Origin: Acholoe squamosa
Taxonomy: Eukaryota > Annelida > Polychaeta > Phyllodocida > Polynoidae
Direction of reading: 5' to 3'
Length of the DNA: 64,000 nt
Assembly: GCA_949317995.1 (NCBI GenBank)
Contig: OX439039.1
Span: 18,529,282-18,593,281, forward strand
Program-made: the position numbers and the translations under genes
Part shown: positions 1 to 64,000 of the stretch, one piece after another
Position numbering within the stretch: position 1 is the stretch's first letter
Layout: each line of letters begins with the position of its first letter
Notes under the pieces: model-generated
What the model saw: the letters and a program-made list of their open reading frames with translations, nothing else
What the model was told of the DNA's origin: nothing
Databases searched by the model: none

Positions 1-3000
1 TGCAACTTCTTAGTCCGGGAAAAGATAATTTCAAGGAGGCCTCGGATGTTTCATATTTGTACATCCCACCATGATCATAAAACAGTGTTTGCATCTCCAC
101 GAGGAATTTGTGAAACTGTAATGAGATTTAAATAGATTCTGTAATTCCGCCTTAACATTTGAATTTAATAATTCTTGCCAATTTCTGCGTATCCATGGGG
201 AGCATATTGCCGAGATGACAGAATGGAAGAAACTTATCAAATATGTTCACAAAAATTTGTACCAGCATTACCCATTTTAAGCAGGTTAATAAACAAATAA
301 AGTCCACTAATTTGGTGTGGATTTGGCGGGATTAGTTATCCCCTTTTACCGATAGATAACCACCCACTTTGGGTTACATTTATTTTGTAAAGTCCATGTT
401 TTGAGGGCTGGGGATTAAGGGTACAGGAACCCTTGACCTTGCCATGGCCTATGACATTTCGCTGAAGCATCATTATAAGGTGTTTGCCAGTAAACTGGAG
501 TTTCCACCCACGCCTTCAACCTTCAGAAATGGCAGACCTAGGCTTTACTTAGATTCATGTGTATAGGTAATTCATGTACAAATATTCCACCGACCTCGTC
601 ACTTCATGGGCTGTATCAGCATTGATACCGTGTACCTTGAATAAGGTATATCAATACTGGCTTTATCAATAAGGTAATTTTAGTATTGGCTTGGTATTAT
701 CCATCCTGGATATGTAAATCATTATGATGAGCAACATGACAATGTCTTGGTTAAGATAACTATTACGGAAATGTTCACTATTACGGAAATGTTCTCATGT
801 ATCAGAAACACAAAGACGAAGTGGAATGTAGCGTCACCCGTTGTTCATCGGGGTCTTTTTTTTCTCTTTCTCAGCCTCGAGCCACTTGCGTCTTTTCTGC
901 TGCATTGGGGATGGTGTGAAAACCGCTGCTTTTGGTGGACCCAGGCAAAGGATAGGGGATAGGTGATATGATATATCCCCTATTTGATATTATCATAAAT
1001 AGGTGAATAGTGAGGGAAAAATACGATGCTAGCCATGTAGATATCTGAAGACCTATAGATGCAGGATGACATGATATAGCATGCCATCCTACGTCATTAT
1101 GACCGTTTCTCCAGGGCTCAGCAAGGATCAACCTGTCCTGACACATCGCTAACCCTTTATGCACGACATGATGCGACATGAATGCATGTGTCAGCACGGT
1201 CATGATGGTGTACCCGCACAGAGCCGGTCTGTACATAACTACAATGGTATAACATGCCAATATTTCAGGATTACACCAAGCAGGAATAAACTAACTATTT
1301 AGTAACTCTTAAAGTCTGCCTTTATATGTATACATTACTAAAGGGTTGGAAGGATGTGGCATAAAGTCACCATACATGTATACATGTATCCATGAAAGTG
1401 CTACACCCTTTCCCTACCTCCTACCCTCACTTCCCTGACTCTGCCCCCACCCCTACCTCCTGTGTCACACAGATTCCATATTTATGGGGGGCCGGGAGTC
1501 AGTCGGACGGAATGTTATATCGACAGGCTGCCACCAGGCCGGTGCACTCATGAATCATGTGACAACTCCAGGGCGGGGTGGGACAGGGCAGGGGAGGGGT
1601 GGGCCATGGGTAGGTGTGGTTTATGGGAGGGCATCTAGATATGGTAGTTGTGTGGGAGCAGAAGGGAGAGAATGCCAAGAAGCATGTTAGCTGCCATGTC
1701 TACATAAATACATCAAGTGGTAAAGGAAATCAATTGTTTCTATCAGGGTAGGGTTGGAGTTTGGGACGTATAGAAATTCTACGTGGAGGATTCTCTACAA
1801 CAGGACCTATAGTACTCATAAATGTCAGGTGGATTATGGACTGGATAATGGGGTCATGACACTGAATCGGAGCTTTCTTTATCATTTGTCAGACCTAAAT
1901 CACACATTGGTCACACCTATGTTTATGCCCTCCTCTTCTATAGCCCACATGAAGGGGTATTTTGTCTTATTTTCTCTATCAGTATCACCTAAGCTAGATG
2001 TGTCTTGTGCAGATATTCACATATATCATCTGTGAAATCGTGTATGTAGTTTGCTCGACATGCATATGACTTTAGATTTTGAAATGGCGTTAAACACGCA
2101 TTACCCACTGACTCACTTTCCCTCTGTATGATTGTCTATAGGTGTATTGCTCTTGCCCGGTGTCATCGCTATTTAAGATAGTGAGGTTGTTTCTGCTTCT
2201 TCATAGTCCCTCACCGTCCATTTTGGTTAGGCAGCTGAGCTCAAGGAGCATTAGCCCTTGTTCAAAGTCAGCAGCTGACCGCTATACCCAGGCTACAAGA
2301 TGACAACTGTGGCACAGGTATATGACAAATGGTGAGCACTTACACACTCCTATAGTGAGCAGCTACCTTAGTGAGCAGTTGTCTCAGTCTGAGCTGCTCC
2401 CAACTGCTCCTGGAAGCCGGGTACCAGGACTCCTGCAGGGCCGAGACAAATGATGAAATAGTTGGGTAACATATGTCACGGCCCGCGCCATGCTCCTACA
2501 AATACTGCACAGCAGGGTGCATTGTCTGATTTATGGGTTGGGGGCTGTAGACTTGCTTAAGTGTCTGGGAATTACATGTATTCATTTCCATCTATGATGA
2601 TAGTGTTTAAAATCGTTATGTTCCTTAATACCATCGTCGAGCAATGGCAACTAACTAGGAACTGTTTGACATTGAAGTGAGTAAGAGTGAAAAACCCCTA
2701 GTGCTGATGGAATACGCAATGTCAACAAGCCAAAGCACTATGCAGTCATATAAGTTTAACCTTTGGTTCGATTAATTTCTGCTAATGCTTAATTCGGTTT
2801 TCGTAGACAAATGTATATGCATTCTCACTAACCGAATACATCAGCTTGAATGTAAAGTCAATGGGGAATCTCCGTTTTGGGAATATTCACCTATAGACTT
2901 TCTAGCTCACCTCCTTCGCCTCTGTCTTGCATACATTTGCCTTGGTGAATGTCATGAATGCCCTGGGTGAGGAAATATAGATACTGGTGTATGGCACAGG

Positions 3001-4844
3001 GTTCGGATGTATTCATATAGCACCACCTCAATGGCACCATCCATCGTGGGTTGACACCTGTTGGGTGCTACTGCAGGTTACTGCAGGAAGCAGTGTGTAA
3101 AGTATGGGTTTGAGTATAGCCATCAACTATAGGAAGGGAGGGGGGTCTGGGATGAGGGATGGAAGGGAAACATTGACGGGTTTCTGACCTTGCATGGCTA
3201 CAAAGGTCTGTGCTCATGATATTTTGTAGAGACACTTTTTGACCTCACACCGCCTACCCAGAGCTGCTCGGCAGATTGAAAATGGATACCCTATTGCTGA
3301 GGCGAAAATTCGATAGAAGAACATGGTCGTGTTCTCGCCTCTCAAGATAACAAATAAATAACTACCCCTGCTGTATGCATGGCGGGGCGAGGAGCTTTAT
3401 GGGGATTTTGTAAGATTAAGGCCGGGGGTTAAAGATTCTATACGGTGGATACAGGAGTTGATTTTGTGAGAAAAGGGCACGCTACAATTCTATACCCCTC
3501 AAAGTAATTTTTCTAGGATAAAGCCAATTTTATGGGACGCATCCAGCATAGGCATCCTAGTCTGTTCCACTACAGTCCCACAATAACAGCCAACATACCG
3601 GTGCCCTTCTCAGTGTGTACAGACATTTGATCCACAACCAGTTAATGAGTGTCCTCCAGGATTCTTGAGCTGCTCGTGGCTGCTCGTGGCCCCTGTGGGC
3701 TGCTCTTCCTCCTGTGTGCTGAGCAGTTTGAGTGGCCCTATCCATCAGCTGCAGGACTTGCTGCGGGGTGGGGGATGAGGGGGTAGCTACAGGATCTGGT
3801 GTCATGACATATTAGGTACGACCTGACAATTAGTGAGTGATTGATTATAAGTGTAACATTTGTAGTCATCTATTGTGGTGTATAGCTATACACACAGGCC
3901 CTTTAAATTATCTAAATTGCAGTGCCAGGATAATAAGCAGTGTGATAAGCAATTGCCGAATTGTAATAGCTTTGCATTAGCCCCTATTGGCGTCATATCG
4001 TTGAGCACTCAGTTGTAGACAGGCACTTGGGAGGATGAGCTGCTCTTGCTGGCTTCTGTCGTAGTATAGTGAACACCTCCTAATGTTTATGGTGCCCCGA
4101 ATAATCTTTTTCGGTTCCATTTAGTTTTGTCTGAACTGGGATAAGGAATGATAGACGAATAGTAACTTTTGAAGAATGTTTCAGTAAAAAGAACCACTGG
4201 CTGGCACAATCCGAAATGCCATTGTCTTTTCTTTGTGTGTTTTATTTATTTCTGTGTGCTTTTTCCTTTTTAACCAAGGAAGCAATATTTGAAGTGCCAC
4301 ATCTAACCACTAATGGTCGCCCACCTTCTATTTTTCATTATTCAAGTAGTTTTACCACAGGAAAATGGCAAGCACAACATATGGTCAGAATACCTAATTT
4401 TACTACTTCATTCTCTATGGTAAATATAAATGAGGCTATGGTGCTATATCATACATTGTACCACTGATATCCTGCATGTTTCAGGCAACTCCTACGCCGC
4501 ATTGTCGTGTAGGCCATACAATAGTGGTATAATGCATTTATGGGAGTACAGCACGTCAGCACGAGGATTACATTTCTGCAGCAAAGAAATGTCACCGATG
4601 CATACCATCCAGTCCATTATCCATCATAGGATAACAGAATCCCTGACCATTAGATAGATTCCCACTAGTATTTAGTGTGAAGTTATAGGCAGACATTCCC
4701 TTCTTTAAAAACTGTAGCCAAAAGGCCATCGGGTGCATTCATTGGTGTGAAATGAGTTCAGCTTGAAACAAAAGGAAAGATAGGGTCCTGATGATTATAG
4801 AGTGCACATGAATGTCTGAAACGAAATAATGTCAGCTCAATATC

Positions 4845-4849
<5 letters not shown>
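1..4849. other. gene-free region
   Basis: No convincing coding exon is visible on either strand. The open frames are short, start at arbitrary codons and show no domain. A possible untranslated exon ending in a short start segment before a GT at about 2320 was considered but has no support beyond the local splice-like bases. The 9-mer GAGCTGCTC occurs at 2391, 3261, 3667 and 4037, always on the + strand, which suggests remnants of a dispersed repeat. Confidence 0.6.
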
Positions 4850-4911
<62 letters not shown>

Positions 4912-5045
4912 GACAGACAGACAGAGACAGGAACAGAGAGACAGAGAGAGACATACAGATCATGCAACAGAGGCAGACAGAGGGAGAGACAGAGAAACAG
5001 AGAGAGTGAGAGACAGACAGAGACAGAGCTAGACAGACAGAGGGA
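4850..5045. repeat. (GA)n microsatellite with degenerate AGAC-rich tail
   Basis: A near-perfect GA dinucleotide tract runs from about 4850 to 4907. It is followed to about 5045 by imperfect AGAC/AGAG tetranucleotides. The long RE-repeat and LS-repeat frames across it are products of the simple repeat, not genes. Confidence 0.95.
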
Positions 5046-8000
5046 AGGGTATAGGGGGTGTGTCTAAGCGATGGAGGTGGAGAAATCTGAGACTTATTCG
5101 TCTTAATACTCTCTATAAATGATAACATCAATACATTCCAAGTAAAATACAGGAGATATTCATTGGCTAACCTACTAGGATAAGGATGCCACTGATATAC
5201 AACACGATAATTCCGAACAAGAACACTGATTCCCAGTATTCTTCGACAAGATGTCAATGATCTTCCCCAGCCCCTACACACCAACAGAGGTAGGTTGCAA
5301 TGGAAAAGGATGGTTTCTGGACCGATGCTTGCAACCACTGGGTGTGGAGGCTGCCTTTTTAGCATGAACTGGCTGTGTAACTGAAAGGAGCTCCGACCTA
5401 ATTGATACCAAGAGCAGCTTCTTATTGGAAGGAAGTCAATTGGATTCGACAGGAGACCTGATTTCTGGGTACACTTAATACGATCGGCAGCGGCAACCAC
5501 TTGCAGTAGAGATGAATGTAGAGGGAAGTGTGTGAAAATAGGCGATGGACTGAGATGGAAATAAGACAATTCTACACACCTATAGACCAATGTAACAAGT
5601 AAAGGTGACTTCTAAGATATTCTACGCTTATCTTGCCTCTTCTTTACCATTCAAATACTTATCGCATCGTTACCCTTTGAATATGTGAATCTTCAGAATT
5701 AGATTATCTTGGTTAAGGAAAACCGCAAATTCATCCATGTATGCCACAGGTTTTATTCCAAGTTGGTTCATAATATTTAGTTCCATAGGATGTTCGTTTA
5801 AATTATTTGGTTTGCTCATATTACTTTCAATGCATTAAAATGCTTTTGAAGTGTAAGGATTAAACAATTGGACGCTAAATATACCGAGTAACAGTTTAGT
5901 AACAAAATCTGTACTTTCTGAATATAAAAGAAACTTGCTTGTATGAAATGTAAATTCGACTAAAATTGGCTAAAACAATCCACATAAACCTGCTAGATCT
6001 ACTCCCAAGAATAACTCGAGCGAGATGAGAGAATCGAAAGAAAATCCTAACCGCAATTTAGATAACAAGAGACAATCCCAGAATAGCCCACATGATATCT
6101 GATAGAAAGGCGGCCCCGACATCTCAAGGACAAGAAATAAAAGAAGATGTGTGAGAAAGCCTGCAGGAATCAATGTGTCACGGCCATCAAAAGCTGATTG
6201 CCTCAAGAAGCCACCGCGGGAAGCCAATTTCGCTGAGACTGAAGCCAGACTCTACCGTTGAAGCCTCTACGTGTTGGTGAGTCGTGTGTGAAGGGTGTAA
6301 GGATGGTGTAGGGATGTGCCATTATGGTGTTATAAGGGTATATGGGCTGGTACATAGAGGCCTGGTGTTTGGCAGGAGGAATTCAAGCTTATATTTTGTG
6401 AGTTTTCACTATTTCAGGACAGCATAATAGTGCCTCAGGATCAATGATGTACATGTACTTATTCATCCAGTTTTATGACTGTATATCACTTGTGGACTGG
6501 TGGAATAGAGAAATAGGGAGCAGAAGTAATTGTGAGCATGGTCAAATATTGATATTGAAATGTTCACAACTGTTGCCTTTGTAGCAGCAGCACTGGATGC
6601 AGGCTTGTGTTCAGGGCAGGACGAATCTATGCTCTCTACATTCATTAGTCACAATCATAGACCCTGTGAGGATTGGATGTATGGGATTATGGGTTTTGGT
6701 TGTAGTACAGCTGTTGCACATAATGACACCCCCTACCTGGAATAAGACTTCTCTCCAATACACAAATCTATTAAGGCAAATTATTTCTAAGGCCCATTTT
6801 CCACCACCCGATATGGTCCCTCTATCAGCCGATAGACCTATAGTAAGTGCTGCCTTCGGCCGACAGGGCCTATGACCCTCCATTGAACCCTATGGCAGCC
6901 CAGTCGGCAGAAGTGGTGGTGTGGTGCAGCTGTCGGCCGAAAGAGGTACCCTGTCGGGTGGTGGAAAACGGCCCTAAACGGCTATTACAGCTGCAGAAAA
7001 TTTCAGGTGGGACTATCCCATCCACACATAGGCTGATTTTTATTTCTTACTCCTGTGAAATCTGATTTTCTAAAACATCTGCATGACAGTCTACTTTAGC
7101 CTCTCCAACACTTTGCCTTCATACTCATCTTGGGAGAAGCTCGGACGGCGGGCGGTAGGCCGTGTGATTGGACCTGGAGGTAGATGCAGCGGCTGGAGGA
7201 GGAGTGCTGCTCACCTGGCTGTCTCTGCCCCTCCCCTCCTGCGGGTTACCTGGAGCAGCAGCAAGGGACTGATAATTGAACAGGTGGGCATGGAGAAGGC
7301 TTGGGGTGATGGGATTGAGGAGAGAGACTAAGAAATGGATGGGGGGGGGGGTGTTAGATAGATTGGAAGGACAGAACAAGGAGGTGGGACAGAGGGGGGG
7401 GATGTGGGCCCGGGTGGGGATCAGAATGGATAACTACCGGTATTAAGCGAGAGTGAGAAGTACCTTTAAACTGACTACATGTACTAAGCGATTTCTAAAA
7501 TTTGTGGGAATTGACCACCTGGATTACATTTCAAATGTGCCCCCTCTCTACATACCCAAGCAAATGGTGAGGACAGTCATTATCTGTTGGTTTTGAATTA
7601 CTGCTGTACACTGTGGACCGATAGAAGCATGGGGATACTAAAATATGCTGACCCTGAAACATAAATTCTGTCAAACTGTTGCCAGCAAGAATCGATACAC
7701 ATTAGAATATAGATCCTTTCTCTGTCATGCACTGTTTTAACCCAGCTCCAGTGGCTCCAGTCGGTGGGTCAGATTCCCCCTGCCCCGTCCCTTCCCCACA
7801 TTACTGAGGATGATGGATCCTGTCTATATTTACATAGCCTACCATAAGGCACCACCAACCCCCCCCCCCCGCCTCTCTCCGTCCACCGTCCACCCTCCCC
7901 TCACTTAAAACAATGACGCCTGCCTCCCTGGGGGCCGCCACAGCCAATTGCTACCAATATAGATAGATTGCGTTGTGGGGAGATGGTTCTCCTGGGAGGA

Positions 8001-9015
8001 TGGTGATCTTTTGATTGTTAGCCTATTTACTTAGTTCCCGCTCAGATGGCAGGGGGCGCTGGGTGGGTAAATATGTCTCCTGCCCACATGGTGAGCCATG
8101 TAATGCTCCTGTGCCTTTTGTCGTAGAACCCTTTAAGGCCTGCTTCTGCTTGGTTATCAGTTTACTTTAGGTCGGCATGGTGCATTAATGCAGCACCTGC
8201 TGCTGAGCATTGCATTGATGCATCATACTGATCCAACAGGAGTTAATATACCTCTGTGGGCTTAAGATAATGTACAAATACAATACCAAGGAGTAACCAA
8301 CATTATGTAAAGGAAGCATGAAGTATGAAGACATTATTTCTGTACATAAAGGGTTAACCTGTGGGTGGTAGTGTAGGGTGGGTAGGAGGGGGAGGCCATA
8401 GTGTGGGAGGACTAGCCTACACCCTACATCGTCCTCATCAAACTTGTATGAAGCTCCATCCGCAGGGCCCCTTCCGGCCCCAGACCATTACCTGTGGGTA
8501 TATAGGGAGAAGGTCGGTCACTTTATGTAGGCCGCCATCTTGTCCTCCTTGCTATTATCTTATGCCTATATTCCCATCAGTGCGGTTGGTCAAAACAAGA
8601 GACACACTTCTGTATCATATACTACTTACAAAAGTTCCTTAATAGCAGTAGTCAAATAGGTCCTTTGGCTTGGGTGATTCTAGCCGCCTAAAGAGCCTGT
8701 TATAGTTTATTGTCCCATATTGCCCTGCCATCACCAAAATAATCATAGCCCGCTACATCCCTATATCATTTGCCATCCGTGTGCGGTCCCAACTCTTTAA
8801 GGGGTCGTACAACCCTTTAATGGATCATGCCCTTTGGTCGCCATGATGCAGCCGGGTCTAATGACTAGGGATGCATCATGCTGAACATACAGGGTTTTAG
8901 GACTCAGAAAGGAGATGGACCATTGCAGTACATGCAGGTAGACTCATCAGCACTGCTTTGGTGCATCATGACGACCAGGTACCATGGACCTGATCATGCA
9001 TGCACCCCCTGAAGG
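5046..9015. other. gene-free region
   Basis: No supported gene. The region contains homopolymer G and C runs (near 7346 and 7860) and copies of a degenerate motif group that combines GCATCATG-like words with a CCCTTTAAGG-like palindrome (8130-8240 and from 8800 onwards). The same motif group recurs near 16.9, 20.4, 21.2 and 33.6 kb. Confidence 0.55.
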
Positions 9016-9234
9016 GTTAGTGATGGCGGCGCAGTGGCCGCTGACGGCATTCATAATTCACGCCGTGCAGGAAGGAGCAGGAAGCGGGAGGTCGGCGCTG
9101 ACGGCGAGCGGCGCGCGGCAAGACGGAGGAGGCTGAGCCCGCATCCCTCAGCACCATCGCCTCGTCCAGTACCTTCCCATCCAACTGCAGCCAAGTCTCT
9201 GTCTGCCTTCAATGGTATGGTAGCTTATGCATAA
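9016..9234 (+). other. CpG-rich patch, possible promoter or first exon
   Basis: A short segment is strikingly rich in G, C and CpG compared with its AT-rich surroundings. It begins near an ATGGCGGCGCAG context at about 9023 and ends at a GT-containing sequence near 9212. Both frames through it are short (one stops after about 37 codons, the other is Arg/Pro-rich without a standard start). It could be an unmethylated promoter island or a non-coding first exon. No protein can be assigned. Confidence 0.25.
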
Positions 9235-10641
9235 ATAAATTATAAAAATCCACGCAGTGGAAAATGTGCATTGCCTTCCTACATATCTTGGGTAGTCTAC
9301 ATTACATAAGCATGGATAGTGTATACATCGGTTTGAACATGTCCTAGCCCACTTTCCAAAAAGAATCAGGTTTTACCTCCAAAGACCCATGGAATTCTCT
9401 TGGGTCCTACTCACTGCTATATCAGTATCTATGATAATGAAGAGCACGATACATCAAATGATACTGAGATACATTGAAAAATGAAGTGACTAAACGTCGC
9501 CAGAAATAATACCGTTGTAGGGCCTACAATGTCGGAACTGCTCGATATTGCTCGGCAATGGCCGGAAACAGTCAGGAGCTGCTCAAGGTCGCTCCTCAGT
9601 CGCTCATCAGCGTCTGAGGTCATCACCCGCGCTTTGTCTGCTTCGTTACGCCGACAGACCGGAAGCAGGGGTCGCCAATGAGGTCAGAGGTCAGGGCGCA
9701 TGCGCATACAGACCTCCCTTTCTACACTCTCCATGGTCATCTTGTGTTCTTTACTCTCCACACAGTTCTTCTGATGGCTACTGTCTCACATGTTTATAAA
9801 TAAAAATAAAGACGAATTAATTATTGTGCATTAGCCTTCATCAACAGGTTGAGGTACAACCTTGTATTGGCAGCTGTATTGAGAGTGAAGCTTTCGGTTA
9901 AAGCTCAAGGGTCCCTTTCTGTTGCTGAAAAAGGGAGGCTTTCCCATATTATCTTTCTTACGCTCTCTCATTTGGGAAACGCCCACGCTGGACTGAAGCA
10001 AGGCAGTTATTGGAAATGGTTGCTATATATAGCTCTGTGCAATTGATTGAGGATTGGTCCTAATGTAACATGCAGCACCAATGACTGTTTGCCATTAAGC
10101 TATACCGACTGTAGTCCATCAAGGTTTACCGATCTCCATCTTCAAAACCTTTATTTCAGAAATAACCTGTTGCACTCAGTGGCAGAGCGTAACTTGATTG
10201 AGAATACTTTCACATCCACAGGCTGTAACAGTCTAAACCTCCAGCAGTATTACGGTCTGTTTCAACAGAACTAATTTGTTGTGCTCTGTAGGAGGATGGG
10301 GGTTGGTTGAAAGGGGATTCATGTGGTAGACGTTGACTGTCTGTCCTTTACCCTCCATCATCCCGGTGACAGAAGCTGAAGCCACCCGGGAAGCCATGTG
10401 GCTCCAAAGGTCATACGCCGTGGCTCAGCCTTGTTTTGGAGACTTCTGAAGTTACAATGACCAAAGGTCATCCCTGGCTCTACCTTCCTTTTGGTAAAAC
10501 CTCCAAAGGGACTGAATCATCTGGAGTCAGTCTAGTTGTACCTGCTAGTTTTTCCTTATTTGGTGAGGTAACCCCAAAGGTCTCTAGGAAGGGAAAATTT
10601 GGTACAGAACTTCCCAATGATGATGATGGTTTTGTGGTAAT
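9235..10641. other. gene-free region
   Basis: No supported gene. It holds another exact GAGCTGCTC (9576) in a cluster of related GCTC words (9540-9605), and a NR-type everted half-site pair, TGACCAAAGGTCA, near 10457. Neither is sufficient to call a functional site. Confidence 0.5.
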
Positions 10642-10935
10642 TTGCTGTTAACCCCAGACTACCCAGATCCAAGCCTTGTCACATTGCTGTTAACCCCAGA
10701 CTACCCAGATCCAAGCCTTGTCACATTGCTGTTAACCCCAGACTACCCAGATCCAAGCCTTGTCACATTGCTGTTAACCCCAGACTACCCAGATCCAATC
10801 CTTGTCACATCGCTGTTAACCCCAGACTACCCAGATCCAAGCCTTGTCACATCGCTGTTAACCCCAGACTACCCAGATCCAAGCCTTGTCACATTGCTGT
10901 TAACCCCAGACTACCCAGATCCAAGCCTTGCCACT
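10642..10935 (+). repeat. 42-bp minisatellite, seven copies
   Basis: Seven head-to-tail copies of a 42-bp unit that starts TTGCTGTTAACCCCAGACTA. Copies differ at only a few sites: a C-for-T in the GCTG part of copies 5 and 6, AATCC for AAGCC at the end of copy 4, and a decayed last copy. Because 42 is a multiple of three, the array translates as a 14-residue repeat (LLTPDYPDP core). No start, flanking coding sequence or splice context supports a protein, so it is best read as a satellite array. Confidence 0.95.
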
Positions 10936-13511
10936 TATATACGCGTTTTTGTCGTCTGTGTGTTTGTGTGTGTTTTTTTTTCCTCTGAACTGTGCAAACG
11001 TCAGTTAGATACAATTATATTGCTGCATTCTGTTTTGTATCGATCATTGTATCGGAGGTATCGGATTGTATCCTATGAAGAATAGATATATGAAACATTA
11101 ACTTTTCTTGTTTGAAGTCCAGCCAGAACATGGCAAGCAAGTCATACTCAATCGACAGCTTTGTCCTTTCTGTGGATATGTTTACTCCATACCATTTTGT
11201 CCTACATTTTGTCCCACACTGCTCCAACACACCAGCCTGCCTAGATGTGGCAATAGCCATACATTAATCCTCCCAAGTCAATATTTACCCCCTTACAATC
11301 ATAGCCCCATTATTTTATGCATGGAAGTCGTTATTAGAGGAATAATAGGCCGGCAATAGCTGCACGATTTGCTGGCAGCCCAGGACCTTGATGGAGGGAG
11401 GTGGGGGGTGGTTAGGAATGACCAGATTGCATGCCTTAGTGCTGTAAGAACTGTTGCCGCGGGAAGGCAAACAAAGACAGGGGTTTGAGATTAGGTCCAA
11501 TGGCACACTACTCTGAATGATTCAATGTGAGAAGGTAGACGCACTGGTCTACAGCTCTCTGTGTTGAAGCAAATGCTGTGGAGAGTGAAAGTTGCAGTCA
11601 ATTTGCTGTTGCCATTATAATATCTTACTGATGAGTTGATTTTCTTAAAAGAGGGCTAGCTGTAATTAAAGTTATTACAGAATTTTATTGTTTGAATCTT
11701 TTCTGTAAGACCAGAACCTTTAAAAACAATTTTCTTTGAATCTTAATTTAATCATTTCAGAGCTGTGTCAATATCTATTTCAAAAGACTTATTTACCTCG
11801 AAGGCCACATTTATGTTGTCTACGAGGAAAGGTGCAACACCATAACCCCATAATCCCAACCACCCTCAGAGGGCCATATGGTGACTAATAAAGTTAGAGA
11901 GACAGCACAGATTCGTCCTGCCCTGACCCTAAGGGTGCACCCAGTATTGCTGCCTCTACAAAGGCAACAGTTGTGAATATTTCAATACCAATATTTGCCC
12001 ATGCTCACAATCACTCTCACCCACTCACACATGCACAGACACACAAAATATAAAGCATGTATGCCATGACCTAGTCCCATGGTATCAATTGGTGTGGACT
12101 CTAGTAGCGTACCAGTGTATGGCAGTTGCAATGAACAGAGCTGGTTTATGTTGGTTGCTGTGTAATGAAATAAGCTAATTGTGTAAGAAACCCCATGGGC
12201 GTTTAATTCAATTCATTATTTGAACAATATCCATGAACCATACAGTTGAGGCCGCATAATATGCATAAAGAGGAGATCTATCATTTCTAAAGATATGATC
12301 ACACTCCTTCAAGTGTGATCAGACAAGTGTGTTCTTACAATAGTGATCGAAGGTTGTAACGCATGTGTAAATACGCTATGCCGTTTAGCTTAGTTTTGAA
12401 ACGGTACATGGATCGTTTTAGTAGTGATTATTTGTCAGGAAAGGGTAAATAGGCTATGGTTATGGGCTGCGTGAAATATATGGGTGGTCCAGGGAGAGGG
12501 ATGGGAGGGGACAGGGGGCTTCATCCTTTATTCCGTGGTGCTGGGATGCACCACAATACTGGCCGGTTACTCTCGCCCAAACTGCATTGGTTTATCAGGG
12601 GATCAAACCTTGAAGTTGACCCATCAAACCTTCATAAAAGATCATGCAGCTCCTGAATGGACACATCAGGGTTCATAAGAGATGTTTCCTGTTATCATAC
12701 CAAGACTACGGCTATCTGCAGAAGGAATCATCTGCTGATACATGGGCTACCACTACCCCACCAAGGGTGCAGAGGTTATCACAGACTGACCCAAACCCCA
12801 TAATTTCCAATGACATGCCAAATCATCACTGGCGCACAGATCATCAGGATTGCAGGCTACGAGATCCAAACTCTCGTCTATCTTACCACATTATATTGGA
12901 TTTTATCGCAGACGATTTTCCGTCATCTCGGGGTAGGAAAAGTCTGAACTGCTGTGGGGTCTGTGTGCAACTGTAGATATTTGAGAGAACACCCTTGGAA
13001 TACTGCCTTTTTATAGAATACATGCACCACAGTGCAAGAACACTGCCCTACACTATGTGCACGTCGCATGCAGGACAGGCTTGGTGTGGCACCGTGCATC
13101 TATATTTCATCTCCTGGTGACGTGTAACGCTTGGCCCTGTCAATTTCCCCAGGGTCCCAAACACTGGCAAGTTCTGTCTGTAGTTAGCCCTGTTCGTTAC
13201 ACACTAATGTATAGTCCATTTTCAGGATAGATATTGCGTTATTCAAGGGACTGGGGAATGGTATAGCCATTTGGTTTCCTGCAAATGGCAACTCACTCTA
13301 TGTCTGAATGCAAAGTCCACTGTCGGGTCTCGGTTCGGATGTCTGAGTTTACACACTAGTAGACATATATCATGTATATGAATGAGAATGTGCTGAAATG
13401 GTACCGGAGGCAAAGGATAAGGGTACACCAAGAACCTTTTCCGATTATTAGTGGTTGGCCGTCAAAGCTTGGTATTACATGAGTCCTGACCCATACCCCC
13501 ATATCCACACA
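10936..13511. other. gene-free region
   Basis: No supported gene or RNA. The frames present are short and start at non-ATG codons. The region contains a perfect inverted repeat at 12296-12321, listed separately. Confidence 0.55.
12296..12321. repeat. perfect 10-bp inverted repeat
   Basis: TGATCACACT (12296-12305) and its exact complement (12312-12321) flank a 6-base loop. It could form a hairpin or a palindromic factor-binding site. No neighbouring gene gives it a role. Confidence 0.7.
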
Positions 13512-13512
13512 T

Positions 13513-13554
<42 letters not shown>

Positions 13555-13557
13555 ACA

Positions 13558-13593
<36 letters not shown>
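13512..13593. repeat. (CA)n microsatellite
   Basis: Two long CA tracts are separated by ACCCACACACCC interruptions. The frames across the tract are translation artefacts. Confidence 0.95.
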
Positions 13594-13596
<3 letters not shown>

Positions 13597-16500
13597 TTGG
13601 GTTGGACACCTACAGGAGACTCTCCTTGTACCCACCCTCTTCCACATATCTATATCCCCTTCCTACTCCAAACCCCACCAGTCTCCCTGTGGTGCTGAAT
13701 AAGGGATGAAGGCCCCTGTCCCCTTTCATCCCTCTCCCTGGACCACCCATATATTTCATGCAGCCCATGACCCTACCCTATTTACCCTTTCCTGCCGAAT
13801 AATCACCACCGAAACGATGGCCACATCCAATGCCAGAAAATGATACATGTACCATTTCAATACGTCTATTTGAATATGGAGATCGAGATCTGTTAGAAGA
13901 GGTTCAGTGGTGAGACATTTTTAATCAGGTATAGATTAGGCTGTAGTCACTCTATCAACTCCCTACAATATGTTTAGTAAATATGAATATAAGGTCTATG
14001 GGTTGGGACATAATGATTTCTAATCATATCAATTTAAAAATTGCTCCGGCCACCCTACTGACCCTACTTTTTTTCTTTTTTTTTGGGGGGGGGGCGAAGG
14101 GGCAGATCAGCTGGCCCTGAGGTGGAAGGTGCTTAATTTGTCAGCTGAAATTCTGGTTTGGTCATGTCAGATTTGCCTCATAAACCAGCAAATAATTCCT
14201 TAGTGTTCTAAATTAAAACCACTTTTGGAAAGCCAAAACAATGTACTTTGAAAATAGACTTAGATACCAAATTCGATATTTTGATGCCCATAGGTGCAAA
14301 TCGCTGTCGCAGCCACATAATAATAGCAGTACTGCCTAAACTAGTCAATGACCTGTTCCTGCAGTGCACATTGGGTGTGGATGTATTTTTACTGCCTGTA
14401 GCTGACAGTGGTAAGGTGATCGTGGACTCATTACTCCCATATCCTGATGTTGACAGGTGATTATTACAGAAGTAATGTCCCCATGTCCTCACCTAGCCCC
14501 AGATCCCATCCTCCCCAACCATCATAATCCCACCGTTAGATATGGTGATATCAGGACCGGGAGAGGTAGGAGGCGAGGCATTCCTGACTATTTCCATCGC
14601 TAAATTGGGAAATGAATTTTGAGCATTTCCTCTTTTTTTTATGTTCCTACGCTTTAAATGTTATAACTAGATTTGTTAATTTTGTTGTCTACTATGCCAA
14701 TAGGTTATATTATGAAATCATGTTCCCTCCCCTTATAATATAGGCCTATTATAACATGTATTGCCAAAGTGGATGTCATAAGGGGAAATTCTATCGTTTC
14801 ACAACTTTTCATTTTCATATATCCGTTTGTGGACTTGCATCAAGATCTTAAGGCTGAGTTTAGTTCTTTCCTTTCTTTCAAAAGATTCAGCTATTAATAA
14901 CCGATTTCTGCTACTATCCTCGGGCACTGCCTGAACATAAACAGTCTTGGGTGACGGCCATAAGGCATGCATACCACAGCAGCTGGTTCAATTTTAGTAC
15001 ATAGAGATACTAGCCAGTCACTGATAGAGGAATGCAGCTTCAAGAACACACGTGCTGTCCACCCCTACCTAATCCCTCCCAGATATATACATCCCTCGAC
15101 CGTCCTCTTATCACAGGCCAACCGAGGAGACAGAATGACAGCTTCAATTTGATATTAAATTATGTTTCAAAGATGCCATATCCAACATTAAAAGCCACCA
15201 TCCGCAGTTAAGTCCCACTCCGCCTTACTGCCTATGATTGCCGTGAAGAGAGGGTCAGGCCGTTCTGTGAGCCATATGCTGGTTTTTGATAGATGCTAAT
15301 CCTTTCAAGACGACATGATGCCTCAAGTCTTCAAATCAATGTGTAGTCACGATGCACCTGGTCAGTGTCCAGCTCTGCCCTAGAGTGTCATTCAGGCCAG
15401 TGCAGTAGTGTCTAAATTTGCTATCATGTCGCATGAGTGTAGCTCTTGTGGGGTATCTGCACCAATGCATCGAAGCGGCAAAAGTGCAATATACATTAAG
15501 AGACTACGCTGCCATCGAAGGGATAAGGGTATCTCATTGATAAGCGGTGCGCGGCTGATGTTTCCATTAAAGTTGTGGCTTTTGATCTGCTCGCTGGCCG
15601 TCAGGTTGGGATTCCGCCGCCGCACACAGTCCTGATAAAGCGCATCCCGCGCGCCGCCGACTCCAAGGGAAATATGGAGGCTGGGGCGAGGTTTTGGTTT
15701 TAATTTGTGAACCATACGTTTTACATTTTGTTGTCTTCTGGTTTATAGATAAGGGGCTGAGAGATTCTCCTGTCGGTGTTATGTGGGAAGATAAGAGTGT
15801 ATAGGTGGGGTACACTTATCAGATCTCAAAATAGTAGCGACGTGAATGGGACTACTTCTGTAATCTCTAATTTTCTGAAAGGAAGCAGCAAGGTCCAGAG
15901 ATGCTGTAGAAAAGGCTCTTATCTTGCGGAGATTTTCTCGGTAATTGTGAAATTTTGCACTGGTCCTTGCTCTTTGTTCTAGCAAAAAATGTGCTACTTA
16001 CCTATATACGAAATTGCCAGCGTTTAACAATATATTTATATTTCTTTTTGAAAAAATCTCCACACCAGCGTTGGCTAGTCCACGTTTTACAATATAATAG
16101 TTTATTGATGAGATAAGTTAACTCTACGAAGGTTGTTTGCTATTCCTTCAATGAATATACTCTTGGCTCTGTTGTGACATCACAACTCTCATATCTTAAT
16201 GACCTCAGCAAATTGTCGGTAAAAGCAGAAAAGTCACGTCTCAGAGCAGAAAATGTTTTTTTTCCCAATTACCAAATCTCAAGATATATTTTAGCAATCA
16301 TAGCAAACTCACTGTCTACGTTCTAAAAGGGATATTAGCAGTTTCCACTCACTCCATTTTTTCTCCACACTACACAGTTTGTTCACTAAAATATAGCAGC
16401 CGCCTAGCATCAGGGAGCTCTAATTTGCTGGAGGTTTCAGCTTAAAAAGACACCACGCAAACAACTTTAATGACGACAGAGCCAGCTTGGGGCCTGATGA

Positions 16501-18383
16501 TATTTCTTCTCCCCTCTACTTTAGACACTGCAGTGCCGAGCTGCTCGGAAGCTGCTCTAATATTAACAAGGTGTCGGAGAAAACAACATATCCTGCTCAT
16601 TACGAGCGGTCAGGGGATCAAATGTCAAACTGACCGCTGACTGGTGAAAAAATGTTTAGTTAACAACTCAGCGTCAATCATTTTTACATTGTTCCTTCCC
16701 CAGGCTTTATGTGCTGTCCTATAGAGGGATCCTAATGTGTATCCACATGGAAAATAGCGCCTGGCAAATTATAAACACATGGGATCTGCGCATCCTTTAA
16801 TGTATTTTATAGTGCATGATACTTTAATAATTCATATATGATTACAACCCTGGCATTTCACCAGTGCTGCATTCAAGTACTTCCTGTAAATGCATCAGGG
16901 CTGATGAAAAATAAAGGGTCGAGATGACCGACGCATCATTGACACATCATGCTAATAGAAAAAATGTCTTTATAGGCATGATGGTGTCCTTAGAGGGGTA
17001 GACATGACACATGATGTGAAAACAAAAAGGACCAGCTGACACTGTGTGTAGTGAAGCAGCAACACTCACAGCCTCCCAGTTTGTAGTGATAGCAAACTCT
17101 GTCATAATACGATTATAGCTAATGACTAAATGATGTTATGACACAACACTGGGTTGACTTTGTACTGGCATTATAAAGATGAATCCTTCTGACAATTGGC
17201 CCTAGTGCACTCCATTAGGGCTCCAGGCCAGGCTATCAATTGTTGGGATATTTGAATTGAGCCAGAATGACCTTAGGGTTTGTTATGCTAGGTGATGGGG
17301 GAGTGGGACTGAAAGAGGGGTTGGGGATTTAGGGACCATCATATTGGTGATTGGATGAATAACCGTGGCTGGTTGAATTATAGATCCACCATTTTGTCTG
17401 CTACCACCTCTCTATAGCAATGTTGCTATCATAGTTAACCACTTGTTCTCTTTTGCTTAATTCTACACAATTTGCGATACAGTGTTTAAAGAAAAGTGAC
17501 CTATGAGGTTGATTGTTTGTATTGATGTTTCCCCTCCCCCAGTTATGGTTCATGCTGTTTGCTACATGTAAGCTCAGATGGAGCAGATGGGGACCACAGA
17601 GTTACCGAGGAGATAAGAATCAGGGCAAAAGGATACGGAGAGAAGGAAGTGGGGTGGGGGAGAAGGAAGGAGGGATAAAGGGGATTGACATAGTGAGTAG
17701 GGCAGGTGAGATGGACAAGGAAGACCAAAGTAACCAACATTTATATTGTATTTGTCATAACTATGGAGAAATGTGCGGAGAATCTTAGGACACCGTCCAC
17801 GAGAATAATAATGCTACTACAAGTTACAGCCCATTGATTAGGAGTAGGCCAACAAAGAGTTATCGTCTGGACATTGAATCCTCAATTCGTTTTTTCCCTT
17901 TTTCTTTCTTTTCATTTTTTTTTTTTTGGGGGGGAGGGGTTATTATTCATACATAACTATATCAAAATTGCATTGCACGTTCAGGCTGGACAAAAAACGC
18001 TCAGCGCTGAGACCTACCACTGCCATCTAGTGGACAAAAGCAGACAAAGTGTAGGGGGGTGTACATCTGACTGGAAAGAATTAAAATGCGGCATCCATGG
18101 TTAGAGTCCAGGGATGTGTTTACTCTGGGTTTGCTGCACTATTTGCACAACATTTCACGATTTGCATACAGTTTCCAATAGGCTATGAGTGTTAGAGGAG
18201 GGGGTGTGGGATGAGTAAGAGGTCTGCTGCAGGTAACAAAGACAGGAGGGCGTTCCACAGATATGACAGGGGGAAATAGAAGCAAACAACAGTATTTTAA
18301 GTAAGGGAAATTGGTAAGTATACTTTTTTTAATGGAGCAGCTTTGCTTGTTAATGCTGCAATTCTCTGAAACAGAGCGTTATT
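13594..18383. other. gene-free region
   Basis: No supported gene. A GC-rich patch lies at 15600-15660, and the sixth exact GAGCTGCTC is at 16537, followed by a second AGCTGCTC. Degenerate TGATGCATCAT-like words occur around 16.9-17.0 kb. A TGCCATCTAGTGG word at about 18001 resembles the conserved tail of some LINE/SINE families, but nothing else of such an element was recognised. Confidence 0.5.
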
Positions 18384-18600
18384 CAGGAGGCCATTTCTTA
18401 ACACACTATGACTGCTGTCCTTTAAATCGTAGTGAGAACCTAATAATTCTGCCATAACAGTACCATTCACTAGTAGTCCCTATTGTCCGCACCACTATGA
18501 CTGCCCTACTGAACATTATGTAATCACTGCATAGCTGCTAATCGTAGTGAGCAGTTGTAGGGCAGTTCCTAAGATCTGTACATTGAGAAATGGCCTCCTG
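18384..18600. mobile_element. MITE-like element with 15-bp inverted ends
   Basis: CAGGAGGCCATTTCT at 18384-18398 is matched by its exact reverse complement at 18586-18600, which delimits about 217 bp without coding capacity. Inside are two copies of CACTATGACTGC (near 18404 and 18493) and two of ATCGTAGTGAG (near 18427 and 18541), giving further internal dyad symmetry. This is the build of a small non-autonomous inverted-repeat transposon. No flanking target duplication was found, so the family is undetermined. Confidence 0.55.
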
Positions 18601-21600
18601 GCCTTATGCTGAGTGGGGTTAGGGCGTAGAAACGAGTGAGAATGGGGAATAGATCCTGGGCCTCTTGGATGTCTCTTGAAAGTTAAGAACAACTACCCAG
18701 GGACCTTCCTTGTTCTTAACGTGGATAACACGATAACAAATAACGAAGGCCTATTTACATTTAGAGGTTTTGACGCCTTGAGCATGGCTGGGATCCTGGA
18801 CCAACTTCATTGTAAATTGAGGAAACCATAATCTCTCGGACACTACGTTTGGTGTTTTATACAGCAATAGGCTAGACCTATCCAGCCAAAATAATATTGC
18901 ATGATGAAACCGTATATTCAACATGTACACAGGATATGTGGTGAGTCTAGACTCAGATTTATTTCTCAGAGAATAGTATTCATGAAGATGTAATGAGGAA
19001 GTGAGAGTACCCCCCCCCCCTACATTCTCTCTACCCTGCCTGTTGTCGTGAAGTAAATTGCAAGGGACTGCAGCCAGTCTATTGTGAGTCCAATGCATTC
19101 GTTTTCACCCACTCCATTGCCCAGGACCCATTTTGTCCAAAGTGTGTTTAATATGGGTGTGTAGGGCCGGGTAGGGCCCCTGTTCCTGCAATAGTGCTCT
19201 ACAGCACCTCAGGTTACTGTGGACAAGCAGGCATAAAGCTATAGGTAAGGTGTTTGTAGGGTTAACATTGGGGTTGTTTTAGCCATGCTGGCCACATGCA
19301 GCTCACTGCAAGGCCCTCATCCCCACTTAGGATCTATACTATTGGCTGAACAGGGGGGGGGGGCGGACTTTAGTGCTATCAGGATCCAGGATGGGTCAAT
19401 GCAGTCCTAGAAAGTAACTTCCTAGTGCTACTTTTATTCATCGCACATTTTGAAAGCTTGGAAACAACTATGATAGAAGTGAGTACAAAACATCAAGTAT
19501 GTATGACTATTTTAAATGGGCATGAACTTATACTTGAGCCCGCATTCTCCTTACAACGAACATTATCATTTCCCGATTTCATCTTTCCTTATGAGGGGTA
19601 ATTAACTTCATAACCACATCCTTCACATAATCATAACTGTAAATTCTATGAAGACTCAAAACTGCAACGGGCTTTCAAATGAATGGCAACCAGTTGCCAC
19701 ACTAATGGTAGATCTACTTAATCCATTCGACGCCAAATCTCTTTTTGTAGAAGGATTTGCCAAACAAAAGAAAACAATTCATTTATACATCCAGCGGCCT
19801 GCCCATCATATTTCCCTTCTCACCTCATCTCAACTAGAATTTGATGAATGTTCTTCCCGCTGTCAAAACTGCTATTGTTCTCAAATATTTCCCTCCCAGA
19901 TACCAAAAGCTATTATTACCCCCCCCCCCACAGTCTGGTCACCAGGCGCACGCGCGCTGCCTGCTTCCTGTCTGTTACTATGGTAACGCCTCTAGGCAGG
20001 AAATTGTGACATACATTTGGCCATTTCAGTCCTCTGGGAAATTATCCTGAAGAATGGTGGTAAGATGGAAGGGCAAAAAGAGCCTGAGACAATGGGACAT
20101 GGAGGGAATGATGAGGTCCTTAGTGCAGCTTCCTGAGGTGAACTACAGGCTGTGTTTACACTGGGGGGATCCTGTCCTGCTGAGGAGGTGCCAACTAACT
20201 CTTTAAAGGGCTGTATATTGCTTTACTCTTATATATGATACATTCTCTAGTATAATTGATGAATGAATTCAGCTTTAGCAAGCAAATGCAAGAACAACGC
20301 TGGATTTGGGCATGCTGACTCTACGAGAAGGCTACATATCAAACGGGTTGGTATGATGCATCAATGCAGGCAGACAAGCTGATCATGCGGATGGGTGTGC
20401 AGAAACCTGCAGGCACAACATGGCCCTTAAAGGGTTCAATATCTGTTTCAGAATATAATGACTCCATCTCTGGTGTATGTCCCTACCATACTGCGTCATT
20501 GTGTCTTAGGATGGCAGTGTGTTGCCTTCTATGTAGTGCGTCTATAAAATCTATGGCCATAAAAGAAGATTTTAAAAAATCAATGTTTTTTGTTGTTGTA
20601 AAGAAAACATTCCACAAAACTGGAAATTTGAGTGTCGACTCTAGCTAGTGAGCTACCAATGTTACCATAACCCCATGTTCAGTGAGACATGCCTTGAACT
20701 GGCGTGACTGCTTTGTCTTTTTCTGCTGTCACTGTCTAAATACTGGTAACGTCATGAAAGCACCGCATATTAAAAAGTATGTAGTAAGACACAGGACGGA
20801 CTGGTGTGATATTTTAATGCACTGAATATTCGGAGGTTGATTTATATGATGGAGTCTATCTATATAAAGTCTATGTTAATGGTGGAAGAACGTTTACATC
20901 AAATTGACTGTATTTGATAAACCACTGTATTAATTCTATTTATTTATCAAATAATCCGACCCTGGTTTAGAAGGAGGGGTGCCTAATCGGATTGGGTAAA
21001 ATAAGAAAACAATAAGATTATTAACCTGAACTTTATAACTCTGTAATTCTATGCAGGAAGTGTCTCGATTTCTACTGTTGTCCCTCTGTTATCCCTTCCA
21101 GGAGTGTATGATGCTTCAATTCTTCATTGATGGGTACCATCGTGGTGCTTCTCAGTAATTTGTGGGCACTGCATCGACATGCTCCTTTGGAAGTGCATTA
21201 AACCCGTAGGATTGGCATGATGGATGTATGAAGTAATGGTGAATTATTTACCAGAGTTGTATTTAATTATGTACTATGCCCTAAGGTCATATCCTATTAA
21301 AGCCTTATGTCGTCCGTACATGGTTAACCCCCTTACTTCCTATATCCGGATGATGTTGCTTCATATTTCCTAAGTGCTCCCTACTGTAAGCACATCAGCA
21401 AAGAGTCCTTAGACTGGAACCTGACACTTATAGTATAATATATGCATGGTCTACCTAAGCCGATTGTTCCACCAAGTGTGTGCTTGGACCATGTTTGTGT
21501 AGGCAAATGACAGCGCCACTGACTCCAAAAGACTCCCATCTCAAACCAATGTTAACCTTTTAAGGACTGTATGGTGCCTTACCATATGATGCCCTTTTGT

Positions 21601-21670
21601 TTTGAAGATGCTTGCAGGTATGTAAAATGGACAAGTAAATCGTCCTTGGTACTGCCGGGGATAATGTCAT
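18601..21670. other. gene-free region
   Basis: No supported gene. Degenerate copies of the ATGATGCATCAATGCA plus CCCTTAAAGGGTT motif pair lie at 20350-20440, and weaker ones near 21110-21200 and 21550. Confidence 0.5.
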
Positions 21671-21695
21671 CTGGGGGCCGTTGCACAATCAGCGT
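21671..21695 (+). repeat. Harbinger left terminal inverted repeat
   Basis: The outer 18 bases match the complement of 31616-31633 with one difference (C for T). Similarity continues weakly through a CAGCGTG word and a later TCGTTCTGCT word that is also found in the right end and in the internal copy. Confidence 0.85.
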
Positions 21696-21740
21696 GAAAA
21701 CCGGTTTCCTCGTTCTGCTAGTGTCTAAGTGTTGCACAAA

Positions 21741-21860
21741 TGTTTTCTCGCTCTGCCATTTGGTCCGTTTTTGCAGAGCGAGAAAAAAAGTGTTGCACAA
21801 TCTTTTCCTCGCTGTGCGAAAGTCGCTGTGCTAAAACTTTTGGGTGCACAGCGAGAAAAA
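21741..21860. repeat. subterminal hairpins of the Harbinger left end
   Basis: Two dyads lie inside the left end: TTTTCTCGCTCTGC paired with GCAGAGCGAGAAAA (about 21741-21788), and CTCGCTGTGC paired with GCACAGCGAG (about 21810-21856). A repeated, palindromic CTCGCTNTGC core is a good candidate for the binding site of the Myb/SANT partner or the transposase. That role is inferred from Harbinger biology, not shown. Confidence 0.6.
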
Positions 21861-21998
21861 AAAGGCAGTTACTCTGGAGTCACCGCCTTTTTGGTTTTTA
21901 ACATTGGTCCCTATGGGGACAGTCGTTCTGTGATTTGGAATGAACCAGAGTAACATTTTGGAGGGAAATTTAAAGTGTGACAACTACACTGTGTCAAA

Positions 21999-23853
21999 AT
22001 GGATGTCCCAAGAGACAGTCTGGGAAGAAGAAAGCGAAAGTGCAAGAAAAGAGATACTCCCTTCACTTCATTCTCTGATGAAGAGTTTACAGCAAGGTAC
22101 AGGCTCAGCAAGGAGGTAGTGATGGAGCTGTGCCAGGACTACAGGCTACACAGCAAGTTCAAGGGGAGCAAACGTGGGGGAGGCCTCTCCTGCATAGACA
22201 GGGTAAGCTGAAATACCTTTTTTTTTTTCATTGTGGTCTGGATGGGGGGGTCCCCCTTCTGACATGTCGACTCGATGAAATGGTCATGTCACATATCACT
22301 TGATGTCACATGTCACCTCTGTCATGGCCCAACATGTCAATTTTAATAATTTTATGTCAATAATTTTTTTAGTCATGTCAGTAAATCCCATGTCACATGT
22401 ATGTTTCAAGAAATGAGCATGTCATCAGTAGAATTTTGTAGTCCACACCCATGACTAGACGACCTTTTATCAGGAAGAAAGAAATTTTCTTAATTTATTT
22501 ATTTATTTCTCCCCTTTTCCTAATACTCTGACATTGATTTCCTTTTTTTTCTTTCAGTTCTGTTTAGTGTTACGGTATTTTGCCACTGGGAGTTTCTTCG
22601 TGCTGACTGGGGACTCCCAGAAGGTATCCAAGTCCGTAGTGTGTAATTCAGTGAAAGATGTCGCTCAATACTTCGTCAAGAACCGGCACAAGTATGTGAA
22701 GTGGCCCCACTCTTTTGAATCGAAACTGCTTGCGGCCTTGAAGTTATACCGCCACAAAGTCAAGAGGAACCAAAGAGAGGTCGAACAAGAGACACCGTTT
22801 GTTTTTGGATACGTGGATGGCACCCACATCCCAATCAAGTGCCCCTCCAGAAACGAGAGCGCATACGTCAACAGAAATCAGTATCACTCCATCAACACCA
22901 CTGTGAGTTTTTCACCTTTTTCTTACCTTCTGTGGAGTCCTCTTGATTTTTGTTTCCTTAATAAAATAAGGTTCATCTTCCTCTTTTTTTGTCCTGCACC
23001 TCTAGAATTATTATGAAACATATCATCTATAACAGAATATGGTTAGATGGAATTTATTTCCCTTTTCCTGATTTTTATTTCTTTCTTGGTGCAGATTGTC
23101 TGTGACTCTGACAAACGGATATTGTTCATAGACCCTCGCTTCCCAGGATCGGTGCATGATGCCTATTGTCTCACGGCGAGCCCCGTTGGAGACGAGCTCG
23201 ACCAGGAGATTTGGGGGGATTTTGTTCTCCTAGGAGACTCGGGGTGAGCTTCCTTTCTTAGTCTTTGTCTCTACTTTTCTTTCACAGCATGCAAAACACT
23301 ATAACATGTGGTTATCTTCTACTTTTGGCAGATATGGGTTGCGTCGGCACCTCTTCACGCCCTATAAGGACGAGACTTCACCCAAGAACACCGCATTCAA
23401 CAAGTGGCATAAGAAGAGCCGGGTTCGAGTCGAGCAGTGCATCGGTATCCTGAAGCAGCGTTGGAGGTGAGTGTAACTCTTTCCCACTCATGAGAAAAAG
23501 AAAGGAACTAATTATCTGCGCTTTAACATATTACCTTCCAATATTTTTTTTCTGTGTCATCCTTTGTCCCTGTCTAAAGCTCCTTTTTTTCTGTTTTTTT
23601 TTTGTCTTTCAGGATCTTGGACTCCTCCACAGGTTACATGAGGCACGAGCCAAAGAGGTCTTCAGACATCATAACCAGTTGCGCCTGCCTTCACAACGTG
23701 GCCATGGATCATGGCATAAGGATTGTAGATGACCCTGCTGATCCCTGGACACCAGTCCGTCTTCCCCTTCCCCAACCAAGACAGCTTTCCCGAGAACAGG
23801 AAAAGGAGCGTATCAAGTGCTTCCGGGACGAGTACTGCAACAAATACTTCTGA
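21999..23853 (+). CDS. Harbinger transposase (HARBI1-like DDE nuclease), five exons
   Basis: Exons 21999-22202, 22558-22902, 23095-23243, 23332-23466 and 23613-23853 join in phase into 357 codons, close to the roughly 350 residues of HARBI1. All donors are GTAAG/GTGAG and all acceptors are pyrimidine-rich. The N-terminus has the family pattern F-S-D-E-E-F-x-A-R-Y-R-L-S-K (helix-turn-helix region), then RYFATGSF. The catalytic triad is complete: D155 in GYVDGTHIPI, D231 in LLGDSGY and E267 in RVEQCIGILKQRW, with 35 residues between the second D and E. The PGSVHDAY and CLHN signatures are present. It cuts and rejoins DNA at the element ends. An AATAAA at 24137 ends the transcript. No stop or frameshift is seen, so the enzyme looks functional. 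Confidence 0.93.
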
Positions 23854-24104
23854 AAAGTGTGGCACCTTGCATGCTTCAAGTTACAACGAAAGTACTTTGG
23901 CTCTTTGTCTGTGATACCTTATAATTAGGATGTGGTACACATGTATGTCACAACGAGAGAGTTTCAGCTTGTCTGAGATATTTACCTTAATGTACATAAA
24001 GATGTACCTGGCGGACAGGCCTCACATGAAATATTTTTCTCTGACATTTTTCCTGTTCCTTTTGTGAAAGAAAACTTGAACACGCACCGTGAAAGAAAAA
24101 AAGT

Positions 24105-24142
24105 TTTATTTATGTACATATACATAATAACCTGTAAATAAA
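24105..24142. terminator. overlapping convergent poly(A) signals
   Basis: AATAAA on the + strand at 24137-24142 serves the transposase. AATAAA on the - strand (complement of 24105-24110) serves the Myb/SANT gene. The two convergent transcripts must overlap by a few tens of bases. Confidence 0.7.
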
Positions 24143-24219
24143 CTGTATTTTTGTCAAACTTGTATAAGATTGTCCATTTCTCTTTATCATATATATCTTT
24201 GTCACATTTAATCCATACT

Positions 24220-25931
24220 TCATAACTGATTTTTGGCTTGCCTTCTCTGAGCTCTTATGGCTTCCCTCTCTGCCTTCCTCCTTTTCTTCTCCTCACACAG
24301 CTGCAGGTATTCGCTTCTGGTGCATACCACAACTTTCTGCCCTTGTTTAGGTCTAACTTTGGGTAGAGCAGTCTTTGACTCGTCTTTCTTCCTCGCTGCT
24401 GCTTTCTGTTTGGATAAATCCTCCATTTTCTTCCTTAATACTGCTTCTTCTTTCTCCCTCTTTCTCGCCTCCTTCATCTTTGCCTCATGTTTCCTCCTTC
24501 TCTCCTCTTTCTTCTTTCTTTCTTCCTTCCTTCTCTCTTTGTCTTTATCTTTTGTTGGTACTTTAGTGGTCTTCATTTTGGTCTTAGCCTTGGAGAAGTC
24601 GGCAGTACCTGGTCTCCACAGATGGTTTTCTGTTATGCCTGACTGTGTCTTTGGTTTGGTAGGGTCTAGCTCCATGGGAGTAACTCCTGGAATACCTGAA
24701 AACATACAGATGTTTCCTGAGTCTCAAAAGTACATAATATTTTTTTTTTCTCGCTGTGTTTGAAAAAAAACATTAGATGTCTTTTATTCTAAACTCAATA
24801 AGAGGTTGAATAAGGTAGGGTACAGTGACTACGGTAGTCCATCCTCACCTCGAACTGCCTCTGGTTTCAGATATTCTAAAGCTTTCTGCTGGGTCTTGGA
24901 CAAAAGCAACTTCTTTGCAGGTGGTCCGCTTCCTGTCTTTTTGATCTCCCTTCTTAGTGTATTGTACTGTAAGTAAATAGATTAGCATAAAAATTTTGTT
25001 ATTTTGCTTATTTCTCTTCACTAACTTTATTGTTATGTTGAAAAAGAAAAATTTCACTTCTCTCCTACCTTTTGCTTCATCTTTTAGGTGAAATCAGACG
25101 CCTTATCAGAGCACTGTCTGACAGTCCGGTGAGTGTGCGCTTCCGAGTTAACGTACACTGAAAGAATTAAGAAGAAAGTATTAAATTTATAAATTCTTTT
25201 TTTATGAAGTAACTTGCCTTGAAAAAAAAGGGGAAGATATAAGATTATTCTATCGAAGTAATAAACTTACATGCCACGTCTCTCCATGCTTGCCGCCTTA
25301 TGTCCCTCCCTCCTCCTGTGCCGCTGAAGTGGAACTTTATAGCGTCCCGGTTTAAGTTTATTGCATCCATTAGGGCTTCTACTTCTTTCGTCTTCCACCA
25401 TTCTCTGGAGACAGGAAGGTCGTTTCGCATAGGGAGATCTTCTGCTTCACTTTCGGAGTCACTGGCGTTGGACTGATGGTCAGCATGAGAAGCTCCTACC
25501 AAGGTATCGTTTGCTTGCTTTTCTCGATGTGCATTTTCTGGCTGGTAAAGGACTGTAGAGGCCTCTGAGTCAACCGAGAAATCCTTATGCTTCAGTATCA
25601 TTTGTGTTCTTTTCTTAGGTCTCTTATCAGGCTGACCCTGCTGTCATAACATGGAATAAAAAAATTATTTATTAGCCTTTGCCAACCGGTGTCACAACGA
25701 GAGAAGTAAGGGACAAAGCACAGCGACTATTGGCTAACTTTTAACGTTGTGCTACGTCGTACGTGACCCGCCATTATCCTCTTATTAAATTAACTTTTAG
25801 GCCCTTTTTTTATGCTCTGCATGCTCTCCTTTGTGTTCAGGACTTTCTCTGATGTTCAGACTTGAAGTTGGTCAAGCTTTTTTACATACCTTGTGCTTCT
25901 TAGGAGGCATATCACCTGTAGATTTGGACAT
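24220..25931 (-). pseudogene. Harbinger Myb/SANT-like partner gene with an in-frame TAA
   Basis: Five exons read on the - strand: 25931-25890, 25640-25271 (alternative NAGNAG start 25637), 25157-25069, 24966-24849 and 24695-24220. All have GT/AG junctions in phase and give 365 codons. Exon 2 ends in a Myb/SANT-like domain (REWWKTKEVEALMDAI ... WRDVA) that continues into exon 3 (YVNSEAH ... RTVRQCSDKASDFT). Exon 4 has the K-T-G-S-G-P-P linker common after such domains. Exon 5 is a long Lys/Glu/Arg helix (likely coiled coil) with a basic tail. Such proteins bind transposon ends and recruit transposase. The codon at 25086-25084, right after DFT, is TAA in place of an expected sense codon, so translation should stop within the DNA-binding region. 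All other sites are intact, which implies a recent nonsense change or a sequence error. Confidence 0.8.
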
Positions 25932-25957
25932 GTTGTTCCACGACGTTCTGTCAATTA

Positions 25958-26029
25958 TGACGTCATAACATGAAATCGAGAGTGCTGCCCCCTACGCACA
26001 ACGACCTTTTTTCTAAAAAGTCGTTGTGA
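25958..26029 (-). promoter_or_regulatory. CRE palindrome and dyad upstream of the Myb/SANT gene
   Basis: TGACGTCA at 25958-25965 is a perfect cAMP-response-element palindrome 27 bp upstream of the start codon at 25931. Just further upstream, ACAACGACCTTTTTT and AAAAAAGTCGTTGT-like arms (about 25999-26028) form a hairpin built from the same CAACGA word found in the transposon ends. This suggests a host-factor promoter plus possible self-binding by the transposon proteins. Confidence 0.45.
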
Positions 26030-26699
26030 AGGAGGGCATAGCATTAGAATAGATAAACAAAGCTTTTTCAGTCTTGTACTTCTTTAATGTCAAGCTAATA
26101 TACTATTCAGTACGTTATCAGAGGAACAAGAGGTCACACAGGCTTTCACTTCAAACTTTTTATTACATATCATGACCAGAAAGTGACTAGGAAAAGTGGA
26201 CTTCAATAGTGTGGCCACTGTAGCACCTTATTGCTTTTCAAATGGTTTTGTGGTCGAGGAAAAGCCGATAACTGTTTCAAAGGCATAAAACTCTTAACTA
26301 CACTGTACCTCATGACTTTTCAGACTACTTAGTGAAGGGGTCATGGTATAAGACATCAGTGACTTATTATGTTAGGAAGTATCTGTTTTTTTAAGCTTAA
26401 GTACTAGTAAAGTAAACCAAAGTGGGTGTTCTCTTTTGTTCACCCGAAAGAAATGTTCCCTACATGAAAATATGTCTGTCCACTCTCCAACCGCATCATG
26501 CATTACAGAAGGAGTCTCGTTGTGGCCAAATAAAAACATTCCTCTATGTAGGTTGAAGTCATAAAACATACAGCGTCATAGTCAGTTTGTTTCTCTCTTG
26601 AAAAATTAGATTTTCTTAATCTGAAACCGTTGTATCATAACAAAGTGGAAAACGAACATGAATACTCTGACTGTGAAAGTCACATGAAAGTAACATTTT

Positions 26700-26937
26700 C
26701 TATTTCTTTTTCGATCCATTCTTTGGGGCCTTCCTTTTTTTCTTAGGCTGTCCTTTGGTAGCCTCTGCTACCCTTTTCCTGGTCGCAGGACCCGGCTTAG
26801 GATCAACAGCCAGGTGAAGGGAGTGGAGAGTTTCTGCCACTGTGATCACCTCTTTGTCAGGTTCAGGCTCTGTTAGTTCCTCTAGAGGCTTCTCCTTCTT
26901 CAGTACCCCTTCTATGTTACTGCAGTCGAGCACTACT
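26700..26937 (-). pseudogene. frameshifted basic tail of the large Harbinger gene
   Basis: An open frame directly after the stop of the large minus-strand gene encodes about 77 residues: an acidic helix followed by a strongly basic, nuclear-signal-like end (QPKKKRKAPK) and a TAG. The frame is also open upstream of 26933 and overlaps the end of the main gene. A run of five C (five G on the coding strand) at 26938-26942 lies at the crossing point, so a one-base length change in that run is the simplest explanation for the frame switch. It may instead be a separate exon, but no good acceptor is seen. Confidence 0.45.
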
Positions 26938-29900
26938 CCCCCTGAGATATATCTATGTGGACCCTCTTGATTTTACGCGGAGGAGGGTGTGTTCTGGCAC
27001 ATGTAGAAAGAACCACACATAAACCAAGTCTTCCTTCTGGAACTTCCTCGTCTACGTTTATGAGAGAAACCTTGAGGTCTTCTTTAGTCTGAATAGCGCC
27101 TTGCTGCAAATGTGGCTGTTCTTTTCCAGCCTCTTTTTGGGTGTCTTGTGCTACCTCTTTCACTGTCTCTTCACCTCCATCTTCTTTAAGTTTTGGACAT
27201 GGTACTACTTCGCTGTCCTCTCCTGCCTCACAGCTTACACCTTCTGTTTTATCTCCTTCTGCCGCCTCTTTCTGTAAGTCAGTTCCTCTGAGAGTTTGGC
27301 CATCTTGACCCCCATCCTCAAGGACATCATTCCCTCCCTGTTCTAGTCCTTCGTTATGAGCCTGCATGTCAGTGCTTCCCTCTTTCATAAGATCACTACC
27401 TCCCTGTGCTTCTATGTTAGAACCTGCATCACCCGCGTCACTATGGGAGTCTTTTCCAGGCTCTGAGAGGTCAGTATGCCCCTGATTGCCTTGCTCAATA
27501 AGCTCGTTATGCGGTACATTCAATGGCTGGGTGACCTGATTTTGAGGGTCATCACCTGGCGGAGAAGGAAGTTGAGTCCCTTCCTCTCCCTCCTCTTCAT
27601 AAAGAACCTCTTGGTAAACAACCTCTCTGTTCACGTTGTTTCCCGCGTCTCCTTGATCGTGCTCTAGAGGCTCGCTTTTAACCACACAACCAGCATACGA
27701 TCCTCCCTGCTGCTCTTCCTGTTCTTGGGCTGCAGGTTCCCCCGCTAAAACCAAAGTTAGAGGGGAAGCTTGGTTTACGGTGGGACCTGTGACTAGTTCT
27801 CCATTGCCATTGACGTGAAGGAGGTTTTGGGCCACTTTTGACTGGTCTGCAGAGGGATCGAGCGTCAAAACTGTGAAAAACAAGGCAAAAACTTTTTTTG
27901 TGCTTTCTTCAGAACAAGAGTGATACATAACTATACACAGGTGAGAAGAAAAATCTTCCCTTATGTCCCGTAGAGAAAATAAGAGACCTTCGCCCCTTTT
28001 TCTTTAAGATACCAGCCAGATTTACCTTACAGCTCAGTTTCTCTGTCTTTACGGTGTTTTCTTTTATTCTGTTTTTCCAATAACTTACAACTTCCCAATC
28101 TTTTTGGACTAACTATATGAAGAAGCACAGATAGGCCTGGAGGTCGTTGCACAAAGAGCGTGCCTTCGTTCTGCTTTTTTCTCTCGTCAGTACGAGATTC
28201 ACAAAGAGACTTATTGGATAGGACAAGATACATTTAGACTATGAAAAAAAAAAAAATACTTACCTTTCAAGGCACCTGAAGACGAAGGTTTAACAACAAG
28301 TGGAAAAGTAGGAAACTCAGGAACAGGCGGGGTCTGCGTGGTTTCACACATCATCATGACAGGCCTCCTTTGGAGCCCGTCGGTCATGTGAATGACCTTA
28401 CCGGAAACTGTAGGATATAAAAAGTTGAAACGAATAAAAAAACTTATGCCAACTGTATAAGTCACGCTGTGACGATCTGTCTCGTTGTGCAAACAAATAA
28501 ATATAAGTATTTTTGTTGGTCAAGAAAAACTTCAGATGAGAGTGAAAATGAAATAAAAAAAGGAAATGCCAGACACCTAGACACTTACTGCTACACATAT
28601 TTTTTTTCTCAATTTATGACATGTCCACCCAAATAAAGCCTTACCGTTTATAAGTTGAGCCACATTACGGCTGCAAGTTGCCTGAGTGTCAATGATAGAC
28701 TGCAAGTGACGGCTGGTAGTTTCCTGCGTTTTCACGATGGACTCCCTGTCTGACACTATCCTCTCAAGCACTGTTCCTAGCCTCTCATGCACCTCTGTGC
28801 ATCGACTCAGGAAGGACATCATGTTATCCACGTTGTCCCGTCTGTGTACTTCCATAGTGGTCATAAAAGACTCGATATTGGCTAATCTGATTTCCTGGTT
28901 CTTAACCTGATTTGCTATTTCTTCTTCTTTACTTGAGGCATCTGTGGTTTTTGATTCAAAGTCTAATTTCTTTCCTCTGCCCCCAGAGTTTTTCTTCTCA
29001 AGAATCCGTGGACTACGCCGTACTTCCTTTTTGACTTCCGACTTTGGAGTAGAAGTGAGGGGGACTTCCTGTTGAATACCGGTCAAGTCCACTATGTCGG
29101 TGTCTGTTGACACAACGTCTACTTGCATGTCATCAGATCTGTCGTCTCCTGTCAAATCAACGTCAAAGGCAGCAGCGTTCCTGACTGCCCGAACACCTGG
29201 TTTCTTGAAAGGAGCCTTAGCGGTACCTCTTCCAGAGGGAGAAGGAGCAGGTTTAGCCTTCGCTTCCTTTGTATTTGCAGCAACTTTGGCCTTTGTCGCT
29301 TTCGGTGTGCCAGTGACCTTGGCCCCACCTGCTGCTGCTGCAGCCTTACCCGGTTTCTTGAAAGGCACCTTGACTGCCGGAGACACAGGTCCTTTCCCTT
29401 TTTTAGGCATGGGACACTGAAACTGTGCCAACAGCTCCTTCTCTGAAGGCACAACCAAAACTTTAAGGGGAGACGGAGCAGCACCTTTAGCTTTAACTCT
29501 AGACTGCACAGCAGGGGACTTCTTGGCCTGTTGCCTTCGTTTCTTTTCCTCTTCCACGGGATCCGTGTAGTAGACTATTTCCCCTCCTTGCCCTGAAAAA
29601 AAAAAAAATTCTATTGTTCAAGGGAAATTGTGGTCCAAGAAAATACACATTGTCAAGAATAGAACAACGTGAGGTATCGCTATCGAAGAGAGAAAGAAGA
29701 AGAAAATAGGTCAAAAGAACAAACAATATTAGGTCTGCTGTGTTTTACTATGAATTTTGGGAAAGCGTAGACCCATCCTAATATTTATGCATGTTTCTTG
29801 AAAACATTTATTTATTCAAAGGAAAAAAAATGCCTGTGCTGAAAACACAATATTCAATAAAAGTAAAATTCAGGACGCTCACAATAAGTTAAAGATAGGG

Positions 29901-31319
29901 CCTAGTTTCATTCTTAAAAGAAATTTCTTTCTGTCTTACCGGCAATTCTCTCGACTCCCTTATACTTCAACAACATCATGTCGGTCAAGGAGCATCCTTC
30001 ACATGGTTTTCCTTTCTCTATCAGGTATAGATATTCCTCGTTCTGAAAAGCATGAGAAAATAATGAGGACAAGAAAATGAAAAATAATGGGGAAGGAGGT
30101 CAGAAAGATACAGAAGAAATAAGACATCAATTTAAGTTACACTAACTTATATTTTGAAAGGTGTAGCAAATCACTATCAAGAGTATAATATATTTTTTTG
30201 TTCGCTCACCTTTGCCTTAAGCTTAGAGAAATAATCATTCACATGATGCTGCATTTCGTCTAACTCCCGGTTCGCATTCTTGATGCTGTTCACTGTGGCT
30301 GCAAGAGATCAAAGGAGACATAGAATATCTGAGAAAAAGAACAGCTCTCTTCATGAAAAACACACAGAAGGCACTTAGTTCTGTTTAACTTTGAGGATAA
30401 GAGAAAAGATAAAGATTTTTTTCTGTCATAATGTCAAACTTAATAAAAAAAAACTCACCTAGAACTGTGTCCCAACCTTCTCTCCTCAGCTGTGCTCCAT
30501 TCTTCCCCCTAGCCTTGATATACGGCTTCTGATTGAGGAGGGCAAAGAAGAGCGCTCTATGCTCAGCTTCAGTCCAGTATACGTCTCTGGCCCTCTCTGT
30601 CCCCCGGGAAGTTAAGTTCGTTTCAGGCCTGCTGGAGGGACCCGCCTTAGGTTATTTTGCCTTAGCCTTTTTCACCTTACCCTTTCGAACAGGGCTATCT
30701 TCCTCTGAGAGTTCACTAGAATCCTCTAAAATGTATTCCTCTTCTTCCTCTCCTTGCTCTAGTCCTTCTTCCTCCTCGTCTGATCCTTCTGTTAGGGTGT
30801 TAGTTTTCAAAATTTCTGGTAACTCGAACGACCTGCTGCCCGCTTGGGTCGCAAGATCGTACTCCTCTTCCTCATTGTCTTCGTCGCTTGAAGACAAAGC
30901 ATAACAACGGTCGTACTGAAAAAAGAAAATAAAGAATATTTATTTTCAGGAAAAAAGAAAATTAGGGGGGAGGAGAGGGGGACTTTTTTTCAGGTACTGT
31001 TAATTATGAGAAAATGAATCTAAGAATGTCTGAATAAGTCGATTTTTTCTCTTCTTTGCCGTAAAATTCGAAGAGAGGGAGAAAAAAAAAGAAAATGAAA
31101 AGAAATAACAAGAGAGAGAGAGAGAGACACGCTCAAAAGACGTTAGAGCGAACCAAATTACCCTATTATCGCCCGACCTGGCAGAGAAAGAAACCTAACA
31201 GAACGACGGAAAAGGAATAACAGTCTAAGAACAGCATGTCATTGTCTTCTTCTGAACAACATCTACCTTATAGAACACTATTTTAAAAGAAAACTTACTT
31301 CTGAAGCGTAGTGAGACAT
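26933..31319 (-). pseudogene. large Harbinger accessory gene: Myb/SANT-like, SIM-containing, acidic, seven exons
   Basis: Exons 31319-31299, 30915-30459, 30298-30210, 30042-29940, 29592-28645, 28407-28264 and 27870-26933 join in phase into 900 codons. Exon 2 is very acidic, then carries a Myb/SANT-like segment (DVYWTEAEHRALFFAL ... REGWDTVL) that runs into exon 3 (ATVNSIKNANREL). Exon 5 holds basic Lys/Ala/Pro-rich sequence, two SUMO-interaction-like cores (FDVDLTGDD near 29160-29141 and DIVDLTG near 29098-29085), RRSPRIL and a C-terminal coiled coil. Exon 7 is acidic Gln/Gly/Glu-rich. TAA at 30654-30652 interrupts the frame between the acidic stretch and the Myb-like domain, and the end may be frameshifted near 26938. 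A two-gene Harbinger does not normally have such a gene. Its function is unknown; a regulatory or targeting role is inference. Confidence 0.7.
28137..28220 (+). repeat. internal copy of the Harbinger terminal repeat
   Basis: CTGGAGGTCGTTGCACAA and about 65 following bases match the complement of the right terminus (31633 down to about 31552) with few differences. They match that end better than the left terminus of the element does. It sits in intron 6 of the large accessory gene, inverted relative to the right end, so 28137-31633 is itself a repeat-bounded 3.5-kb unit. Confidence 0.8.
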
Positions 31320-31377
31320 GATATATCCCTCTGTTTCGTTGATCGAAGCCGGCCTCTTGTTGACATCAGCGCGGGCA

Positions 31378-31390
31378 CCGGAAGTGACGT
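31378..31390 (-). promoter_or_regulatory. composite ETS/CRE promoter motif of the large Harbinger gene
   Basis: CCGGAAGTGACGT joins an ETS core (CCGGAAGT) to a CRE half-site (TGACGT). This composite is known from animal housekeeping promoters. It lies about 60 bp upstream of the ATG at 31319, in CpG-bearing sequence, close to the right transposon end. It fits a TATA-less ubiquitous promoter. Confidence 0.5.
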
Positions 31391-31429
31391 TCTGCCTAAC
31401 TGGGTCAAAATACGCGGGTTTCCTGTCGT

Positions 31430-31633
31430 TTTTTCTCGCTGTGCTAGAGTCTCGCTGCAGCAGCGAGGAAAGCACAGCGAGTCCTGTTTTTTTTGTCTCG
31501 CTGTCACAACGACTCTCGTTGTGAAAAGGCAGAACATATTGTGCAACGGTCAGAAATAAGTCTCTTTGTGAATGTCGTACTAACGAGAGAGAAAAGCAGA
31601 ACGAAGGCACGCTGTTTGTGCAACGACCCCCAG
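31430..31633 (-). repeat. Harbinger right terminal region and inverted repeat
   Basis: The outer end (complement of 31616-31633) pairs with the left end at 21671. Inside it are repeated CTCGCTGTG, AGCAGCGAG and CACAACGA/TCGTTGTG words (31430-31560) in both orientations, as in the left subterminal region. Confidence 0.8.
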
Positions 31634-31970
31634 AAGCGGTTGATACACTCCCAAGCAATGGCATGGTTAATTAATGGGATAACAGCAAGGTGACAAAGTA
31701 CTATTTTGGTTCATGACAGAAAAACATGTAATTGGCCTACAATGTATCAATGTTGTGAGGTCCCTAAAGTGCTAGGTTCCTTGGCTGGTTTCTTGATATG
31801 TAGGACATTTCAGGAACTTGGTCCATTATAAAGCCCAGCCTGCTAATGATATGTCCAGAGGGAGTATAGGCGATTGGTGATATCGGTATGATGTTATCAG
31901 TGGGGTAGCTGGGTGCAGCAAGGGGGGCAGGTGATCACAGGGAAGCGGTGTCCACTTCAACATGCAGAAA
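31634..31970. other. spacer between two transposons
   Basis: Nothing coding or structural was recognised in these 337 bp between the Harbinger right end and the foldback-like element. Confidence 0.5.
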
Positions 31971-34282
31971 ACTACGGCAAGCCTATTGGGTAAACTACTC
32001 CAACACCCAGGTTTTGCCATAAAAAATCCAGGTTTTGGTTCCCCTATACCCAGGTTTTGCACCTGAAACCTGGTTTTTGCTTCCAATACTCAGCTTCAGC
32101 ATGTGAAAACCAGGTTTTTAGAGTGGATACCTGGTTATTAGCAGCCTATACCCATGTTTTGCAACCAACAACGCAGTTTTTGTACCAAAAACCTGGTTTT
32201 TGTGTCCAAATCCTGGCTTTTGTTATCTATAAACCCAGCTTTTGTGGCAAAACCAGGGTTTTGTGGGCAAATCCTGGGTTTCGCAGGCAAAACCTGGGTT
32301 TCGGGAGAAAGGACCAGGGTTAACCCATGGATGCAGGTATCATATACCATATTATTATTTCATAAATTGTGACATATTACTGTATTAATCAAAGAATATA
32401 TAAGAAATTAATACATTGTACTTCTATGTGAGCGTTCATGCCCCACTGCACACCAGCTAGGGCAAACATACACAAGTTACATCACCCAGTGCACAATATA
32501 ATAACTTGTAAGTGAATGCAAACGGCCGTTAGGGGTGCCAGGGCACCGCTGACGCCGTCATGAGTGTCTGAGCACCCTAACAACTGAACAATAGGTTACA
32601 TAAGCACGACGCCATAACCTTCTGGTCCCTCTAGCGTCGCTCCTGAGCAACCTAGGTCAAATATCAAAGCATTTATGGAAAGCCCATAATTAGACGGTCA
32701 AAATGAGCCCAAGATCAAGGCGGAACTCCTATTATTAAGGAAGTTACGCCATGAAGACTGATTCAACCTCCGAATGCACTACAGACGAACCAGCACGAGT
32801 TAAGCGCCCAAAAAGCAAGCGTTGACAACTTCACATATTCAACTCTGCGCATGCGCAAAATGGTGGTTATAACGGCGTAAACTTCCGAGATATGGGGGTT
32901 TGAAGTCAAAGAACCGACCAAGACAATGGGGGACGCAGCGGCGTCCATGGGGGTCCTTTGTGCACCCAGTGACACATGAAAGCCTCCCCTCAAACAATTG
33001 CAGAGTTAGGCAGATGCCACTGGCCCCAGTCAGTCTGAGGTGCAATGCCAAGATTTGCTACAAATAGCCTGGCTGCACCTCCTAGAAATCAGAACACCAA
33101 GAACCGCTCCAGAGGTAACATCTCCAGTCATCTCCTGCTACCTGCTATACCACTGCACTATGGTGAAACTATGCTAGACAGGCATTGGTTTCCATCATTA
33201 GTGGCCAGAGGGTATCTTCCTCAAGACATCCACCAGAGGGTAAAGTTATTCATTATTACATTATTCCTCTAAGCAGCAGGTCAGGAGCTAGGTGTGGGAA
33301 CCCACCTAGAACTATGCTGGACATTGTATTATTATTACCTCACAGGTGGAGTGGAACAGAACATTATACTTTATAAACTACTGTATATTTACTGTATGTC
33401 CAAATTACCTACATACTAACTACCGTGTGATTGATATTTCTTACATGTTGCCTAAAGCTGAATAAACCAGTGATAACTGGAAATAACACTATTTATGAGA
33501 GCTTGATGTATTTACACTATATACCACTAGCCATATGATATTTCTCATATGACGACTTGATCATGCACAATTACTAGTATGACAAAGGAGTGCATCATGC
33601 ACATTGCTCATCATGATGAACCAATGAAGAGCTGGCCAGCATCAGGGTTGGTACATATAGTCTCAGAGGGTCAGCATGATGCTCCAATGAACTGATGGCG
33701 AGCAGTCTCACCAGCACTTCATTGCTATTGGAGCATCATGAGGACCCCCAATGATGCATTAATGCATTATCGGCCCTTAAAGGGTTAAAGTACTTGTCAC
33801 AATCAAAACCCTTGCTTTGCTACCAAAGCAAGGGTTTGGTGCAAAGTATGGGTAATGCAAGATAACCCTTGATTTGGACTAGTTATCCCCTGCTTTAGTC
33901 CTAGATAAACCCAGCGTTTGCAAGAGTGTGCAAGAACCCAGTTTTTGAACCAAATACCAGGTTTTTCGGAGTAAAACCCGGGTTTTGCAGGCAAAACCCA
34001 GGTTTTGCTGGCAAAAGCTGGGTTACAAATACAAAACCTAGGTTTTGAATACAAAGTCCAGGTTTTTGGTACAAAAAGTGGGTTCTTGGTTGCAAAACCC
34101 AGGTTTAGGGTCCCAATAACAGATATCTGGTACCTAAGAACTGGGTTTTCATATGCTGAAGCTGGGTTTGTGAAGCTAAAACCTGGTTTTATAGGCTAAA
34201 CCTGGGTTTAGGGGGAGCAAAACCCGGGTTTTGCAATAAAAACCAGGTTCTAGATGAGTTTACCTAACAGGCTTGCCATAGT
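31971..34282. mobile_element. foldback-like element with minisatellite-built inverted ends
   Basis: The outermost 30 bp (ACTACGGCAAGCCTATTGGG at 31971) are matched in reverse complement by 34282 backwards (ACTATGGCAAGCCTGTTAGG). The inverted similarity continues for roughly 350-450 bp on each side (31971-32335 and about 33805-34282). For example, the AGCTTCAGCATRTGAAAACC and TTTTTGTACCAAAAACCTGG words occupy corresponding places. Each arm is an array of ~22-24-bp degenerate units around ACCTGGTTTTTGC/GCAAAACCCAGG. The 1.47-kb centre has no supported gene. Tandem repeats inside long inverted termini are the hallmark of foldback-type elements, which move with help from another element's transposase. 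A target duplication is not clear. Confidence 0.72.
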
Positions 34283-34433
34283 AAACATGCACTTTTCAGG
34301 TAACCCGCGGTATTAGTAGCAAAAATGGAACTTGGTGGTTTGGGCCCCTATGGAGTTTCAACGCTTAAGAAAGATAATTGCTACCTCTGGCGTGAAATTT
34401 GTCCTCATTTGACCTTACAGCCATGGTGGACAC

Positions 34434-34695
34434 GCTTGGGGTAGTGGAGCATTAGTACCCCTCTGCCATCTAGTGGGTATTTTATACATTTTTCCTATAT
34501 GTCAGACTGTAGTTGATTTTTTACTCACCAGAGGGCGGTAGTAGTACTACTGAGGGGTGGTTTACGCTTGGGGGTGGTGGAATGTTAGCACCCCTCTCCC
34601 CCTAGTGGGTATTTTATACATTTTTCCTACATGCTAAACTGTAGTTGATTTTTTACTCACCAGCGGGCAGTAGTAGTACTACTCAGGGGAGGTTT
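34434..34695 (+). repeat. 131-bp tandem duplication
   Basis: Two adjacent units (34434-34564 and 34565-34695) share long blocks such as CTAGTGGGTATTTTATACAT and TGTAGTTGATTTTTTACTCA, plus a palindromic AGTAGTACTACT. They lie about 100 bp upstream of the first virus-like gene and could be part of its promoter or of the element end. The second explanation cannot be tested because the far end is outside the window. Confidence 0.8.
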
Positions 34696-34801
34696 GTCAT
34701 AAACCTTTCATTCCTACATACGCTAATTCATTACTGATAGCTCAGTGAAACTTTCCTATACGTACATATACACTTGATTTTACACAGCTTCATACATCAA
34801 C

Positions 34802-35497
34802 ATGTATGGACGTACTACACGTGAAGATGTATTGAACTTTGAGTTCAAGGAGAAAGAAGAAACAACATATGAAGAATATAAAGACGGATTAAGAAAGATT
34901 TTCTGCGGGTATGGTAAAATACCGGTGCATTATTATGCAGCTCAGATGGAATTGGTTCTACTTCACTCTTTTATACCGGAATTTCACCACAGAAAAATGT
35001 TCCGACTGTATCATGAGATAGCCCGAGATCAATTTCTCAATTCGCATGAACTGATTCCTCAGTTGATTCACTACGGATGGTATGATGTGCGCTCGATGTT
35101 GAACATCCTCACTAGCAGTGGAATGCCACATGATGTACTACCTCAGATATGTTTCAATGAAGCTAAGCGCGTAGTGAAGAAATATGATTTTTCACAGGGG
35201 TTTTCTCTAGAAAACTCATGCATTGACTTAGTCGTTTATGTTACAGTGGAAAAGATTAAGAAAGTTGTTGGACCGGCAATTTTCCATTCTGAGTATTATC
35301 ATGACATGCCTGGAATGGGTCAGGTTGAAGCTATAGTGGAGGAATACAGTAGGCTGCTTCCCTCTACAGTGTACGAACGAGTCAGACAGAGAATCGTGGG
35401 GACAGTCACCCCTTTCAGAGGGAGGGAAATTCTCACAAGTCCCAGATGTAATGTGTATAAGACTATACACAGATATGCTAGTGGTAATTACCTTTAA
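34802..35497 (+). CDS. unknown virus-like protein, paralogue A
   Basis: Single exon of 231 codons with a true ATG. I do not recognise the family. It begins MYGRTT. A well-conserved core (FCGYGKIP, then HYYAAQMELVLLH) is shared with the next gene. Other shared blocks are KYDFSQGFSLENSCIDLV, EYYHDMPGMGQV and a C-terminal TVTPFRGREI. It looks soluble and mainly helical, with no signal peptide, membrane span or zinc cluster. The high similarity to its neighbour in the same orientation indicates tandem gene duplication inside the element. It could be a structural or host-interaction protein. No function can be assigned. Confidence 0.7.
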   Translation: MYGRTTREDVLNFEFKEKEETTYEEYKDGLRKIFCGYGKIPVHYYAAQMELVLLHSFIPEFHHRKMFRLYHEIARDQFLNSHELIPQLIHYGWYDVRSMLNILTSSGMPHDVLPQICFNEAKRVVKKYDFSQGFSLENSCIDLVVYVTVEKIKKVVGPAIFHSEYYHDMPGMGQVEAIVEEYSRLLPSTVYERVRQRIVGTVTPFRGREILTSPRCNVYKTIHRYASGNYL

Positions 35498-35764
35498 ATA
35501 ACAGGACAGAAACAGTGTATACCATCTAACGAGTTTAATGGTCTATTTCTACAGTGTTCTCTAGTTCACCTCCTACACACCAGTCGGAGCTACTAATCAG
35601 ATACAGTTATATCGCTATCAGACGCTATACAGTGAATCTTATACACGGAGACATTTTCTTATCACCCTAATATTGTTTTGGAATTATCTGACGTTTTCAG
35701 CACTGCAGGATACTTTTCATTATCCTATTACTATTTTTGGAAAGTATCTGACGTCTCAGTAGTT

Positions 35765-36472
35765 ATGTACGGTCAAACAACACCTCAGGAAGTAGATTCC
35801 TTTAATGATTTCTCATTTAATGAGACTGATGAGACCACTCGTGATGAGTTCATAAATAAATGCAGGACTGTTTTTTGTGGATATGGTAAGATACCAATTA
35901 ATTATTATGCTGCACAAATGGAACTTGTCTTATTGCATACCCACATGGAATCGTGGTTGGAGCCTAGAATGTATAGCATATATAATAGAATGGCACGACA
36001 TCAGTATATGGCATCCCATAATCTAATGACTCAGCTTTTTAGAAAGGACTCTTATGATCACAGAGAGATGCAGCGAATACTTGAATCAGCAGGACTGGTA
36101 TGGCATGAACGGAGCAGTATTGTTCGCCGGAATGCAATACGTGCTCTTGCTAAATACAATTTCTCTGAAGGATTTACTCTACTGAATACATGTATAGACA
36201 TGATAAGCGGTGTCATAGTCGAGAGGGTGAAGAATACAGTAGGTTCAGGGGTGTTTTTCACTGAGTACTACGATGATATGCCTGGAATGACTAAAGTCAG
36301 AGCTATTCTTGATAAGCTTGATCAGCAGCTACCTGCCATTGTATCCCGTCGTGTTAAGTTCAGAGTTTTGGGCACTGTTGCTCCTTTCAGAGGTCGTGAA
36401 ATTTTTACCAGTTCTCATTGTTTGTTATACAAAACTCTGACTGCTTATGCTACTGGTAAAATACGTGTATAG
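35765..36472 (+). CDS. unknown virus-like protein, paralogue B
   Basis: 235 codons from the ATG at 35765. The frame is open further upstream, but the MYGQTT start aligns with the MYGRTT start of the preceding paralogue, which decides the start. Shared blocks are FCGYGKIP, NYYAAQMELVLLHT, KYNFSEGFTLLNTCIDMI, EYYDDMPGMTKV and TVAPFRGREI. The two copies have diverged substantially between these blocks, so the duplication is old, and both frames are intact, which implies selection to keep both. The family is not recognised. Confidence 0.7.
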   Translation: MYGQTTPQEVDSFNDFSFNETDETTRDEFINKCRTVFCGYGKIPINYYAAQMELVLLHTHMESWLEPRMYSIYNRMARHQYMASHNLMTQLFRKDSYDHREMQRILESAGLVWHERSSIVRRNAIRALAKYNFSEGFTLLNTCIDMISGVIVERVKNTVGSGVFFTEYYDDMPGMTKVRAILDKLDQQLPAIVSRRVKFRVLGTVAPFRGREIFTSSHCLLYKTLTAYATGKIRV

Positions 36473-36732
36473 ACCCATTTGTAGATCACATGATATTGAA
36501 AGAGATGAATTAGAAGTTCTAAACATCGACATAGCTGAATAATCATTATTATATGATATGGATATATTATGCTGAGTACATGTAGTAATATACTAAAGTG
36601 TAGTATAGATATATTTGCACCTATATATTTCAGTTAAATGTATCTAGATATACATCGGATTTCACCGGATTACCGGATATACTGTAACTCAATACACAGG
36701 ATACGTCATAGGGTCGTGTCTACTTAGTTTCA

Positions 36733-37216
36733 TTAGATTTTTTTTACACGCTCTTTTAATTCAATGTCACGGCCAGATCTCAATCTCATGCACTCAGGGC
36801 GTTTGGGGGTTTCTGAAGTCACTGGCACATCACATGTCAGTTCAGGCGATGACAGCCATTTGTTAAGGACGCCTGCTTCACACTTAATGATAGGGGACGC
36901 AGTAGGTGTAGTGAACCTGTCTTCTCCCATGCTTAAGACCATAGGGGTAGAGGTTGTTCTGTGCAGCGTTGAGGAGTTAGGCGATTCTTTCAAATTTCCG
37001 GGCACTGAACTTTTGGCACCACACTGTTCAACACACTGTTCAACATCTTGTGTACCCCCAACCCAGGCACCTGGTTGAGTAGGTTTCCATGAGACTGATT
37101 GGTCGTTAGAGGTACTGGGAGGCACAGTAGCAGCACTTTGAGAGGGTTCTGAGTAGGGTCGGGTATCCTCGTTCCCACAGTCAGCATTTTTGTCTCTGGA
37201 TGTAGGGTCAGTCAAC
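36733..37216 (-). CDS. Ser/Thr/Pro-rich ORF, possible 3' exon of the transmembrane-protein gene
   Basis: A minus-strand frame ends with TAG/TAA-type stop at 36733 and encodes about 161 residues of low-complexity Ser/Thr/Pro sequence with a basic end (RLRSGRDIELKERVKK). An ATG exists further upstream at 37320, which would give 195 residues with a hydrophobic N-terminal stretch. Alternatively, an acceptor TTGTACTTAAG ending at 37217 joins in phase to a strong GTAAGTAT donor at 51074-51073, which would make this the cytoplasmic tail of the transmembrane protein. In that case the retrotransposon lies inside the intron. The splice model is an inference from phase and consensus only. Confidence 0.4.
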
Positions 37217-37365
37217 CTTAAGTACAATAAATGAAGCATGAGGAGCGTGAGAGAACCCTGTATGGTATTCATGTATGTCTTGCGAGAAATCAATCTTAAA
37301 CTTTGAGTTTTACAACACATTTAAGAATCTGATATAATATATGAGAATATATGAGTATATGTATG

Positions 37366-37783
37366 TGTAGGGGTATGGTATTTTACACTTTAACGTTCAT
37401 GCACCCGTGAGACTCAGACCTAGGTCCTTCGGGTGTGGTGGGGGAATCCGGATGGCAGGTGGCAGCACCTGCCTCTGGGTTCGTATCCACTACACCAGGG
37501 GGCCTACCACTCGTCCGCCACACGTCACGTGGCCGGTCTGAGTTTCGCGGGCTTTTCCCCTATATAAGGCTGGTCCTAGCCCTAGGTTCCTCAGTAGTGG
37601 TTTACCCACTGCTCAACCAGGTTGTTACCCGAAAGGGTAACCGAATGCACTAGCAGCATGTAGTCCTCTGAGGCTGTGATCGTATGTAACGCAAGCTCTG
37701 AAATAAAAGCTCGGTTGCCTACCCGGAAACTTTTCTCTCTCTTCGTTATGATTTAATCTAACTTAACGAGACGAACCACTACA
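37366..37783 (+). repeat. 5' LTR
   Basis: 418 bp, TG...CA ends. A TATATAAGG promoter box at 37561-37569 and AATAAA at 37702-37707 mark U3, R and U5. A GGTTCGTATCC word at about 37477 resembles a tRNA-gene B box, but no tRNA fold was found. The short frame inside the LTR is not a gene. Confidence 0.97.
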
Positions 37784-37784
37784 C

Positions 37785-37796
37785 TGGTGCCGTGAC
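37785..37796 (+). promoter_or_regulatory. primer-binding site, tRNA-His type
   Basis: TGGTGCCGTGAC starts one base after the LTR and is complementary to the 3' end of animal tRNA-His including CCA (12 bases as I recall that tRNA). It primes minus-strand DNA synthesis. Confidence 0.7.
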
Positions 37797-37826
37797 CAGT
37801 TGGTCTTCGGGTAAGCGCAGTCAGAA

Positions 37827-40568
37827 ATGACTGAGCTGAGCCCAGTTAGGGGAAATGGCTCAAATCGTGAGCTAGACTCCCCGATGGAGGATGGTGAAAT
37901 CAAGTCACCACCCCAAGGTACGGAGTGGAGGGATCCACTAGAACACTACCCTGATGGGTTAGAAGATGTAAGAAGAAACTTACATCATGAACTGGATGAA
38001 TTTGGAGACTCCTTATTCATGCCAGGAGGTACTTCGAAACCTGCACCAATGCATAAAAGTACTGCTCAATTTGGTAAATTACCATTTGAGGTACCAAAGC
38101 CTAGTGCAGGTATGTTTGAAACTCCATACAGTTCTCGAATTAAACACCAAAAATGTGGATTCGAAAAGAACAAAATGGACGAGCTTGAAGACATGAGAGC
38201 TGAATACGAGAAGATCCAGAAGGATCTTATTACACTGACCGGAACCCGAGACAAGATTCTGACTGAAAACAAACAGTTGATATCGGAACGTCTCGATTAC
38301 GATCAGAGTTGTAGACGCCAACAACAATTGTTGTTGGATCAGATGGAGAAAGAAAAGCAAGATTTTCAACTCCAGCACGAACAGTATCGTGATGCACTAT
38401 ATACGGCGGATCTGGAATACAGAGCCTCGTATGATGAGTTGAATAGAACTAAACAAGAGTTAAATTCAACTCAATCGGCCTACGGCAAGTATCAAGAAGA
38501 GCTGAAGAAAATAGAATCAGCCTTCAAAGATGCTCGGGAAACGTACCAAAAACAGACCGATGAGCATGAAAAACTCAAAGATCAATTGATACGCGAATCC
38601 ACAGATTTGGCTGTTAAACAGACTAAAATGATGGATGATTATTCCGAACTGGAGGCTAAAGCTATCCAGATGTCAAAGTATCTAGAAGATACTGGTCGTG
38701 CAGTAGGCACTCTTGAATCAGACTTCACTGTTTCAGGAATTGCCCTAAACACGACAAGTAACCAGATGTTCTCTTTGAGGGGCAATGACGGGGTAACAGA
38801 GACAACTGTACCTCGTTATGAAGGAGTAAAGAGTCATCAGGTTAGATTTACAGATAATACCTCTATACCTCTTGGTCTAGGTACGGGAAATAAAGGGGAT
38901 AATTCTGCGAGTGGAGCTAAACAAAGCCGCTCGGCAGGAAGCTCCACCTTTGACGGCGGATGGCCACAACAGTCACCTTTAGGGGGACCAAATGGCCCGT
39001 ATGCCCAGTATGGATGGAATCAGTCCCAAACAGGAACGAATCCGTCCAATGGTAACACCCGGAACACGTCCGGAGGAACAACCGGACGAGCACCCGGAGG
39101 TTCCAGTACAGCTGGGGGGCAATCCGGATGTGATCAAGGATCCGGACCCTCAAGCGATCGTTCCAGGAGCAGACCCTCTGCCAGTGGGACTGGTTTCAAT
39201 AATGGAAATCAGTCGTATGGAACAGGAGGAAACACTAATCCCAATAGTGGTTTCTTTAGCTTTGGTGGAAATACACAACCCACCAATGGTCCAGGGCCGG
39301 CTCCCCAAACCAGTGGATACACCTTTTCACAGGTGCCTCCATACGGAGCAGGGGGATCAGGAGGTGGAGGAGGACCACCATCCGGAGGCTTTGGAAGTAC
39401 TTATGGTACGAATCCTCCAAGGAAAAAGAGACTCAGTCGCCGAGTATCTCTTTCTCCAGGGTTACAAGCGCTGCATGATTCTAATGCAGCGATTGCTAAC
39501 TTAGGTGTTGATTGTTACAATCAAGGTCTGGACGATACGGAGATCATGGAATGGAGTAAGGGTTTAACCCTTACTGGATCCACGAATCCGGCTCGTAGAG
39601 TAGCTAAGATACCTACCCCCTTTAATGCCAAGAACCCTTGGAAGGAGGAGTATCAAGGCTGCGCGGATGTCTTTAACTGCAATGGATGGGGTAAAGCGGA
39701 AGCTCTGCCTTATTTAGTATGCTGGTTAAAGGAAGGCGACGGAAAAGGAGCCGTGGAACAATGGAGAGATTCTCAAATAACAGGACTCTCAGCCCATATG
39801 AAGTATGATGAACTCATAGAGATTGCTTCATATTTATATGGGAATATAGTTGGAGAAGACCCTTGGCTGACGTTCACTAAAAGAACACAGAAGCCCAAGG
39901 AGTCTGCCAAAGTGTTCGGCTTAGAATGTCAACGACTGTTGCATAAAGCCAGACCTCAATGGAGACTAGATGATGAATGCTTCCTAGATGAGATGTTTAA
40001 ACAATTCATTGAAGGATTGCGGAATCAAGAACACAGGACAGTAGCCTGTGAAGCTTGGAAGAATGATGCCTCTTTGACAGATTTGTTCCAGTCCCTAGAT
40101 CATTATGATCGAAAGGCCCGTATCTTTGCCGGGAAGGTACCCCAACGGATGTCAGCAATGATAATCCCGGAGGGAATACCCGAAACCGATTCATCCGAAT
40201 CAGGGGAACCTGACGAAGATGAAAACGTTGGGGCCATTGGCCAAGGGAACCCCCGGTACAACCGGAACTGGGGAAAGAAACCGGGTTACGTCAAGGAGAA
40301 AGTGATCACTTCTAAACCTCCTGTGACTCAACCCGATACCAAACCCACGACGGGTCCTTCTTTATCAGAGGACCTGGTTAACAATTTGGTAAAGAAGATT
40401 ACTGAAAATCTTAGGAGGCCTAAGCCTGATAGGACTGTTGTGACATGCTTCCGATGTCAGGAAACTGGGCATTATGCTGCCGAGTGTGAGGCAGATAAGC
40501 CAGTTTATAGAAACACTCGTTACCGGAGCAATCCGGGTAAGGAGGACTCAGTGAAGAAGGAAAACTGA
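37827..40568 (+). CDS. gag: Gag polyprotein of the Ty3/gypsy element
   Basis: 913 codons, starting 43 bp after the LTR. Residues about 110-300 form a long Lys/Glu/Gln coiled coil, unusual for a gypsy Gag. Residues about 380-540 are a Gly/Asn/Ser/Pro-rich disordered region. Residues about 590-780 look like the retrotransposon Gag capsid domain (NPWKEEYQGCADVF ... YDELIEIASYLYG ... MFKQFIEGL). A zinc knuckle, C-x2-C-x4-H-x4-C (CFRCQETGHYAAEC), sits near residue 873 and should bind the RNA. Gag would assemble the particle in the cytoplasm. The length is well above the usual 300-500 residues because of the coiled coil and the disordered insert. It ends with TGA at 40566, overlapping the pol frame. 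Confidence 0.95.
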   Translation: MTELSPVRGNGSNRELDSPMEDGEIKSPPQGTEWRDPLEHYPDGLEDVRRNLHHELDEFGDSLFMPGGTSKPAPMHKSTAQFGKLPFEVPKPSAGMFETPYSSRIKHQKCGFEKNKMDELEDMRAEYEKIQKDLITLTGTRDKILTENKQLISERLDYDQSCRRQQQLLLDQMEKEKQDFQLQHEQYRDALYTADLEYRASYDELNRTKQELNSTQSAYGKYQEELKKIESAFKDARETYQKQTDEHEKLKDQLIRESTDLAVKQTKMMDDYSELEAKAIQMSKYLEDTGRAVGTLESDFTVSGIALNTTSNQMFSLRGNDGVTETTVPRYEGVKSHQVRFTDNTSIPLGLGTGNKGDNSASGAKQSRSAGSSTFDGGWPQQSPLGGPNGPYAQYGWNQSQTGTNPSNGNTRNTSGGTTGRAPGGSSTAGGQSGCDQGSGPSSDRSRSRPSASGTGFNNGNQSYGTGGNTNPNSGFFSFGGNTQPTNGPGPAPQTSGYTFSQVPPYGAGGSGGGGGPPSGGFGSTYGTNPPRKKRLSRRVSLSPGLQALHDSNAAIANLGVDCYNQGLDDTEIMEWSKGLTLTGSTNPARRVAKIPTPFNAKNPWKEEYQGCADVFNCNGWGKAEALPYLVCWLKEGDGKGAVEQWRDSQITGLSAHMKYDELIEIASYLYGNIVGEDPWLTFTKRTQKPKESAKVFGLECQRLLHKARPQWRLDDECFLDEMFKQFIEGLRNQEHRTVACEAWKNDASLTDLFQSLDHYDRKARIFAGKVPQRMSAMIIPEGIPETDSSESGEPDEDENVGAIGQGNPRYNRNWGKKPGYVKEKVITSKPPVTQPDTKPTTGPSLSEDLVNNLVKKITENLRRPKPDRTVVTCFRCQETGHYAAECEADKPVYRNTRYRSNPGKEDSVKKEN
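40541..40568 (+). promoter_or_regulatory. gag-pol overlap, probable -1 frameshift zone
   Basis: The pol frame is -1 relative to gag and is open from 40541, after a TAA at 40538, so the two frames overlap by 28 bp. The only standard-frame slippery candidate is GGAAAAC (40559-40565) directly before the gag stop. It is not a canonical X-XXY-YYZ heptamer. The first ATG in pol is far downstream, so frameshifting is the simplest route to Pol. Confidence 0.5.
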
Positions 40569-43500
40569 GAGGGGGTGTCCACAATGGCAACCGGATTACC
40601 CCCAGAGTGAGTGATTGCCATGACTGCCAGCCTATCGCAGCTTGCGGTACTGGCAAGAATCCTCTAGCGATTTCGCCCAGCAGTGAAGCTAAGGAGCCTG
40701 ATCAGTTCCTTACTCATGAGGCTGGGGAGACTGATAGTACACCAGGTGTCAAGAACCGGCAGAAGAACACAGAGGGGAAACCCGATATCAGTCCAGAGGG
40801 AGCGGCCAATGAGTTGGCCAGGGTGGGGTGTGCCCAGTTCCCCCCGGGTCATCCTTGTCTCGAATTCTTAAAGGGATGTGGATTTGACCTCGGCGCTAAG
40901 ACGGAACTTGCTAAGTATGCAAGTAGTCCTACCTACTTGAAAGGTAGGAGGTGGTACGCAGTTGTATCTGTGAGTGGTAGATCCGCTGAGTTTCTTGTCG
41001 ATACGGGTGCTAGCCACTCCTGTATTGCTAAGAGATTCTACGATCTTTTGCCTACGAATCATGAAACTTTCACAACGGAAGGAAATGCTCGTACGGCCGA
41101 CGGTAGCATGATACAAACGTTCGGTAGAACATGTATGAGGTTCAGTCTACAGGAAGATAAGGACTTCATCCTTACCCCTACTGTGGCGAACATCGCGGAT
41201 GATGGTATACTCGGTCTGGATTTTGCTGCATTATATGGAGCAAGGTTAGATTCCCAGAGGGGAATATTGGAAGTGAGAGACCCGTACCATCTCGAAGTAC
41301 AATGTGTACTTAGGCAAGTAAGCAGTGTAGCCAGTGTAGCCCAGACTGTTAAGATACCACCAGGCACAGCCTGTGATGTCTTATGTCGAGCGGACAGACA
41401 GTTTTCAGGAAAAACTGGAGTTGTAGAGCCAGACATGGCCATGTTGTCAAGTATCGGATTGGAATCCGCTGATGTTCTAGTAGCTAACGCTGCTTGGACG
41501 GTGGTTCCTATATCCAATACCGGTAACAAGACTGTCTATGTACAGAAGGATACGATCCTTGGATCGGTTGTCTTATCCGAATTGATAGAAGACTGTAAAC
41601 ATGTTTCGGCACCCGGAGCCCCTTCCTCACCCGAAAGGAGCCCGGAACTAGACACTCTAGTAGCCGAAAGCCATGTAGAAAGTGATGAACAACGTGAAGC
41701 TCTAACTGACTTGTTGTACAAGTACCGTAAAGCTTTTGCAGCACCGAGTGAACAATTGGGGCGTACCGATAAAGTACTGCATACGATTGACACTGGTGAG
41801 AATGAACCTTTTAAGATTCCTTATAGAAGACTCCCACTAGCCAAAAAAAAGGTAGCTGAGGAGGAGATAGCTAAAATGCTTGAACAGGATGTAATAATTC
41901 CATCAACCAGTCCTTGGTCTAGCCCTGTGTGCATGGTGACCAAGAAAGATGGTAGCATCCGTTTCTGCATAGATTACCGGAAATTGAATGGTATGACCAA
42001 GAAGAATTCATATCCCTTACCACGGATCGATGAGACTATAGACTCCCTTGGAGGTAAGCAATGGTATTGCTCTCTAGACTTACAATCCGGGTACTGGCAA
42101 GTGGGTATGCATCCGAAAGATATGGAGAAGACGGCCTTTTCCAGTCATATTGGATTATTCCAGTATAATGTGATGCCGTTTGGATTGTGCAATGCACCGG
42201 CGACATTTGAAGCCATGATGGAAACTTTATTAAGTGACCTTTTATGGAAGAAATGTCTCGTCTATCTAGACGATGTGATTGTCTTTGGAAAGACATACGA
42301 AGAATGCTTGGAAAATTTAGGTATGGTCCTGGAAAGGATCATAACTAATGGTTTGAAGCTGAAACCCAAGAAGTGCGATCTTTTCAAAAGATCTATTAAT
42401 TACTTGGGGCGAATAATCTCGAATGAAGGGATTAAAGCCGATCCGGAGAAACTGGATGCCGTGTCAAATTGGCAAGCACCCACGAATGCGAAAGAAGTTA
42501 GGTCCTTCCTCGGATTCTGTTCCTACTACCGGGACTTTATCCCAGGATATTCAAGGGTTGCCTTTCCTATCCAGAGTTTGTCCCACTGGACACCCGGGAT
42601 CAGAAAGGAACGATTCCCTTGGGGACCCGAGCAAGACGAGGCCTTTATGAAAATAAAGGATTTGTTTGCTATCACACCTGTGTTGAGATACCCCACGGAG
42701 AATGATCATTTCATTCTAGATACTGATGCTAGTAATGAAAGCATAGGAGCCGCCCTTTCTCAGGTCCAGGATGGGGTCGAAGTTCCTATAGCCTTCGCTA
42801 GTAACACGTTGAGTAAATCTCAAAGAAACTATTGTACCACTAAACGTGAGTTGTTGGCTGTGGTGGTCTATACGAAGAAGTTCAAGCACTTTTTGTGGGG
42901 GAGTGATTTCACTCTACGGACTGATCACTCTTCCCTCAGATGGTTATTGAACTTCAAAGATGCAGAGGGGATGATAGGTCGCTGGTTAGCGCACCTATCC
43001 GAATTCGGTCTAAATCACAGCCAGATTGAACACCGAGCCGGGGCAAAGCATTTGAATGCAGATGCTTTGTCTAGAATCCCAGTGAGGAAATGTGCAAATG
43101 CTGAGTGCACTGATTGTGGAGCACACAATGCTGTGTTGGCAGGGGTTCGAGTTCCATTCGAAACCCATCCGGAACATGTCTTGAATTGGTCCTTGGAGAC
43201 CATCAGGCAGTTCCAGAAGTCTGATGCAGTCACATCACGTTTGATTAAATTCCTTAATCAGGGTATCTGTCCCCCAAGACCCGTAGTGTCATTGGAGAAC
43301 AGAGAGATGAGACGATTCTTAGCTCAATGGGCCGAGCTAAAAGTCCGGGATGGTATTCTGTTTCGATGGAAGAACCATTCTAATAGGAACAAAACCTTGC
43401 AAGTTGTCATACCTAGTGCTATGCGACGAGATATTATGTATTTCTGTCATGGACATAGAACTAGTGGGCACTTTGGAAAGAAAAGGTCTCTAGAACGTCT

Positions 43501-44800
43501 GACCAGACGATACTATTGGCCCGGCATGAGTACAGATCTCACCCGATGGGTGGAGACCTGTCCCGAGTGCTGTAAGAACAAACCAGGACCCGGGTTAGGC
43601 AAGCTGCCATTATCCCAGGAACTGTTTGGTGTAAGGTTTGCTAGAATAGCTGTTGACATTATTAGTGGGATTCCCCCCACTCCTAGTGGCAACACGTGTA
43701 TGATGGTCGTGTCTGATTATTATACCAAGTACACCCGAGTGTTCCCTTTACCGGATCATAAGGCTGTTACTTGTGCTATGGCCTTTGTAAAAGGGTGGGT
43801 GCTGCACCTAGGTGTCCCACTCATGTTACATAGTGACCAAGGCAGAGAATTTGAGTCTAGTCTGTGGCAGGAGATGTGTAATTGTCTGGCGATCTGCAAG
43901 ACAAGAACTAATCCCTATAGACCACAGAGCGATGGACAAGTAGAGAGATTCAATAGGACTTTGATCCAAGTATTGAAGTCTCTGGTAAATGAGCAGATGG
44001 ATGATTGGGATGAACAATGTGAATTCGTGGTACATGCCTATAATGGCACTGTGCATTCGAGCACAAACTGTTCTCCTAATCTCCTCGTTTTTGGAGAGGA
44101 TTTGATTATGCCAGCCGATTTGGTGTTCGGCGTAATAAGAATGAATCCGGAAGCCCCTTGCCAGGTGATGTTTGTAGAATCCCTACGGGATAATTTCAAA
44201 CAAGCCTATGAGAGGGTTAGAGACGAGTTGCAGAAAACTGCGCGTTGGCAGAAAGTTGGCTATGACACAGGTCTAAAAGCTAGATTTTTTAATCTAGGGG
44301 ATAGAGTACTGCGTCTACACCAACCTCTAGCTAACCTGAAATTAGCCAGTAATTGGGATGGACCTTTCACTATAACTCAGGTTATTAGTGATTGCACAGT
44401 GATTATTAAATCACAGCTTGGTAAATGTTACAAGTCAAATGTAGCGAGACTACGCCCATGGAGGGGGAGGGATACCTCCACCGAAATGTACGGCGATGGT
44501 CTATTGGAAGTAATGGAACAGAGTCGTGTTAAGCAACTCGAAGTGGTACCGACCCGAAAGCGAGGACCCGGGCGGCCACGGAAGGTTGCAGACCCGAAGA
44601 GGGTGGTGCCCCCTGTCGTAACATCCGGAAAGCAGGGGAAGATACAAAAAGTCTCGGCAGGCGCAGGTAAAAATAAGAGGAAAGGTCCCTCTAAGGCTAA
44701 GAAGACCTTGGAAAAGGCTCTTATGGATACCAGGTCAATAAAAGAGGCCTCAAAACCTCTTAGACGCAGTCCAAGGTTGCTACAGACTGCCGTAACCTAG
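40541..44800 (+). CDS. pol: Pol polyprotein: protease, reverse transcriptase, RNase H, integrase
   Basis: No ATG begins this frame; a GTG lies at 40607 and the frame is open from 40541, so it is probably made as Gag-Pol. Domains in order: aspartic protease with FLVDTGASHS (D at about 41000); reverse transcriptase with RFCIDYRKLN and YLDD (D at 42269 and 42272); RNase H with ILDTDASN and LRTDHSSLRWL; integrase with the HHCC finger (HRTSGHFGKK ... CPECC, 43450-43580) and the DDE core D43655, D43834, E43943 (35 residues between the last two); then a GPF-like WDGPFTI segment. The C-terminus has an AT-hook-like RGPGRPRK and basic sequence instead of a chromodomain. All catalytic residues are present, so the enzyme looks active. 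Domain order RT-RH-IN places it in Ty3/gypsy. Confidence 0.97.
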   Translation, partial: GGLSEEGKLRGGVHNGNRITPRVSDCHDCQPIAACGTGKNPLAISPSSEAKEPDQFLTHEAGETDSTPGVKNRQKNTEGKPDISPEGAANELARVGCAQFPPGHPCLEFLKGCGFDLGAKTELAKYASSPTYLKGRRWYAVVSVSGRSAEFLVDTGASHSCIAKRFYDLLPTNHETFTTEGNARTADGSMIQTFGRTCMRFSLQEDKDFILTPTVANIADDGILGLDFAALYGARLDSQRGILEVRDPYHLEVQCVLRQVSSVASVAQTVKIPPGTACDVLCRADRQFSGKTGVVEPDMAMLSSIGLESADVLVANAAWTVVPISNTGNKTVYVQKDTILGSVVLSELIEDCKHVSAPGAPSSPERSPELDTLVAESHVESDEQREALTDLLYKYRKAFAAPSEQLGRTDKVLHTIDTGENEPFKIPYRRLPLAKKKVAEEEIAKMLEQDVIIPSTSPWSSPVCMVTKKDGSIRFCIDYRKLNGMTKKNSYPLPRIDETIDSLGGKQWYCSLDLQSGYWQVGMHPKDMEKTAFSSHIGLFQYNVMPFGLCNAPATFEAMMETLLSDLLWKKCLVYLDDVIVFGKTYEECLENLGMVLERIITNGLKLKPKKCDLFKRSINYLGRIISNEGIKADPEKLDAVSNWQAPTNAKEVRSFLGFCSYYRDFIPGYSRVAFPIQSLSHWTPGIRKERFPWGPEQDEAFMKIKDLFAITPVLRYPTENDHFILDTDASNESIGAALSQVQDGVEVPIAFASNTLSKSQRNYCTTKRELLAVVVYTKKFKHFLWGSDFTLRTDHSSLRWLLNFKDAEGMIGRWLAHLSEFGLNHSQIEHRAGAKHLNADALSRIPVRKCANAECTDCGAHNAVLAGVRVPFETHPEHVLNWSLETIRQFQKSDAVTSRLIKFLNQGICPPRPVVSLENREMRRFLAQWAELKVRDGILFRWKNHSNRNKTLQVVIPSAMRRDIMYFCHGHRTSGHFGKKRSLERLTRRYYWPGMSTDLTRWVETCPECCKNKPGPGLGKLPLSQELFGVRFARIAVDIISGIPPTPSGNTCMMVVSDYYTKYTRVFPLPDHKAVTCAMAFVKGWVLHLGVPLMLHSDQGREFESSLWQEMCNCLAICKTRTNPYRPQSDGQVERFNRTLIQVLKSLVNEQMDDWDEQCEFVVHAYNGTVHSSTNCSPNLLVFGEDLIMPADLVFGVIRMNPEAPCQVMFVESLRDNFKQAYERVRDELQKTARWQKVGYDTGLKARFFNLGDRVLRLHQPLANLKLASNWDGPFTITQVISDCTVIIKSQLGKCYKSNVARLRPWRGRDTSTEMYGDGLLEVMEQSRVKQLEVVPTRKRGPGRPRKVADPKRVVPPVVTSGKQGKIQKVSAGAGKNKRKGPSKAKKTLEKALMDTRSIKEASKPLRRSPRLLQTAVT

Positions 44801-45354
44801 CCTGTTAACACAACGAGTGTGTTGTCCTGTACTGTGTACTGTTATATGTTGTAACCTAGTTCAATGTATATTTGAGCCGGTCAAGAGTCTCTGGAAAAGG
44901 TCCTATGACAATGAACCCATGGTTTTGGACGGATAATCCGGTGGATATGCTTATGCTATCCATAAACTCCAGAATACCTAGCGAATTGTCATAGTCGAAC
45001 CCTGAGTACGGACGGACGACCGATCGGGTATTGTATTGTTTTTATGTAAGGGCGCGTGACCTAATTAAGGGCACGCGGGAAAGTTGTTGACCCATTTTCG
45101 AATGGTCACGTGAGGCGCCGGTTTGATCATGCGCAGCGATTCAAGTTCGAGTATCCCGCCATATTGTCTTATTCCTGCGAAGGAAGAAGACGTGGCCGAG
45201 GGTGGTCTTGCTCTTGTTGGAGTCTGATAGCCCGTGACAGCCATATTCCGAGGTGTGCCCTCGTTAAAAGGCACCCGCCTTTCACTGGGTAAGCAGTACT
45301 CACTGCTTATCCGGTGGATTGGGATATTTTATCCCCGAACAGCCACTTCTGTCG
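44801..45354 (+). other. pol-ORF3 intergenic region of the retrotransposon
   Basis: 554 bp without a supported gene. A near-perfect hairpin (GGTAAGCAGT / ACTGCTTATCC, 45288-45312) lies 43 bp upstream of the ORF3 ATG. It also contains a GGGTAAGC donor-like sequence. ORF3 may be expressed from a spliced or internal transcript. No start site can be fixed. Confidence 0.5.
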
Positions 45355-48300
45355 ATGGCAGAAGAGGCCGTCCGTCTTGGCGGCGGTGCCGGTGCCAGCA
45401 CCCCGCCAGAGTATGGAAGTGGTTCTCCCAAGAGTCCCACTTATACATACGACGATCAGCAATACGATGCTGATTGTGATCAAATGGATCAACAAATGAA
45501 TGTTGATCAGTACTTCTCTGGAGTAGACGATAGCGACGTAGAATCGTTCTACGACGCATCCGACAACTCCAGACAAGTTAGTCCTGAACGCCGAGGCGTT
45601 CAACAACAAATTGATGTAGGTGAGCCTTATGTAGCCCCTCCATCCGAAGGTTTGAGTGGAGAACCGGCAGGAGCCCAGTCTCTTGACAGGGCTCTGATGC
45701 CACCTCCCCCTCAACTGCCGCCCCGTCTTGGTGGGAGTACCTCATTCGGTGCTTTGGGACCTGCTTCTCCGGTTGACAGGCCAATGCACCTAGAGCTGCC
45801 CTTCCCAGACAGTCCCGAATGGCATGATGTAGCCGGTCCATATGACGGACGGATGTTAGCAATTTCCGAGGAAATGCTGATACCCACCTGTTATGGGACG
45901 CCCAGAGAGGTTGACGAGCGTGTTGTCAACGCAATCTGGGAATGTGCTCATCCGCAGTGGGCTAATACCTTTCCGGAGTCCTGGTTGATGGATTACCATC
46001 AGATGGCCAAAGGATTGGTAGTCCACTTATGGTTTCGTAAAGCCGTCTGGGACGCAGAAATGGCTTTCCGAAGGAATACCTCTTATAGGCCTTCCTATGT
46101 GTCTGACAAAACGGGTTACACCGGTGTCAAGGCAGATGAGGTCTCTAGATACATAGACAGAGACCAGATCCTACTGTTAAGCACAGCGGATGAGTATGAA
46201 GCAGCAGGTAACGCTGTTGTGGATTACTGTCCAGGGGTCCCTATTACGTCTCAAACCATTGAGGCAGAAGAGGCCCGTATTGGTGTGTCTCCACTAGACA
46301 GACTCGGGGTAATACAAGACCTCGTAGTACGTCTATTGGAGAGACAGTATGCACTGGCGCATCCGGAGTTAGTACCCGGACCCGCACCCGTGCAAGTAAC
46401 AGCCAAGATGGCCGATCGGATGGACCGTCTCATGTCTCCTGCTGAAGCTCCCACCTTGGGAGGCGCAGCAGTAGTACCTGAGAAGGCCCTACCTGATGCA
46501 GATGTTTCCCTTAAAACTGCTCAGTCTACCCCTACGAAGACTGAGCAAGTAAAGGAGAAAGCAGCTGGTGGAAAGGGTAAAACAACCCCCACCAAAGGTA
46601 AGGGTAAAGGGAAGCGGTCAGGAACCGAACCCTCTACCAGCACGAGTGTGGACGACAGTACCCGAACCCGTCGGGTGTCTCCACGCTCGGCCAATAAGAA
46701 GGGCGCTAAGGCTTCGGATGTCTCCGGCAACGAGACGGACGCATCCGAGCCTGGCACTTCTACTAACGGCAGATCCCGCAGGAGGAATAAGAAGAAGGTT
46801 GACCAACGCAAACCTGAACCTATCGAGGTAGACGTTAAAGCTGATAATACAGAAGCTGAACCGGCTGTCCCAACCGTAAAAGTTGAGCTCGGTGTGCCAA
46901 TCGTCAAGCTACACGACGTAATGGCCGATTTGAGTGGAGACGCTCAAGATGCTGCAGCCCAGGTCCTCGCGGGTCAACAACCCGTTGTGCAACCTGTGGA
47001 TGTACCATCCGACCCGGAGGGAGAGGAGCCGGTTGACCCAGTTGTGGATGTCACTCCGACTGACGAGCAAGAGGCTGCTATCTGGGCTAACGCCAATAGC
47101 AACTTTGCCGACTTCATTCCTCTACACAGGGGACACCTGAAGGGGAGTAAATCCGTATGGAGACTGCCCCCTCGGATCACCTGTGAGAGGCAGGAAGATA
47201 TGGAGGAGTGGCTTCGCAAGAAGCTCTCTGATAGAAAGCCGGCCAATATGTACTGGATCTATTGGGAATTCGTTAAGAATTCGCCCAATGGTCTGTACAA
47301 TTATGACCAGAAGGGCAAGCTCAAGTTTGCTCTAGATGAGTACTACGGGGAGGATCGTAAGGATTGTCCCTTCCAACGTTGTACTCAAAGTGAGGGTGAG
47401 GTTGAATTCTTCATCGAGAAAGACGCGTTCCTTCGTCATCTCGTGGAGGTTCATATGCACCAGAGGCCGGAATATGTCTGCGACCGAGAGGTTGGCAAGA
47501 AATGTGCTAAATGCACAGGATGTGTCACCCCCCGACGCGGAGACATGGTCCGGCACTATGTGACTTCGCATGGAGAGGGCCTGGAGGCAGCCATAGATCG
47601 GGTGATGAAAATTCACTCCGAACTCTATGGCAACCTTAGGGGCCTCAATGCAGAGAAGTTGGCTTCCCTCACACCGAGTACGAAGCAGTTTGCGCCTACG
47701 GTTCCTGGTACTAACCAGAAACTAAAGGCTCGGTTTGCCCAGACTCCCGGGTCCGGCAAACTAGAGTACGCTCAGGAGGAGTACGATCTGTTAAACGAAT
47801 GGAGAAGCAACAAGGCCCGCCGTCGTGGTGGGGCTTATGTAACTCCATCCGGAGAACAGGTCCGAAGCCGCAGGGATTACCGCCAGGGACCCTCTGTAGC
47901 AGATAGGAAGAGACAGGCGTCTGAATCTCCAAGCCGAGCCAGGTCACCACTGGAGGCGCTGGAGAGACAGACAAATGGGGGAAGGAAGAAGCCACATCTT
48001 CCATCTCCTACTGGAACTCCTTCCCATTATGGGCGAGCACCAACTCCACGAGGTGCACAGAACCCGACATTCTTTGGTGTCAGTGGACCGAGTGGCCAGT
48101 CCGCCCGGAAACACGCGCCTTTGAATGTCAAAGACCCGAAGCAGTACCCTGCTATAGGCCCACCCGGACCAGAGATGCAAATCTTTGATCAGTACGGGAG
48201 GGTCAAGCAGGAACTGCCGACAGTAGGAGGTCAAGCTCCCCGACCTACAATGAGTGCTGTGGTGAGACAACGTCCACCCGCACCATTGTTGACGGCCAAA

Positions 48301-49032
48301 GACCTTAGAAGGGAATTGTCACGGTTGCCCCTGGTTCAGGGATTACCAACTCAAGGCCCTTCTTCGACCACTGCTAGTGCGGTTACTACTGCGGTTGCTT
48401 CTTCGCACACGCAGGTAGCTGTCACTGCGAGTGGGTCTGGAGCACAGCCGAAGCCTCAGGGTCAGGTACCCCCACCTGGTGCTGTGGTTCATCGGCCTAA
48501 GCTGATCCAGACAGTGGAGACCTTCTTCAAGAAGGAGGACAAATTGTCTTGCAATATCCAGAGCAAACAATTTGAGACGCTACAGCACCATCTGGAAAAC
48601 CTCCACCTGGACATGTATCGTCGGACCGTGTCGAGCACTCTCCAGTGTATTGACGCGATCCAGAAGTCAGAGATCAACCGAATCTCGACTCAGATCAAAG
48701 CGGATGTTGCCAAAGATAAGCAGGAAGCTGCTAATCTGCGGCAGGAGGCCCTATCCGAGAAGGAAACAGCTTCTCAGATGCTCGACCTAGAACGAGCAAC
48801 GAACATGAAGAACCAGCAAAAGTTCTTCAAGGTCTTCGGAGTTATCATGGATAACTGGGACGGTACACCTGAGCATGCTTTGAAGCTGTTCGAAGCACGC
48901 CAAAAGGTGAAACTTACACCTGCTGTCCCCGCATTGGCACCTACGGATGGAACTGGTATGAACCCCCCTGTTCAGCCACTGGCTCAACAACCGGGTCCAA
49001 ACCAGCCACCCGAGGAGAACATGGAACAGTAA
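45355..49032 (+). CDS. third ORF in env position, novel Cys/His-containing nuclear-type protein
   Basis: 1225 codons from the ATG at 45355. The frame is open upstream to 45319 without another ATG. There is no signal peptide or membrane span, so it is not an envelope protein. From the N-terminus: acidic and Pro-rich disorder (1-140); a folded-looking region around residues 150-340 (WECAHPQWANTFPESWLMDY); Lys-rich and RSRRRNKKK-type basic stretches (400-490); an acidic Val/Pro/Asp region; a Cys/His cluster at about 665-740 (CPFQRC ... FLRHLVEVHMH ... CAKCTGC ... HYVTSHGEG) that could form C2H2-like or treble-clef zinc sites; a disordered Pro/Arg region; and a C-terminal coiled coil (about 1050-1170). 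I know no gypsy accessory gene with this layout. A role in silencing evasion, nuclear import or packaging would be a guess. Confidence 0.9.
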   Translation: MAEEAVRLGGGAGASTPPEYGSGSPKSPTYTYDDQQYDADCDQMDQQMNVDQYFSGVDDSDVESFYDASDNSRQVSPERRGVQQQIDVGEPYVAPPSEGLSGEPAGAQSLDRALMPPPPQLPPRLGGSTSFGALGPASPVDRPMHLELPFPDSPEWHDVAGPYDGRMLAISEEMLIPTCYGTPREVDERVVNAIWECAHPQWANTFPESWLMDYHQMAKGLVVHLWFRKAVWDAEMAFRRNTSYRPSYVSDKTGYTGVKADEVSRYIDRDQILLLSTADEYEAAGNAVVDYCPGVPITSQTIEAEEARIGVSPLDRLGVIQDLVVRLLERQYALAHPELVPGPAPVQVTAKMADRMDRLMSPAEAPTLGGAAVVPEKALPDADVSLKTAQSTPTKTEQVKEKAAGGKGKTTPTKGKGKGKRSGTEPSTSTSVDDSTRTRRVSPRSANKKGAKASDVSGNETDASEPGTSTNGRSRRRNKKKVDQRKPEPIEVDVKADNTEAEPAVPTVKVELGVPIVKLHDVMADLSGDAQDAAAQVLAGQQPVVQPVDVPSDPEGEEPVDPVVDVTPTDEQEAAIWANANSNFADFIPLHRGHLKGSKSVWRLPPRITCERQEDMEEWLRKKLSDRKPANMYWIYWEFVKNSPNGLYNYDQKGKLKFALDEYYGEDRKDCPFQRCTQSEGEVEFFIEKDAFLRHLVEVHMHQRPEYVCDREVGKKCAKCTGCVTPRRGDMVRHYVTSHGEGLEAAIDRVMKIHSELYGNLRGLNAEKLASLTPSTKQFAPTVPGTNQKLKARFAQTPGSGKLEYAQEEYDLLNEWRSNKARRRGGAYVTPSGEQVRSRRDYRQGPSVADRKRQASESPSRARSPLEALERQTNGGRKKPHLPSPTGTPSHYGRAPTPRGAQNPTFFGVSGPSGQSARKHAPLNVKDPKQYPAIGPPGPEMQIFDQYGRVKQELPTVGGQAPRPTMSAVVRQRPPAPLLTAKDLRRELSRLPLVQGLPTQGPSSTTASAVTTAVASSHTQVAVTASGSGAQPKPQGQVPPPGAVVHRPKLIQTVETFFKKEDKLSCNIQSKQFETLQHHLENLHLDMYRRTVSSTLQCIDAIQKSEINRISTQIKADVAKDKQEAANLRQEALSEKETASQMLDLERATNMKNQQKFFKVFGVIMDNWDGTPEHALKLFEARQKVKLTPAVPALAPTDGTGMNPPVQPLAQQPGPNQPPEENMEQ

Positions 49033-50332
49033 AAAACTGTTGCATGAAGATCGGACATAATTGTGTGTCCCGGGGTTCTATTACCCATGCATTGTTGGAT
49101 AAGAAACCATTTTTTTATCCAACCCGTATTGATTCGGGTACCAAACTGTACCCTAATCCGGAAACTGAAAACAGAAGGAGAAAACAAACAAGTCACTCTG
49201 GAGGAGGAGTACGAATGCTGTAAACACCATAATTGTACTGTGCCACAATGTAATGACTGTGCCTATTATAAAATCATGGACAATTTACACTAATATGGAC
49301 TTTTGAACTACAAACCGGATTTACTACTACACCACTACTATTTGTGAGCTAGCACTACAGGCATCAGGGTTTAGCTACGCCCATAGAGTCCATCAACAGT
49401 CTACAACTGGATGTACTATAATCTCCAGTTAGCTAGCACTACAGGCATCAGGGTTTAGCTACACCCACCAACAAGTTTTACTATAGCACTTCAGGCATCA
49501 GGGTTCAGCTCGCCCATACCAAGCCATCAGCAGCATCCGACTCCTGTTACATCCTCCAATCATGAAAACAAGTAACTTTGTTGATATTATTATATTGTAT
49601 GTAAAATTGTATTTATAACTATATAATATCTTTTATAAAGATATATTATTATATAAGGGTACCTATAAATATACTGGATCTGCGAATCCTAAAAGTTATT
49701 TAAGGTAATCCTAGACCTATAACTGTCTATATAGGTCATTCCTGGTCTCAATATATTAAGAGACTATAATTCTTCTGTAACTTGTAAATATAAAACACTA
49801 AGGTATAAACTGAGCTGCGTCTCAAAAGTATAAATATTTTTCTATAAAATAAGAGAAGGTCCAACGGATTTCTCTAAACTTAGTATTGTATTACTCAGGT
49901 TAATACCTAATTGTGTTCATATAGTATCAGATTAATTGTCCATATCTGATCATTAATATTTAATTCACTCTGTAAAGTAGACAGAGCTGTTAATTTAAAA
50001 AGTCGAAAATTTTTTTTTCCGGGTTCAATAACCATAATACGATCATTGTTAACAACCACCGGTCCTTTTCAGGACCCTACTGTTGTCAAAACGTTACTAT
50101 AAATCTGTGATAATTGTATATTTATCATTTATGGTTGTTATAAGCTAGTGATGGAAATAACATGAACGACACTCGATGCTATTATTGTATAATTTTTCAG
50201 AAATAGGATAGTCTTATACTATAGCCTATTTCACATCGAGCAAGTGTAATTAATACCCCTTTTTAGTATTGTAAACAATCACTTACTAGGTTATTAATAC
50301 ACTGCGGTTTAATTACCCCCAAGTTATTGTCT
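49033..50332 (+). other. long non-coding 3' region of the retrotransposon
   Basis: 1.3 kb, increasingly AT-rich, between ORF3 and the polypurine tract. A 76-codon Cys-rich frame (49063-49293) starts at GTG and is weakly suggestive only. Three direct repeats (49348-49517) and a palindrome, ATAATATCTTTTATAAAGATATATTAT-like, around 49622-49650 are present. Such a region may hold the promoter, export or packaging signals. Confidence 0.6.
49348..49517 (+). repeat. three spaced direct repeats in the retrotransposon 3' region
   Basis: Copies of an about 35-bp unit with the core CTACAGGCATCAGGGTTTAG occur at about 49348, 49432 and 49484, with the third copy diverged (CTTCAGGCATCAGGGTTCAG). They are separated by 15-50 bp of unrelated sequence. 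Spaced repeats near a 3' end can be protein- or host-factor-binding sites. Confidence 0.85.
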
Positions 50333-50343
50333 AAGGGGGGCAG
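50333..50343 (+). promoter_or_regulatory. polypurine tract
   Basis: AAGGGGGG followed by CAG directly abuts the 3' LTR. It is the plus-strand DNA primer site expected at this position. Confidence 0.85.
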
Positions 50344-50761
50344 TGTAGGGGTATGGTATTTTACACTTTAACGTTCATGCACCCGTGAGACTCAGACCTA
50401 GGTCCTTCGGGTGTGGTGGGGGAATCCGGATGGCAGGTGGCAGCACCTGCCTCTGGGTTCGTATCCACTACACCAGGGGGCCTACCACTCGTCCGCCACA
50501 CGTCACGTGGCCGGTCTGAGTTTCGCGGGCTTTTCCCCTATATAAGGCTGGTCCTAGCCCTAGGTTCCTCAGTAGTGGTTTACCCACTGCTCAACCAGGT
50601 TGTTACCCGAAAGGGTAACCGAATGCACTAGCAGCATGTAGTCCTCTGAGGCTGTGATCGTATGTAACGCAAGCTCTGAAATAAAAGCTCGGTTGCCTAC
50701 CCGGAAACTTTTCTCTCTCTTCGTTATGATTTAATCTAACTTAACGAGACGAACCACTACA
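50344..50761 (+). repeat. 3' LTR
   Basis: 418 bp. No difference from the 5' LTR was found on reading both copies through. It is followed by the target duplication TATG at 50762-50765. Confidence 0.97.
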
Positions 50762-51070
50762 TATGCATGATATTATATAGGTATTCACCTGTTCTGATGA
50801 TTCTCATTTACATATTCAACACTGGCCTGTGCTGTCATAGGGGACCTGCATGATCTACCTGTTGGAGACCTGAAATTGTATGAGGACTTTTATATCATGA
50901 AATAAAATATTAATTCTATTTTCATCGTTTATTACTCATTTCATTAGAGAATAGAGTGAATACATCAATGGAGTTATTACATTGAGACTCCACACAGATA
51001 TCCATAGTAATGATTTATTATATCTATAACAACCATTATGAGTAAATATAACAACAATAGAGATTCATAC

Positions 51071-52363
51071 TTACATCCAGTCCTGATTCATATGGGGAAC
51101 CAGTTCTAACGCGGTGTTGTTGGTGCCGGTGTTGTTTACACTGTTTCCACACATTAAAATGTTTCTCCAGGTACCAGACCTAGATCGCTTAAGCCAAACT
51201 ATGACCATTGTGATCAGTGTAATGATAACGATTATGACTCCTAGCACTGATAAAATAGGAACATACAGCTCAATTTCCCCTTTCAGGATGAGATGAGTCT
51301 TGTTTCCATCTATTCCAATACCGACAGTAATATTGCCCTTATTCAGCGTTTTAGACAGCTCTAGTTTCATACCACTTCTCTTTGACTCATCTCTACCATA
51401 GGTCTTTAGTTTAATTCCATTGTCATTGTGTGGGGTGCTAGAATCATTGTTATAAGGTGCTTTTAACGGTATGAAATTCTGTTGATAGGGGGTAGAAGGT
51501 TCATCAGATATTAGGCGCAACCCTTCAGTGGTAGAAGTTAAATCATTAGACCCGTCTCTAGAGGTAGATTCAATTTCAGTCATAGTTTCTATGCTCGCCT
51601 GAGTCATAATAATATCACTTTGCGAAACTTTGTCACTCAGTTCACCACGAGCCTCACCTGACAGCCATGGTGATGGGGTGCTGACGTAATGTGTTGACAC
51701 GCTACCATGACCCCATGACACACTCACTAAATCTGGATTCTTCATTACATCATACGTAGTGAGTAATTTAGATATAGTGGGAGTAGAGCTGTCATCAATA
51801 CTAGGGATCTGAGTGCTGCTCACTAGAGCATACACGTCACCCGTAGTCACTAAGGGTATGACAGAGTTCAGGGCTGTACTCTCTACGGAGTTCTGTGCTG
51901 TAGTCTCCATATGTATTCCCTGCGTTGTAGTTTCAATTGATTCACTTAGACCATTCTCAATTCTTCCAACACCGTCATATCCTGTTACATACTCTTTAAT
52001 GAGGTCCTTGTTGTGGTCCATATCCTCAGAACCTTTTATCTCCAGTGAGCATGAATTTTGTAGAATCCATTTAGGTAAATGTTCTCTGCATGATATAGGG
52101 TTATTTCGTACGTCCAAGATGTCATATACCTTAGTTATTCGTACATATCTTATCTCATTATACTGTAAAAACAGTTTATTGTAATAATTGTATTCAACGC
52201 CTAACTCAGGAACTGATGTTAATCCTTGACCGCTGCATAGAATCGATCGAGTGTTTGGCTCACAGAGGCATCGCAATGCTGGTCCACAATGGTGCATACC
52301 ATCGGTAATCGACATTCCATACATGAATAAAATCATGTAAATGTATGAATTAATAACATTCAT
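51071..52363 (-). CDS. single-pass membrane protein with LRR-type head and mucin-like stalk
   Basis: 430 codons from the ATG at 52363; an upstream extension starts only at GTG. Residues 1-22 are a hydrophobic signal peptide. Then comes an LRR N-cap-like cysteine cluster (CGPALRCLCEPNTRSILC), one or two degenerate leucine-rich repeats (LTSVPELG ... NEIRYVRI ... LDVRNNPISC) and an LRR C-cap-like end. A long Ser/Thr-rich, probably O-glycosylated stalk follows to about 360. One membrane span (VLGVIIVIITLITMVIVW) lies near 366-391, with a stop-transfer KRSR. The tail is about 39 residues if the in-frame stop is used. However, a consensus donor GTAAGTAT overlaps the last codons (51074-51073), so the true tail may be spliced to 37216-36733. 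In a virus-like element it could serve attachment or mimic a host receptor. The family is not identified. Confidence 0.75.
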   Translation of the reverse strand: MNVINSYIYMILFMYGMSITDGMHHCGPALRCLCEPNTRSILCSGQGLTSVPELGVEYNYYNKLFLQYNEIRYVRITKVYDILDVRNNPISCREHLPKWILQNSCSLEIKGSEDMDHNKDLIKEYVTGYDGVGRIENGLSESIETTTQGIHMETTAQNSVESTALNSVIPLVTTGDVYALVSSTQIPSIDDSSTPTISKLLTTYDVMKNPDLVSVSWGHGSVSTHYVSTPSPWLSGEARGELSDKVSQSDIIMTQASIETMTEIESTSRDGSNDLTSTTEGLRLISDEPSTPYQQNFIPLKAPYNNDSSTPHNDNGIKLKTYGRDESKRSGMKLELSKTLNKGNITVGIGIDGNKTHLILKGEIELYVPILSVLGVIIVIITLITMVIVWLKRSRSGTWRNILMCGNSVNNTGTNNTALELVPHMNQDWM

Positions 52364-52439
52364 GGTGCTTCCAAGTACTTGTATCTCCCCAGCCTGTGTC
52401 TTAAGAACTACTGTTGTCTGTGTGACTGGCGTCACTTTA

Positions 52440-53154
52440 ACTTAGAGCTGATATCAGATGAGAACACTCAGTAATTAAACAGTCTGACATAGACTTGATT
52501 TAACCCTACACATAATGTATTTTTCTATGTGCTGTATACATAATGTTCACGACAGTCATCAGTTTTACCCTTTTTATTTTCTTTCTACCCCGTATGATCA
52601 TTGTAATGCATGTGGTTTTACCCCATATGCTTTAAAGCCGTGTTAAGTGAGTCACACAGTACATCAAAGTGTTCAAAGGTTTCACCCTGTAACCTACACT
52701 CCCTACTTCATAACTGGATATTGTACAGTCTTTTATACCCCAACTACTATACAACAGTACCTTTTAAAGAATAGGGACTTTACCCCTTTTTTCATAAATG
52801 AAACATTGCTTTACCCCATTCATGATAGGGTATACACCATATCCCCAAAGGATAACAGGGTGCTCATGCACGTCTACAGTCATGACCTGAGGGTCAAGAT
52901 CAGTAATCTAACTTTACACATCACAGTATCACAGGACAGGAGTCTGTAGATGTGTTTACCCTCGTTAAAACAGGATACTGTACGCCGTTAGTAATCTTTT
53001 ATGGCTGTGGGAGGTAATTGATTCCCCAGGCTCATCCTACACCACCCTCACACAGACGCCAGGTTGTAAAGGTGTAATTTAAGGGTGCCATTTAGGGTTG
53101 GGTCATGGTGATGAAAAGCAACTTTTTTCATCACCACCAAGGGACATACATAGT

Positions 53155-53157
<3 letters not shown>
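52440..53157. other. intergenic region with repeated TTTACCC words
   Basis: About 700 bp between divergent genes with no supported ORF. T2-4ACCC(C) words recur at about 52563, 52586, 52615, 52683, 52733, 52779, 52809 and 52955, all in the same orientation. The 100-codon frame over this stretch starts at GTG and owes part of its content to these repeats. Confidence 0.55.
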
Positions 53158-53212
<55 letters not shown>

Positions 53213-53224
53213 TAGATAGAGAGA
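53158..53224. repeat. (GA)n/(GATA)n microsatellite
   Basis: A GA tract to about 53208, then a few GATA units. It lies 150 bp upstream of the TATA box of the PC4-like gene. Confidence 0.95.
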
Positions 53225-53378
53225 CACCCAGAGGTTTGATAAAGCAGTCCTACAGGGTGCCTTCTGTCCTTCAGCGGTACCTGGCTGCAGGAGGGGCGGG
53301 GTTTACTATGACGTAGCAGCACCGTTATTGGTCTTAGGGGTGTAGACGCATGGTCACCCTCACTGACCACCTGAGATG

Positions 53379-53387
53379 TATAAAAAA
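53379..53387 (+). promoter_or_regulatory. TATA box of the PC4-like gene
   Basis: TATAAAAAA lies 123 bp upstream of the ATG at 53502, which would place transcription start near 53410. It is the clearest core promoter in the virus-like element. Confidence 0.65.
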
Positions 53388-53501
53388 GGTGTGGCGTGCG
53401 GGGAACGCTACACTGATATTGAACCTTGCTGTACACTCACCTGAGCTACTTTCAGTTGAAATTTACCCAGTTTTCAACCTAATCAGACAACACTCCTCAA
53501 A

Positions 53502-54816
53502 ATGTCTAAGGTGAGTTATTCGCTATTAACTTCAGCTCTTTTCATTCAATTATAGCAAGGACACGTAATGTAAGGATGCATAAATCTTTTCATGGAATAT
53601 AATTCATCTGTTTATACCTGAAGTTCTCACAGCGTTCCTGTTTATGACATATTACATTTGATTATTATAGATAATATTTATATAATCATTTATGATTTTT
53701 ATTAAGACTTTTTTTTCTTTTCTTCCTCAGCCAGCTTTGAAAAGGAAGCAGACGCGCCGTGCAGTGCATGTAGCACCTCAAGCCGAGAACATCCCCCCTC
53801 CTGAACCCTCAAATTCTAAACCACCTGTTGAGCAGCCTGAAGACGAGGACGTTTGGGTCCAGGACGCACCCAGCGATGATGATGTTTTTACACCTCCGCC
53901 CAAAAAGGTTGTCAAAGCCTTAACGTATGCCGATGCTGATGAGGAGGGTGACACAGATACTGTGGAAGACTCCGAGGGGGCATCTCAGGCCACACCATTT
54001 AAAACCCCAACTAAGACCGGTAGGGTTAAGGGTGGTGCGCCGCCACGCGCTTCAACACCACGACCTTCCCCATCATCATCGCCTTTACACCCTCCAGCTT
54101 CACCTAAGACTGCCTCGAGCGGGTCTAAAGCATCAAAGAGGGGGGTTGTCGAGCCTAGAGTTAGCAGAGGGTCATTCTCAGCCTCCCCACAGCAAACTGA
54201 GTCCATCGTGAGAGGTCCAAAAAGAGAGTCTGATGTCCTGTGCTGGCTTGAGCCTGAGTTTATCCGCCGAGGAATTCCTAAACCATTCAGGTATTTTATG
54301 ATTTGTTATTAACTGATTTATGTTATTCTTGATATTTACAATTTTAAGTTTGTTATGTTAATCTACTACTGACATGAATCTGTATAACTATCACAATATA
54401 ATTTCATATAATCTCATTAAAATTTCAATTCCACTCTATCTACTCACTAGTGACATGGAATCTGAATTATTACATAGTTCAATAACAAAGTTATATTACA
54501 TTGCAAATGCTATAAGTATTATCATAACTCTCATTATATGATATATGAGATTTATTCTAAATAAATAAAACATTATATTCCTGACTTTTACAGGAAGTGC
54601 ATTCTGGTGGATGATGATCTGACTGGAGAGCCATTGGTCTCGATTTACACGGTGTTAAGGATAGAGACGGCCGGGGACCCTGAGGACCCAGACTCGGTGC
54701 TGTGGCAGCCAATTAAAAAGGGTGGGGCTGTCCTCACTGTGAATCAGTGGCGGACCCTTTGCGACAACATAGAGGCCATTGACGGCAGGATTGAAGAGTT
54801 GGAGGACAGTGAGTAA
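53502..54816 (+). CDS. PC4-like single-stranded-DNA-binding / transcription coactivator protein, three exons
   Basis: Exons 53502-53510, 53731-54290 and 54594-54816 join in phase into 263 residues. The first exon codes only MSK. Exon 2 is Pro/Ser/Thr-rich and acidic with basic patches (disordered). Exon 3 is a C-terminal PC4 fold: it follows the family pattern of a strand with G-x-x-L-V-x-I, a K-K-G-x-x-L-T turn (IKKGGAVLTVNQW) and a final helix (QWRTLCDNIEAIDGRIEEL). PC4 proteins dimerise, bind single-stranded DNA and assist transcription or replication. Next to a viral-type DNA polymerase, a role as replication ssDNA-binding or late transcription factor is plausible. The canonical GT/AG introns are unexpected in a Polinton-type gene. 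It could instead be a captured host gene. Confidence 0.78.
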
Positions 54817-55117
54817 TGAGACGTGTATTACGTACAAGAAATCCTCAACTTTTTTGGGTGTATTTCAGTTTTCAATGTAGAGGCAGTCAGAGCGTATAGA
54901 AAGAGTATAGATAATCTGACTCTTTAGTTTATGTAGGGTCGTCATATAGACACTTTCACAGTGTATTCATTAAGAATTATTATTCTTTTAATCTATGTAA
55001 GGTCTTATCATTTATATTTTTAGTAATTATAAAATTTGGAGACTTCTTACAATCAAAGGGTATATCCTGAGGTGGTTTGTTGTCAGTTATCATATACATT
55101 CTAACATTTCACATGTT

Positions 55118-55999
55118 ATGGATAGTTCTAGCTCTAGCTTTTCACTCTCGGATCTCCCTCAGGAGATTTTTTGGTTAGTCATTACATTCTTAGAACATGA
55201 CAGAAAAAGCTTACACAGATTTGCTATAGCCTCAAAAAGAGCTCGGGGTGTTCTTTCTTTAAAAGAGACCTGGAAATACTTTATAAAGAGACGTTTTATA
55301 ACACTTCATGACTGGTCTGATATAGAGGTTTTTATTGACAGATTGAATTGTCTCAAAACCCTCTATCACAGGCTTTTTGATGTGTGTGATAGTTTAGATA
55401 ATATCCACAACAACATTGGCTCGAATTTACACAGGCGTTTAGGCTCAATTCTCTCAGAAAACAAATGTTATAGCAGATCTTATGAATTACTTCTCATATT
55501 TAAAAAGTTAATTGTAACTCTCACTATCTTTAAGGTTTATTCAGAAAAAAGAGACCTTCACTATGTAATGCAATCGCGAGAAGGTTTCAAAATAGGTCGG
55601 GGTCTGGCAAGCTGTGGTGTAAAGGTTGTAGATTCTGGAGAAATTGTTTCTTTTTTTCTGGAATTTTCTGGTAACTCTGAACACTTTGAGAACTTCAAAA
55701 TTCCTATTCTTTTTAACTTAGCGCATATTGGTAGAGATATTGATATAAAGTTTAAAGAGCTTTTCTTTGACGTATTGATAATAGAGATTAGGAAATATAT
55801 CAGTCCTTCAGTAACATCCAGGCATACATTCTTAAATAATGTTTATAATCTGAGATCGGATATTTTCTGGTTGGTTAATGCTAGTGCATTTATCAGAGAC
55901 TTGTATATAACAGACCCCGATCTAGAGAATATTTGTGATAGAATAGACGATATTGTAGATCCTGGATTTAAAACACTGCGTCATCTCATGATAAGCTGA
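55118..55999 (+). CDS. F-box protein
   Basis: 293 codons, single exon, ATG start. Residues about 9-50 match the F-box pattern (LSDLPQEIFWLVITFL ... LHRFAIASKRARGVL ... TWKYFIKRRF). The rest is helical with no recognised substrate-binding repeat. F-box proteins link substrates to SCF ubiquitin ligases through Skp1. It lies only 31 bp upstream of the polymerase on the same strand, so it probably shares a transcript or promoter. Viral F-box proteins are known to redirect host protein degradation. A similar role here is inference. Confidence 0.68.
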   Translation: MDSSSSSFSLSDLPQEIFWLVITFLEHDRKSLHRFAIASKRARGVLSLKETWKYFIKRRFITLHDWSDIEVFIDRLNCLKTLYHRLFDVCDSLDNIHNNIGSNLHRRLGSILSENKCYSRSYELLLIFKKLIVTLTIFKVYSEKRDLHYVMQSREGFKIGRGLASCGVKVVDSGEIVSFFLEFSGNSEHFENFKIPILFNLAHIGRDIDIKFKELFFDVLIIEIRKYISPSVTSRHTFLNNVYNLRSDIFWLVNASAFIRDLYITDPDLENICDRIDDIVDPGFKTLRHLMIS

Positions 56000-56030
56000 G
56001 TAATAGACTGATTCTCACAAGACTGAAATC

Positions 56031-59000
56031 ATGTTTGACTGTCCTGTTTGTGGTAAGTCATATAAAAAGATTTTTTATCTCAATAAGCATATTGAAACAC
56101 ACATTCCTGAGAAAAAAGGAAATGGTGCCTCCCCTGCAGCTCACACAGTTACCAAACATATCTGTCATGTCTGTGGGAAAGAATTCCCTAAACGTGGCAA
56201 CCTGAATCTGCATTTAGACAGGCGTCATGGTCTTAATGCTATTGGTAACGATAATGATAATCATAATGATAACCAGAATAGCAGCCATGCCGGTTCTCAA
56301 CCTATACCAACTGATCAAAATTCCCCAGACATTACTGATCAGGGTTTTGGATCAGGGGGGTTATATTCATTGCGTCAGGTGAATGAGCAATTTTCAAGAA
56401 AATTCCAGGTTAGACATACAACATACACTTTTAGATTAAATATGAATGAAAAATTTAAATCTATGAAGGATGTTTTGGCACGGCTTTTTGAAGTTTTTGA
56501 GAAACTGGTTGAAGAACTGACTTTGAAATTTGGTTCTGACGATCTAATTAGAATGACCATAGACAGTAGAGATATAGACTATCCTATACTCATACATTTC
56601 AATACGGTTAGTAGCATCAGTGCTAGAGATATTCTAACCGAGATAGACAGAGTTTTACAGAGTTTCAGTGTTTTTAACCTGAACAAGGGTTGCACGATAA
56701 CAGTCACTCATGTCAAAGTTCCTTCAGGATCAGGGCGGGAACCAATCACTCATCTTCTCAAAATTAAAAGGTGTGTAATATATATCAAGAATAGAGATAA
56801 TTGCTGTGCCATTCGAGCCTTGGTTGTGGGTAAAGTTCTAGCAGACAGCAGTGGTAACCGTCTGAACAGCGCAGTACGGAAAGTCTGTGAAAATAAATTG
56901 CTGCAGTTACGCATGGTAAAAAAATTATATAAATTCTCTAAGATACCCTACAACACTCGTATAACACTGCCTATGTTTGACAAATTGTCTAAAGCCCTGA
57001 AAGGATACCGCATCATGATAGTTTCTAAAGATCACTTAAATTCTATAATCTATGATAATCGTGTTAAAACACCCCGGATAATAAGTCTATATCACTCAGA
57101 TGGTCATTTTGATGTTCTTACAAGTCTCCCTTCCTTTTTCGGTAGGTGTCATTTCTGTACTATATGTTATGCACGTACTAATAATCACCACCAGCATGCA
57201 TGTAAAGACATATGTAAATTGTGTAAACATGAACATAAACCTGAGAACGATGCCGAATGGTTTTACTGTGTGAAATGCAACCGTAGTTTCAAGGGTATGG
57301 ACTGTTTCAATTTTCACTCTAAAAAATACCCTGCATATCGTGGTAGTGGTTCTGGTACTAGTAAAAAAAAAAAAATGAGAAAATCCGTGTGTCAGACCTG
57401 GTATAAATGCAGAACCTGTAATATGTTCTTAAGAAGAAAAAATAAGCTTTTGATTAATAAGGGTGCATCTAAACGCCATGTATGCTTCATGAAAAAATGT
57501 GGTATCTGTCATGTTGATTATAATACCTTGAATGAGCATATTTGTTATATTCAAAAGGTTAAGTCTGTTTCTGAGTCGGAAACTAAAGACTTATCAGTCC
57601 AGCGATATATATTTTTTGATATAGAATGTACTCAAGATACAGGCAAGCATGTACCCAATCTATGTATAGCAGAGCGCACATGTCATGACTGTATTAAATC
57701 AGGGCATGCTCAGAGAAAATTTGACGCTGCTTCTAGTTGTGAAACGTGTGGTATAAATCAACATGTTTTTTATGGTGAGGGGTGCGTAGAGAGGTTCTGT
57801 GAATGGGCTTTAGTGAAAGAACACAAAAACAGTAAAATGATATGTCATAATTTCCGTGGGTATGACTCTTATTTCATTTTAACCTACATTTATTCTAAAA
57901 TACTGAAACCAGGTATTATTTACAATGGTGGTAAGGTAATGAGTCTCAAAGTCCCTCCATACAATATCCGTTTTTTAGACTCCCTGAATTTTCTCCCAAT
58001 GGCTCTCTCTAAGATACCTAAGACATTTAACATTCCTGAATTATGTAAAGGATTTTTTCCGCATTTATTCAATAAAAAATCTAATCAAAATCATCATGAT
58101 CAAGTTCTACCTCCAACTTATTTCTATATGCCGTGGGTCATGAAACCTAGTGTACATAAAGAATTTGTTAAATGGTATGATTCAAACCTTTTAAGTGATT
58201 TCAATTTTAAAAAGGAGTTAATAGATTATTGTAAAAGTGATGTACATATCCTCCGTCGTGGTTGCTTGGAATTTAGAAATATTTTTATGGAAATCTCGGG
58301 CAAACACAAAATCGATCCCTTTGAGAAATGTCTAACTATAGCTTCTGCCTGCAATCTTGTGTACAGAACTATGTTCATTAAAGAAAACACTATCCCTGTA
58401 GTAGCTCATTTTAAACCTTATGATAATCATTCAGTACATAGTATGCTATGGTTAATATATATAGAAAGAACAAAAGGTATTCAATTAAGACATGCTAGGT
58501 CTAAAAAAGGTGAATTTAGAATAGGTGGTAGAAAAGTAGACGGGTATCATTCAGGTTCACGCACTGTCTACCAATTCCATAGTTGTTTTATTCATGGTCA
58601 CGATAAATGTTACCCATCTCAAGTGTATAATACTTTTTTGAGTAAAAGTATGGGCGTCCTGTACCAGAATACAATGAGACTTGATGAAGAAATTAGGGAT
58701 TTAGGGTACTCAATTGAGACCATCTGGAGTTGTGATTTTGATGAGCTACGAAAGACTGTAAAATACAACTCTGTAATGAATGATGTTTCAATTGTCGAAC
58801 CCTTACAGCCAAGAGATGCTTTTTACGGTGGTAGAGTAGATACAACTAAAACATATCATAAATGCGGTAGGAATGAGAAAATTGAGTACATGGACTTCAC
58901 TAGTTTGTATCCCTATGTAAACAAATACTGTAAATACCCGTGCGGTGAGCATAGAGTAATACCTGCTGAACAGTGGAGTGAGAATGTTGACATAGAAAAC

Positions 59001-60299
59001 ATTGAAGGGCTGATAAAATGTTCTGTCTTACCACCAAGGAAATTGTATCACCCTGTACTACCGATGAGGTATAAAGATAGGTTATATTTCACCTTATGTA
59101 AATCGTGTGTTGTATCAGCCGATAATATATTTAATAGCACCAGTGATAAAGATGACTATTTCTCTGCATTTTATGGTTTTTTTAACGGGCAATCTTACTC
59201 ATGTAATCACTCTGATAGTAAACGTATGATCACCGGTACATGGGTATCCATGGAACTGAAAGAAGCTGTAAGAGCTGGGTATAAAATAGTTAAAGTATAT
59301 GAGGCATGGCACTATGACAACGTTTCTGTATATGATAAAAAGACAAAAACTGGAGGGCTTTTCACTGAGTACATCAATGCTTTTCTGAAAATAAAGCAAG
59401 AGAAAAGTGGTTGGCCTAGCTGGGTTAAAAAACCTGAAGACCGGCAAACCTACATTAACCACTATTACGAGAGGGAGGGAATACTTTTAGACCCTGATAA
59501 CATAGAATATAACCCTGGGTTGAGAGCGGTTGCTAAGCTAATGCTGAATTGTTTTTGGGGTAAGTTTGGTCAGAAGCAAAATCAAACGAAATCAGTCTAC
59601 ATTACAGAACCTGCTGAATATTTTAAACTTATAACTGATAAAAGAAAAGAAATATGCAACATTCAACTGGTCAATGAAAATGTTATATTCGTGGAATACA
59701 AATCAAAGAGGGAATTTGTACAACCTAACAGTAAAATAAACGTTGTCATAGCAGCATACACTACAGCTCATGCTCGAATGAAACTGTATTCTATCCTGAA
59801 ACGTTTGGATAGACGTGTCATGTATTATGATACTGATAGTATAATATTCAGATCATACATTAACCCTCCACATAACTGTAGCGAATACACACCACCTACT
59901 GGTGATTATCTAGGCGACCTAACTAATGAGCTACCTGAAGGTCATTTTATTTATGAATTTGTTTCCACAGGGCCTAAAAGTTATGCTTACAAAACATGTG
60001 ATTTTGAGGGTAACAAGCAAGATGTCATATGTAAAATAAAAGGTATAAACCTGACGCAGAGTGTATCAGAAAACATAAACTTTACCAGTATGAAAGACTT
60101 ACTACTTACTGAACTGAGAGCTAGAGCTGGTCAGGAGGTGTACAAGCCTCTCAAAATGATGGTAAAGAACAGAAGTTTTATTACTCGTGATAAAGCTTCT
60201 GCTGTTATACGCACTATAGAACAGCTTAAATGTTTTCAATGCGTCTTTGCAAAGCGTTATGTTTTAATCGATGGTGAGACTATACCTTTTGGATACTGA
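56031..60299 (+). CDS. protein-primed type family B DNA polymerase with N-terminal C2H2 fingers
   Basis: 1422 codons, one exon. Two C2H2 fingers lie at residues 4-24 and about 45-66. A region near 250-400 (RDNCCAIRAL ... SDGHFDVL ... CTICYA) has a Cys/His pair arranged as in the cysteine-protease-like module of Polinton polymerases, followed by several Cys/His zinc clusters. The 3'-5' exonuclease is complete: ExoI D530/E532 (FFDIECTQ), ExoII D612 (HNFRGYDSYF), ExoIII Y733/D737 (YCKSDV). Polymerase motifs: A D955 (DFTSLYPY), B K1169/N1173 (KLMLNCFWGKFG), C D1267/D1269 (YYDTDS), then KSYAYK. Long inserts between A and B fit the protein-primed group. It would replicate a linear genome from terminal proteins. 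All catalytic residues are present. Confidence 0.93.
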   Translation: MFDCPVCGKSYKKIFYLNKHIETHIPEKKGNGASPAAHTVTKHICHVCGKEFPKRGNLNLHLDRRHGLNAIGNDNDNHNDNQNSSHAGSQPIPTDQNSPDITDQGFGSGGLYSLRQVNEQFSRKFQVRHTTYTFRLNMNEKFKSMKDVLARLFEVFEKLVEELTLKFGSDDLIRMTIDSRDIDYPILIHFNTVSSISARDILTEIDRVLQSFSVFNLNKGCTITVTHVKVPSGSGREPITHLLKIKRCVIYIKNRDNCCAIRALVVGKVLADSSGNRLNSAVRKVCENKLLQLRMVKKLYKFSKIPYNTRITLPMFDKLSKALKGYRIMIVSKDHLNSIIYDNRVKTPRIISLYHSDGHFDVLTSLPSFFGRCHFCTICYARTNNHHQHACKDICKLCKHEHKPENDAEWFYCVKCNRSFKGMDCFNFHSKKYPAYRGSGSGTSKKKKMRKSVCQTWYKCRTCNMFLRRKNKLLINKGASKRHVCFMKKCGICHVDYNTLNEHICYIQKVKSVSESETKDLSVQRYIFFDIECTQDTGKHVPNLCIAERTCHDCIKSGHAQRKFDAASSCETCGINQHVFYGEGCVERFCEWALVKEHKNSKMICHNFRGYDSYFILTYIYSKILKPGIIYNGGKVMSLKVPPYNIRFLDSLNFLPMALSKIPKTFNIPELCKGFFPHLFNKKSNQNHHDQVLPPTYFYMPWVMKPSVHKEFVKWYDSNLLSDFNFKKELIDYCKSDVHILRRGCLEFRNIFMEISGKHKIDPFEKCLTIASACNLVYRTMFIKENTIPVVAHFKPYDNHSVHSMLWLIYIERTKGIQLRHARSKKGEFRIGGRKVDGYHSGSRTVYQFHSCFIHGHDKCYPSQVYNTFLSKSMGVLYQNTMRLDEEIRDLGYSIETIWSCDFDELRKTVKYNSVMNDVSIVEPLQPRDAFYGGRVDTTKTYHKCGRNEKIEYMDFTSLYPYVNKYCKYPCGEHRVIPAEQWSENVDIENIEGLIKCSVLPPRKLYHPVLPMRYKDRLYFTLCKSCVVSADNIFNSTSDKDDYFSAFYGFFNGQSYSCNHSDSKRMITGTWVSMELKEAVRAGYKIVKVYEAWHYDNVSVYDKKTKTGGLFTEYINAFLKIKQEKSGWPSWVKKPEDRQTYINHYYEREGILLDPDNIEYNPGLRAVAKLMLNCFWGKFGQKQNQTKSVYITEPAEYFKLITDKRKEICNIQLVNENVIFVEYKSKREFVQPNSKINVVIAAYTTAHARMKLYSILKRLDRRVMYYDTDSIIFRSYINPPHNCSEYTPPTGDYLGDLTNELPEGHFIYEFVSTGPKSYAYKTCDFEGNKQDVICKIKGINLTQSVSENINFTSMKDLLLTELRARAGQEVYKPLKMMVKNRSFITRDKASAVIRTIEQLKCFQCVFAKRYVLIDGETIPFGY

Positions 60300-60758
60300 T
60301 GTGTGCCAGTAAGTCACAAACTCTGTCACAAACTTCTATAAGCTACTCCTATAGCAAATCTGTGCATTCATTTAGTGTCAATAAAACAAAATAAATTTCA
60401 CACTGATGTCACACTGATGTGTTTGTTTTTATCAGAATATATAGATAATCTCAACAATTTCACATGCTTAGTAGCATCAAAATAAATGAAGCAGTCAATA
60501 ATCATACCCGGTAGGGTGATATAAACATGCTACATACAGGATGAGTAGCAAGTCTGTAGTATCAATTCTGGAATATTCAAGTCTGGAGTATTTAAATCTA
60601 GAGTATACAGGTCTCTAAAAAGCAGTCATTCTAGTATCATTTGAATGGCATGCATTGCGCAGTCTTCAGTCTGTCGTTAGGACAGAGTCTTTGGTGATAC
60701 ACTGTAGGAAAGGTCCATGGTATTACGTAACAGCATTATCAGTTAATGCAATAAGTCT
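60300..60758. other. intergenic region with poly(A) signals and a short tandem repeat
   Basis: Two AATAAA signals at 60380 and 60390 end the polymerase transcript. At about 60550-60612, four degenerate ~14-15-bp units of the type TCTGGAGTATTTAA lie head to tail. No gene is supported. Confidence 0.65.
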
Positions 60759-61241
60759 TTAAAAATGTCCCGGCAGGAGTGATTTATAATATTCCACGCT
60801 CTGGACATTTGCATGCTCCAGCATTGAGAACAGACGAATCAATTCCACACTGTTCATTGTGAACGAGTCATAAGATCCTAGTGCAGAAAAGACGGTGAAA
60901 TTGTCTTTACCTGGGGTCTTCTGGAAAATGAATCCCTTCGTCACACATTTAGTGAAAACAGGCCAGGGTTCCGTTGCTAGATCGTTAATAAGTTCAATGT
61001 TTTGAACCATGTCGCGCCACTCCTCGAAAGTTATTTCTATGGTATACTCCTCCGTGTCATCATCGGGGCTGGGCATTATACAGAACTCAGCCTCACACTC
61101 CTCAGAGTTAACATCGTTATAATTCAGGCGCAAATTCAGTGTTGGTGACACACGATAAATAACCTGCATGAACTTATCGCCCTCCTCATTTGCATCCCAC
61201 ACGAGCACATCGTTATATGCTGTGAATTTTAATGCAGGCAT
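60759..61241 (-). CDS. small acidic unknown protein, possible PC4-like relative
   Basis: 160 codons with an ATG at 61241. It is acidic, with alternating beta-like sequence, then YTIEITFEEWRDMVQNIEL, which resembles the strand, E/Q-W and final-helix end of a PC4 fold as seen in the gene at 53502 (LTVNQWRTLCDNIEAI). The C-terminal 60 residues have no recognised relative. If the similarity is real, the element has two ssDNA-binding-type proteins. The evidence is a short pattern only. It is divergent from the next gene across a 417-bp interval. Confidence 0.6.
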   Translation of the reverse strand: MPALKFTAYNDVLVWDANEEGDKFMQVIYRVSPTLNLRLNYNDVNSEECEAEFCIMPSPDDDTEEYTIEITFEEWRDMVQNIELINDLATEPWPVFTKCVTKGFIFQKTPGKDNFTVFSALGSYDSFTMNSVELIRLFSMLEHANVQSVEYYKSLLPGHF

Positions 61242-61658
61242 TCTGACTCAAGTTAGAGAGCCTAGAGTCTTGAGCGTGTAGGTCCCCGCCCTTTTTCCTG
61301 GCGCCTTCTGATCTCCAAATGAGGTCAGTGTCATAAGGAAGCATTCTAATCAGGTCTAGTTATCTACCAAGGTCAAAGGGGTCAGAGAGGACATCAGGTA
61401 TTAGGCAATGATGGCCTGGTTATTCGGACAGGTCAGGAGCTAGAACCCTCCACTGTGGCGGGAACAGGGACAGTATAGCGCAGTGAGGACATCTAGCGGT
61501 TAATCTGGTAACTACTACATCTCTACGATTTGAGCGCCGTCTACAGGGTTTTAAGCTAACTCTATGCGGTAGTTTAGTTTGACCTTCGACTGAACAAAAA
61601 ACGACGTTATCTCTCAAAATTCCGGAACAGGAAAGTCTCATTCTATCGGTAGAACATC
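61242..61658. promoter_or_regulatory. divergent intergenic region
   Basis: 417 bp between a minus-strand and a plus-strand gene, so it probably holds both promoters. No TATA box of good quality is visible. A CATCTAGCGG word near 61491 resembles other CATCTAGTGG words in the window. The open frame across it has no features. Confidence 0.4.
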
Positions 61659-61900
61659 ATGGATTTCCTCAGAAGAGGTGTAAATATGCTCAGACGTTTG
61701 TTCGGAAGGTGAGTACTATAAAAACAATTTGTTAAACCTATCGTTTTGTTTTGTAATCGATGAACAACACAAGACTTGATGTATGATCAGGGTACCGGTG
61801 TCATGTTAAATAGAGGGCGTATAGGTTTATAATAAGATATGGGTGTTGACAAAACTTGAGTCCGAGTGAGCAGTTTAACAGCAGTATACTAAATAATCTC

Positions 61901-61936
<36 letters not shown>

Positions 61937-63072
61937 CATATAGCATAGCGCCAATACAAGTTCATCCAAGGTCTGTCACCTCTCCGGAACTCCCAACTAT
62001 GCATGATGTATCTCAGGACTTTGAGGGGCGCCCAGACACTTCAGGACTAGCGTCACCCTCTGTGCCAGAGGATAATGGGGATCCCGGGGTTGGAGGTTCA
62101 CCATTACCTGAGTGCATAACTGATTCTAATAAAGTGTATGAGACGGTTCATCTTAATCTGACATTAAATCTGACGGTCAACGATCATTCAGATCTAATAG
62201 ATAGACCTGAAGTACCCACAGTAGAGGTTAACAAGGTATGTGTCCAGTACACACGACAAATGTCTAAAAATTCAGGGGAGGAAACACCCCAATATAAAGT
62301 TACTGTTAACACACAACCCCATGACCCTAGCACCTCAACACCTAGAGATGTGGAATCCAATGGGATTGGCAGTGGTAGTCCAGTGACCCAGAACGTTCAA
62401 ACTGCACCCAGTGACATGATGCACTGTGTCACATGCAGCGGCTGTGATGAGACTGCCACTCCCCCTAACGATAGAGATGTTGATAACTGTAACGTAGCGT
62501 CATGCAGTACACGTGCTACATGCACTGAACCCGATATCATGACACCCACCGATGACTGCGGTCCAGGATCTCATCAAGGGTCCAGTGTTAATCCACTCAG
62601 CGTTGAAATGTCAGAAACTGACTGTGGTTTCAAGGAGAATATGAACATGACTCATGCAGACCTCCCTAGCTCCAGCAATGCTCTCAGTGGGGGTAATTTT
62701 CAAGAGCATACTGAGGAAATGCAGAGTCCCCGCAATGGTGATACAATTTTTAAAAACCCCAATCCTGACAGTAATATGGGATATCTCACCGCACAGCCTG
62801 ACACCCATACAGGACACAGTGTACAGGAGGGGAAGAGCTTAGTGTTCAGTCGTTTTAAGCTGAATTTATCTCATGGATCAGATAACATGTTCTCTAAGGG
62901 CACACCCAGTGTTACAGCCTCTGAATTGGGATCTGTTAACGATATCAATCCAAGAAGAGCCAGTAGAAAGCGTCGAAGTGATATCGATACATCATTCATC
63001 ATGGGGGATCTACTCTCACCTGTTGCTAAATCAACAAGGTCTTGCATCCGTAAGAAAAGGCTTTCTGAATAA
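61659..63072 (+). CDS. two-exon unknown protein with hydrophobic-basic N-terminus and basic C-terminus
   Basis: Exon 1, 61659-61708, codes for MDFLRRGVNMLRRLFG, which can form an amphipathic helix. The donor is GTGAGT. Exon 2 runs 61944-63072 after a CT-repeat polypyrimidine tract ending ATATAG. The phase agrees and gives 392 residues. The middle is Ser/Thr/Pro/Asp-rich and disordered, with several cysteines (CVTCSGCDE). The C-terminus has RRASRKRRSD and RSCIRKKR, likely nuclear or nucleic-acid-binding. A short amphipathic N-terminus with a basic tail would suit a membrane-active or core protein of a virion, but this is speculation. No family is recognised. Confidence 0.62.
61905..61934 (+). 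repeat. (TC)n microsatellite used as polypyrimidine tract
   Basis: About 30 bp of CT repeat directly precede the acceptor at 61943, so the microsatellite doubles as the splice-site pyrimidine tract. Length changes there could alter splicing. Confidence 0.85.
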
Positions 63073-63133
63073 TAGGTATCCACAGGACTATATAAGTATA
63101 TATGGATCGACATGATAAGATAAGTCTATTACA

Positions 63134-63304
63134 CGTCTATTATTTGTATCTATACGATAGACTACATGTATGACCAGAATAGTTAAATGCCGAGTATATA
63201 AACTAAAGAAACACATATTTATATGTCTATTATTTGTATCTATATGAAAGACTACATTTATGACCAGAATAGTTAAATGCTGAGTATATAAACTAAAGAA
63301 ACAT
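63134..63304 (+). repeat. 91-bp direct repeat, two copies
   Basis: Copies begin at about 63134 and 63225 with GTCTATTATTTGTATCTATA and share TGACCAGAATAGTTAAATGC and GAGTATATAAACTAAAGAAA. Few differences separate them, so the duplication is fairly recent. It lies in the 3' flank of the two-exon gene. Confidence 0.92.
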
Positions 63305-63667
63305 GTTGATAAAAGTAACACAGAAGCATGTATGTTGATATATATTTTCTTTGTTCGTGTTTATTTATGATTAAGGTATAGAAAAATAATCGTGAGGATT
63401 AAGACATACATATTAGTACAAAGATATCAATACACGGTATCTGATACATTGATTCGAACCATCACCCTGATACATAGGTATATTTTTCTACCCGTTACCT
63501 CTGGTAGCATAAGTATTATATATATATATATATGAATGGTGTAATAAAACAGTATTCTTGATAGATAAACATGAAGAAATTTGTTGAAACATAATAAATC
63601 AGTATTATGGTTGTTTCTGTAATAAACAGGTTCAATTACATTAACGTAAGTAAATACAACTCTTGGT
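63305..63667. other. AT-rich intergenic region between convergent genes
   Basis: No gene. A (TA)n tract lies at about 63517-63532, and AATAAA signals occur on both strands. A GATTCGAACC word near 63451 looks like a reversed B box, but no tRNA stem set could be drawn. Confidence 0.6.
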
Positions 63668-64000
63668 TTATTTCATTACGGTCACAGCTCTATTCATATC
63701 TATTTTAAACATTGAAGGAAATGTAGAATAGATAATCAGTGACACGCTCTCAGGGAGAGACTCTGAGAAATTCATCTGAATTCTTAAGTTACCCTTCTTC
63801 ATAGTAGGCCATACAGTACCATCTGATTCCTCTCTAATATCAGGTTCTAAATCGAAAGCAAACAATGTATAACCTTTCGCAAACTCACTACGTGTTATGT
63901 ACAACCCCTCATCACGACCATCTGTGAAACGTTCTCGTCCATACATAGCTATGTAGGCCTCAATGAAAGATGACTTGTGATGGTTACTATCAAAAGTCAT
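63668..64000 (-). CDS. C-terminal part of a probable Polinton-type capsid protein (cut by window edge)
   Basis: 110 codons to the stop at 63668; the frame continues past 64000. The sequence GYTLFAFDLEPDI ... KKGNLRIQMNF ... LPESVSLIIYSTF ... IDMNRAV follows the C-terminal pattern I associate with the large invertebrate family usually labelled F54H12.2-like. That family occurs with Polinton/Maverick elements, and a jelly-roll capsid role is likely. Alternating beta strands fit such a fold. Only the last part is visible, so length and active parts cannot be judged. Its presence next to a protein-primed polymerase supports the element assignment. Confidence 0.6.
   Translation of the reverse strand: MTFDSNHHKSSFIEAYIAMYGRERFTDGRDEGLYITRSEFAKGYTLFAFDLEPDIREESDGTVWPTMKKGNLRIQMNFSESLPESVSLIIYSTFPSMFKIDMNRAVTVMK

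What the first reader, a model, noticed from the sequence alone, without database searches (positions are those of the whole stretch)
34802..64000. Intron-bearing Polinton/adintovirus-like element with an unusual gene set
A protein-primed type PolB is combined with a PC4-like protein, an F-box protein, an LRR-headed mucin-like membrane protein, a duplicated unknown pair and a probable capsid protein. At least two genes (53502-54816 and 61659-63072) have canonical in-phase spliceosomal introns, which is not the usual state of Polinton genes. This may be a poorly described lineage of integrated animal DNA virus or virus-like transposon.
Basis: partly seen in the sequence, partly recalled or inferred. 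Interest (0 to 1): 0.88.

Follow-up and report, generated by a model that had tools for sequence, protein, structure and literature searches.

The report
Intron-bearing Maverick provirus in animal genome
This stretch holds a complete-looking, recently copied virus-like element of the Maverick (Polinton) kind, and it is unusual because two of its genes are interrupted by introns that stayed at the same places while the family diversified, although such elements are usually described as intron-free.

Summary
The window (C5:18529282-18593281 of an unnamed 1.48-Gb genome) carries most of a Polinton/Maverick. It begins at 34315, not 34802, and ends 7.0 kb beyond the window. It has 150-bp inverted ends (97%) and a 6-bp target duplication, GGTATT. 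Past the edge lie the rest of the capsid gene, a minor-capsid relative, a chromodomain integrase and an A32-type ATPase. Two corrections: 37366-50761 is a nested 13.4-kb Gypsy retroelement, and the 'PC4' and 'F-box' names got no profile support.

The window's subfamily has at least 30 copies; the duplicated gene and the LRR-mucin gene pair up in 30 of 30. Three introns in two genes are supported by comparison: splice sites, positions and phases are kept in diverged copies while intron sequence and length change. Vertebrate Mavericks are reported intronless (PMC8097293), and a survey of protist relatives assumed no introns (PMC10120064). New variant of a known kind. No transcript was seen, no protease found, the capsid fold not verified, the host not named.

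The parts
34309..34314 (.). left 6-bp target-site duplication GGTATT; right copy directly after L015 7296 (window-equivalent 71015-71020)
34315..34464 (+). left terminal inverted repeat, begins AGTAGC; right copy at L015 7147-7296 (window-equivalent 70865-71014), 97.3% over 150 bp
34802..35497 (+). dupA, orphan protein, 231 aa (predicted helical, low-confidence model)
   Evidence: no homolog at E 1e-3 in the large protein search; 150 matches listed in the own genome, 30 of them at 99-100%; paired with the LRR gene in 30 of 30; model pLDDT 50
35765..36472 (+). dupB, paralog of dupA, 47% identical (pN 0.35, pS 0.82)
36733..37320 (-). 195-aa ORF, hydrophobic near the N-terminus, Ser/Thr-rich, unknown
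37366..50761 (+). NOT part of the element: nested Gypsy-type LTR retroelement, identical LTRs (37366-37783 and 50344-50761), 4-bp target duplication TATG; gag 37827-40568, pol 40607-44800, further ORF 45319-49032
   Evidence: empty site with one TATG in 5 of 5 same-subfamily copies read
51071..52363 (-). LRR-headed (weak match), Ser/Thr-rich protein with one hydrophobic span, 430 aa (ORF open to 52435)
   Evidence: LRRNT E 0.016, below cut-off; hydropathy; 30 copies at 97-100%; weak relative at L015 6119-6892 (E 3e-6 over 72 aa)
53511..53730 (+). intron 1 of gene 1, 220 nt, phase 0, AAG|GTGAGT...CTCAG|CC
53731..54290 (+). spliced gene 1, exon 2
54291..54593 (+). intron 2 of gene 1, 303 nt, phase 2, CAG|GTATTT...TTACAG|G
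54594..54816 (+). spliced gene 1, exon 3, its most conserved part (dN 0.07, dS 0.50 against L021)
55118..55999 (+).
   Evidence: found in 9 of 20 upstream regions
56031..60299 (+). family B DNA polymerase, 1422 aa; C2H2-like N-terminus (Pfam below cut-off), OTU-like motif D256/C259/H359 (reading recalled), exonuclease and polymerase motifs
   Evidence: DNA_pol_B_2 2.8e-39; alignment of 22; tree; copies
60759..61241 (-). 160-aa protein, unknown
   Evidence: matched in 3 of 12 downstream regions, some of which are cut short there
61659..61708 (+). spliced gene 2, exon 1
61709..61943 (+). intron of gene 2, 235 nt, AG|GTGAGT...TATAG|C (a second in-frame acceptor ends at 61970)
61944..63072 (+). 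spliced gene 2, exon 2; whole protein 392 aa, unknown
63668..64000 (-). last 110 aa of the major capsid protein; the gene runs on without a stop to window-equivalent 65032 (454 aa)
   Evidence: Further genes in L015 (window-equivalent = L015 + 63718): minor-capsid relative 2964-3509(-), integrase 3506-4678(-), ATPase 5398-6126(-), second LRR-type protein 6119-6892(-)

Best explanation
It is an integrated Polinton/Maverick element of 23.3 kb, adintovirus-like in its genes, later split by a 13.4-kb Gypsy insertion. Shown from sequence: inverted ends, 6-bp target duplications at different sites, PolB, chromodomain integrase, A32-type ATPase, capsid protein and minor-capsid relative, PolB and capsid module pointing at each other, and many near-identical copies. 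Inferred: the integrase inserts the linear DNA, PolB copies it by protein priming from the ends, the ATPase packs it into capsids, and host polymerase II and spliceosome express it. Three spliceosomal introns in two accessory genes are old, inherited parts of the element. The two LRR-mucin membrane proteins are most likely surface proteins for attachment or decoy (guess).
For: TIR 150 bp at 97.3% and TSD GGTATT. Of 11 loci examined for ends, both were recognised at 6, and 5 of these 6 have a 6-bp TSD, one of them a run of C. rve 9.4e-10, Chromo 2.1e-6, Pox_A32 9.4e-7, all over the Pfam cut-offs. Against L002/L003: capsid protein 33% over 428 columns, E 3e-75; integrase E 3e-64; minor-capsid relative E 2e-10; ATPase E 3e-8. 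DupA and LRR gene paired in 30 of 30. PolB listed downstream for 45 of the first 75 dupA rows; in the window's subfamily 15 of the 19 distances are 9,603-9,631 bp. Window and L020 identical over 1,500 bp. Gene-1 splice sites kept in L021-L024, 4 of 4 diverged loci printed; gene 2 in L038 and L039, 2 of 2. Exon 3 87% identical in L021, introns 54-57%.
Against: No transcript was seen. No protease was found (E 0.19 with the one query tried). One of the 6 copies with both ends lacks a TSD (C9), and the right end was not found at two copies (C17, C1:3.3M), nor in 5-kb stretches there. 30 of the first 75 dupA rows had no PolB in the list, which holds 71 scored of 871 candidates. Some copies carry stop codons in dupA (4 of the 30). 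Priming, packaging and particles are inferred. The capsid fold was not verified: the fragment model had pLDDT 41.
Confidence: 0.9

Rival explanations
1. An ordinary intronless Maverick: the 'introns' are gene-model artefacts and the ORFs start at internal ATGs (53692 and 61999).
For: Exon 1 of each gene is tiny (9 and 50 nt), and both exon-2 ORFs have an ATG of their own. No RNA data. Gene 2 has two possible in-frame acceptors. A 73-codon open frame as in exon 3 has about a 2% chance in matched random sequence.
Against: Both gene-1 introns keep position, phase and GT-AG sites in two diverged subfamilies while length changes (intron 1: 220 in the window, 267 in L021, 243 in L024; intron 2: 303, 220 and 358, the last two one less than the script prints, as for L020) and sequence is poorly conserved (54-57% against 87% for exon 3 in L021; 47-50% against 70% in L024). 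Exon 3 has no in-frame ATG, yet is the most conserved part. Gene 2 shows the same sites in L038 and L039.
Confidence: 0.05
2. A bare Polinton core (PolB, capsid, integrase, ATPase) beside ordinary host genes: the duplicated pair, the LRR gene and the spliced genes are host genes that happen to lie there.
For: The duplicated pair found no homolog elsewhere, the LRR-mucin protein looks host-like, and introns are a host feature.
Against: All these genes lie between the two TIRs. DupA and LRR gene stand 2,871-2,873 bp apart in 21 of 30 copies on many contigs. Spliced gene 1 and the 293-aa gene stand upstream of PolB in 9 of 20 copies examined, in three subfamilies. TSDs differ between copies, which speaks against segmental duplication.
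Confidence: 0.02
3. Not exclusive with the best explanation: a family that is now only a transposon or a domesticated element, in which capsid genes persist but transmission is by transposition within one germ line.
For: All evidence here is from integrated copies in one genome; no protease was found; some copies carry stop codons.
Against: Capsid proteins of diverged subfamilies are 84-98% identical in the pieces compared, as if maintained. PolB relatives are listed from several animal phyla.
Confidence: 0.3

Closest known systems
Vertebrate Mavericks (Barreat and Katzourakis 2021, PMC8097293; passages and section 7 read)
   Same: Gene modules on opposite strands pointing to the centre, flanking accessory regions, PolB, ATPase, integrase, capsid proteins, TIRs (46-1447 bp there, 150 bp here), 6-bp TSD, ends of a similar type ((AGT)2 there, AGTAGC here).
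   Different: Intact vertebrate elements are described as intronless and with a protease; here three introns and no protease found. There the ATPase lies in the PolB module, here with integrase and capsid. Size 23.3 kb is in the upper part of their range (12.7-24.6 kb).
Adintoviruses (definition read in passages of PMC11071296; Starrett 2021 itself not held)
   Same: PolB with an OTU-like motif, capsid protein, rve integrase with C-terminal chromodomain.
   Different: Intron-bearing accessory genes, orphan duplicated pair, two LRR-mucin membrane proteins. No comparison with reference Alpha/Beta hexons was made, so the clade is unassigned.
L002, a Polinton stretch in a contig filed under a Bacteroidia MAG
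   Same: PolB, capsid protein, minor-capsid relative and chromodomain integrase; PolB convergent with the capsid gene.
   Different: Has a probable protease (label recalled) and a TBP-like gene; of the window proteins tested against it only the capsid piece matched.
Nematode Mavericks with cargo genes (Widen; only one passage of a meeting report read, PMC10680173)
   Same: Mavericks carrying accessory and surface-type genes.
   Different: There a putative fusogen, proteases and kinases; here LRR-mucin proteins and orphans. Whether nematode cargo genes have introns could not be checked here.

Membership tests
Polinton/Maverick | family B DNA polymerase of protein-primed type | tested here: met
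   DNA_pol_B_2 2.8e-39; motifs intact. Protein priming itself is inferred.
Polinton/Maverick | retroviral-type integrase | tested here: met
   rve 9.4e-10 and Chromo 2.1e-6, above cut-offs
Polinton/Maverick | packaging ATPase | tested here: met
   Pox_A32 9.4e-7, above cut-off
Polinton/Maverick | major and minor capsid proteins | tested here: met
   Homologs of L002 ORFs in Polinton context: E 3e-75 and 2e-10. That those ORFs are capsid proteins is recalled; no Pfam match, fold not verified (pLDDT 41).
Polinton/Maverick | cysteine protease | tested here: inconclusive
   None found with one query (E 0.19), whose own protease label is recalled; low sensitivity
Polinton/Maverick | terminal inverted repeats | tested here: met
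   150 bp, 97.3%; again at 5 other copies
Polinton/Maverick | 6-bp target-site duplication | tested here: met
   5 of 6 copies with both ends recognised, one of the 5 a run of C
Polinton/Maverick | genes without introns (usual state in vertebrate Mavericks, not a definition) | tested here: not met
   three introns supported by conservation
Adintovirus | PolB with N-terminal OTU-like domain | tested here: inconclusive
   D256, C259 and H359 invariant in 22 sequences; the reading as OTU is recalled
Adintovirus | hexon recognisable by BLASTP against reference adintovirus hexons | not tested
   no reference hexon at hand; no fold search was run because the model was too poor
Adintovirus | integrase with C-terminal chromodomain | tested here: met
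Gypsy LTR retrotransposon (37366-50761) | identical LTRs, short TSD, protease, RT, RNase H and integrase in that order | tested here: met

The most novel reading that the evidence does not exclude
This is a lineage of animal Maverick viruses that expresses accessory genes through host splicing and kept those introns while it diversified, and that carries its own LRR-mucin surface proteins and an orphan protein pair, so that capsid formation goes with an enveloped or cell-surface-modifying way of life not known for Mavericks.
Probability: 0.25. Interest if true: 0.82.

Novelty: new variant of a known kind. Interest (0 to 1): 0.64.

Why it matters
A large survey of such elements used an intron-free gene finder on the stated ground that endogenous viruses do not contain introns (PMC10120064, passages read). 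A family with conserved introns means that such searches can miss or truncate genes. It also ties expression to nuclear splicing, as in adenoviruses (recalled), and makes the question 'virus or transposon' testable in one genome with many young, nearly identical copies.

Tried and rejected
PC4-like label: tested with the spliced protein, exon 3 and a 4-sequence profile against Pfam and PDB; no PC4 match, only weak unrelated ones. F-box label: no Pfam match; a test of its N-terminus alone was lost because held other queries in a wrong frame and I did not repeat it.

Folds: AlphaFold models of the 110-aa capsid piece (pLDDT 41) and of dupA (pLDDT 50) were too poor, so no fold search was run. Profile of 12 dup proteins against PDB: no match; Pfam: nothing significant. 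NCBIfam and Rfam gave nothing of use.

Viral contigs: of 6 scans, 5 found no relative and one a distant one (L001). I first wondered whether the capsid gene is spliced, because homolog P0121 starts at the same Met; the flank shows an uninterrupted frame.

Host-gene reading of the accessory genes: rejected. A PolB tree with named Polinton, adintovirus and bidnavirus references could not be made; the tree holds 102 rows taken from the 120 listed hits plus the window, most of them unnamed.

Literature: nine searches listed no title or abstract on spliceosomal introns in Polinton genes; the library lacks most subscription papers, and Starrett 2021, Widen 2023 and Kapitonov and Jurka 2006 were not held. 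PMC2646287 (passages) names Maverick genes and intron-containing genes separately, the latter for polydnaviruses.
Full report
What was checked. The finding names 34802-64000 as an intron-bearing Polinton/adintovirus-like element. The window proved to be C5:18529282-18593281 of an unnamed 1.48-Gb genome in 63 contigs, so sequence beyond the edge and other copies could be read.

A retroelement inside. 37366-50761 is a 13,396-bp Gypsy-type LTR retroelement: LTRs identical over 418 bp (TG...CA), 4-bp duplication TATG, aspartic protease, reverse transcriptase, RNase H and integrase domains. In 5 of 5 same-subfamily copies read at this site (L070-L073, L075) the flanks are contiguous with one TATG; in L074, of a diverged subfamily, only part of one flank aligned, and L076, another stretch of the L075 copy, matched neither. 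Gag, pol and the 1225-aa ORF do not belong to the finding.

The ends. The right flank (L015 = C5:18593000-18602999; window-equivalent = L015 + 63718) matches 34315-34464 inverted at L015 7147-7296, 97.3% over 150 bp. The element reads AGTAGC...GCTACT between two GGTATT. Its span is 36,700 bp, or 23,300 bp without the Gypsy element and its duplication. Ten other copies were examined for ends; both ends were recognised at 5 of them and at the window copy. A 6-bp TSD is present at 5 of these 6 (GGTATT, CACGAA, CACGTA, AAGGAC, and a C-run, weak evidence) and absent at C9:13.0M. At C17 and C1:3.3M only the left end was found, also after 5-kb stretches there were read. In the three copies of diverged subfamilies the window's TIR found at most part of the left end.

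The genes beyond the edge. L015 holds, all on the minus strand: the rest of the capsid gene (454 aa in all, one frame), a Ser-rich ORF (1580-2722), a 147-aa ORF, a minor-capsid relative (2964-3509), an integrase with rve and chromodomain (3506-4678), two small ORFs, an ATPase with a Pox_A32 match (5398-6126) and a second LRR-type membrane protein (6119-6892), so called for its similarity to the first (E 3e-6 over 72 aa; Pfam gave no LRR match, only sialomucin MGC-24 at 2.3e-4, below cut-off). A Polinton stretch in a contig filed under a Bacteroidia MAG (L002) served as yardstick. Its capsid protein aligns over 428 columns at 33% (E 3e-75), its integrase at E 3e-64, its minor-capsid relative at E 2e-10; an ATPase piece in L003 at E 3e-8; its probable protease has no match (E 0.19). 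The capsid piece inside the window alone gives E 3e-15. Calling these proteins major and minor capsid rests on recalled Polinton anatomy and on context; no fold was verified.

PolB. 1422 aa, open, exonuclease and polymerase motifs conserved in 22 aligned sequences, an OTU-like motif (D256, C259, H359; reading recalled) and a C2H2-like N-terminus. The search found 1,096 proteins, 120 listed. Four unnamed ones lie at 51-63%; the others listed are at 45% or less, among them bivalves, corals, a hemichordate, echinoderms and beetles. In a quick tree of 102 rows the window and these four group with SH-aLRT 100. The own genome has 206 profile matches, 71 of 871 candidates scored. Among the copies listed, 15 (the window's included) have an open frame of 1430 aa and 13 of 1426 aa; other sizes form further subfamilies.

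Which genes belong. DupA: 150 matches, 30 at 99-100%, 4 of these 30 with stop codons or flagged. LRR gene: 139 matches, 30 at 97-100%, one with a stop. The two sets pair one to one, 30 of 30; spacing is 2,871-2,873 bp in 21, 2,854-3,509 in 8 others, and 16,272 in the window, that is 2,872 plus 13,400 for the Gypsy element and its duplication. For PolB I compared the first 75 of the 150 dupA rows with the 71 scored PolB places: 45 of 75 have PolB downstream. In the window's subfamily it is 19 of 30, with 15 of the 19 distances at 9,603-9,631 bp. The other 30 of 75 had none in that capped list, among them all 10 rows of an 82% subfamily; and 26 of the 71 PolB places had none of those dupA rows upstream. 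Upstream regions of 20 PolB copies: spliced gene 1 and the 293-aa gene in 9 of 20 (three subfamilies); in the other 11, from more distant PolB lineages, nothing but one weak LRR match (L029, E 2e-4). Thus the gene set marks a lineage.

The introns. Gene 1: exons 53502-53510, 53731-54290, 54594-54816; gene 2: exons 61659-61708, 61944-63072. GC of the gene-1 introns is 22-27%, of exons 2 and 3 54%. In two diverged subfamilies (L021/L022 and L023/L024; exon 3 at 76-86% protein identity) both gene-1 introns sit at the same codons and phases, with ATGTCTAAG|GT and CTCAG|CCAGCT kept. Lengths differ, and in forced alignments introns are 54-57% identical in L021 (exon 3: 87%) and 47-50% in L024 (exon 3: 70%); exon 3 has dN 0.07 and dS 0.50 against L021. 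For gene 2 both exons were found in 4 of 12 downstream regions; the two diverged ones (L038, L039) keep AG|GTGAGT and TATAG|CATAGC. Exon 1 of each gene is short and no transcript was seen, so splicing is inferred from conservation, not observed.

How it probably works. Shown: an autonomous-looking gene set between TIRs and recent spread (window and L020 identical over 1,500 bp, four other copies 99.1-99.9%). Inferred: integration by the integrase, protein-primed copying, packaging, nuclear expression with splicing. The first LRR-mucin protein has a signal-like N-terminus (by eye), an LRR-type cap (weak match), a Ser/Thr-rich stalk and one hydrophobic span; a surface or decoy role is my guess. 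For the dup pair, pN 0.35 against pS 0.82 fits purifying selection.

Compared with what is known. Layout and ends fit vertebrate Mavericks as described in PMC8097293 (passages and section 7 read), which reports no introns in intact elements. PMC10120064 (passages read) used a prokaryotic gene finder for protist elements on the ground that endogenous viruses do not contain introns. PMC12220804 (passages) reports group I introns, a different kind, in some protist relatives. PMC11071296 (passages) defines adintoviruses by an OTU-bearing PolB, hexon and chromodomain integrase; the last is met here, the first fits by motif. PMC11071308 (passages) had no mention of introns. My nine searches of an incomplete library listed no report of spliceosomal introns in such genes.

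Verdict. A Polinton/Maverick by anatomy; adintovirus membership open; a new variant because of conserved introns, an orphan duplicated pair, two LRR-mucin proteins and no detected protease.

Noticed in passing
window 31971-34282: Fold-back repeat of degenerate ~20-bp units (AAACCTGGTTTT-like), arms 77% alike when inverted, ending about 30 bp before the element's left end.
   Followed up: no
window 34432-34695: Tandem 132-bp units just inside the element's left end, each with the palindrome AGTAGTACTACT (2 found, 0 expected). CTCF-like motifs, one mismatch allowed: 6 in the window against 1.3 expected, 3 of them at 34464-34608 (the motif is recalled).
   Followed up: partly
window 45319-49032: Third large ORF (1225 aa from 45355) of the nested Gypsy element, no Pfam match.
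   Followed up: no
G000 C1:10962020 and 9 others: Ten copies of an 82% dupA subfamily with no PolB in the capped list: PolB not scored, or non-autonomous relatives.
   Followed up: no
G000 C1:82982197: A copy whose dupA-PolB distance is 23,103 bp although the window's Gypsy site is empty there, so some 13.5 kb extra lies elsewhere in it.
   Followed up: partly
L042-L047: Other PolB lineages of the same genome stand beside capsid genes only 31-37% identical to the window's: several Maverick lineages in one host.
   Followed up: no
L002 and L003: Animal-type Polinton DNA filed under bacterial MAGs; L002 also has a TBP-like gene (TBP 1.5e-27).
   Followed up: partly
L001 10026-16675: IMG/VR contig with a distant PolB and four related ORFs in a row that look like capsid proteins (label recalled, by eye).
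   Followed up: no
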